Below are positions 1-41,746 of a stretch of 41,746 nucleotides of DNA, piece after piece. The number at the start of each line of letters is the position of its first letter. Within the stretch, counting starts at the first letter, position 1. The notes beneath the pieces are model-generated. The model was given only the letters and a program-made list of their open reading frames with translations, had not been told where the DNA came from and ran no database searches. The stretch comes from Acidovorax sp. (GTDB lineage Bacteria; Pseudomonadota; Gammaproteobacteria; Burkholderiales; Burkholderiaceae_C): NCBI RefSeq assembly GCF_022763525.1, contig NZ_JALEGG010000075.1, positions 1-41,746 of the forward strand. The letters are read 5' to 3'. A program made the position numbers and the translations under genes.

Positions 1-1
1 A

Positions 2-148
2 GCCGCGGTCCCGTCGCCGACCGAGCAAGCGGGCCTCACGCGCGAGCGGGCCGCGCGGTCGCCCATCCAGTCTCTCAAGGCCTCGGTGAAGAAGGCGGCT
101 GCCAGCAAGTCCAGCAAGGGCAAGGCCCGAAAGCCGCGCCGGGGCTGA
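2..148 (+). CDS. C-terminal tail of an unidentified protein (5' end outside window)
   Basis: An open frame runs from the window edge to a TGA at 146-148. The 48 visible residues are rich in Ala, Lys, Ser and Arg and end in KARKPRRG, a low-complexity basic tail. Such tails occur on RNA helicases, DNA-binding proteins and others, so the family cannot be named. It points toward the nnr gene on the opposite strand. Only the reading frame and the basic tail are seen; that it is a real gene end is inferred. Confidence 0.4.
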   Translation, partial: AAVPSPTEQAGLTRERAARSPIQSLKASVKKAAASKSSKGKARKPRRG

Positions 149-241
149 CTTTCCGGACCGACGGGTGGGCGAGTGGACGGACGGGGCCTGCCCCCAGTCG
201 GCTTGGGCGCACCGTCGGCGCCTTGGTGTGCTCTGAGGTTG

Positions 242-281
242 CTATTTTATTGATAGCTGCTGGCGCTCGTGCAATAAGCGC
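242..281 (-). repeat. Twin-hairpin dispersed repeat, copy A (intergenic)
   Basis: This is the only fully intergenic copy of the 40-bp family. In the reference orientation (minus strand here) it reads GCGCTT, a 13-nt block ending in GAGCGC, CAGCAGCTAT, a 7-nt spacer, and ATAG. The first hairpin pairs GCGCTT with GAGCGC (one mismatch); the second pairs CTAT with ATAG. The left flank CGCTTCCA matches the GGCYTCNA flank of other copies. It lies between two convergent genes, where a hairpin could end transcription, but there is no T-run. Confidence 0.8.
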
Positions 282-309
282 TGGAAGCGATTTCTCAGCG
301 AATCATTCC

Positions 310-1839
310 TCAGCGGCTCATTCGCCGCGCCAACGCACTGGCCGTCAGTGCGCGGCCTGCGTGCCACTCGTCTGCCACTTGGCCGTGGACGTACACCGCT
401 TCGCTCGCAGCGCGATAAGCGCTGGCGCCGGCGGCCATGCGTGCGCCCACCATGCCCGCCAGCACGTCGCCCGTGCCGGCTGTGGCCAGTCGTGCGTTGC
501 CGGTGGGGTTGATGGCGGGAACGCGGTCGGGTGCGGCCACCACTGTGCCCGAGCCCTTGAGAACGGCCACGCAGTTGAACTGTTCCGCCAGCTGCCGTGC
601 TGCGCCAAGTCTGTCCGCCTGGATCTCGGCCGTGGTCAGGCCCAGTAGACGGGCCGCTTCCAGCGGGTGGGGGGTCAGCACAGTGGGCTGACCGTGCTGG
701 CCGCGTGCCACTACCAGGGCGTGCAGCGCGGCCTGGTTCGCGATGGTGTTGAGCGCATCGGCATCCAGGACCAGGCGTGCCGCGCTGGTGATGACCTGAG
801 GCAGCACGCGCGCGATGGCCTGTCCGCCGCCGCAGCCGCAGACCACGGTCAGTTGCTCCAGCGCCAGGGCATCGAAGCGGCGGAACATCAACTCGGGTTG
901 GTGCAGATCCAGCTCCAGGCGATTGCTGTCGAGCAAGGCCACCAGGACCCGTCCCGCGCCACCATGCAGTGCGGCCGATGCGGCGAGCAGGGCTGCGCCA
1001 GACATGCCCATGCCACGTTCGTTCAGCCCTTCGCCGCCCACGACGGCCACGTCGCCATAGCTGCCCTTATGGCTGGCGTGTTGGCGGGGCTCGCTCCGCG
1101 CGGGGCCCGAGAGCCAGGCGGTCGGTGGTTCGTGCCCAGGGGGGATCCCCAGATCGTCCAGCCACACCTGGCCGGCGGCATCTCGCCCTGCGGCGGTGAA
1201 CAGGCCTGGTTTGAGAGTGAGAAGGCTCAGCGTATGGCGCGGGGCCTGCGGGTAGGGCGTGTGAAGGTGCTGCGCGGGGGCGGGCGAAAAGCCTGGAGCG
1301 AATTGGCCCGTGTCCGCGTCCAGCCCGCTGGGCAGGTCGACCGCCAGTACGGGTGCCGGGCTGTGCTGGAGTGTTTGAACGCACGCTTGCAGCCGTGCAT
1401 CGGCCGGGCGCACCGGGGTGGCGGGCCGCGAAGACACGCCGATGCCCAGCAGGGCATCGATGCAGAGGTCGTTGGCGCCGAGATCATCGGGTGCAGCGTC
1501 GGCCCAGACCACTCCTGCGCCCTGCGCGCGCTGCCATGAAGCCCTGGCATCCGCGGGGGCGGTGTCCGGGTGGCCCAGCCAGGTCACCACGACCGTGCGG
1601 CCGCTGTTTTGCAGATGCATTGCGGCTTCCAGGCCATCGCCGCCGTTGTTGCCCGGGCCGCAGGCAATCCACACCCGCCGGGTGTGGGGCGCCAGGGCCT
1701 GCGCCAGTTGTGCCACGGCCAGGCCGGCGCGCTGCATCAAGGTGTGCGGGGGCAGAGTTGCTGCTGCCGCGTGCTCAATGCGACGCGTGGCGGCGGTGTT
1801 GAACAGAGGGCGGGGCTGGTCGGCGGCGATGCGGATCAT
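310..1839 (-). CDS. nnr: Bifunctional NAD(P)H-hydrate epimerase / ADP-dependent NAD(P)H-hydrate dehydratase
   Basis: The 509-residue protein repairs hydrated NADH and NADPH: the N-terminal domain epimerises NAD(P)HX and the C-terminal domain dehydrates the S form using ADP. The YjeF_N-like half covers about residues 1-225 and carries GPGNNGGDG at 61-69 and DLPSGLDADTG near 168-178. The kinase-like half starts about residue 255 with HKGSYGDVAVVGG, then has DADALN at 359-364, TPHPLEAARLLG near 389-400 and the nucleotide-binding ATAGTGDVLAG near 452-462. Length fits the fused bacterial family (about 500). It is last in a minus-strand row after the amidase and dadA, 103 nt after dadA, so cotranscription is possible but unproven. 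An antisense open frame here is a shadow. Confidence 0.93.
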   Translation of the reverse strand: MIRIAADQPRPLFNTAATRRIEHAAAATLPPHTLMQRAGLAVAQLAQALAPHTRRVWIACGPGNNGGDGLEAAMHLQNSGRTVVVTWLGHPDTAPADARASWQRAQGAGVVWADAAPDDLGANDLCIDALLGIGVSSRPATPVRPADARLQACVQTLQHSPAPVLAVDLPSGLDADTGQFAPGFSPAPAQHLHTPYPQAPRHTLSLLTLKPGLFTAAGRDAAGQVWLDDLGIPPGHEPPTAWLSGPARSEPRQHASHKGSYGDVAVVGGEGLNERGMGMSGAALLAASAALHGGAGRVLVALLDSNRLELDLHQPELMFRRFDALALEQLTVVCGCGGGQAIARVLPQVITSAARLVLDADALNTIANQAALHALVVARGQHGQPTVLTPHPLEAARLLGLTTAEIQADRLGAARQLAEQFNCVAVLKGSGTVVAAPDRVPAINPTGNARLATAGTGDVLAGMVGARMAAGASAYRAASEAVYVHGQVADEWHAGRALTASALARRMSR

Positions 1840-1892
1840 GGGGCGGCGCGGACGTGGTGGAGCGGCTCGCTCGCCATTGTGCGCGCTGGTGG

Positions 1893-1912
1893 GCTCTTGT
1901 GCGCTCTTGTGC
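1893..1912. repeat. Short perfect tandem duplication
   Basis: GCTCTTGTGC occurs twice back to back in the 103-nt gap between dadA and nnr, and TTGTGCGCG recurs nearby in a degenerate form. It may be replication slippage. No promoter or terminator could be identified with confidence in this gap. Confidence 0.5.
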
Positions 1913-1942
1913 GCGGCCCGCCGCCTGGGTGCGGCCTAGGGG

Positions 1943-3193
1943 TCAGAACCGGCTCCAGCCCAGGCCATCCAGCGACACTTCGGGCTCGCGCCCTGCGATC
2001 TGGTCGGCCACCGCACGGGCGCAGCCGCAGGCCAGCGCCCATCCGCCCGCGCCGTGCCCGATGTTGAGCCACAGGCCGGGGATGCCGCTGTCGCCCACCA
2101 CCGGCGCGCCGTCGGGCAACAGGGGGCGGGCGCCACGCCAGATCTGCAGGCCCGACGAGAGCTGCGCGCCACCGGGAAACCAGTCGTTGAGCGTGCGGTA
2201 TAGGCGTTGCAGCGTGGGCGCGTGGTGCTCGGCCACGGCCCCGCCCAGTTCGGCCCCACCGGCAATCCGTACGCGCTGGCCCAGGCGGGTGATGGCGACT
2301 TGTTGCGCGGCATCGACGACGCTGGCGCGCGGCGCGTGGGTGGCTTCGCGCAGCGGCGCGCTGACCGAGTAGCCGTGCACCGCCACCATCGGCAGCCGCA
2401 GGCCCAGCCCGGCCAGGAGCGCGGCCGACGCCGTTCCCGCGCACAGGACCACGGCATCAAAGCGGCGCACGTCCGGCTCTCCCTGCAGCGCCACGCCCGT
2501 GGGGGTGGCAAGGATGCGTTCCACGCGCGTGTTGAAAGCGAACTGCACCCCGGAGTCCTGTTGCCCCGGGGCGGCCTGGATGCCGTGGCGCAGAAGCTGC
2601 GCAAAGAGCCGGGAATTGCCCGCGCCCGCATCGGGCAGATGGATGACGCCGGCCAACGGCGCTTCGGGGGAAAGCCCCGGCTCGATCTGCCGAGCGACCT
2701 CGGCGCTGATCTCGCGCAGCCCCACACCGCAGTCACGCAGCACCTGCAAAGTGGGCTCCAGGCGTGCGCGGTCTTCCTCCGTTCGCAGCAGCACCAGGCG
2801 GCCGTCGGTCGCCTCGAAATCAAGTTCGTGCTGGCTGGCGATGGCTTTCAGGCGCGCCTGGCTGTACTGGGCCAGCCGTTCCACGGTTGCGGCCGGTGCG
2901 GAGCCAGCGCGGGCCGCGCGGCGCCAGCGCAACAGCCAGCCCACATTGGCACGGCTGATGCCGCCCGCGAGCCGCATCGTGGCGTGGGCACCCATCAGTC
3001 GCAGGCGGGGGCCGAAGCCGGGTAGCGCCCAGGGGCTGGGCAGGTGCGGTGCGAGCAGGCCGGCGGTGGCAAAGCTGGCTTCTTCCGCTACCGCGCTGCG
3101 TTGTTCAAAGACCGTGACTTCATGGCCGTCGCTGGCCAACTCGTACGCAGTGGTCACGCCGACGATTCCGGCGCCCACGATGGCAATCTTCAT
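1943..3193 (-). CDS. dadA: FAD-dependent D-amino acid dehydrogenase (DadA-like)
   Basis: The 416-residue flavoprotein of the DAO family oxidatively deaminates D-amino acids, typically D-alanine, at the inner membrane and passes electrons to the respiratory chain. The N-terminus holds the Rossmann dinucleotide motif GAGIVG at residues 7-12, followed by the conserved YELASDGHEVTVFEQ segment. The C-terminus has the family's conserved GARPLLPDGAPVVGDS and LNIGHGAGGWALACG blocks, which contact FAD. Length matches DadA (about 415-435). It begins 50 nt after the amidase stop on the same strand; amide or peptide breakdown followed by amino acid oxidation would be a plausible shared use, but this is inference. 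Substrate choice cannot be read from sequence, and a related D-amino acid dehydrogenase is possible. Confidence 0.88.
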   Translation of the reverse strand: MKIAIVGAGIVGVTTAYELASDGHEVTVFEQRSAVAEEASFATAGLLAPHLPSPWALPGFGPRLRLMGAHATMRLAGGISRANVGWLLRWRRAARAGSAPAATVERLAQYSQARLKAIASQHELDFEATDGRLVLLRTEEDRARLEPTLQVLRDCGVGLREISAEVARQIEPGLSPEAPLAGVIHLPDAGAGNSRLFAQLLRHGIQAAPGQQDSGVQFAFNTRVERILATPTGVALQGEPDVRRFDAVVLCAGTASAALLAGLGLRLPMVAVHGYSVSAPLREATHAPRASVVDAAQQVAITRLGQRVRIAGGAELGGAVAEHHAPTLQRLYRTLNDWFPGGAQLSSGLQIWRGARPLLPDGAPVVGDSGIPGLWLNIGHGAGGWALACGCARAVADQIAGREPEVSLDGLGWSRF

Positions 3194-3218
3194 GGATCTG
3201 GAGTGTTTTGGGCCTCAG

Positions 3219-3258
3219 GCGCTTGTCCATCAAGCGCAAGCAGCTATTGTTTTTGTAG
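3219..3258 (+). repeat. Twin-hairpin dispersed repeat, copy B (forms the amidase stop codon)
   Basis: This copy is close to the family consensus: GCGCTT and AAGCGC pair perfectly around the 7-nt loop GTCCATC, then GCAGCTAT is followed by a T-rich spacer and GTAG. The flank GGCCTCAG is also consensus. Read on the minus strand it supplies the final amidase codons CTA CAA AAA CAA and its TAG stop, and the first hairpin falls in the 50-nt gap before dadA. Confidence 0.88.
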
Positions 3259-4602
3259 TGTTTGCTCGATCTGCAGGGCCACGTTGAGCACGGTGTCATC
3301 CCGCAGGGCCCCGTGCCAGACCATCAGGCCGACCGGGAGTTCCCCCGGCGCATGGCAGGGCAGCGACAGCGCGCAGCCGTCGAGCAGGTTGACCACGCTG
3401 GTGTTGCGCAGCAACAGGCTGTTGACGCGGAAAAACTCTGTGTCCCGCGCGGCATCTTGCGCAGGGTCGGCGCCATCGGCTGGCGCTACGTCAGCCAGGG
3501 GAGGGGCGACGATGGGCACCGTGGGGGAGAGCAGGGCGTCGTAGCCTTCCGTGTCGGCCGCCATGCGTGCAATCCACTGCTGGCGGGCCTGGAGCAGGTC
3601 GATGTACTCCCAGGCCATCATCGTGGCGCCCTTCTCGATGCGTGCCCGGACACGGGGGTCGTACTGCTCGCCAGCGCGCTGCAGCAGCTCACGGTGCCAC
3701 GCGTAGCTCTCGGGCGCCGAGAAGCCGTAAGCCGGCTGGTCCAGCACGGCGGGAAGGGCGATGGTGTCGATGTGCGCTCCAGCGCGGCGCAGTGCTTCCA
3801 CGCTGCGCTCGAAGGCGTGCGCCACGGTGGCGTCGGCGCCATCCAGAAACAGGGTAGAAGGCACGGCCAGCCGGTACTGCGATAGCGGCGCCAGACTCCG
3901 CGTGACCCGCCGGGCTGCCAGGATTTCATGGGCCACGATGGCGTCGCGAACCGTGCGTGTCAGCGCGCAGGCGGTGTCCAGCGTCGTCGACAGGGGGATG
4001 GCGCCCGCAGTGGGAACCAGCCGGGCGGTGCTCTTGAACCCAACGATGCCATTGAGCGCCGCCGGAATCCGGATGGAGCCGCCCGTGTCCGAGCCCAGCC
4101 CGATGAACGCAGCCCCCGTGGCCACGGACACCGCGGCCCCCGAAGAAGATCCACCGGGAACGCGCACCGGCCCGGGCAGCGCGCCAGAGCGCGCGTCCCA
4201 GGCGGCCGGGGTGCCGTAGTGCGGATTGACTCCCACGCCTGAAAACGCGAACTCCACCATGTTGGTCCGGCCTATCAGCGTCGCGCCCGCGGCACGAAGA
4301 CGGGCTACCGCGGGGCTGTCCTGCTGGGCGCAAGGGGCCTTCGCCAGCACGGTAGAACCGGCGGGGGTGGGCTGGCCTTGCACGTCGAAAAGGTCCTTGA
4401 CCGACACCGCCAGGCCCGCCAGCGGAAGTTGTTGCACATCAGGTTGCACCACCGTGGTGCGCGCGGAATCAAAGAGCGTGCGCACAAAACTATGGTTGTT
4501 GGACGGTGCCAGGGCTGCTTCGATGCAGCGCTCGAGTTCGGCGGGCGCGGTGGTGGCGCCGTCCCGCAGCTGGGTGCGGGTGGCGATCAGGTCGTCAAGC
4601 AT
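3244..4602 (-). CDS. Amidase-signature family amidase
   Basis: The 452-residue enzyme belongs to the amidase signature family, serine hydrolases with a Ser-cisSer-Lys triad that cleave carbon-nitrogen amide bonds. Visible in order: the lysine in VSVKDLFDVQG (about residue 69), the glycine/serine-rich PGGSSSGAAVSVA (about 149-161, cis-Ser), and GLGSDTGGSIRIPAA (about 168-182, nucleophile Ser near 176). The family includes GatA, urea amidolyase and nitrile-pathway amidases; GatA is unlikely because no gatB or gatC is nearby. The start at 4602 (MLDDLIATR) fits the family; in-frame ATG 4653 and GTG 4662 would extend it into the rpsB leader and are less likely. The C-terminal LQKQ and TAG stop come from repeat copy B. 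Substrate is unknown. Confidence 0.88.
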   Translation of the reverse strand: MLDDLIATRTQLRDGATTAPAELERCIEAALAPSNNHSFVRTLFDSARTTVVQPDVQQLPLAGLAVSVKDLFDVQGQPTPAGSTVLAKAPCAQQDSPAVARLRAAGATLIGRTNMVEFAFSGVGVNPHYGTPAAWDARSGALPGPVRVPGGSSSGAAVSVATGAAFIGLGSDTGGSIRIPAALNGIVGFKSTARLVPTAGAIPLSTTLDTACALTRTVRDAIVAHEILAARRVTRSLAPLSQYRLAVPSTLFLDGADATVAHAFERSVEALRRAGAHIDTIALPAVLDQPAYGFSAPESYAWHRELLQRAGEQYDPRVRARIEKGATMMAWEYIDLLQARQQWIARMAADTEGYDALLSPTVPIVAPPLADVAPADGADPAQDAARDTEFFRVNSLLLRNTSVVNLLDGCALSLPCHAPGELPVGLMVWHGALRDDTVLNVALQIEQTLQKQ

Positions 4603-4607
4603 GGGTG

Positions 4608-4616
4608 TGCTAGAAT
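4608..4616 (+). promoter_or_regulatory. Extended -10 promoter element for rpsB
   Basis: TGCTAGAAT matches an extended -10 (TGn plus TAGAAT, 5 of 6 to TATAAT). No good -35 hexamer lies at normal spacing, as expected for an extended -10. Transcription would start near 4623, just before the structured rpsB leader. The element lies a few bases upstream of the divergent amidase start. Confidence 0.5.
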
Positions 4617-4621
4617 CTTTG

Positions 4622-4746
4622 GGTTTTGCTGGGTGCAGTTGCGCCAGGTGCATTGATTGCACGTTGCGCGTGGCGGCTCTCGCAAAACCAATCGCAAAGC
4701 AGCCCTGTCAAGGTGTTGCAGTGTTCGTGAAATCACGGTGCTGCAA
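4622..4746 (+). promoter_or_regulatory. Structured 5' leader of rpsB (nested stems plus second hairpin)
   Basis: Two structures are seen. The first is nested: GGTTTTGC (4622-4629) pairs exactly with GCAAAACC (4682-4689); inside it CGCCA (4642-4646) pairs with TGGCG (4671-4675); and GTGCA (4648-4652) pairs with TGCAC (4658-4662) around a 5-nt loop. The second has an outer stem TTGCAG (4716-4721) with CTGCAA (4741-4746) and an inner stem CGTG/CACG. In E. coli the rpsB-tsf leader binds free S2 to repress translation. That this leader does the same is inferred. Confidence 0.55.
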
Positions 4747-4787
4747 ATATTGGGGCTGATTTTAGACCTAACCTTTGGAGTATTTTT

Positions 4788-5540
4788 ATGTCCGTTACCA
4801 TGCGCGAAATGCTGGAAGCCGGTGTCCACTTCGGTCACCAAACCCGCTTCTGGAACCCCAAGATGGCCCCCTACATCTTCGGCCATCGCAACAAGATCCA
4901 CATCATCAACCTGGAAAAGTCGCTCCCGCTGTTCCAGGAAGCCCAAAAGTTTGCCAAGCAACTGACCGCCAACCGCGGCACCATCCTGATGGTGGGCACC
5001 AAGCGCCAAGCCCGTGAAATCCTGGCCGCCGAAGCGCAGCGCGCTGGCGTGCCCTTTGTCGATCAGCGCTGGCTGGGCGGCATGCTGACGAACTTCAAGA
5101 CCGTGAAGACCTCGATCAAGCGCCTGAAGGACATGAAGGCTCAGCAGGAAGCCGGCCTCGAGAACCTGAGCAAGAAGGAGCAACTGACGTTCTCCCGCGA
5201 AATCGAAAAGCTCGAAAAGGACATCGGCGGCATCCAGGACATGGCTGCGCTGCCCGACGCCATCTTCATCATCGACGTGGGCTTCCACAAGATCGCTGTG
5301 GCCGAAGCCAAGAAGCTGGGCATTCCGCTGATCGGTGTGGTGGATACCAACCACTCGCCTGAAGGCATCGACTACGTGATCCCCGGCAACGACGACTCGG
5401 CCAAGGCTGTGACTCTGTATGCCCGTGGCATCGCCGACGCCATCATCGAAGGCCGCGCCAATGCCGTGAACGAAGTGGCCAAGGCCGCTTCTGCTGAAAG
5501 CACCGACGAATTCGTGGAAGTGCAAGAAGCCGCCGCCTGA
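4788..5540 (+). CDS. rpsB: 30S ribosomal protein S2
   Basis: The 250-residue protein is ribosomal protein S2 of the small subunit. The N-terminus [21 protein letters not shown] is the S2 signature, with the central coiled-coil region around residues 100-145 and the conserved [18 protein letters not shown] and [25 protein letters not shown] segments. Length is near the usual 241-255. The start ATG follows TTTGGAGTATTTTT, where GGAG is the ribosome binding site. It heads the classical rpsB-tsf-pyrH-frr unit, with a strong attenuator hairpin before tsf. The long structured leader suggests autogenous control by S2. Confidence 0.98.
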
Positions 5541-5574
5541 GTGCCCGGCTGCGCGATCCGTCGCGAACAAAAGC

Positions 5575-5602
5575 GGGGCCCCTGGTGAGCCCCCTTTTTT
5601 TT
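5575..5602 (+). terminator. Intrinsic terminator/attenuator between rpsB and tsf
   Basis: GGGGC (5575-5579) pairs with GCCCC (5589-5593) around a 9-nt loop and is followed by eight T (5595-5602). Because tsf and pyrH follow in the same direction without an obvious new promoter, it probably acts as a partial terminator that lowers tsf expression relative to rpsB. Confidence 0.8.
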
Positions 5603-5646
5603 AGCCCGAATCTGAACCCATTGAACTGAACACTGAAGGAATAAAG

Positions 5647-6573
5647 ATGGCTGCAATTACCGCAAGCATGGTGGCTGAACTGCGTGGCAAGACCGACGCC
5701 CCGATGATGGAATGCAAGAAGGCCCTGACGGAAGCCGATGGCGACATGGCCAAGGCAGAAGAGCTGCTGCGCGTCAAGCTCGGCACCAAGGCCGGCAAGG
5801 CTGCCTCGCGCGTCACGGCCGAAGGCGTGGTTGCCAGCTACATCGATGGCACCACGGGCGCCCTGGTGGAAGTCAATAGCGAAACCGACTTCGTTTCCAA
5901 GAACGACAGCTTCATCGCCATGGCCAACGCGGCTGCCAAGCTCGTGGCCCTGAACAATCCCGCCGACATCGAAGCTCTGGGTGCTCTGGCCTACGAGCAG
6001 GACGGCTTCGGCCCCACGCTGGAAGATGTGCGCAAGGGTCTGATCGGCAAGATTGGCGAAAACATGTCGTTCCGCCGCTTCAAGCGCTTCAGCGGCTCCA
6101 ACCTGGCTGCTTACCTGCACGGTTCGCGCATCGGTGTGGTCGTCGAGTTCGACGGCGACGCCACCGCCGCCAAGGACGTCGCCATGCACGTGGCCGCCAT
6201 GAAGCCCGTGGCCCTGACCAGCGCTGATGTGCCTGCCGACCTGATCGCCAAGGAGCGTTCGGTGGCCGAAGGCAAGGCCGACGAAGCCAACAAGGAACTC
6301 GTGGCCGCTGGCAAGCCCGCACAAAGCGCTGAAATCACCGCCAAGCGCATCGACGGCGCTGTGCAGAAGTACCTGAAGGAAGTCTCGCTGGCCGACCAGG
6401 TCTTCGTGAAGGCCGCCGACGGCAAGCAGACCGTGGCTCAGATGCTCAAGGCTGCCAACACCAACGTGAAGGGCTTCACCCTGTACGTGGTGGGCGAAGG
6501 CATTGAGAAGAAGGTGGACGACTTCGCTGCTGAAGTGGCCGCGCAAGTGGCCGCCGCCAAGGCCGCTGCCTGA
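5647..6573 (+). CDS. tsf: Translation elongation factor Ts
   Basis: The 308-residue protein is EF-Ts, the nucleotide exchange factor that releases GDP from EF-Tu. The N-terminal UBA-like domain (about 1-55) contains [22 protein letters not shown], the region that contacts EF-Tu. The next block [16 protein letters not shown] and the core [10 protein letters not shown] are family signatures. The C-terminal dimerisation part ends in an Ala-rich tail. Length is typical (283-310). The start follows GAAGGAATAAAG. The coding sequence lies 106 nt after rpsB with the attenuator between. Confidence 0.98.
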
Positions 6574-6622
6574 TCACGTCCTGCAACCCACCAGCCCCCG
6601 TCACACTTTGGAGACCTTGCCC

Positions 6623-7345
6623 ATGACCACTGCCGCACCAGCTCACAAGCGCATTTTGCTCAAGCTGTCTGGTGAGGCGCTGATGGGCGACGACTCCTTT
6701 GGCATCAACCGCGCCACCATCGTTCGCATGGTGGAAGAGATCGCGGAAGTCACGCGCCTGGGCGTCCAGGTGGCGGTGGTGATCGGCGGGGGCAATATTT
6801 TCCGCGGCGTGGCGGGCGGCTCGGTGGGCATGGACCGCGCCACGGCCGACTACATGGGCATGCTGGCCACCGTCATGAATGCACTGGCCCTGGCGGATGC
6901 CATGGACAAGCAAGGCCTGGTGGCACGGGTGATGTCCGCCATTGCCATCGAGCAGGTCGTTGAGCCCTACGTGCGGCCCAAGGCGTTGCAATACCTCGAA
7001 GAAGGCAAGGTGGTGGTGTTTGCCGCCGGCACCGGCAATCCCTTCTTCACGACCGACACCGCTGCTGCCCTGCGGGGGGCCGAGATCGGCGCCGAGTTGG
7101 TGCTCAAGGCTACCAAGGTGGACGGCGTATATACTGCCGACCCCCAGAAGGACCCCTCGGCCACGCGCTACAGCAAGCTGAGCTTTGACGAGGCCATGTC
7201 CCGCAATTTGGGCATCATGGATGCGACCGCCTTCGCACTGTGCCGCGACCAGAAGCTGCCGGTGAAGGTGTTCTCGATCATCAAGCATGGCGCCCTGAAG
7301 CGCGTGGTGATGGGCGAGGACGAAGGTACGCTGGTTTACGCTTGA
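6623..7345 (+). CDS. pyrH: UMP kinase
   Basis: The 240-residue hexameric kinase phosphorylates UMP to UDP using ATP in pyrimidine nucleotide synthesis. It belongs to the amino acid kinase family. Motifs include [20 protein letters not shown] near the N-terminus, [11 protein letters not shown], the [15 protein letters not shown] nucleotide-site helix, and [20 protein letters not shown]. The ATG at 6623 gives the standard N-terminus and a length close to E. coli PyrH (241); an upstream in-frame extension overlapping tsf is not real. It follows tsf by 49 nt and precedes frr by 49 nt, consistent with one operon. Confidence 0.97.
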
Positions 7346-7394
7346 TCACGATGGATGGGCCTGCACCGGATGCGGGTCGGCTCCAGGAGAAAAC

Positions 7395-7955
7395 ATGACG
7401 ATTGCCGACATCAAGAAAACTGCCGAAACCAAGATGGACCAGTCCATCACGGCGTTCAAGAACAACCTGCAGAAGATTCGCACCGGCCGTGCCAATCCAG
7501 CGCTGCTTGACACGGTGCAGGTCGAGTACTACGGCTCCATGGTTCCCCTGAGCCAGGTGGCCAACGTGGCACTGATCGATTCGCGCACCATCAGTGTCCA
7601 GCCCTGGGAAAAGGGGATGGGTGCCAAGATTGAAAAGGCCATCCGCGAGAGCGATCTGGGCCTGAACCCCGCATCGATGGGGGATCTGATCCGCGTGCCC
7701 ATGCCGCCCATGAGCGAAGAGCGCCGCAAGGAAATGACCAAGCTGGCCCGCAATGAAGGCGAGAATGCCAAGATTGCCGTGCGCAACCTCCGCCGCGATG
7801 CCAATGAATCCGTCAAGAAACTGGTGAAGGACAAGCTGGCGTCCGAAGACGACCAGAAGCGCGCAGAGACCGACGTGCAGAAGTTCACGGACAAACACAT
7901 TGCCGAGATAGATGCGCTGGTGGCCGCGAAGGAACAGGAAATCATGGCGGTCTGA
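7395..7955 (+). CDS. frr: Ribosome recycling factor
   Basis: The 186-residue protein works with EF-G to split post-termination ribosomes. It shows the RRF signatures [40 protein letters not shown] and, in the three-helix-bundle domain, [22 protein letters not shown]. Length is the same as or within one residue of most RRFs. The start follows a clear CAGGAGAAAAC ribosome binding site. It lies between pyrH and uppS. Confidence 0.98.
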
Positions 7956-7983
7956 GCCCGCGCAGGTATTCTGATCGTTTTGC

Positions 7984-8715
7984 ATGCCATTACCTCAGGT
8001 GGTGCCACACCACATTGCTATCGTCATGGATGGCAACGGCCGCTGGGCCACGCGCCGCTTTCTGCCGCGCCTGGCGGGCCACAAGCAAGGGGTTGATTCG
8101 CTGCGCCGCTGCGCTCGCGCCTGCGTGGAGCGGGGCGTCGGCGTCTTGACCGTTTTTGCGTTTTCTTCCGAAAACTGGAACCGCCCAGCCGACGAGGTCT
8201 CCGGGCTCATGGAATTGCTGGCCATGGCGCTGGCACGGGAAGTACCCCAGCTCAAGAAGGACGGGGTCCGCCTTTACTTTGTCGGCGAACGGGCGAACCT
8301 CTCGCCCAAGGTGCGCGACGGACTGGCCGAGGCCGAGGCCGCCACGGCGCAGAACACGCGACTGGTGCTGAATGTCTGCTTCAACTACGGTGGCCGCTGG
8401 GATATCGCTCAGGCGGCGGCCACGCTTGCGAGCCGAGGCGAGCCAATCACCGAGGCGAGCCTGCACACTGCAATGGGGCTGGCGCACGTCCCTGACCCGG
8501 ACTTGGTGATCCGAACGGGCGGAGAAATGCGCATCAGCAATTTCCTTCTTTGGCAGGCTGCATACTCCGAGTTCTTTTTTAGCGACCGTCTCTGGCCGGA
8601 TTTCGACGAATCGGCACTGGACGAGGCGCTCGCGGCCTACAGCGGCCGAGAACGCCGCTTTGGCAAAACCTCCGAACAGATCCTGTCCGCGCATCCTCCG
8701 GTGGTGCCGGGCTGA
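7984..8715 (+). CDS. uppS: Isoprenyl transferase (undecaprenyl diphosphate synthase)
   Basis: The 243-residue cis-prenyltransferase condenses isopentenyl diphosphate units onto farnesyl diphosphate to make the C55 carrier lipid for peptidoglycan and O-antigen. The catalytic Asp is residue 16 in HHIAIVMDGNGRWA; the substrate-binding FAFSSENWNRP, NVCFNYGGRWDI and RTGGEMRISNFLLWQAAYSE blocks are all present. It starts 28 nt after frr with no clear Shine-Dalgarno sequence, so translation may depend on upstream ribosomes. It sits directly before cdsA and dxr, the usual order. Confidence 0.97.
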   Translation: MPLPQVVPHHIAIVMDGNGRWATRRFLPRLAGHKQGVDSLRRCARACVERGVGVLTVFAFSSENWNRPADEVSGLMELLAMALAREVPQLKKDGVRLYFVGERANLSPKVRDGLAEAEAATAQNTRLVLNVCFNYGGRWDIAQAAATLASRGEPITEASLHTAMGLAHVPDPDLVIRTGGEMRISNFLLWQAAYSEFFFSDRLWPDFDESALDEALAAYSGRERRFGKTSEQILSAHPPVVPG

Positions 8716-8716
8716 G

Positions 8717-8734
8717 AGAACCTGCGAAGGTTCT
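8717..8734 (+). other. Perfect 7-bp RNA hairpin with GNRA tetraloop between uppS and cdsA
   Basis: AGAACCT and AGGTTCT form a perfect 7-bp stem closed by the tetraloop GCGA. It starts 2 nt after the uppS stop and ends 10 nt before cdsA, with GAAAGG as the likely cdsA ribosome binding site just after it. There is no T-run, so it is not an intrinsic terminator. It may shape mRNA stability or cdsA initiation; function is inferred. Confidence 0.5.
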
Positions 8735-8744
8735 GAAAGGCCCC

Positions 8745-9599
8745 ATGCTCAAACAGCGCATCATCACAGCTCTTGTCCTGCTGGCCATTCTGCTGCCGGC
8801 ACTCTTCTACTCCTCCACCGAGCCTTTCACGGTCGTGGTGCTGGTGCTCATGGCCGCCGGGGCGTGGGAATGGGGGCGGCTGAGCGGGTTTGGCCAAGCC
8901 GGGTCTGTGGCGGTGGGAGCCGTGTGCGTGGCCCTGTGCGCTGGCTCGTGGGCATTGGGGTGGCTCGACCGTCCGTTGACGGGGCTCTGGGTGGCTGGGG
9001 GCGGGCTGTGGGTGCTGGCTGCGGCATGGCTGCTCAGGGCCGGCGTGCCGGGCTGGCCGCGCATTCCTTCCGCGGTCAGGCTGGTGGCCGGTGTGCTGGC
9101 TTTGTGGCTGGCGTGGCTGGCGGTGGTACAGGCGCGCAAGGTCGGTATCAATTTCCTGTTGTCCGTGTTGCTGCTGGTGTGGGTGGCCGACATCTTTGCC
9201 TACTTTGCGGGTCGCGCTTTCGGACTGCGTTTCACCAAGGGCAAGCTGGCGCCCTCCATCAGCCCCGGCAAGAGCTGGGAAGGTGTCTGGGGGGGCTTGG
9301 CGGGGGTGGTGGTGATGGCGTTTGCCTGGGTGGCCGCGGATGCCCACTGGCAGGCCGCCGTGCCCAGCTTTTACAGCCGCATGGCACAGCCGGGCTGGTG
9401 GCTGCTGATCATTGCGGCGCTGTTCATGGTTGCCATGAGCGTTTCGGGCGATCTGGTGGAGTCGCTGATCAAGCGCAGCGCGGGCGTCAAGGACAGCAGC
9501 GGGCTGCTGCCGGGCCATGGCGGTGTTCTTGACCGCGTGGATGCCCTGCTGCCCACGCTGCCCCTGGCGATGATGCTGACCAGCCTCACGATGCAATGA
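8745..9599 (+). CDS. cdsA: Phosphatidate cytidylyltransferase (CDP-diglyceride synthase)
   Basis: The 284-residue integral membrane enzyme makes CDP-diacylglycerol from phosphatidic acid and CTP, the branch point of phospholipid synthesis. Multiple hydrophobic segments fill the N-terminal 150 residues. The C-terminus has the complete CdsA signature: SLIKRSAGVKDSSGLLPGH followed by GGVLDRVDAL, with the metal/phosphate-binding KD and DR pairs. SPGKSWEGVWGGLAG is also conserved. Its TGA overlaps the dxr ATG (ATGA), suggesting translational coupling. Length matches the family (about 270-290). Confidence 0.96.
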   Translation: MLKQRIITALVLLAILLPALFYSSTEPFTVVVLVLMAAGAWEWGRLSGFGQAGSVAVGAVCVALCAGSWALGWLDRPLTGLWVAGGGLWVLAAAWLLRAGVPGWPRIPSAVRLVAGVLALWLAWLAVVQARKVGINFLLSVLLLVWVADIFAYFAGRAFGLRFTKGKLAPSISPGKSWEGVWGGLAGVVVMAFAWVAADAHWQAAVPSFYSRMAQPGWWLLIIAALFMVAMSVSGDLVESLIKRSAGVKDSSGLLPGHGGVLDRVDALLPTLPLAMMLTSLTMQ

Positions 9600-10780
9600 T
9601 GAAGAAACAACGAATCACAGTTCTGGGCTCCACCGGGTCCATCGGCACCAGCACGCTGGATGTCGTCTCTCGGCACCCGGATCGGTTTGAGGTGTTTGCC
9701 CTGAGCGCGGCCACGCAGGTGGACCTGATGCTGGCACAGTGCGCTCAGTTCAAGCCCCGCTATGCCGTGATGGCCAGCGCCGACCACGGCCACGCATTGG
9801 CGGAAAAAATCAAGGCAAATGGGCTTCCAACGCAAGTACTTCAAGCGCAAGAAGCTATCGAAACAATAGCATCTCACCCGGATGTGGATGCCGTGATGGC
9901 GGCCATCGTCGGAGCTGCCGGCTTGGCGCCCTGCCTGGCTGCGGCGCGGGCGGGCAAGCGGCTTCTGCTGGCCAACAAGGAAGCCCTGGTGGTCGGTGGC
10001 GGGCTGTTCATGCACACGGTGCGCGAGGGCGGCGCGACCTTGCTGCCCATCGACAGCGAACACTCCGCGATTTTCCAGTGCCTGCCCGAAGACCCGGCAA
10101 CCTGGGCAGACCGGGTGGATAGCATTCTGCTCACGGCGTCCGGTGGCCCATTTCGGCAACGGGACCCCTCCACGCTGTCGCAGATCACGCCCGCGCAGGC
10201 CTGCGCGCATCCCAATTTTTCGATGGGTCGCAAGATCTCGGTGGACTCGGCCACGATGATGAACAAGGCCCTCGAGGTGATCGAGGCGCGCTGGCTGTTT
10301 GATCTGCATCCGGACCAGATCAAGGTGGTGATCCATCCGCAGCAAATCATCCATTCGATGGTGCAATTCAAGGACGCATCCATCCTCGCCCAACTGGGGA
10401 CGCCTGACATGCGCGTGCCCATTGCCTGTGGACTGGCGTGGCCCGAGCGCATCGAGAGTGGCGCAAGCAGGCTTGATTTTTCGGCGCTGTCCGCGCTGGC
10501 ATTCGAGGACGCCGACGCGCGGCGTTTTCCGGGGTTGCACCTGTCGTGGCAAGCGCTCAAATCCGCCGAAGGGACGACAGCCGTGCTCAACGCCGCCAAC
10601 GAGGTGGCCGTGGGTGCGTTTTTGTCGGGCCGGCTGCGGTTTGACCACATCCACGCCGTGAACCTTGCAACTTTGGAGAAGGTTCTGCCCTCCAAGCCTG
10701 ATTCGCTCGCAGCGCTACTGGATCTGGACGCCCAGGCCCGCCACGCCGCCGAGCATGCCGCCGGGCGTCTGGCGGCATGA
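9596..10780 (+). CDS. dxr: 1-deoxy-D-xylulose 5-phosphate reductoisomerase
   Basis: The 394-residue enzyme catalyses the committed step of the MEP isoprenoid pathway, converting DXP to MEP with NADPH. The N-terminal Rossmann motif is GSTGSIGTSTLDVV; next come LLANKEALVVGG, the metal/substrate motif LLPIDSEHSAIFQCL, TASGGPFR and the loop MGRKISVDSATMMNKALE. The start overlaps the cdsA stop; ATG 9599 is an equally possible start. Repeat copy C encodes residues 79-91 (TQVLQAQEAIETI), in the variable stretch before VDAVMAAIVGAAG, without making the protein longer than E. coli Dxr (398). Confidence 0.97.
   Translation: MMKKQRITVLGSTGSIGTSTLDVVSRHPDRFEVFALSAATQVDLMLAQCAQFKPRYAVMASADHGHALAEKIKANGLPTQVLQAQEAIETIASHPDVDAVMAAIVGAAGLAPCLAAARAGKRLLLANKEALVVGGGLFMHTVREGGATLLPIDSEHSAIFQCLPEDPATWADRVDSILLTASGGPFRQRDPSTLSQITPAQACAHPNFSMGRKISVDSATMMNKALEVIEARWLFDLHPDQIKVVIHPQQIIHSMVQFKDASILAQLGTPDMRVPIACGLAWPERIESGASRLDFSALSALAFEDADARRFPGLHLSWQALKSAEGTTAVLNAANEVAVGAFLSGRLRFDHIHAVNLATLEKVLPSKPDSLAALLDLDAQARHAAEHAAGRLAA
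9830..9869 (+). repeat. Twin-hairpin dispersed repeat, copy C (inside dxr)
   Basis: In this degenerate copy ACGCAA replaces GCGCTT, but CAAGCGCAAG and AAGCTAT match consensus, and the second hairpin CTAT/ATAG is intact. The flank GGCTTCCA matches the family. The copy starts at a codon boundary of dxr (phase 0) and reads TQVLQAQEAIETI. Confidence 0.72.
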
Positions 10781-10840
10781 GAGGCTGAGAACCTTTTGTC
10801 CCAACCCGCCATGCACGCCAAAACACGCCGCCTCGTCGTT

Positions 10841-10880
10841 GCAAATGCTCGCCATAGCTCGACTTGTGGCTGTGCTTTGC
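10841..10880. other. Imperfect hairpin in the 184-nt gap between dxr and rseP
   Basis: GCAAA at 10841-10845 pairs with TTTGC at 10876-10880, GC pairs with GC further in, GCCA (10851-10854) pairs with TGGC (10867-10870), and the stem continues by TAG/TTG wobble pairing to a small loop. No open frame fits the gap. No T-run follows, so it is not a simple terminator. It could be a dispersed intergenic repeat or RNA element; only one copy is in this window. Confidence 0.4.
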
Positions 10881-10964
10881 GCCTAGAACCGAAGCGTTTT
10901 CGCGCGCCTTTCGGGCTTGGCCAAGAAACTCTCAGCCCCTGAGTTTTCCACCACGGATCCGAAC

Positions 10965-12329
10965 ATGCTCCTGACTGCCGTTGCCTTCGTCGTGGCCCTC
11001 GGCCTCCTGATTGCGGTGCACGAATACGGCCACTACCGCGTGGCCGTGGCCTGTGGTGTGAAGGTGCTGCGGTTTTCCGTGGGGTTTGGCCAGCCGCTGC
11101 TGCGCTGGCAACCCAAGGGGTCGCCCACTGAGTTTGTGCTGGGCGCATTCCCTCTGGGAGGGTATGTTCGCATGCTGGATGAGCGCGAGGCTCCCGTTGC
11201 GCCGCATGAGCGGCACCTGGCCTTCAACACCCAGCCGCTGCGTTCGCGGGCGGCCATCGTGGCTGCCGGGCCGTTGGCAAACCTTCTGTTGGCAGTGTTG
11301 CTGTACGCCATCGTGAACTGGAACGGCGTGCAGGAGCCCAAGGCGATCCTCGCCAGCCCGGTGTCGGGCTCTGTTGCGCAGAACGCGGGCTTGCGTGGCG
11401 GGGAGTTGGTGATGAACGCGGCGCTGGGCTCTGACGACATGGAGCCTGTGCGTTCGTTTGAGGACCTGCGCTGGCTGCTGACGCGGGGGGCGCTGGAAGG
11501 GGTGAACGTCCGCCTGGACGTGCAACCTGCGTCGCGCACGGCGCATCGCGAGATCCTGCTCGACATGTCGAGCATCGACAGCCGGGAAGCGGACGCGCAA
11601 CTGTTTCGAAAAATCGGAATTCTGGGGCCGTGGACGAGGCCGGTGCTGGGCGAAGTGATGCCCGATGGCGCTGCGGCGCGTGCCGGATTGCGCGAGGGCG
11701 ACGTGGTGCTCCAAGTGGGCGCGACGGAGGTTGTGGACGGACAACAGCTGCGCGAGTTGATCCGCCAATCGGTGCGAGGCCGCGAGCCGCTGGCCCAACC
11801 CTGGCGCATTGACCGCGCTGGCCAATTGCTCACACTCGACGTGGTGCCCGAGGCCAGGGCCGAGCCTGGCATGACGGTGGGCCGCATCGGCGCCTATGTG
11901 GGGGCAGCCCCCGAGTTTGTGACCGTCGAGTACGGCGTCGTGGAAGGGGCCTGGGCGGGCGTGGTCAAGACATGGGACGTCTCGCTGCTGACGCTGAAGA
12001 TGATGGGCCGCATGGTGATCGGGGAGGCATCCCTCAAGAACCTGAGCGGACCCTTGACGATTGCCGACTACGCGGGGCGTTCCGCCAGCCTTGGTTTGAC
12101 GCAGTACCTCGTGTTCCTGGCCCTCATCAGCGTGAGCCTGGGGGTGCTGAACTTGCTTCCGCTGCCCGTCTTGGACGGAGGGCACCTGATGTATTATCTT
12201 TGGGAGGGTGTGACGGGCAAGGCAGTGTCTGACGCATGGATGGAGCGCTTTCAGCGTGGGGGCGTTGCGGTCCTGCTGCTCATGATGTCCATTGCCCTGT
12301 TCAACGATATCACCCGGCTCTTTGGCTAA
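10965..12329 (+). CDS. rseP: RIP zinc metalloprotease RseP (site-2 protease)
   Basis: The 454-residue inner-membrane protease cuts the anti-sigma factor RseA within the membrane during envelope stress, releasing sigma-E, and clears signal peptides. The zinc motif HEYGH is at residues 19-23 in the first membrane segment. PDZ-like periplasmic regions occupy about 115-310, with GEVMPDGAAARAGLREGDVVLQV the clearest. The third zinc ligand motif NLLPLPVLDGGHLMYYLWEG and a last membrane helix close the protein. ATG 10965 is preferred over an upstream TTG-type extension because it gives the standard MLLTAVAFVVALG start. Length is normal (about 450). It is next to bamA and skp, sigma-E-related envelope genes. 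Confidence 0.96.
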   Translation: MLLTAVAFVVALGLLIAVHEYGHYRVAVACGVKVLRFSVGFGQPLLRWQPKGSPTEFVLGAFPLGGYVRMLDEREAPVAPHERHLAFNTQPLRSRAAIVAAGPLANLLLAVLLYAIVNWNGVQEPKAILASPVSGSVAQNAGLRGGELVMNAALGSDDMEPVRSFEDLRWLLTRGALEGVNVRLDVQPASRTAHREILLDMSSIDSREADAQLFRKIGILGPWTRPVLGEVMPDGAAARAGLREGDVVLQVGATEVVDGQQLRELIRQSVRGREPLAQPWRIDRAGQLLTLDVVPEARAEPGMTVGRIGAYVGAAPEFVTVEYGVVEGAWAGVVKTWDVSLLTLKMMGRMVIGEASLKNLSGPLTIADYAGRSASLGLTQYLVFLALISVSLGVLNLLPLPVLDGGHLMYYLWEGVTGKAVSDAWMERFQRGGVAVLLLMMSIALFNDITRLFG

Positions 12330-12374
12330 CACTTCTGCCGCGCTTGCACTGCAACTGCGGCGCTAGCTTCATTC

Positions 12375-14672
12375 ATGAAAAAACACATCAATCGACTGGG
12401 CGTGCGCACCGCATCGGCCGTTGCAGCCATGGTTTTTGCCGCCAACGCGGCATGGGCTCTGGAGCCATTCAAGGTGCAGGACATCCGCGTCGAGGGTCTG
12501 CAGCGCGTGGAACCCGGTACGGTGTTCGCTTCGATGCCCCTGCGGGTGGGCGACGACTACAACGACGAAAAGGGCGCGGCAGCGATCCGCGCGCTTTTTG
12601 GTCTGGGGCTTTTCAAGGATGTCCGCCTGGAAGCCGCGGGCAACGTGCTCGTCGTGGTGGTGGAGGAGCGCCCCACCGTGGCGGATGTGGACTTTGCCGG
12701 TACCCGCGAGTTCGACAAGGATGTGCTCAAGAAAGCCATGCGCGAAGTCGGGCTGACGGAAGGCCGTCCCTATGACAAGGCGCTCACCGACCGGGCTGAG
12801 CAGGAACTCAAGCGCCAGTACATCAACAAGAGCCTGTACGGCGCCGAGGTCGTTACCACCGTCACGCCGATTGAGCGCAACCGGGTCAACCTGACCTTTA
12901 CCGTGACGGAGGGCGAGCCCGCCCGCATTAAGGAAGTCCGCATTGTCGGCAACAAGGCCTTCAGCGAGTCGACCCTGAAGGGACTCTTCGACCAGGACAC
13001 CGGCGGATGGCTCAGCTGGTACACCAAATCCGATCGCTACTCGCGCGCCAAGCTCAATGCCGACCTGGAAACCCTGCGCTCTTACTATCTGCAACGCGGG
13101 TACCTGGAGTTCCGGGTGGACTCTACGCAGGTGGCCATCTCCCCCGACAAGCAGGACATTTCCATCACCGTGAATGTCACCGAGGGCGAGCGCTATGTGG
13201 TGTCTGGCGTCAAGCTCGAAGGCAACTACCTCGATCGCGAAGATGAGTTCAAGTCCCTTGTGACCATCCGTGTGGGCGAGCCCTACAACGCCGACCAGGT
13301 CACCGAAACGACCAAGGCGTTTTCGGAATACTTCGCGCGATTCGGCTTTGCGTTTGCCCGCATTGAGGCCGTGCCCGAGATTGACCGCGAAAACAACCGA
13401 GTGACCTTCGTGCTGCAGGCTGAGCCATCGCGCCGTGCGTATGTGCGACGGATCAACGTGAGCGGCAACAACCGCACGCGGGATGAAGTGATCCGGCGGG
13501 AGTTCCGGCAGTACGAAGCGTCGTGGTACGACGGCGAAAAGATCCGCCTGTCTCGCGACCGTGTAGACCGCCTGGGATTCTTCACGGAAGTGAGCGTGGA
13601 AACCCAGGAAGTGCCTGGTTCTCCCGATCAGGTGGATCTGGTGATCAACGTGGCTGAAAAGCCCACGGGTTCGCTGCAGATGGGCGTAGGGTTCTCCAGT
13701 GCCGAGAAGATGTCGCTGTCGTTCGGAATCAAGCAGGAAAACATTTTCGGTTCCGGCAACTACCTGGGCATCGACGTCAACACCAGCAAGTACCGCCGCA
13801 CGCTGGTGTTCAGCACCACCAACCCCTATTTCACGCCCGAAGGCATTTCGCGCACGCTGGACGTTTACTACCGCACGGACAAGCCCTACGAGGACCAAGG
13901 CGGTAACTACCAGCTCGTCACCACGGGCACGTCTGTGCGGTTTGGCGTGCCTTTCAGCGAGAACGACACAGTGTTCTTTGGTGGTGGGCTGGAGCAGACC
14001 AAGATCAAGCCAGGCACGAACATTCCCGCCACGTACCTTGCCTACGCCGACCAGTTCGGGTACAGCAGCACGTCGATTCCCCTCACCATCGGCTGGTCGC
14101 GTGACGACCGGGACAGTGCGCTGGCACCCAATTCGGGGCGGTATCAGCGCCTCAACTCGGAGTGGTCGGTGGCTGGCGATGCGCGCTACGTTCGCGCCAA
14201 CTACCAATACCAGCAATACGTGCCGCTCAACAAGCGCTTCACCATCGCCTTCAATGGGGAACTGGGCATTGGCAAGGGGATGAATGGCCGGCCCTTCCCG
14301 GTGTTCAAGAATTTCTACTCGGGTGGCCTGGGCTCCGTGCGTGGTTTCGACCAGGGCACTCTGGGGCCGCGCGACGTGACCGGTGCGTCACTGGGCGGAC
14401 CGAAGAAGGTCACGCTGAACGCGGAGTTGATCGCTCCGTTCCCTGGCGCCGGGAACGACCGGACCTTGCGCGTGTTCACGTTCTTCGACGTGGGCAATGT
14501 GTACGGAGAAAACGAGAAGGTCACCTTCAGCGACATGCGTGCATCCGCTGGCGTGGGGCTGAGCTGGATTTCTCCGCTGGGTCCGCTGCGCCTGGCCTTT
14601 GCGCAACCAGTGCGCAAGTTTGCCGGCGATAGAATCCAGAAACTGCAATTCCAGATTGGAACGTCTTTCTAA
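12375..14672 (+). CDS. bamA: Outer membrane protein assembly factor BamA
   Basis: The 765-residue Omp85 protein is the core of the BAM complex, which folds beta-barrel proteins into the outer membrane. A signal peptide spans about residues 1-28, with likely cleavage after AAWA. Five POTRA domains follow to about residue 420; LEPFKVQDIRVEGLQRV begins the first. The C-terminal barrel contains the conserved loop-6 VRGF at 655-658 and ends with a terminal Phe (FQIGTSF), the usual barrel ending. Its TAA overlaps the skp ATG by one base. No strong Shine-Dalgarno precedes the start, though the coding N-terminus is unambiguous. Confidence 0.97.
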   Translation: MKKHINRLGVRTASAVAAMVFAANAAWALEPFKVQDIRVEGLQRVEPGTVFASMPLRVGDDYNDEKGAAAIRALFGLGLFKDVRLEAAGNVLVVVVEERPTVADVDFAGTREFDKDVLKKAMREVGLTEGRPYDKALTDRAEQELKRQYINKSLYGAEVVTTVTPIERNRVNLTFTVTEGEPARIKEVRIVGNKAFSESTLKGLFDQDTGGWLSWYTKSDRYSRAKLNADLETLRSYYLQRGYLEFRVDSTQVAISPDKQDISITVNVTEGERYVVSGVKLEGNYLDREDEFKSLVTIRVGEPYNADQVTETTKAFSEYFARFGFAFARIEAVPEIDRENNRVTFVLQAEPSRRAYVRRINVSGNNRTRDEVIRREFRQYEASWYDGEKIRLSRDRVDRLGFFTEVSVETQEVPGSPDQVDLVINVAEKPTGSLQMGVGFSSAEKMSLSFGIKQENIFGSGNYLGIDVNTSKYRRTLVFSTTNPYFTPEGISRTLDVYYRTDKPYEDQGGNYQLVTTGTSVRFGVPFSENDTVFFGGGLEQTKIKPGTNIPATYLAYADQFGYSSTSIPLTIGWSRDDRDSALAPNSGRYQRLNSEWSVAGDARYVRANYQYQQYVPLNKRFTIAFNGELGIGKGMNGRPFPVFKNFYSGGLGSVRGFDQGTLGPRDVTGASLGGPKKVTLNAELIAPFPGAGNDRTLRVFTFFDVGNVYGENEKVTFSDMRASAGVGLSWISPLGPLRLAFAQPVRKFAGDRIQKLQFQIGTSF

Positions 14673-15190
14673 TGAAACCTATTTCTCGCCATATTTCTTT
14701 GGCCCTGCTGCTGGGCTCGATGGCCCTGGCGGCCCCTGCGCAAGCACAAGAGTTCAAGGCTGGGTTTGTCAACACAGACCGCATCTTCCGGGAAGCCAGC
14801 ACGGCCAAGGCCGCGCAGGCCAAGCTGGAGCAGGAGTTCTCCCGCCGCGAGAAAGAACTGGTGGACATGGGCAACACCCTGAAGACCGCCACGGAAAAAT
14901 TCGAGCGGGAAGCCCCGACGATGGCTGAAAGCCAGCGCACGACCCGCCAGCGGCAGCTGGTGGACCAGGACCGGGAGTTCCAGCGCAAGCGCCGTGAATT
15001 CCAGGAAGACCTGAGCGCCCGCAAGAACGAAGAACTGTCCCAGGTGCTCGAGCGTGCCAACAAGGTGGTGAAGCAAGTTGCAGAGGCTGAAAAGTACGAC
15101 GTGATCCTCCAGGAAGCCGTCTACATCAACCCCAAGCATGACATCACCGACAAGGTGATCAAGGCGCTGAATGCCTCTACCGGCAAGTAA
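14672..15190 (+). CDS. skp: OmpH/Skp family periplasmic chaperone
   Basis: The 172-residue periplasmic chaperone holds unfolded outer-membrane proteins on the way to BamA. The signal peptide is about residues 1-25 (ending APAQAQ), followed by EFKAGFVNTDRIFREAST, the start of the body. Residues about 40-125 are charged and heptad-rich, fitting the coiled-coil tentacles of the Skp trimer. Length is near E. coli Skp (161). It starts on the last base of the bamA stop (TAATG), a tight coupling that fits shared function. Confidence 0.94.
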   Translation: MKPISRHISLALLLGSMALAAPAQAQEFKAGFVNTDRIFREASTAKAAQAKLEQEFSRREKELVDMGNTLKTATEKFEREAPTMAESQRTTRQRQLVDQDREFQRKRREFQEDLSARKNEELSQVLERANKVVKQVAEAEKYDVILQEAVYINPKHDITDKVIKALNASTGK

Positions 15191-15214
15191 GCCGCTGCGT
15201 GGGATGGGTGGCGC

Positions 15215-16198
15215 GTGAGCTTGCTTCTTGGGCACATCGTCGATGCACTCGGTGGCTCGCTGGAAGGAGGTGCGGCACGGGATGCCGTCATCTCCCGCAT
15301 CGCGCCCCTGGAGGTAGCCGGGCCGGGCGACCTCAGTTTCCTGAGCAACCCGCGCTATCAGCAGCAACTGGCCGCCTCCCGGGCGGCCTGTGTCATTGTG
15401 GCGCCTGCCATGCGCGAAGCCGCCTTGGCGCGGGGCGCCTGCATCGTCGCGGACAACCCCTACGTCTATTTTGCGCGGGCCACCCAGCTTTGGCGGCAGC
15501 ACAATGCGCCCGCCGTGCAGGGGGGGGTTCACCCCAGCGCGGTGGTGGATCCTTCGGCCCATGTGGACGCCACTGCCACCGTCGGTCCGCTGTGCGTGGT
15601 GGAGCGCGGTGCGCACATCGGCGCGGGCACCGTGCTCAAGTCTCGCGTGACGGTGGGTGAGGGCTGCCGCATCGGTGCTCGCTGCATCCTGCATTCAGGC
15701 GTGGTGATTGGCGCCGATGGCTTTGGCTTTGCGCCCGACCGTGGTCAATGGGTGAAGATCGAACAATTGGGTGCTGTGCACATTGGCGATGACGTCGAAA
15801 TCGGCGCAAACACCTGCGTGGACCGTGGTGCTCTGCTGGACACCGTCATCGAAGACGGCGTGAAACTCGACAACCTGATCCAGGTCGGGCACAACGTGCG
15901 CATTGGCAAGCACTCTGCCATGGCGGGGTGCGTGGGCATTGCCGGCAGTGCCACCATCGGCGCCCACTGCACGGTGGGTGGCGGTGCCATTGTGCTGGGG
16001 CATCTTGAGCTGGCAGACAACGTGCACATCTCGGCGGCGACCGTGGTCACGCGCTCGCTCACCCAGCCTGGGCAGTACACCGGCATGTTTCCCATCGACG
16101 ACAATGCGCGCTGGGAAAAAAACGCTGCAACACTCAAACAACTGCATAGCTTGCGCGAGCGCATCAAGGCGCTGGAGCAGGCCCTCAAGGCAGCATGA
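15215..16198 (+). CDS. lpxD: UDP-3-O-(3-hydroxyacyl)glucosamine N-acyltransferase
   Basis: The 327-residue enzyme performs the third step of lipid A synthesis, adding a hydroxyacyl chain from ACP to the 2-amine of UDP-3-O-acylglucosamine. The N-terminal uridine-binding domain contains [10 protein letters not shown] near residues 34-43. Left-handed beta-helix hexapeptide repeats run from about 100 to 290, including the catalytic-His region [21 protein letters not shown]-terminal helix ([16 protein letters not shown]) ends it. The start is GTG at 15215, with GGATGG upstream. It follows skp by 24 nt and precedes fabZ by 16 nt. Confidence 0.96.
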
Positions 16199-16214
16199 AC
16201 GGAAGAACAACTCG

Positions 16215-16655
16215 ATGATGGATATCCACGCAATTCTCAAGCAACTGCCGCACCGCTACCCGTTCCTGCTGGTGGACAAGGTGATCGAGCTTGAGAGCAA
16301 CGCACGCATCAAGGCCATCAAGAACGTGACGTTCAACGAGCCCTACTTCATGGGGCACTTTCCCGGCCGGCCGGTGATGCCTGGCGTGTTGATCCTCGAG
16401 GCGCTGGCCCAGGCGGCCGGATTGCTGGCTTTCGATGCCATGGGCAAGGTGCCGGATGAGAACAACATCTACTATTTCGTGGGCATCGATGGCGCGCGCT
16501 TCAAGCGTCCCGTGGAGCCGGGTGACCAGTTGATTCTGTCCATCACGATCGACCGCGTGCGCGGTGGCATCTGGAAGTTCAAGGGCGTGGCCAGCGTGGG
16601 CGACGAGGTGGCCTGCGAGGCCGAGCTGATGTGCACCATGCGCAGCGTGGGTTGA
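16215..16655 (+). CDS. fabZ: 3-hydroxyacyl-[acyl-carrier-protein] dehydratase FabZ
   Basis: The 146-residue hot-dog fold enzyme dehydrates 3-hydroxyacyl-ACP in fatty acid elongation and so competes with LpxA and LpxD for hydroxyacyl-ACP. Seen: [17 protein letters not shown], the active-site [20 protein letters not shown] with the catalytic His and Glu, and [19 protein letters not shown]. Two adjacent ATG codons (16215 and 16218) are possible starts. Length is typical. Its place between lpxD and lpxA is the standard proteobacterial order. Confidence 0.97.
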
Positions 16656-16672
16656 TCACACCCTGGCAAGCC

Positions 16673-17461
16673 GTGAGCAACATCCACCCCACAGCCATCG
16701 TTGATCCGCGCGCACAAATCGACGCGACGGCCAGCATCGGGCCCTACAGCGTCATCGGCGCCCACGTCGTCATCGGCGCGGGCACCACGGTGGGTGCGCA
16801 CTGCGTGATCGATGGGCGTACCACGCTGGGCCGCGACAACCGCATCTTTCAGTTCAATTCGATTGGCGCCGTTCCGCAGGACAAGAAGTACGCGGGCGAG
16901 CCCACCGAGTTGGTCATCGGCGACCGCAACACCATCCGCGAGTTCTGCACGCTCAATCTGGGCGTGCCGCAGGCGGGCGGCATCACGACGGTGGGGAACG
17001 ACAACTGGATCATGGCGTACACCCACATCGCCCATGATTGCCATGTCGGGAACCACACCACGCTGGCCAACAACACGACGCTGGCCGGCCATGTCATTCT
17101 GGGCGATTGGGTGACCGTGGGCGGGCTGACGGGCATCCACCAATTCGTCAAGGTCGGCGCGCATGCCATGGTGGGCTTTGCGAGCGCAGTGTCCCAGGAC
17201 GTGCCCCCGTTCATGCTGGTGGATGGCAATCCGCTGGCTGTGCGGGGCTACAACGTGGTGGGGCTGCGCCGGCGCGGGTTCTCGCCCGAGCGCATCGATG
17301 CCGTCAAGCAGATGCACAAGCTGATCTATCGCCAGGGACTCACGCTGGCGGCCGCGCGTGCTGCCATCGGGGAACTCGCGCAGTCCGCGCCAGAGGCGGG
17401 CGCTGACGTGGCCCTGATGGAGCAGTTCCTGGCCGATGCCACCCGTGGCATCGTGCGTTGA
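16673..17461 (+). CDS. lpxA: Acyl-[ACP]-UDP-N-acetylglucosamine O-acyltransferase
   Basis: The 262-residue enzyme starts lipid A synthesis by moving a 3-hydroxyacyl chain to the 3-OH of UDP-GlcNAc. It is almost wholly a hexapeptide left-handed beta helix, beginning [20 protein letters not shown], with the catalytic-His region [21 protein letters not shown] and a C-terminal helical part from about residue 190. GTG at 16673 gives exactly the E. coli LpxA length; an upstream in-frame extension overlaps fabZ and is rejected. It lies 17 nt after fabZ and 10 nt before lpxB. Confidence 0.96.
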
Positions 17462-17471
17462 GGCGCAAACC

Positions 17472-18635
17472 GTGAACCCCTCTCCCCGCATCGCCATGGT
17501 GGCGGGTGAAACCTCGGGCGACCTGCTGGCGGGCCTGCTGCTGGACGGCATGCAGGCCCATTGGCCGGGCCTGCAGTCCAGTGGAATCGGCGGCCCCCAG
17601 ATGCAACGCCGCGGGTTTGCCGCCTGGTGGCCCAGCGACAAGCTCGCCGTGCACGGCTACAGCATGGAAGTGCTGCGCCGGCTGCGGGAGCTGCTGCGTA
17701 TCCGCAAGCAACTGCGCGAACGGCTGCTCCGGGACCGGCCAGACGTCTTCATCGGCGTGGACGCGCCCGATTTCAATCTGGGGCTGGAGGCCGACCTGCG
17801 TGCGGCGGGCATCAAGACCGTGCACTTCGTTTGCCCGTCGATCTGGGCGTGGCGCGCAGATCGCGTGGAAAAAATCCGCCGCAGCGCAGACCACGTGCTG
17901 TGCATTTTTCCGTTCGAACCCGAGTTGCTGGCGCGCCATGGCATTGCAGCCACTTATGTAGGGCACCCGCTGGCAGGCGTGATTCCCATGGTGGCGGACC
18001 GCACCGCGGCGCGTGCGGGGCTGGGGCTTGCAGACAGCGACGAAGTGCTCGCCATCCTGCCGGGCAGCCGATCTTCGGAGATCCAGTACATCGCCCCACC
18101 GTTTTTTGAGGCTGCAGCGCTTATCCGACAAGCGCGGCCGGCTATCAAATTGATAGTACCTGCCGTGCCCGCACTGCGTGAGCGCATCGAGCAGGCGGCC
18201 GTGGCTGCGGGCTTGGGCGGAGTGGTGCAGATCGTGGCGGGGCAGTCCCATGCGGTGCTCGCTGCGTGCGATGCGACGCTGATCGCCAGCGGCACTGCAA
18301 CGCTGGAGGCCGCCTTGTTCAAGCGTCCGATGGTCATCGGCTACCACATGCACCCCTTGAGCTGGTGGCTGATGCGCCGCAAGCAACTGCAGCCCTGGGT
18401 GGGCTTGCCCAACATCCTGTGCGGCGATTTCGTGGTGCCCGAGCTCATCCAGGATGCGGCCACCCCGCAGGCATTGTGCGCCGCCACGCTGCAGTGGCTG
18501 GATGCGCGCCAGAACGAGCCTGCCAAAATCACCGCCCTGGAGCAGCGCTTTACGGCGTTGCATGAAAGCCTGCTGCGCAACACTCCTCAACTGGCTGCCG
18601 ATGCGATCCAGAAAATCCTCCAACCGAGTGCCTGA
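17472..18635 (+). CDS. lpxB: Lipid-A-disaccharide synthase
   Basis: The 387-residue glycosyltransferase (GT19) joins UDP-diacylglucosamine and lipid X to form the lipid A disaccharide at the inner membrane. Conserved blocks: [16 protein letters not shown] at the N-terminus, [57 protein letters not shown] and the C-terminal [22 protein letters not shown] 17472 is chosen because it begins the family N-terminus just after the lpxA stop. Repeat copy D encodes residues 216-228 ([13 protein letters not shown]), in the stretch matching E. coli AQLLRQTYPDLEIVVP without a gap. Its end overlaps the probable rnhB start. Confidence 0.96.
18117..18156 (+). repeat. Twin-hairpin dispersed repeat, copy D (inside lpxB)
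   Basis: GCGCTT/AAGCGC pair perfectly around ATCCGAC, and the second hairpin CTAT/ATAG is intact with the spacer CAAATTG. The flank GAGGCTGCA fits the family. The middle reads CGGCCGG instead of CAAGCAG. The copy starts on a codon boundary (phase 0) and encodes [13 protein letters not shown]. Confidence 0.8.
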
Positions 18636-19233
18636 GCAAGCTTGCCTGCCCTGGCATCCGCCGGGCCTGGTGGCGGGCGTGGATGAAGCGGGCCGTGGCC
18701 CCCTGGCGGGCCCCGTAGTGGCCGCCGCCGTCATCCTGGACGACCTGCACCCGATTGCCGGGCTGGCAGATTCCAAGAAGCTCACGCCAGCTCGCCGCGA
18801 AAAGCTCTATGACGAGATCCGTGCCAAGGCGCTGTGCTGCAGCATTGCCGAAGCCAGCGTGCAGGAGATCGACGAGCTGAACATCCTGCAGGCCACCTTG
18901 TTGGCCATGCGGCGCGCCGTCCTGGGGCTGCGGCTCAAACCGGTCATGGTGCTGGTCGATGGAAATCGGCTGCCCACGCTCGGCATTCAGTCCGAGGCCA
19001 TCGTCAAGGGCGATGCGCTGGTGCCGTCCATTTCTGCGGCGTCCATTCTGGCCAAGGTGCACCGCGACCGCTGGTGCGCACAGGTGCACGAAGAATTTCC
19101 GCAGTACGGATTTGCCGGCCACAAAGGCTACGGCACTGCGGTGCACATGGCTGCCTTGCGCGAGCACGGTGCCTGCGTGTACCACCGGCGCTCGTTTGCG
19201 CCGGTGGCCGAAAGCCTCCAAGCCGCGGCCTGA
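18628..19233 (+). CDS. rnhB: Ribonuclease HII
   Basis: The 201-residue nuclease removes RNA from RNA-DNA hybrids, including single misincorporated ribonucleotides. The catalytic motif [19 protein letters not shown] carries the first Asp-Glu pair; [19 protein letters not shown]-type VLVDGNRLP and [14 protein letters not shown] give the other active-site regions. GTG at 18628 ([13 protein letters not shown]) is chosen as start because it gives normal length; it overlaps the lpxB end by 8 nt, and ATG 18601 is the alternative. It follows lpxB as in many proteobacteria. Confidence 0.94.
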
Positions 19234-19239
19234 TCCTCC

Positions 19240-20013
19240 ATGACCTCTCCTTCCCTCATCGCCATCCACTCCCGGGACAACCCGTTCGTGAAGGACCTGC
19301 GCCGCCTGGCGCAGGACACCACGGCGTACCGCAAGCAGGGGCGCGTCTGGCTGGAGGGCGACCACCTCTGCCGCGCGGCACTGGAGCGCGGCCAACGTCC
19401 TGCCGTGGCGGTGTTTGCAGAGTCTTTTTGGCCTCAAGCGCAGACAGAATGGGCGCAAGCAGCTACTAAAACCATAGTGCTCGCCGATGCCTTGTTTGCC
19501 GACATCAGCGGGCTGGAATCCCCGGCCCGCATGGGCTTCATCCTCGATCTGCCCGCATCCAGCGCTTTGCAACCCAGTGCAGCCACCGTGGTGCTCGATC
19601 GTGTGCAGGACGCCGGCAATGTCGGCTCCATCCTGCGCAGCGCGTCGGCGTTCGGCTTCCGGCAGGTGGTGGCGGTCAAGGGAAGCGCGGCCCTGTGGTC
19701 ATCCAAGGTGCTGCGGGCGGGCATGGGCGCGCACTTTGCACTGGATCTGATCGAGGGCGTCGAACATGCGGCGGTGGGGTCGCTGGCGGTCCCGTTGCTG
19801 GTGACCAGCTCGCACGCCGGCGACTGGCTGCATCGTGCCACCTTGCCCTGGCCCTGCGCCTGGGTACTGGGGCATGAGGGGCAGGGGGTGTCACCCGCGC
19901 TGGAAGCGCGCGCTGCCCTGCGCATCCGCATCGCGCAGCCGGGCGGGGAGGAGTCCCTGAACGTCGCTGCGGCCGCGGCCATCTGCCTGCATGCCAGCGG
20001 TGCGGCGCGCTAG
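19240..20013 (+). CDS. TrmH/SpoU-family RNA 2'-O-methyltransferase
   Basis: The 257-residue protein is a SPOUT methyltransferase that modifies a ribose 2'-OH in rRNA or tRNA with S-adenosylmethionine. The N-terminal substrate-binding part covers about 1-105. The catalytic knot has motif 1 DRVQDAGNVGSILRSASAFG, motif 2 VLGHEGQGVSPAL and motif 3 IAQPGGEESLNVAAAAAICLH. It starts 6 nt after rnhB and is the last gene of the plus-strand block. The RNA target cannot be named from sequence. Repeat copy E encodes residues 67-79 (AQTEWAQAATKTI) in the linker between domains. Confidence 0.9.
   Translation: MTSPSLIAIHSRDNPFVKDLRRLAQDTTAYRKQGRVWLEGDHLCRAALERGQRPAVAVFAESFWPQAQTEWAQAATKTIVLADALFADISGLESPARMGFILDLPASSALQPSAATVVLDRVQDAGNVGSILRSASAFGFRQVVAVKGSAALWSSKVLRAGMGAHFALDLIEGVEHAAVGSLAVPLLVTSSHAGDWLHRATLPWPCAWVLGHEGQGVSPALEARAALRIRIAQPGGEESLNVAAAAAICLHASGAAR
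19438..19477 (+). repeat. Twin-hairpin dispersed repeat, copy E (inside the RNA methyltransferase gene)
   Basis: The flank TTTTTGGCCTCAA and the block GGGCGCAAGCAGCTA match consensus; GCGC/GCGC of the first hairpin is kept, and the second hairpin ends CATAG. Starts on a codon boundary (phase 0) and encodes AQTEWAQAATKTI, sharing WAQAA with copy F. Confidence 0.8.
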
Positions 20014-20020
20014 CTTTGAC

Positions 20021-20047
20021 GGCGGACTGCGATGAGTGCGGTCCGCC
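20021..20047. terminator. Hairpin between convergent genes, possible bidirectional terminator
   Basis: GGCGGAC (20021-20027) pairs perfectly with GTCCGCC (20041-20047) in the 49-nt gap between the methyltransferase stop and the stop of the minus-strand gene. There is no T-run on either side, so the terminator call rests on position and stem only. Confidence 0.35.
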
Positions 20048-20062
20048 TGGATGAGGCGCTTG

Positions 20063-20878
20063 TTACTGGTTGCGCAAGAACTGGCGCACGAAATCGTCCT
20101 GATTGGGCGCATCCTTTTCCGTGGCGAAGACCACTTGCTGGCCTTCCACGCGGATCTTCAACTGCGGCGCGAACTTGCATTGCACCTGGCCCAAACCAGC
20201 CGCAGTGGGCTTGAAAGCGGGTGTGTTGCGGCACATGGATTCCAGTTGCGAGGCGACCACGCCGCAAAAGCTGCCAATGCTCAAGGTCTGGAGCTTTTCG
20301 TCGTCAATCGTGGCCCAGTCCACCGTGGTTTTCACGGGAGTGCCGCAGGCTGTGGTGGCGTCCTGGTCGGCTTTGGCCAGGTCTGCCTGGATGCCGGCCA
20401 GGCGCTTGTTGCGGTCAAAGCGGGCCAGCTTTTCCTGGACACCCTGCTTCTGCTGGCGTTCGTAGCTTGCCTGCAGATCTGCCACCTTGAACGCCTTGCT
20501 TTTGTCTTCGTGAAAGGCCAGTGCCACGCCGTCACGCTTGCCCGGCAGGTAGACGACATACTGTTCATCCGATCGGTACGGGCTTCTCTGCTTGTGCAGC
20601 AGCCCGTAGCTGCGGCCATCAATGCGGGTGGAGTAGACCTCGCGCGCTGACCCCGACGTTTCCAGGTTGGCCAGGAAGACGACCTGGTCGATGGGGTCGT
20701 TGATGCCACTCACGCGCACCAGAGCCTGCTTGCCATCCGCACTGGGGGCCACAACCACCTCCATGCCTTGGGGTGCCACAAAGACCTGAGGGTACTTGGC
20801 GAGTTCCAGGGCGTGGGCAGCGAGGGTGGCAGCCAAGCCAGCCACGGCCAGGGCGAAGGGGCGAATGATTGCGCGCAT
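20063..20878 (-). CDS. Secreted/periplasmic protein of unknown function
   Basis: The 271-residue protein is not recognised. A signal peptide is likely at residues 1-23 (MRAIIRPFALAVAGLAATLA then AHA). The body begins LELAKYPQVFVAPQGMEVVVAP. A charged helical stretch at about 130-170 (YERQQKQGVQEKLARFDRNK) could be a coiled coil. Four cysteines in the C-terminal half (TTACGTP, GSFCGVV, ESMCRNT, VQCKFAP) could form two periplasmic disulphides. It converges on the RNA methyltransferase and is divergent from carA. Codon use looks like its neighbours, with no sign of recent transfer. Confidence 0.8.
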   Translation of the reverse strand: MRAIIRPFALAVAGLAATLAAHALELAKYPQVFVAPQGMEVVVAPSADGKQALVRVSGINDPIDQVVFLANLETSGSAREVYSTRIDGRSYGLLHKQRSPYRSDEQYVVYLPGKRDGVALAFHEDKSKAFKVADLQASYERQQKQGVQEKLARFDRNKRLAGIQADLAKADQDATTACGTPVKTTVDWATIDDEKLQTLSIGSFCGVVASQLESMCRNTPAFKPTAAGLGQVQCKFAPQLKIRVEGQQVVFATEKDAPNQDDFVRQFLRNQ

Positions 20879-20977
20879 TGGAAGCAGTCTCTTGAATATG
20901 GTTGAAATGAACCGGGTGGTGAAGGTAAATTGCCGGGCAGTCTAGGTGCGCGGTGATGCCTGGAGACGGTTGGAACA

Positions 20978-21004
20978 CTTGCTTACGTAACAAGGTTATG
21001 CAAG
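20978..21004. promoter_or_regulatory. Possible operator upstream of the carA promoter
   Basis: CTTGC and GCAAG form an inverted repeat flanking the perfect 8-bp palindrome TTACGTAA. It ends 8 nt before the proposed carA -35 box. Symmetry and position suggest a protein-binding site, but no known ArgR, PurR or other consensus was matched with confidence. Confidence 0.3.
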
Positions 21005-21012
21005 CTCTGCAT

Positions 21013-21043
21013 TTGGTGCAGTAAGACTGGCGAAGGGTATAAT
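21013..21043 (+). promoter_or_regulatory. Sigma-70 promoter for carA
   Basis: A perfect -10 TATAAT lies at 21038-21043. The best -35 is TTGGTG at 21013-21018, spaced 19 nt, longer than ideal. The start point would be near 21050, leaving a leader of about 130 nt before the carA GTG. Confidence 0.65.
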
Positions 21044-21113
21044 CGGGAGCTTTTCTCGCAACAGCGTCGCCCGACCGCACCCAAAGCAACAACCCATCTG
21101 AGAGCAGCCACCC

Positions 21114-21142
21114 CCACTTGTGTACGTCACGCGTACGAGTGG
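21114..21142 (+). promoter_or_regulatory. Hairpin in the carA leader
   Basis: CCACT (21114-21118) pairs with AGTGG (21138-21142), and inside it GTACG (21122-21126) pairs with CGTAC (21132-21136) around a 5-nt loop. It lies 30 nt before the carA ribosome binding site. It has no T-run, so an attenuator role is only a possibility. Confidence 0.4.
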
Positions 21143-21182
21143 ACTGCAGGCGCCGGGCGACCGTAACCATCCGGAGAACCCA

Positions 21183-22355
21183 GTGCTTTTGTCTCTACAG
21201 GGAACCTTCCCGCCCGCCATCCTGGCGCTCGCAGACGGCACGGTCTTTATCGGCAATTCGATCGGTGCCACCGGCACCACCGTCGGCGAAGTGGTGTTCA
21301 ACACCGCCATCACCGGCTACCAGGAAATCCTCACCGACCCCAGCTACTGCCAGCAGATCGTCACGTTGACGTATCCGCACATCGGCAACTACGGCGTCAA
21401 TGGCGAAGATATCGAAGCCGAGAAGGTCCATGCCGCAGGCCTCATCGTCAAAGACCTGCCCCTCTTGGCCAGCAACTTCCGCTCCACGGAGACGCTCTCG
21501 CAGTACCTTGTGCGCGAGAACACGGTGGCGATTGCCAACATCGATACGCGCAAGCTGACCCGCCTGCTGCGCAGCAAGGGCGCACAAAACGGCGCGATCA
21601 TCGGCCTTGCCGCAGGGCAGGCTGTCACGCAGGCGCTCATTGACGAAGCCATCGCCAAAGCCAAAGCCGCCCCCAAGATGGCCGGGCTGGACCTGGCCCA
21701 GGTGGTGACCACGGCAGTGCGGTACGAGTGGACCCAGACCGAGTGGAAGCTGGGCTCCGGCTACGGTGAACTCGCGAAGCCGCAGTTCCATGTGGTCGCT
21801 TACGACTTCGGCGTGAAGAAGAACATCTTGCGTATGCTGGCCGAGCGCGGCTGCAAGGTCACTGTGGTGCCCGCCAAGACGCCCGCCGCCGACGTGCTCG
21901 CCCTGAACCCTGATGGCGTGTTCCTCTCCAACGGCCCTGGTGATCCAGAGCCCTGCGACTACGCCATTGCGGCCACCCGCACGATTGTGGACAGTGGCGT
22001 GCCGACCTTCGGCATCTGCCTGGGCCACCAGATCATGGCCCTGGCCGCAGGCGCCAAGACCTTCAAGATGACCCACAGCCACCACGGTGCCAACCACCCT
22101 GTGAAGGACCTGGACACTGGCCGTGTGAGCATCACCAGCCAGAACCACGGCTTTGCGGTGGATATGGAGTCGCTGCCTGCCAACCTGCGCGCCACGCACG
22201 TCAGTTTGTTCGACGGCACGCTGCAAGGGCTGGTTCACAAGGACAAGCCTGCGTTCTGCTTCCAGGGGCACCCTGAGGCGTCTCCTGGGCCGCACGACAT
22301 CGCCTATCTCTTTGACCGCTTCACCGATGCCATGCGCGCGGCGAAAGCCGGCTGA
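21183..22355 (+). CDS. carA: Carbamoyl-phosphate synthase small (glutaminase) subunit
   Basis: The 390-residue subunit hydrolyses glutamine and channels ammonia to CarB, making carbamoyl phosphate for arginine and pyrimidines. The N-terminal domain starts [19 protein letters not shown] and includes [20 protein letters not shown]. The class I amidotransferase domain has Cys279 in FGICLGHQ and His363/Glu365 in [13 protein letters not shown], a complete triad. The start is GTG 21183, preceded by CCGGAGAACCCA; the upstream extension of the frame is not supported. It is followed 21 nt later by an unknown gene and then carB. Confidence 0.97.
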
Positions 22356-22376
22356 GCCCCTGCAAGGAAAAGCACC

Positions 22377-22802
22377 ATGAAACTGTTCAGCTTTCCCCTT
22401 GCATCGCTCGAAAAGGCGATTCACAAGCGTGTCCTGACCCTGCCTTCGCCCCACAAGGAGTGGTTTGCGGAGCGTTGGGCCCAAAAGCCCTACAAAAAGG
22501 CATTTGTGGAGAACAAGGCCATGCCCTTGGTCACGCTGGTTGCCAAGGGCAAGACCATGGACGACGCTGCGTTTGCAGAGCTGCTGCAAGAGTGGGAAGT
22601 GACGTTTTATGACGCGGAAGAAGAGGTCCTGCGCCCGCTGATCCAGGGCGATGGCCTGCTGCAGCTGATGCAGAAAAACCTTCCCGCCGAACGGGCTGAG
22701 GCGCTGCTCGCCAAGCTGGCAACGCGGCGCTCCACCGCTGCGGACGCAGCCGCCTCCGTACCGCCCCTCCCATCACCGGCAGCCGAACCCACGATCGACT
22801 GA
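22377..22802 (+). CDS. Uncharacterised 141-residue protein between carA and carB
   Basis: This protein was not recognised. It starts with ATG after AAGGAAA, 21 nt after carA, and ends 10 nt before carB, so it is almost surely translated within the carAB mRNA. There is no signal peptide or membrane segment. The body (about 1-115) is charged and probably helical, with [20 protein letters not shown] and [21 protein letters not shown] as its most distinctive parts. The last 25 residues are an Ala/Pro-rich tail ([15 protein letters not shown]). No cysteine or nucleotide motif is visible. A role in carbamoyl phosphate synthesis is guessed only from position. Confidence 0.85.
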
Positions 22803-22812
22803 TCGACGCACC

Positions 22813-26058
<3,246 letters not shown>

Positions 26059-26096
26059 ACCGTGTCAAAGGCGGCATAATCTGCCCTTGACCAGAC

Positions 26097-26130
26097 ACCG
26101 CCGCGCGGCAACGTGCGGCGGTTTCGTTTT
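26097..26130 (+). terminator. Strong hairpin terminator after carB
   Basis: An 11-bp stem (26097-26107 with 26112-26122; one G-U pair) is closed by the tetraloop GCAA and followed by TTTCGTTTT. It ends 64 nt after the carB stop and probably ends the carA-orf-carB transcript. A weak -10-like CATAAT lies just before it at 26075-26080. Confidence 0.75.
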
Positions 26131-26144
26131 GTAGACTCACTGTT

Positions 26145-26169
26145 TTGCGCCGTGCCCGCATGGGCGCAA
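26145..26169 (+). promoter_or_regulatory. Second hairpin in the carB-greA gap
   Basis: TTGCGCC (26145-26151) pairs perfectly with GGCGCAA (26163-26169) around an 11-nt loop. It is the middle of three hairpins before greA. Confidence 0.4.
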
Positions 26170-26182
26170 CAGGGTGACTGAT

Positions 26183-26216
26183 CGGTGGAAGTGCTTTTCG
26201 GCGCTTTCACCGTTTT
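26183..26216 (+). promoter_or_regulatory. Terminator-like hairpin in the greA leader
   Basis: A 12-bp stem (26183-26194 with 26201-26212, including two G-U pairs) with a 6-nt loop is followed directly by four T. It ends 21 nt before the greA ATG. E. coli greA is known to have a terminated leader RNA (GraL); this could be an analogous attenuator, but sequence similarity to GraL is not claimed. Confidence 0.5.
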
Positions 26217-26237
26217 GACTTATGGAGACGCAACAAG

Positions 26238-26714
26238 ATGGCCACCATTCCCATTACCAAGCGCGGCGCTGAAATGCTCAAGGATGAGCTGCATCGCCTC
26301 AAGACCGTGGAACGCCCCGCGGTGATCGCCGCCATTGCCGAAGCTCGGGCCCAAGGCGACCTGAGCGAAAACGCCGACTACGACGCCGCGAAGGATCGGC
26401 AAGGGTTCATCGAGGGCCGCATCCAGGAAATCGAGGGCAAGCTCTCGGTGGCCCAGGTGATTGACCCGAGCGCGGTCGATGGCGGTGGCAAGGTGGTGTT
26501 TGGCGCGACTGTAGAGCTCGAAGACGAGGAGTCGGGCGATGCTGTGAAGTACCAGATCGTGGGTGAGGACGAAGCAGACCTCAAGCAAGGCCTCATCAAT
26601 ATCTCAAGTCCGATTGCGCGTGCGCTGATCGGCAAGGAAGAGGGCGACACGGCCGAGGTGCAGGCGCCCGGCGGGATTCGCCGCTACGAAATCGTGGCAG
26701 TCAGCTATCAGTGA
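26238..26714 (+). CDS. greA: Transcription elongation factor GreA
   Basis: The 158-residue factor inserts into the secondary channel of RNA polymerase and stimulates cleavage of backtracked RNA. The N-terminal coiled coil (about 1-75) carries the acidic tip in [19 protein letters not shown], with the catalytic Asp/Glu residues. The C-terminal FKBP-like domain contains [13 protein letters not shown] and [14 protein letters not shown] and ends in [10 protein letters not shown]. Length equals E. coli GreA. The ribosome binding site is GGAG, 10 nt before ATG. Its TGA overlaps a possible GTG start of the next gene. Confidence 0.97.
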
Positions 26715-26728
26715 GCGTGGGGCAGGAC

Positions 26729-27178
26729 ATGCGCGATCGATTTCCCGTTCTGGTGGCAGCCCTCTGGTGGGGGAGCCTGACCACCATCGGGTTTCTGGTT
26801 GTGCCGCTGTTGTTTGCCCATCTTCCGTCCCCCATGGTGGCCGGCAACATGGCAGCGAAGCTGTTTGCCGCGCAGACATGGGTGTCCGTGGCATGTTGCC
26901 TGGCCTTGTTGCTTGTTTCAAGGCCAAAACAGGCTGTAGCGCAGTATCCATGGGCGCAAGCAGCTATGGTTTTCATACTGGGAGGCATGCTTCTGGCTTT
27001 GGCAACCCAGTTCGGAGTGGCGCCGCGGATCGTGGCGCGCCAGGATCTGCGCCTGTGGCACAGCGTGGGAACGCTGATGTATGCGCTGCAGTGGTGTTGT
27101 GCGCTGGCGGTGTTTTGGCACACGCTGCGCCACGATTCGGATCCAGAGCCATCCGAGAGCCAACCCACAGCCGGTTGA
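26729..27178 (+). CDS. DUF4149-type small membrane protein
   Basis: The 149-residue protein resembles the DUF4149 (TMEM205-like) family found after greA in Burkholderiales; no biochemical role is known to me. Four hydrophobic segments are visible: about 8-28 (ALWWGSLTTIGFLVVPLLF), 45-62, 80-97 (MVFILGGMLLALATQ) and 115-135. Conserved residues include the FLVVPLLFAHLPSP loop and AAKLFAAQTW. ATG 26729 gives the usual N-terminus (MRDRFPVL) after GGCAGGAC; GTG 26711, overlapping the greA stop as GTGA, is the alternative. Repeat copy F encodes residues 71-83 (AQYPWAQAAMVFI), between the second and third membrane helices. Confidence 0.82.
   Translation: MRDRFPVLVAALWWGSLTTIGFLVVPLLFAHLPSPMVAGNMAAKLFAAQTWVSVACCLALLLVSRPKQAVAQYPWAQAAMVFILGGMLLALATQFGVAPRIVARQDLRLWHSVGTLMYALQWCCALAVFWHTLRHDSDPEPSESQPTAG
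26939..26978 (+). repeat. Twin-hairpin dispersed repeat, copy F (inside the DUF4149 gene)
   Basis: The block ATCCATGGGCGCAAGCAG is close to consensus; GCGC/GCGC of the first hairpin remains. The second hairpin is damaged at its last base (CATAC for ATAG). The flank AGGCTGTA fits the family. It starts on a codon boundary (phase 0) and encodes AQYPWAQAAMVFI. Confidence 0.8.
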
Positions 27179-27202
27179 GGCTGGGCTGCACGGAGGGGGC
27201 GC

Positions 27203-27979
27203 TTACTCGTGCCAGTGTTCTGCCACCCAGGTGGCAGGTCGGATATAGCGGAACCTGCGGTTGCGCCGCCCCGCCAGTGCGTCGGGCGGGTTGCATTCCC
27301 CATGAAAGATCACGATGCGGGCGCCAGGCGGCACGAACGGTGCCCGCCAGTAGTTCGTGGGCCAGGGAGGGATTCCGTGGTATTTGAAGCTCGGGCACCA
27401 CTCGGTCGGCCAATACTGCAGCTTGCCCTGCCGGTGCAGAAAGTCTGAAAGATAGGCCTGTTCGTTGCGAAACCGGGCACGGATTTCAGCGAAGTGGGAG
27501 CGGAAATACGCAAGGACATCCGGGTGCGCGCCGAGTTCGAAGCGGTACACCGACGAATTGCCTGTGATGCGCCAGGGCCGCTTGTAGTCGTGGATGATCA
27601 GGAATTCGCCGGGGCGAGTGAAGAAATCGTCCAGGCTGCCCGTGATGACCACATCCACGTCCAGGAACAGGGCAGTGCCCTTCAGGCCATGCAGATCCTG
27701 GGTGAACGTGGCGAGTTTGGTCCAGCCGCGTTCAGGGATGCCGGGCGGCAGATCCAGCGGCGGAATCGGCAGGCACCGCACTTCGCTGCGGATGCCCGTG
27801 CTGTCGTCCGTCAGGCAGATGAACGAAAAGTCGCCGCTCAGGTGCCTGCGCACCATCGCGTATAGCCGATTGACATACTCGGGACCATACTTGGTACCCC
27901 ACTTCATGCAAAGGATGTGGCGGGCAGGGGCCGCTTGGGCGGACGCTGCAGGCGCTGCGGAATCCGACTCCGGGCGCAT
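27203..27979 (-). CDS. Putative glycosyltransferase (GT-A type, DxD motif)
   Basis: The 258-residue protein looks like a GT-A glycosyltransferase. The LFLDVDVVITGSLDDFF segment holds the metal-binding DxD at 107-109; FSFICLTDDSTGI and RGWTKLATFTQDL upstream resemble GT8-type nucleotide-sugar sites. The C-terminus has the probable HGECNPPDAL loop (GT8 proteins have a C-terminal His motif here). No membrane segment or signal peptide is seen, so it is likely cytoplasmic. Its ATG shares one base with the stop of the YhbY gene (TGATG), so the two are coupled. Donor and acceptor are unknown; it could modify a surface sugar. Confidence 0.78.
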   Translation of the reverse strand: MRPESDSAAPAASAQAAPARHILCMKWGTKYGPEYVNRLYAMVRRHLSGDFSFICLTDDSTGIRSEVRCLPIPPLDLPPGIPERGWTKLATFTQDLHGLKGTALFLDVDVVITGSLDDFFTRPGEFLIIHDYKRPWRITGNSSVYRFELGAHPDVLAYFRSHFAEIRARFRNEQAYLSDFLHRQGKLQYWPTEWCPSFKYHGIPPWPTNYWRAPFVPPGARIVIFHGECNPPDALAGRRNRRFRYIRPATWVAEHWHE

Positions 27980-28452
27980 CAGTCGGCCTGGCGCTTCTTG
28001 ATGGATTTTTGCTTGGGCTTGGCGCGCTTGATCTGGCCGCCCGAGGTAAGGCGCTGGTTACCCAGCACGCGCAGTTGTTTGATCTCTGGCCGTTGGCCGC
28101 CCCGCTTGCTGAACTTGAGCACCTTGACGTCGCGTGGGCCGGGCATGCGGTCCTCGTCCACGGCGCGTTGCTTGGCCGGCTGGGGCCTCCATAGCACGAG
28201 CAGTTTGCCAATGTGCTGGATGGGGGCGGCATTGAGATCGGCGGCGATCTGCTGGTACATCAGTTCCCGGGCTGAGCGGTCGTCGTTGAATACACGCACC
28301 TTGATCAAGCCATGGGCGTTGAGCGCGGCGTCAATTTCCTTCTTGACGGCGGGCGTGAGGCCATCGCCACCAATCAGGACAACCGGGTCCAGGTGGTGGG
28401 CGTTGGCGCGGTGTTCCCGGCGCTCGGCGGGAGTCAGTTGAATTTGGGGCAT
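27979..28452 (-). CDS. yhbY: YhbY-family (CRS1-YhbY domain) RNA-binding protein
   Basis: The 157-residue protein contains a CRS1-YhbY domain (about 1-98), a KH-like fold linked to assembly of the large ribosomal subunit. The N-terminus [20 protein letters not shown] and the loop [21 protein letters not shown] with the GxxG-like turn are diagnostic. E. coli YhbY is 97 residues; here a basic tail of about 60 residues is added, ending [16 protein letters not shown], likely an extra RNA contact. The start at 28452 gives the family N-terminus; the longer frame toward rlmE is rejected. Divergent from rlmE, another ribosome-assembly gene. Confidence 0.9.
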
Positions 28453-28457
28453 GGGCC

Positions 28458-28464
28458 GTATTAT
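28458..28464 (-). promoter_or_regulatory. -10 element for yhbY immediately before its start codon
   Basis: On the minus strand GATAAT (about 28459-28464) lies only about 6 nt from the yhbY ATG, with no good -35 at normal spacing. If used, transcription would start at or next to the ATG, giving a leaderless message. A plus-strand TTGAAT (28438) / TATTAT (28459) pair with a short 15-nt spacer overlaps it and could serve rlmE. Confidence 0.35.
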
Positions 28465-28554
28465 CCGCGGCCCATCGCATCGCGCCCTCATCGCGGGGGC
28501 GAAATCGCGGACATGCCCGGGGCCATGGCTGTCCTCAAGCGACAATGGAGGCGT

Positions 28555-29217
28555 ATGAAAGTCAAAACCCAGAGCAAGAAGGTCAACAAGGCGTGGCTGA
28601 ACGACCACGTCAATGACCCCTACGTGAAACTCGCCCAGAAAGAGGGCTATCGGGCGCGCGCGGCGTACAAGCTCAAGGAGATCGATGAACAGTTGGGCCT
28701 CATCAAGCCGGGGTACACCGTGGTGGACCTGGGGTCGACCCCAGGCGCTTGGAGCCAGTACGTGCGCCGCCGGCTTTCCCCCACCGGCGCGGCGGTAGGT
28801 CAGCTCAATGGCACCATTGTTGCGCTAGACATCCTGCCCATGGAGCCGATTGAAGGGGTTGTCTATATCAACGGGGATTTCCGGGAGGCATCTGTCTTGG
28901 AGACCCTGGAGAAAACCCTGGACGGGCGCCAAGTGGATGTGGTGGTTTCCGACATGGCGCCCAATCTTTCGGGCATCGAGTCGGCGGACGCCGCACGGAT
29001 TGCTCATCTGGTGGAGCTGGCGGTGGATTTTGCGACACACCATCTCAAGCCTGACGGTGCCCTGGTCGTCAAACTCTTCCATGGCAGTGGCTACAGTGAT
29101 TTGGTGACACTTTTCAAACAAACTTTCAAGGTCGTCAAGCCCTTCAAGCCGAAAGCCTCCCGGGATAAATCTTCCGAGACGTTCCTGGTCGGCCTGGGGC
29201 TCAAAAAGTCGGGCTGA
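28555..29217 (+). CDS. rlmE: 23S rRNA (uridine-2'-O-)-methyltransferase RlmE
   Basis: The 220-residue FtsJ/RrmJ enzyme methylates the ribose of U2552 in 23S rRNA (E. coli numbering) in the A-loop. SAM-binding motif: [15 protein letters not shown] at about 58-72. The catalytic K-D-K-E set is placed in [12 protein letters not shown] (first Lys), [11 protein letters not shown] (Asp), [12 protein letters not shown] (second Lys) and [11 protein letters not shown] (Glu). The start is ATG 28555 after ATGGAGGCGT. Known in E. coli as the gene upstream of ftsH and part of the heat-shock response; the same order is kept here. Confidence 0.96.
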
Positions 29218-29307
29218 GCGGCCTCCTGCAGGGTTAGCCAGCTGATAAACGCTCCTAAGTCCGCGCTGTTTCCATGGCCGCTAGGGGGAATAACCATGGC
29301 TTGCCTG

Positions 29308-29335
29308 CTTGAAAGACCTAAAATGGGCCGCACAT
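29308..29335 (+). promoter_or_regulatory. Sigma-32-like heat-shock promoter for ftsH
   Basis: CTTGAAA at 29308-29314 is an exact match to the sigma-32 -35 core. After 13 nt, CCGCACAT at 29328-29335 matches six of eight positions of the CCCCATnT -10. A start near 29342 would leave about 48 nt of leader. A sigma-70-like TAAAAT (29319-29324) overlaps, so dual use is possible. Confidence 0.6.
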
Positions 29336-29389
29336 GCGTCCCATGACGGGCGTATGTCCGTTTTCTGTTCCCTGCAACTGGAGCCCCGC

Positions 29390-31309
<1,920 letters not shown>

Positions 31310-31339
31310 GAGGGCTCGCCGCACCACGATCCGACTCAG

Positions 31340-31363
31340 CGGGGCCTTGCGCCCCGTTTTTTT
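31340..31363 (+). terminator. Intrinsic terminator after ftsH
   Basis: CGGGGC (31340-31345) pairs with GCCCCG (31351-31356) around the loop CTTGC, followed by seven T. It lies 30 nt after the ftsH stop and separates ftsH from folP. Confidence 0.88.
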
Positions 31364-31445
31364 GCGACGGCAGTTTCCGTCTGCGATCGGTGGCTAATTC
31401 CGTTTTCACGCTGGCCCGCGCACTTGTGGTTTTTTCGATGGCTCC

Positions 31446-32285
31446 ATGATCTGGCAGACCTCCCGCTTTTCCATAGACCTCCGCCAGCCGCGCGTGATGG
31501 GCATCGTCAACGTGACGCCGGATTCGTTCTCTGACGGGGGGCATCATGCCTCCACCATGGAAGCGCTTCGCCACTGCGAGCAATTGCTCAAGGATGGTGC
31601 GCATATTCTGGACATCGGCGGCGAATCGACGCGCCCGGGTAGCCCGGCGGTACCTCTGGAAGAGGAACTGGCGCGTGTGCTGCCGTTGGCGAGGGAGGCG
31701 GTGTCGCTGGGTGTACCGATTTCGGTGGACACCTACAAGGCCGAGGTCATGCGGGCCGTGCTGGACGTCGGGGTGGACATCATCAACGACATCTGGGCGC
31801 TGCGGCAGCCGGGCGCCGCTGCAGCGGTTGCCGCGCACCCGGGGTGCGGTGTGTGCCTGATGCACATGCACCGCGACCCGCAGACCATGCAGGCGTCGCC
31901 AATGATGGGCGATGTGCTGCCATCGGTGCTATCTTTTTTGGAGCGGTGTGCGCTTGATCTACAAGCGCTCGGGGTCGAAAAGGCTCGCATTGTGGTGGAT
32001 CCGGGCATCGGTTTCGGTAAAACGGTGGAGCAGAACTTTTCCCTGCTGGCCCACCAGCCGGTACTGCGCGCTGTGGGCTATCCGCTGTTGGCCGGCTGGT
32101 CGCGCAAGTCGTCCCTGGGTGCTGTGACGGGGCTGGATGTCCATGACCGCATGGTGCCCAGCGTTGCTGCAGCGGTGCTGGCGGCCGAACGGGGTGCCTC
32201 GATCCTGCGGGTGCACGATGTCCGGGAGACGGTGGCCGCGCTGGCGGTCTGGAATGCGATGCGGCAAGCTGGTGGCGAGGGCTGA
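31446..32285 (+). CDS. folP: Dihydropteroate synthase
   Basis: The 279-residue TIM-barrel enzyme condenses p-aminobenzoate with hydroxymethyl-dihydropterin diphosphate in folate synthesis and is the target of sulphonamides. Conserved: VMGIVNVTPDSFSDGGHH (about 17-34), LDIGGESTRPGSPAV, ISVDTYKAEVM, NDIWALRQPG, CLMHMHRDPQTMQ, VVDPGIGFGKTVEQN, LLAGWSRKSSLG and SILRVHDVRET. Length is near E. coli FolP (282). It is followed by glmM, the order found in E. coli (ftsH-folP-glmM). Repeat copy G encodes residues 162-174 (LSFLERCALDLQA), on a helix just before the conserved VVDPGIGFGK. Confidence 0.96.
   Translation: MIWQTSRFSIDLRQPRVMGIVNVTPDSFSDGGHHASTMEALRHCEQLLKDGAHILDIGGESTRPGSPAVPLEEELARVLPLAREAVSLGVPISVDTYKAEVMRAVLDVGVDIINDIWALRQPGAAAAVAAHPGCGVCLMHMHRDPQTMQASPMMGDVLPSVLSFLERCALDLQALGVEKARIVVDPGIGFGKTVEQNFSLLAHQPVLRAVGYPLLAGWSRKSSLGAVTGLDVHDRMVPSVAAAVLAAERGASILRVHDVRETVAALAVWNAMRQAGGEG
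31929..31968 (-). repeat. Twin-hairpin dispersed repeat, copy G (inside folP)
   Basis: In the reference orientation (minus strand) GCGCTT and AAGCGC pair perfectly around GTAGATC and the far end reads GATAG. The middle is diverged (ACACCGCTCC for AAGCAGCTAT), so the second hairpin is lost. Read on the folP strand it begins on a codon boundary; the position that is TAG in copy B is GAG here, so the frame stays open. Confidence 0.72.
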
Positions 32286-32398
32286 TGGGCCGAGCGCCCA
32301 ACAAGCACGTTCCGTCATCACGTGCCGCCAGCACAAAGCACCCAACGCATCAAACACAACACAAACAGCAGACAACCTGCACGAGGAGACGTTAGGAC

Positions 32399-33733
32399 AT
32401 GACGCGCCAGTATTTTGGAACCGACGGTATTCGCGGCACGGTCGGGCAGCCCCCGATCACCCCGGACTTTGTCTTGCGCCTGGCCCATGCGGTGGGGCGT
32501 GTATTGCGCCGCACGGAAGAGCGTCCCATGGTGCTGATCGGCAAGGACACGCGCATCTCCGGCTACATGCTGGAGAGTGCGCTGGAGTCCGGTTTCAACT
32601 CGGCAGGTGTTGATGTGATGTTGCTCGGCCCTCTGCCCACGCCAGGGGTGGCCTACCTGACGCGTGCGCAGCGTGCCAGTCTGGGGGTGGTCATCAGCGC
32701 CAGCCACAATCCGTACCCTGACAACGGCATCAAGTTTTTCAGCGCCCAGGGCACCAAACTGTCGGATGAATGGGAACTTGCCGTGGAGGCTGCGCTGAAC
32801 GAGCCGCCTGTATGGGCTGACTCCGCAAGCCTTGGGAAGACGCGGCGCCTCGATGACGCGGCGGGCCGGTACATCGAGTTCTGCAAGAGCACCTTCCCGC
32901 AGGATCTGACGCTCAAGGGGCTCAAGATCGTGGTCGACGGTGCCCATGGGGCGGCCTACCAGGTGGCGCCCAAAGTGTTCCACGAACTGGGTGCGGAGGT
33001 CCTGTCGATTGGCTGCGCTCCCGATGGACTCAACATCAACCACGAGGTAGGTGCCACGCACCCGGACGCCCTGGTGCGCGCTGTGCGTGCGAACCGCGCC
33101 CACTATGGCATTGCGCTGGATGGCGACGCGGATCGCTTGCAAATGGTGGATGCTTCGGGCCGCCTGTACAACGGCGACGAGCTCCTCTACCTGATGGCGT
33201 CAGACCGGATGGGCCGGGATGAGCACGTGCCCGGCGTCGTCGGCACCTTGATGACCAACATGGCGGTCGAGGTGGCACTGCGGGAGCGGGGCGTGAAATT
33301 CGTGCGCGCCAAAGTGGGCGACCGCTATGTGCTTGAAGAACTGGCGCGGCACCATTGGGTTTTGGGCGGAGAAGGCTCGGGTCACCTGCTGGCCCTGGAC
33401 CGGCACACCACCGGTGACGGGCTCGTGAGTGCGCTGCAAATCCTGCAGGCTTGCGTGCGCAGCGGGCAGACGTTGGCGCAACTTCTGGCGGGCGTTTCGC
33501 TGTATCCCCAGGTGCTGCTCAATGTGCGCCTGCAGCCAGGCCAGGACTGGAAAGCCAACCAGGTCCTGGCGGATACCACGCGGGCGGTAGAGCAGGAGCT
33601 CGGTAGCTCTGGGCGCGTGCTCATCCGGGCGAGCGGCACCGAACCCTTGCTGCGCGTCATGGTGGAAGCGCGCAGTGCCCAGCTGGCAAGCTCCTGTGCA
33701 CAAAGGCTGGCAGACGCGGCCCGGGCCGGTTGA
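32399..33733 (+). CDS. glmM: Phosphoglucosamine mutase
   Basis: The 444-residue enzyme converts glucosamine 6-phosphate to glucosamine 1-phosphate, supplying UDP-GlcNAc for peptidoglycan and lipid A. The phosphoserine is Ser102 in [18 protein letters not shown]. The N-terminus [20 protein letters not shown], the metal loop [15 protein letters not shown], the sugar loop GGEGSGHLL and the phosphate loop [16 protein letters not shown] are complete. Length matches E. coli GlmM (445). ATG follows GAGGAGACGTTAGGAC. The 113-nt gap from folP is A/C-rich and shows no clear structure. Confidence 0.97.
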
Positions 33734-33739
33734 TTTTTC

Positions 33740-33773
33740 CTTGCAACCGGCGCCTGGCCCTCATCATTGCAAG
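33740..33773. repeat. Inverted repeat downstream of glmM
   Basis: CTTGCAA (33740-33746) and TTGCAAG (33767-33773) form a perfect 7-bp inverted repeat with a 20-nt spacer, in the 101-nt gap before the binding-protein gene. It could be a glmM terminator stem or an operator; no T-run follows. Confidence 0.4.
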
Positions 33774-33834
33774 CGGCAGGTTCTGAAAATGCGGGGCGCA
33801 AGCCTTGTGCAGTGACAGCGCAGGAGACTTTGTT

Positions 33835-34905
33835 GTGGATCTTGCATCCTTCTGGAAAGCCAATGTGAAAGCTATTCGTCCCCAAATGGCTGGAGCCGCG
33901 GCCTGCGTTTTGCTCGCTACCTTGGGCTGGGCGATGCCAGCCCATGCGGGCAAGACACTCGACGCCGTGCGGTCCCGTGGGACGGTGGTTTGTGGCGTGA
34001 ACACCGGTTTGCCCGGTTTCTCGGCGGCGGATGAAAACGGTCAGTGGGCCGGGCTCGATGTGGACATCTGCCGCGCTGTGGCCGCCGCCGTGCTGGGCGA
34101 CGGGCGGAAAGTCGCCTATGTCCCCCTCGGGCCGCACCAGCGATTCACCGCGCTTCAGTCGGGGGAGATCGATGTCCTTTCACGCAACACCACCTTCTCG
34201 CTCACACGCGATGCGTCAATGGGTTTGCATCAGACAGCTGTTACTTACTACGATGGGCAGGGCTTTCTGGTCCCAGTCAAGAGCAAAGTAAGAAGCGTCA
34301 AGCAGCTCAAGGGCCAGACCGTGTGCATCCAGTCCGGGACCACGACGGAGAAGAACCTTGTGGAGTACTCGCGCACCCATCAGTTGGATCTCAAGCCGGT
34401 GGTGTTCGAGCGGGTGGACGCCGCAACGCGGGCGTATTTCGCGGGGCGTTGCGCCGCTTACAGCACCGACGCGTCGGGCCTCGCCTCTGCGCGCCGCGCG
34501 GAGCCTGGCAAAGTGGCGTCGGCCCACGTCATTCTGCCGGAACTGATTTCCAAGGAACCCCTGGGCCCGATGGTGCGCCGCGGCGACGACGAATGGTTCG
34601 CCATCGTACGTTGGGTCATCCATGGCCTCATCGAGGCCGAAGAATACGGAGTGGGACAGAACAACCTGGATCAGCTCAAATCCAGCACCGATCCTGCGGT
34701 GCAGCGGATTCTGGGAATGTCGGAAGACACCGGCAGGTTGCTGGGCCTGGACCGCGAATGGTTGGCACGTGCTGTCCGGGCGACGGGCAACTATGGCGAG
34801 ATCTATGAGCGGAACGTGGGCTCGAAGTCCGCACTGGGCATCCCGCGTGGGCTGAACAATCAGTGGAACAAGGGTGGGCTGATGTATGCGTTTCCGGTCC
34901 GGTGA
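33835..34905 (+). CDS. Amino-acid ABC transporter periplasmic substrate-binding protein
   Basis: The 356-residue protein belongs to the family 3 extracellular solute-binding proteins, closest in look to general L-amino-acid binders (AapJ/BztA type). A signal sequence ends at AMPAHA (about residue 38), with a long N-terminal region. Ligand-domain motifs include GVNTGLPGFSAADENGQWAG, DVDICRAVAAAVLGD, the arginine-containing SRNTTFSLTRDASMG, and VCIQSGTTTEKNL. GTG 33835 is chosen because AGGAG lies 8 nt before it; GTG 33865 and ATG 33886 are alternatives with shorter signal peptides. No permease or ATPase gene is adjacent, so it is an orphan that must use transport parts coded elsewhere. Confidence 0.87.
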   Translation: MDLASFWKANVKAIRPQMAGAAACVLLATLGWAMPAHAGKTLDAVRSRGTVVCGVNTGLPGFSAADENGQWAGLDVDICRAVAAAVLGDGRKVAYVPLGPHQRFTALQSGEIDVLSRNTTFSLTRDASMGLHQTAVTYYDGQGFLVPVKSKVRSVKQLKGQTVCIQSGTTTEKNLVEYSRTHQLDLKPVVFERVDAATRAYFAGRCAAYSTDASGLASARRAEPGKVASAHVILPELISKEPLGPMVRRGDDEWFAIVRWVIHGLIEAEEYGVGQNNLDQLKSSTDPAVQRILGMSEDTGRLLGLDREWLARAVRATGNYGEIYERNVGSKSALGIPRGLNNQWNKGGLMYAFPVR

Positions 34906-34998
34906 CCGCACCGCGTCGCCACCACCCGCCGCGGCAGCGAAGACGTCCGTTTCCCGCTTTCTCGTTCAGTTCTGCCGGGTCGACAGGCCCCAAGCGGT

Positions 34999-37263
34999 TC
35001 AAGTGAGCTGCCGGCGCATGAAGGCTTCGAGCTCCGGCGCCGATAGCGGCTTGCTGAAATGGTAGCCCTGCGCTTCATCACATCCTTGCTCGCGCAGAAA
35101 GCTCAGCTGGCCAGCCGTTTCCACGCCTTCGGCCGTGGTGCGCATGCCCAGGGCCTGTGCCATGCGGATGATGGCGCTGACAATGGCGCGATCGTTGGTG
35201 TCATTGCCCAGATCGCGGACAAAGGACTGGTCGATCTTGAGCTTGAAGATCTGGAACCGCTTGAGCTGGCTTAGCGATGAATAGCCCGTTCCAAAATCGT
35301 CCATCGACATGCGCACGCCGCGGGCATGCAACTGGTCCATGGTCGACACTGCGGCGTGGGGGTCGTCCACGGCGACACCTTCCGTCAGCTCCAGTTCCAG
35401 GCAATCCGGCGGAAGCTGGAACTCGCTCAGCATGCGGCTGACCAGTTCAGGTAGCTGGGGCTGGCGGAACTGGATGGCCGACAGATTGACCGCCATCGTG
35501 AGACCGGGAAACGCCGTTGCACGCCAGATCTTGAGTTGAGACAGTGCGGTGCGCAGCACCCATTCTCCGATCTGCAAGATTTGTCCGCTGTCCTCTGCAA
35601 TGGGGATGAACTCCGCCGGGGACACATCGCCCAGCTGAGGGTGCTGCCAGCGCAGCAAGGCCTCCACACTGTGCACTGCGCCCGTGGCCAGGCTCATCTG
35701 CGGCTGGTAGTGCAGGTGCAGCTGACCGCGTTCCAGCGCTCGGCGCAGGGCGTTCTCCAGCTGCAGCGCGCGCACGGACTGGGCCTGCATCTCGGGCGTA
35801 AAGAACTTGAAGGTGTTGCGCCCATCGAGCTTGGCGCGGTACATGGCCACGTCAGCAGACTGGGTCAGCGTGTCGAAGTCGGCGCCGTCTTGCGGAAACA
35901 GGGCAATCCCCATGGAGGGTGCCATGGTGAGTTCGTGGTGGGCGATCTGGTAGTGCTGGCGCGATGCGTCCTGCAGCTTGCCAGCCACGCGCGCCGCACC
36001 GTGCGCATTTGCGCCGGGCAGCAACAAGATGAATTCGTCACCGCCCAGGCGCGACACCGTGTCCTTGTCGCGCACCACTGCACGCAGCCGTTTGGCAATC
36101 TCCACCAGCAGCGCGTCACCCACGCGATGGCCCAGCGAATCGTTCACATGCTTGAAGTGATCCAGGTCCAGGAAAATCACAGCCAGAGGCGTGCCGGATT
36201 CCTGGGCGACACGGATGGCCTGCTGTGCCCGCTCGGCCAGGAGAGTGCGGTTGGGCAGTCCCGTCAAGGCGTCGTAGTGGGCCAGCCAGTAGATGCGGTC
36301 CTGGTCGGCCTTGCGTTCGTTGATTTCGCGGTGCAGGTTGTCTACGGTCTCGCGCAATTCCCGGGTCCGGTCCTGCACCTGACGTTCCAGTTCCTCGTGC
36401 GTCCTGGCCAGCACGGCCTGCGCCGCTTTGCGCTCCGTGATATCCATGGTGATCCAGATGGAACCTTGCGAAGGATTGGCGGGGTCGATCGCCTTGCTGC
36501 GGACCTCGCAGATCACGGGCGTGCCGTCCTTGCGGCACAGTTCCAGTTCGCCCTCGTAGGAGTGCCCGGCAGCGAGTTGTGGGTAGCAACGCGCTCCGGC
36601 CTCATGCCAAGCGGCATCGCTGGCATACCACTGGCGGGACGAGCAGCCTGCCAGCTCTCCCGGCTGGTATCCCAGCATTTGCTCAAAGTGGTGATTGCAG
36701 CGGGTCAGGCGCCTGTCGCGGATGAAGACGATCCCCACCATCGCGCTGTCAAAGAGCAGTTGCTTTTCCCGCACGGCCGCGTCCAGCGCAGCCTGGGCGC
36801 GGCGTTGTGCGTCGATATCGTCAACGATCCAGATCGAGCCTTCGGAGGTGTCCTGGGGGTTGATCAGCCGGCCGGTCAGGCTGCCCCAGAACAGAGTGCC
36901 GTCGCGTCGCCGCAATGGGCGTTCCACGCGGTAGGTTTCACCCTGCGCCAGTACGGGATAGGCGGCACGTCCGAGATCACGAAACGCCTCGCGTGAGGGG
37001 TAAAACGTTTCCGTGGTGAGTTCGTTGAGCTCTTCCGGGTGGTCGTACCCAAAGATCTCGGCGTACCGCTGGTTGCAGCGCACCACACAACGCTGGCGCA
37101 GAAAAACAATGCCCACCCCCGCGCTGTCGAGCAGCGTCTGCTGCTCGCGCAGGGCGCGCTGCAAGGATGCATGAAAGGGAGGTCCGGGAAGCTGAGATTC
37201 CAGGAGGCTGTGTGGCGCTAGCATGAAGACCGGTCGGGCAGTGGCCCCAACGGCCAAGCTCAT
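34999..37263 (-). CDS. PAS-PAS-GGDEF-EAL cyclic-di-GMP signalling protein
   Basis: The 754-residue cytoplasmic protein has two PAS domains (about 40-155 and 165-280), a coiled-coil linker, a GGDEF domain (about 320-480) and an EAL domain (about 495-750). GGDEF is intact (SRLGGDEFILLL) and is preceded by RDKD, a canonical RxxD inhibitory site five residues upstream. EAL is intact (VEALLRW), with the later metal and catalytic motifs NLSAIQF, ELELTEG, DDFGTGYSSL, KIDQSF and EGVET, so both synthase and phosphodiesterase activity are possible. ATG 37263 is used; TTG 37272 abuts a promoter -10, and ATG 37224 is also possible. It is a close paralogue of the next minus-strand gene. Confidence 0.92.
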   Translation of the reverse strand: MSLAVGATARPVFMLAPHSLLESQLPGPPFHASLQRALREQQTLLDSAGVGIVFLRQRCVVRCNQRYAEIFGYDHPEELNELTTETFYPSREAFRDLGRAAYPVLAQGETYRVERPLRRRDGTLFWGSLTGRLINPQDTSEGSIWIVDDIDAQRRAQAALDAAVREKQLLFDSAMVGIVFIRDRRLTRCNHHFEQMLGYQPGELAGCSSRQWYASDAAWHEAGARCYPQLAAGHSYEGELELCRKDGTPVICEVRSKAIDPANPSQGSIWITMDITERKAAQAVLARTHEELERQVQDRTRELRETVDNLHREINERKADQDRIYWLAHYDALTGLPNRTLLAERAQQAIRVAQESGTPLAVIFLDLDHFKHVNDSLGHRVGDALLVEIAKRLRAVVRDKDTVSRLGGDEFILLLPGANAHGAARVAGKLQDASRQHYQIAHHELTMAPSMGIALFPQDGADFDTLTQSADVAMYRAKLDGRNTFKFFTPEMQAQSVRALQLENALRRALERGQLHLHYQPQMSLATGAVHSVEALLRWQHPQLGDVSPAEFIPIAEDSGQILQIGEWVLRTALSQLKIWRATAFPGLTMAVNLSAIQFRQPQLPELVSRMLSEFQLPPDCLELELTEGVAVDDPHAAVSTMDQLHARGVRMSMDDFGTGYSSLSQLKRFQIFKLKIDQSFVRDLGNDTNDRAIVSAIIRMAQALGMRTTAEGVETAGQLSFLREQGCDEAQGYHFSKPLSAPELEAFMRRQLT

Positions 37264-37272
37264 TTGTACCAA

Positions 37273-37301
37273 AGTGTATCAGTGCTGACCTGATTGCTCA
37301 A
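37273..37301 (-). promoter_or_regulatory. Sigma-70-like promoter for the PAS-GGDEF-EAL gene
   Basis: On the minus strand TTGAGC (37296-37301) and TACACT (37273-37278) are spaced by exactly 17 nt. The start point would fall near 37266, only about 3 nt before ATG 37263, implying an almost leaderless message or use of a later start. Confidence 0.45.
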
Positions 37302-37353
37302 TTTTTAACCAATAGCCGTGCATTTTGGGCGGCTTACAGGAGGGCGTTAGGCG

Positions 37354-40320
37354 TCAATTCGGCGGTGGCGGGATCTGATGTTCGCGGAGATACGCTTCGA
37401 ACGCGCTTGCTGGTAGTGGACGGCTGAAGTAGTAGCCCTGGCCCTCTTGGCACCCATGCTCCCGCAGGAACTCCAGTTGCCCCTCTGTCTCCACCCCCTC
37501 CGCCGTCGTGAGCATGCCCAGCGCTTGCGCCATGCGGATGATGGCGCTGACGATGGCCCGATCGTTCGCGTCGTCCTCCAGGTCGCGTACAAAGGATTGG
37601 TCGATCTTGAGTTTGTAGATCTGAAAACGCTTGAGGTAGCTCAGTGACGAGTAGCCCGTGCCGAAGTCGTCCATCGAAAGCCGCACGCCTCGGTCATGGA
37701 GTTCGTCCATCATGGCCAAAGCGGCTGCCGGGTCGTCCACGGCCGCTCCTTCGGTCAACTCCAGCTCAAGCCGGCGCGCGGGCAAACCAGCTTCCTCCAG
37801 GCAGCGGGTAACCATTTCGGGCAATTGGGCGTGTCTGAATTGAACGGCCGACACATTGACCGAAACGGCCAGCAAGGGGAGCTGCATATCGAGCCAGCGC
37901 TTGGCATCGTGTACCGCAGTCCGGATGACCCATTCTCCAATGGCGACGATCATGCCGCTGGTTTCTGCCACTGGAATGAACTCCGCGGGCGATATCCATC
38001 CGAGGTCCGGGTGGCGCCAGCGCAAAAGTGCTTCCGCGCCTACCGTGCGGCCCGTGGCGAGCGAAACCTGCGGCTGGTAGTGCAATTCGAACTGGTCGCG
38101 CTCCAGCGCACGCCGCATGGCGTTTTCGACCAGCAAGGCGCGGGCCGTGCGCTCTTGCAGGTCGGCCGTGTAGAAGCCGTAGCGGTTCCGCCCGCTTTGC
38201 TTGGCGCGGTACATGGCTGCGTCTGCTCGCTGGTACAGCGTGTCAAAGGAAGCCCCGTCGGCCGGATACATCGCAATGCCGATGGACAGCGTGGTGGTGA
38301 GTTCGTAGGCGTCAATCTGGAAGGGCTCGGCCACTGCTGCCAGCAACCGGGCGGCCATGTCGGCGGCGGCCGATGCCGAAGCCGAGGGCAGCAGCAGCAG
38401 AAATTCGTCCCCGCCCAGGCGCGCGATGGTGTCCTGCTCTGTGATCAGCGATTCCAGCCTTTTCGCCACTGCAACGAGCAGGGTATCTCCAGTCCGGTGG
38501 CCCAGCGAATCGTTGACGTTCTTGAAGTGATCGAGATCCAGGAAGAGCATTGCCAGGCTTGCGCCCAGCGCGTGCTGCTGTGCAATGTGGATGCGAGCCC
38601 GTTCCGCAAGCAGTGTGCGATTGGGCAGGCCGGTCAAGGGGTCGAAATGCGCCAGCCTCTGAATGCGGTCCTGTGCCTCCCGCTGGGTGGTGATATCGCG
38701 GAACAGCGTGATGGAATGGGTCACAGTGCCGTCGATGTCCCGCACTCCGCTGATAGACAGCCACTGCGGGTACTGCGAACCGTCCTTGCGGCCCCCCCAG
38801 GCTTCGCCTTCCCAGCTTCCGCCACTGGCCAGCTGTGCGTAAATGCCGTTCGGCTCAAAGCCAGGGTTGGGTTTGGTGACGGCAATGAGATTCAAGGGAT
38901 GCCCCACGGCCTCTGGCTGGGTATAGCCCGTGATCCGTGTGAATGCGCGGTTCACCCGCACGATGGTGTGCGCTGCGTCCGCAATCACGATGGCTTCACT
39001 GCTCTGGTCGAACACCTGGGCCGTCAGTTGCAGTTGCTCCTCGGCGCGCTTTCGCTCGGTGACATCCCGCGAAAGCACGATGAAGCGGGGCGCCTCCGGG
39101 CGCGACGTGGCCTTGAGGGCTGCGGACAGCTCAAACCACGTGGTGCCCAGGTGCGGGAGTTCCACCATGATCTGGCGGCCCGTGGACCAGCCCTGCACCA
39201 GTGCTTCCTGCAGGACGCCCATCACCGCACTGGCGGCAGTCGCGGGCAGTACCTCCGAGACCTTGCGGCCCAGCAACTCCTCGGCGGGCCCGACCAGCAG
39301 TTCGGCCCGCGGGCTGTGCACATTGCAATAGACGCCATCCTGGTCCAGCTCAAAGAGGGGGTCTGGAATCGCGTCGATGGTGGCGCGCAGTTGTTGCTGC
39401 GTGGCCTGGATTTCGGACGTGCGCTGCGCCACCTGGAACGCCAGTGCCTGGTCGTGCGCTTTCAATTCAAAGACCAGGCGCGCCAGGTAGCCCATCATCA
39501 CGGAAAACAACAGGGCAATGGCAATGCGCAGGCCCAGCGTGCCTGGATCGCCCCAGCCTTTGGCCGGCTCCAGGCTCAGTGTCCACTGTCCGTTGGGCAG
39601 GTTCATTGACCTGCTAACGGCGTCTGCACTCGGGGGAGGCTCCGAGGCTGAGATCGTTTGTTCCTGCCCCGTTTCCGGGTGGATGCGCCAGAGTCGGTAG
39701 TGGTATCCCCGGGTGGTCAGCTGCGGGAGCCGGGCTGCTTCCAGCACCTGGGGCAAGCGGATGGTGACATAGGTGAATCCCCAGAATACGCGGTGCCCGT
39801 GGTTGTTTTCCAGATAGACGGGTTGGCGGCCCACCACGCCCAGGCCGCCTTGGACCAGCTCCACGGGGCCGGCCAGCGTCAGTCGGCCCGTTTCGCGCGC
39901 CCTGACGGACTCCGCCCCTTGGCGAGGGTCGTTGAGCTGGTCGAAACCGATGGAGTTTTCGTTTCCCTGCCGTGGCACGACGTGCCGCACCACGCCATTG
40001 GGTGACAAGCCCATGGCAGCGATGCCTGGGTAGAACGGCAGCATCTCATTGCCGATCTCTTCGAACTGCGTCACTTTGCCATGGCCTTGCCGTACCAGCG
40101 CGACGAGCGCATTGTTGGCCGAAAGGGCCAGTTCGATGGCGCGCTGCAGCGCCTGCACGTGGTCGCCGGCCATGTCGGCCACCTGGGTGCGTTGCTGAGA
40201 AAGCTCCTGGCGCTCCAGTACCCAGACCACGGTCCCCGCGCAGATTGCCGCCAGCACGAAGACAAGCAAGGCTCCCATGGCAGGGCCTTGAGCACGTGGG
40301 GTGGGCGAGGCGGGGAGCAC
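37354..40320 (-). CDS. Membrane CHASE-PAS-PAS-GGDEF-EAL cyclic-di-GMP signalling protein
   Basis: The 988-residue inner-membrane sensor has a first membrane helix at about 13-35, a periplasmic CHASE domain (about 60-205, with FYPGIAAMGLSPNGVV and GFTYVTIRLPQVLEAARL), a second helix at about 262-284, PAS domains at about 312-420 and 430-545, GGDEF at 636-640 (ARLGGDEFLLLL) and EAL at 763-765 (AEALLRW). The site five residues before GGDEF reads TEQD, lacking the Arg of the RxxD inhibitory site. EAL metal motifs are complete. The start is GTG with GAGGAAC upstream. It likely senses a small periplasmic ligand and sets c-di-GMP, with net output unknown. Confidence 0.92.
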   Translation of the reverse strand: MLPASPTPRAQGPAMGALLVFVLAAICAGTVVWVLERQELSQQRTQVADMAGDHVQALQRAIELALSANNALVALVRQGHGKVTQFEEIGNEMLPFYPGIAAMGLSPNGVVRHVVPRQGNENSIGFDQLNDPRQGAESVRARETGRLTLAGPVELVQGGLGVVGRQPVYLENNHGHRVFWGFTYVTIRLPQVLEAARLPQLTTRGYHYRLWRIHPETGQEQTISASEPPPSADAVSRSMNLPNGQWTLSLEPAKGWGDPGTLGLRIAIALLFSVMMGYLARLVFELKAHDQALAFQVAQRTSEIQATQQQLRATIDAIPDPLFELDQDGVYCNVHSPRAELLVGPAEELLGRKVSEVLPATAASAVMGVLQEALVQGWSTGRQIMVELPHLGTTWFELSAALKATSRPEAPRFIVLSRDVTERKRAEEQLQLTAQVFDQSSEAIVIADAAHTIVRVNRAFTRITGYTQPEAVGHPLNLIAVTKPNPGFEPNGIYAQLASGGSWEGEAWGGRKDGSQYPQWLSISGVRDIDGTVTHSITLFRDITTQREAQDRIQRLAHFDPLTGLPNRTLLAERARIHIAQQHALGASLAMLFLDLDHFKNVNDSLGHRTGDTLLVAVAKRLESLITEQDTIARLGGDEFLLLLPSASASAAADMAARLLAAVAEPFQIDAYELTTTLSIGIAMYPADGASFDTLYQRADAAMYRAKQSGRNRYGFYTADLQERTARALLVENAMRRALERDQFELHYQPQVSLATGRTVGAEALLRWRHPDLGWISPAEFIPVAETSGMIVAIGEWVIRTAVHDAKRWLDMQLPLLAVSVNVSAVQFRHAQLPEMVTRCLEEAGLPARRLELELTEGAAVDDPAAALAMMDELHDRGVRLSMDDFGTGYSSLSYLKRFQIYKLKIDQSFVRDLEDDANDRAIVSAIIRMAQALGMLTTAEGVETEGQLEFLREHGCQEGQGYYFSRPLPASAFEAYLREHQIPPPPN

Positions 40321-40338
40321 GTTGCAGTTCCTCGTTCC

Positions 40339-40366
40339 ATTATGCAGGCCGCGTGAGGTATCTCAA
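40339..40366 (-). promoter_or_regulatory. Sigma-70-like promoter for the CHASE-GGDEF-EAL gene
   Basis: On the minus strand TTGAGA (40361-40366), a 16-nt spacer and CATAAT (40339-40344) with an extended TG just upstream form a good promoter. It is about 19 nt from the GTG start, leaving a leader of about 12 nt. Confidence 0.6.
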
Positions 40367-40497
40367 CAGGCGCGAGTTGAGTGCTGCGCGGCGTCACGGA
40401 ATTGACATCGCCGCGACACGCCTGCGTCACGCGGCGCTTTCACACTGCCTGCACGCCAGCCCTCCCGGCCGCGCCAGACAAACGGAGATGTTGCACC

Positions 40498-41331
40498 ATG
40501 AATGAGCTGACTACCTCGCCTCCACCGCTGTCCTCGAACGCCGCCACGCCCCGGGCGATGGGAGGCTCGGGTCTGCCGTCCGCCAGGCTGCCGATGGCGG
40601 CCGGTGGCGCGATCGAAGTGGCGTGGGCGCGGCACGAGGACGAAGTGCGGGAGGCTCAGCGTCTGCGGTTTGAAGTGTTTGCGGCGGAAATGGGCGCTCG
40701 ATTGACGACCCCCATTCCTGGCCACGATATCGACCTGTTTGACGACTATTGCGAACATTTGCTGGTGCGCGACGCGCAGACGCGGCAAGTCATTGGGACT
40801 TACCGTGTGCTCACGCCAGCCCAGGCACGGCGGGTCGGCAGCACGTACAGCGATACCGAGTTCGACCTGACGCGCCTTCGATCCCTGCGCCCGCGCATGG
40901 TGGAGCTGGGGCGCAGTTGCGTTCACCCCGACCATCGCCACGGCGGCGTCATCATGGTGCTGTGGAGTGCGCTGGCGGACTTCATGGTGCGCAACGAGCT
41001 GGACACCATGATTGGCTGCGCGAGCATTCCCATGCTGTGCAATGGCGTGGTCAGCGGCGATGCGGCTGCCAGCATCTGGCGCCAGGTCCGTGAAACGCAT
41101 TTGGCGCCGATCGAATATCGCGTGCTGCCCCGTCTGCCCTTGCCCGTGGAGCAACTGGACAGTTCCATCCACGTGGATCCCCCCGCACTCATCAAAGGGT
41201 ACTTGCGATTGGGGGCCCGCGTGCTGGGAGCCCCCGCGTGGGACCCTGATTTCAATACCGCCGACCTGCCGATGCTCATGCGGCTGGCGGACTTGCACCC
41301 GCGCTACCGCAAGCATTTCCTGGGGGTCTGA
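40498..41331 (+). CDS. olsB: Ornithine-acyl-ACP N-acyltransferase-like protein (OlsB family, GNAT)
   Basis: The 277-residue protein resembles OlsB, the GNAT-fold enzyme that attaches a 3-hydroxyacyl chain from ACP to the alpha-amine of ornithine, the first step of ornithine lipid synthesis. Conserved features: EDEVREAQRLRFEVFAAEMGA near residue 43, HDIDLFDDYCEHLLVRD, VIGTYRVLTPAQARRVG and MVELGRSCVHPDHRHGGVI, the acyl-CoA/ACP-binding core of this GNAT group. ATG 40498 is chosen, with GGAG 10 nt upstream; the frame before it is not family-like. Its stop overlaps the next start (TGATG). No olsA homologue is visible in the window; haemolysin-type GNATs are related, so the symbol is tentative. 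Confidence 0.78.
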   Translation: MNELTTSPPPLSSNAATPRAMGGSGLPSARLPMAAGGAIEVAWARHEDEVREAQRLRFEVFAAEMGARLTTPIPGHDIDLFDDYCEHLLVRDAQTRQVIGTYRVLTPAQARRVGSTYSDTEFDLTRLRSLRPRMVELGRSCVHPDHRHGGVIMVLWSALADFMVRNELDTMIGCASIPMLCNGVVSGDAAASIWRQVRETHLAPIEYRVLPRLPLPVEQLDSSIHVDPPALIKGYLRLGARVLGAPAWDPDFNTADLPMLMRLADLHPRYRKHFLGV

Positions 41332-41746
41332 TGCGCGCCGCGTTCGACGCTCTGGGGCCCTGGGCGGGCACTTCCCAGCAGCCGGGCAGCGCGGCGGAAT
41401 ATCCCCAGGATACGCAAGCGCCCTGGGAGCCTCAGCGTTTTCGCGCAGTCTTCATTTCCGATGTGCACTTGGGAACGCCCGGTTGCCAAGCGCATGCGTT
41501 GCTGGATTTTCTCAAGCACCACCCGAGCGAGCACCTGTATCTGGTGGGCGACATCGTCGATGGCTGGCAACTGCGGCGCAGGTGGTTTTGGCCCCAGGCC
41601 CACAACGATGTGGTGCAAAAACTCCTGCGCCGGGCACGCAAGGGATGCCGGGTGGTGTTCGTGCCCGGCAACCACGATGAGTTTGCGCGGGCGTTTGTCG
41701 GGCATTCCTTTGGCGGCATCGAGGTTCGAGCCGACGCGGTGCACAC
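41331..41746 (+). CDS. Metallophosphoesterase, UDP-2,3-diacylglucosamine diphosphatase-like (3' end outside window)
   Basis: The 138 visible residues show a calcineurin-like phosphoesterase: FISDVHLGTPG (metal Asp and His), LVGDIVDGW (bridging Asp) and VPGNHDEFARAF (Asn-His). This layout is shared by LpxH and by COG2908 relatives that often sit beside lipid or glycan genes. The N-terminal 35 residues are Pro/Gln-rich and look unconserved. It starts on the last base of the olsB-like stop, so it is translationally coupled, which hints at a lipid-related substrate. With lpxA, lpxB and lpxD elsewhere in the window, a role as LpxH is possible but not shown. Confidence 0.83.
   Translation, partial: MRAAFDALGPWAGTSQQPGSAAEYPQDTQAPWEPQRFRAVFISDVHLGTPGCQAHALLDFLKHHPSEHLYLVGDIVDGWQLRRRWFWPQAHNDVVQKLLRRARKGCRVVFVPGNHDEFARAFVGHSFGGIEVRADAVH

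Follow-up and report, generated by a model that had tools for sequence, protein, structure and literature searches.

A motif of about 66 bp dispersed through Acidovorax genomes and written in place inside conserved genes: a possible DNA-uptake signal

Among DNA-uptake signals of natural transformation, the USS of the Pasteurellaceae (H. influenzae) occur both inside and between genes, and apart from these and the DUS of the Neisseriaceae we know of no third family of uptake sequences. The palindromic elements of Rickettsia, which also lie inside conserved genes, are in-frame insertions that lengthen the proteins. Uptake sequences are described for the Pasteurellaceae and Neisseriaceae in PMC7811141, which also holds that the shape of the A/T-tract flanks matters in USS. 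According to PMC3630211, DUS are a repeated core-genome mark with lineage dialects, frame-limited intragenic copies and permissive intergenic places, and REP/RAYT repeats, according to PMC3733652, are small palindromic repeats present in many, mostly intergenic copies.

The motif described here, in Acidovorax and its relatives, has features of each of these systems. Like USS, it is present in many copies in one lineage and has a short GC core with A/T-tract flanks; it differs in sequence and in family, in being known from sequence alone, and in size, the USS core measuring 9 bp while this motif spans about 66 bp, comprising a pair of palindromic blocks with an A/T tract to either side. It resembles DUS in the respects just listed, but DUS are about 10-12 bp long with a known receptor, ComP, and here no second dialect was found: in the motif-poor genome G541 (Verminephrobacter eiseniae EF01-2), the top words of a search for such a motif were a CRISPR-like repeat and the ends of a repeated element. 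Unlike REP/RAYT repeats, it is seldom near RAYT-type genes, shows no hairpin constraint and is not inserted at its in-gene sites, which, in contrast to those of the Rickettsia elements, leave protein length unchanged.

The starting point was a window of 41,746 nucleotides from the genome of an Acidovorax sp. (contig NZ_JALEGG010000075.1), in which the original prediction had named seven ungapped 40-bp copies of a dispersed repeat; all seven were recovered at those positions (Table 1). A 66-bp profile built from 30 exact-core copies of the same genome, including copy 2 of the window (at 3219), found exactly these seven sites in the window and nothing else at 10 bits or more, and 20 Markov-1 control sequences held no match of 6 bits or more. 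With the 33 fixed letters of a 48-bp consensus, the seven copies score 25-31, as against 22 for the next best place in the window and top scores of 19-22 in 20 mononucleotide shuffles. The predicted pattern GCGCTT-N7-AAGCGC is real as a consensus and perfect in only three of the seven copies; in copy 5 the first 'stem' falls below zero in the profile score, while the right half and the flanks are retained.

Table 1. Motif copies and neighbouring genes in the window (five copies on the + strand, two, at 242 and 31929, on the - strand)
Feature	Profile site	Strand	Predicted 40-bp copy	Bits	Context
Copy 1	238..303	-	242-281	55	intergenic, downstream of nnr
nnr, NAD(P)H-hydrate epimerase/dehydratase	310-1839	-			
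D-amino-acid dehydrogenase-like gene	1943-3193	-			
Copy 2	3197..3262	+	3219-3258	78	spans the amidase gene stop codon; also just upstream of the D-amino-acid dehydrogenase-like gene start
Amidase gene	3244-4653	-			
Copy 3	9808..9873	+	9830-9869	48	in dxr (9596-10780 +)
Copy 4	18095..18160	+	18117-18156	43	in lpxB (17436-18635 +)
Copy 5	19416..19481	+	19438-19477	36.5	in SpoU-family RNA methyltransferase gene (19240-20013 +)
Copy 6	26917..26982	+	26939-26978	35.5	in DUF4149 protein gene (26729-27178 +)
Copy 7	31925..31990	-	31929-31968	34.6	in folP (31446-32285 +), motif antisense to gene

Beyond the window, the expectation of a gene-less dispersed family with fixed spacing was borne out, as the Acidovorax sp. 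genome holds 330 core matches (154+176, at most 3 mismatches) and the reversed control 0+0. Samples of 400 kb from three other genomes carry 51 (G570), 55 (G546) and 49 (G303) sites of at least 20 bits, compared with one in 400 kb of V. eiseniae. The suggested home of the family, the Comamonadaceae, was also right. At no more than 2 mismatches, the motif is present in 36 of 40 genomes of the genus, in 54 of 250 of the family (34 with six or more matches, 20 with 1-3), in 5 of 300 of the order (the genome itself, two of the same family and two single matches elsewhere) and in 1 of 185 of the class, again the genome itself; the reversed pattern gave isolated single matches in a few genomes. The motif is thus nearly limited to one family, centred on the Comamonadaceae. 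Most copies were predicted to lie within genes, which is true of five of the seven in the window; 98 of 155 sites in the three genomes sampled are intergenic, so that a majority within genes is a peculiarity of this window. No description of the motif appeared among the matches listed in the open-licence PMC literature, where four literal 14-letter motif strings gave none.

The consensus of about 66 bp reads TTT - A-tract - GGCCTCYA - GCGCTT N7 AAGCGC - NAGCAGCTAT - A/T-tract - ATAGCA, and conservation extends from about -25 to +43 relative to GCGCTT. The 48 bp first proposed thus lie within a longer conserved stretch, and their being a multiple of three explains nothing and is not needed. Coding and intergenic sites (chosen at 20 bits or more) have one logo in common, of 55 and 62 bits respectively. 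By simple arithmetic about 14 bits would do to locate some 500 sites, so that the motif far exceeds this need, an excess that is drive-like. The A-tracts beside the GC core are poor in TpA steps, a feature also described for the USS of H. influenzae (PMC7811141).

The palindromes, which stand out in the best copies, were at first read as a twin hairpin, as would suit a structure acting in RNA (a terminator, an mRNA stabiliser or a riboregulator), and convergent gene pairs are enriched for sites over the expectation from length in G546 (10 vs 3.0) and slightly in G570 (12 vs 9.3); in G303, however, they fall below it (3 vs 6.1). The arms are unequal and show no covariation, their pairing across 187 sites equalling the shuffled expectation, which leaves the hairpins unsupported; moreover, sites between tandem genes point either way (27 in the same direction, 37 in the opposite one), and in-gene sites lie on either strand. 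An Rfam search of the window returned two weak matches, neither at a copy. A role in RNA is therefore nearly refuted, and the best explanation is that the motif, with its length of about 66 bp, is recognised as double-stranded DNA.

Inside genes, insertion of the elements as units was not supported, either in the genes named (dxr, lpxB and folP) or in the SpoU-type methyltransferase and DUF4149 genes. Alignments are free of gaps at the sites in dxr (10 relatives, several with a partial motif), lpxB (29), the methyltransferase gene (29), the DUF4149 gene (8 relatives, with no G541 or G577 row) and folP (7, with no G541, G577 or G544 row), and at all five the protein is native and its length unchanged. 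In a codon test, the site outscored all 1000 synonymous recodings in 7/7, 28/29, 28/29, 6/7 and 7/7 rows from genomes that bear the motif, the window included (one codon table, from the window and G546, serving for all genomes), and in none of the 11 rows from motif-poor genomes. Intermediates exist in dxr, with 48, 33, 32, 31, 25, 4 and -12 bits among genomes and -19 to -56 in motif-poor ones. These comparisons indicate that inside genes the motif arose in place by point substitution, letter by letter.

Between genes the picture is mixed. Interval lengths were compared in a pool made up of the window, L001-L030 minus L025, L069-L168 and L204-L345. So that no single locus would dominate, the pool omits L025, L169 and the 29 loci of copy 2; L031-L068 and L199-L203 are not part of it either. 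Intervals with a site keep their length within 6 bp in 129 of 200 cases; the 81 site-less intervals represent just 17 loci (30 rows from dxr, 28 from the site upstream of a RAYT-type gene), and a comparison restricted to flanks no more than 15 bp away from the site is less telling. In the comparison of orthologous loci with and without copies that the original prediction had proposed, length is unchanged in each of the 42 coding intervals that lack the site, which come from 6 loci, and in 2 of 11 intergenic loci; three of the latter differ by -69, -70 and -80 bp, about one element, and six differ otherwise. Two cases are clean: the pstB-phoU site is present in the Acidovorax sp. genome and in a MAG and absent in G572, and the L344 site (G382) is absent in G559; in the third near-unit-length case (L108 vs L110), the left flank aligns poorly. 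Some intergenic copies, then, look like the presence or absence of a whole unit.

Such cases, with the intergenic majority, would suit a non-autonomous mobile repeat (REP/MITE-like) inserting between genes, the in-gene copies being old or of other origin. Against it stand the unchanged, codon-written coding sites; the amidase-end interval of copy 2, kept in 29 relatives, including the motif-poor G544, G569 and G577; and the full and half motifs found at nearly one length upstream of the RAYT-type gene. The two clean cases, which have no outgroup, could reflect deletion just as well as insertion. Of 20 neighbourhoods of RAYT-type (Y1-transposase) genes that were retrieved, only 3 hold a site, and such genes also exist without the motif, so that linkage to a REP/REPtron system was rejected. 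We regard a mobile repeat as quite improbable; the mixed by-locus evidence and the second clean case nevertheless led us to weight it higher, and an uptake signal lower.

Foreign DNA is poor in sites: 12 portal-centred prophage regions (239 kb; 20 kb each, which may include non-prophage DNA) hold 5, as against 25 in 8 control regions (159 kb), one of which, L342, is the window's orthologous region, so that its four sites were foreseeable. Within the same six genomes and without that control, the counts are 4 sites in 139 kb of prophage and 21 in 139 kb of control. In the Acidovorax plasmid NZ_AP029020.1, a scan of 150 of its 365 kb gave 2 sites, and one record of a phage collection matched (AB571791.1). 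An exception is L109, a stretch of 47% GC that still holds 5 sites.

The in-gene evidence agrees equally well with a rival reading that gives the motif no part in uptake: in-place selection, at several hundred points, of a binding site for a putative chromosomal protein that serves to organise the nucleoid or acts in segregation, recombination or self-marking. Scarcity in prophage regions and the preference for intergenic DNA also fit, and the loss of the motif in a few lineages would match loss of the protein. Sites of this kind such as KOPS and Chi, however, are polar with replication direction, and no significant polarity was found in G570, G546 or G303 (Fisher p 0.16, 0.78 and 0.26); an apparent polarity in G303 among the matches listed did not hold up in these samples. 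The information content, some 60 bits at each of several hundred sites, also goes well beyond what binding needs. A chromosomal-protein site seems to us unlikely, if less so than a mobile repeat.

We tentatively favour, at a little short of even chances, a USS/DUS-like DNA-uptake signal that Acidovorax and its kin would use in natural transformation, a reading to which the abundance, in-place origin, codon choice, intermediates, single drive-like logo, prophage scarcity, A-tracts and transformable carriers lead. A putative type IV pilus receptor at the cell surface would prefer fragments with a good motif, and recombination would then swap the recipient's poorer version, so that each improving change may spread by molecular drive; in genes, the motif would build up at fixed places by point substitution, and now and then the drive might also carry a short intergenic stretch with a whole motif. 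According to PMC4212676, A. temperans and A. facilis are naturally transformable, A. temperans only by DNA of its own species, and transformation was not detected in A. defluvii and A. delafieldii. The motif occurs in genomes of all four (matched to the transformation strains at species level, the A. defluvii record being flagged as contaminated).

Several observations argue against an uptake signal. A genus-wide motif does not explain why A. temperans fails with other Acidovorax DNA, and V. eiseniae, whose uptake has been reported as selective, is almost motif-free. Nine of the 11 comparable intergenic loci change in length, three by about one element, and the clean pstB-phoU and L344 cases are expected also from a mobile element. 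The sites of L109 and a spacing whose evenness does not clearly exceed the random expectation (CV 0.71-0.78 vs Poisson 0.83-0.85 +- 0.1) count against it as well, as does the length, far beyond that of known uptake cores. The motif shares with USS/DUS its hundreds of copies in one lineage, its origin by codon choice in genes and its rarity in foreign DNA; with about 66 bp and 55-62 bits in place of a short core of about 9-12 bp, we do not file it as a member. ComEC and GspH proved uninformative for telling carriers from non-carriers: ComEC occurs in 37 of 40 genus genomes, including four of the five that have no more than one core match, and, without following the motif, GspH/FimT pilin matches in 36 of 40 (three motif-poor genomes with one weak match and two with four; among carriers, one weak match in G543 and none in four).

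Copy 2 also matches positions 4-23 of the Pfam family DUF1010 (PF06231) in one frame (3203-3268), weakly, at 20.2 bits against a cut-off of 25, and at least 20 of 95 DUF1010 matches in the Acidovorax sp. genome overlap the core matches listed (about 100 of the 330). DUF1010, which Pfam treats as a protein family, is at least in part this DNA motif in translation, the frame in question being open. As a warning, an integron ORF, that of a dfrA12-DUF1010-aadA2 array, likewise contains the translated motif.

It is possible, though we are more doubtful here than about an uptake signal as such, that the Comamonadaceae have a third, independent code for the uptake of self DNA, with a site about five times as long as USS/DUS, assembled in modules by molecular drive, at hundreds of places, with an effect on the codons, and even the amino acids, of essential proteins. 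If so, the long site and the half-built copies in relatives would make the question of drive or selection testable. Whatever its function, a motif of about 60 bits that is written into the codons of conserved genes is unusual.

All seven copies of the motif claimed for the window in the original prediction are present, and the same seven are its sole matches of at least 10 bits to a 66-bp motif profile (34.6 to 78 bits); 20 first-order Markov sequences give zero matches of 6 bits or more. The window makes up contig C235 (41,746 bp); its genome measures 4.87 Mb, and the expected hundreds of copies there are borne out by 330 core matches with up to three mismatches (0 with a reversed-pattern control). 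The motif spans about -22 to +43 around GCGCTT in an alignment of 30 exact-core copies from this genome, and about -25 to +43 when 99 intergenic sites are taken together with 50 coding ones. The table lists matches that overlap on both strands and a sub-threshold Rfam match within the window.

Locations of motif copies and of other features in the window and sampled genomes
Feature	Location	Description
Window copies 1-7	window, starts 242, 3219, 9830, 18117, 19438, 26939, 31929	copy 2 at amidase stop codon
SorX Rfam match	window 31293-31364	24.5 bits, cut-off 46.6; between gene 29354-31309 and folP; may be an ordinary terminator
Both-strand overlapping matches	G000:C82:1324-1362, C117:322-360, C161:1846-1884	right-hand arm on each side of core palindrome
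Y1-transposase (RAYT-type) gene	G000:C187:11543-11824 and relatives	37 of 40 genus genomes, mostly single-copy, motif present or absent
Low-GC stretch L109	G546:C1:1-20000	47% GC, five motif sites
CRISPR-like repeat, V. eiseniae L135	G541:C2:1600000-1619999	word CTGCCTATCCGGCA, 170 copies in 20 kb
Repeated element, V. eiseniae	G541, L131-L146	starts CTAGTGTC; probable insertion sequence; 25 ends in 400 kb
79-bit motif copy, plasmid NZ_MZ513635.1	L350 1489-1554	in DUF1010 ORF between dfrA12 and aadA2, class 1 integron

Core matches with up to two mismatches were found in 36 of the 40 genomes sampled from the genus, which appears to be Acidovorax in the broad sense, in 54 of 250 from the family (34 with at least six matches, 20 with one to three), in five of 300 from the order (the window's own genome, two of the same family and two others, one match each) and in one of 185 from the class, again the window's own. 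Profile sites of at least 20 bits numbered 51, 55 and 49 in 400-kb samples of genomes G570, G546 and G303, the last from another genus, and one in that of Verminephrobacter eiseniae EF01-2 (G541). With one fixed spacer, the pattern matched 102 stretches in a collection of named genomes: Acidovorax temperans, facilis, radicis, delafieldii, defluvii, benzenivorans, kalamii and Acidovorax without species names; Comamonas, Diaphorobacter, Simplicispira, Giesbergeria, Paenacidovorax and Extensimonas; one bin each of Ottowia and Rhodoferax; and bins lacking a genus name.

Using a simple purpose-made gene finder, 98 of the 155 sites in the 400-kb samples of G570, G546 and G303 were placed between genes, 45 within genes and 12 at gene edges, whereas 11-14% of random positions were intergenic. 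A single reading frame is used by 24 of 50 coding sites (window included), with the motif translated approximately as A-L-x-x-x-A-Q-A-A-I-x-x-I. No significant strand bias along replichores was found in G570, G546 or G303 (Fisher p 0.16, 0.78 and 0.26).

The proposed comparison of loci with and without copies gave constant lengths at coding loci and a mixed outcome at intergenic and edge loci. The amidase stop-codon interval (copy 2) keeps its length within a few bases in all 29 relatives' loci. A different palindrome stands at the amidase gene end, with nearly equal interval length, in the motif-poor genomes G577, G544 and G569 (L187, L193, L194), which are among these relatives. Excluding copy 2, the 81 site-less orthologous intervals represent 17 loci; length is constant in all six coding loci (42 rows), and the in-gene copies are very probably a DNA-level signal that evolves in place. 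Among the 11 intergenic or edge loci, length is constant in only two (L312 and a site upstream of the RAYT-type gene), three being off by -69, -70 and -80 bp and six by other amounts. Two cases are clean: 80 bp of the pstB-phoU gap, spanning the entire site, occur in the window's genome and one MAG and are missing from G572, and about 69 bp including the site at L344 (G382) are missing from G559; in the third near-unit-length case the left flank aligns poorly. Because gain and loss look alike without outgroups, whole units may have been copied in between genes; that the motif is a mobile unit seems improbable. Upstream of the RAYT-type gene, two genomes have the whole motif (37 and 34 bits), and others, with almost no difference in length, have only its right-hand part with ATAGCA and the A-tract; a stretch upstream of the gene is conserved across 14 aligned loci.

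The reading of the element as a twin hairpin gave way at 187 sites, where Watson-Crick pairing was no better than with shuffled partners in either the first stem (0.804 vs 0.802 +- 0.005) or the second (0.694 vs 0.708 +- 0.006). Stem changes fall mostly on one side only, the two arms are unequally conserved, and two window copies score below zero across the first palindrome while their flanks and right halves are strong; an RNA structure deserves little weight. The A/T stretches, mostly AAAA, AAAT, TTTT or AATT with few TpA steps, suggest a role for the shape of double-stranded DNA. The uptake sequence (USS) of Haemophilus influenzae likewise joins a GC core to A/T tracts, with predicted rigidity important (PMC7811141); a minor pilin has been proposed as its receptor (PMC12616744).

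That the motif is itself a DNA uptake signal is a serious possibility, if a little short of probable; some other chromosomal recognition role is rather unlikely. The motif's growth in place within genes, its confinement to a single lineage, its scarcity in phage regions, its information far beyond the needs of site-finding and its wholesale absence from a few lineages are features that a self-reinforcing uptake signal would produce. Twelve 20-kb regions round phage portal genes (from 13 portal matches, motif-poor G544 excluded) hold five sites in 239 kb, some of these sites possibly outside the prophage proper, vs 25 in 159 kb of eight control regions, which were drawn from six of eleven genomes and include the window's orthologous region, L342. 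Within the same six genomes and excluding L342, there are four sites in seven phage regions and 21 in seven controls (139 kb each). Two sites occur in the scanned 150 of 365 kb of an Acidovorax plasmid, and two in 50 kb of a Diaphorobacter plasmid selected around a match. The sites of chromosomal stretch L109, whose GC content lies below the 60-68% of other sampled G546 stretches, do not fit a self/foreign pattern.

PMC4212676 describes A. temperans and A. facilis, whose genomes carry the motif, as naturally transformable, A. temperans by own-species DNA only, and reports selective DNA binding and a need for type IV pili in V. eiseniae; the words "repeat" and "palindrom" are absent from the text of that paper. 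V. eiseniae is almost motif-free (one 26-bit site, one 12-bit site and a slight low-score excess over shuffled sequence), so its selectivity must have another basis and lends the uptake reading no support. The 20 kb compared from its contig C1 are 100% identical to plasmid NC_008771.

The motif also bears on Pfam family PF06231 (DUF1010), which in one frame matches copy 2 of the window with 20.2 bits, under the cut-off of 25, over profile positions 4-23. The window's genome has 95 PF06231 matches at E<=1, at least four marked above cut-off, and at least 20 overlap a motif core match among the roughly 100 core matches listed. Part of the consensus recurs in 1,751 records of a plasmid collection, with 32 of the 40 listed matches lying under a DUF1010 ORF; the ORF of the integron in NZ_MZ513635.1 scores 98 bits against DUF1010. 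The DUF1010 "protein family" is therefore in part translated motif, and the DUF1010 cassette of that integron probably derived from a bacterium of the motif-bearing group.
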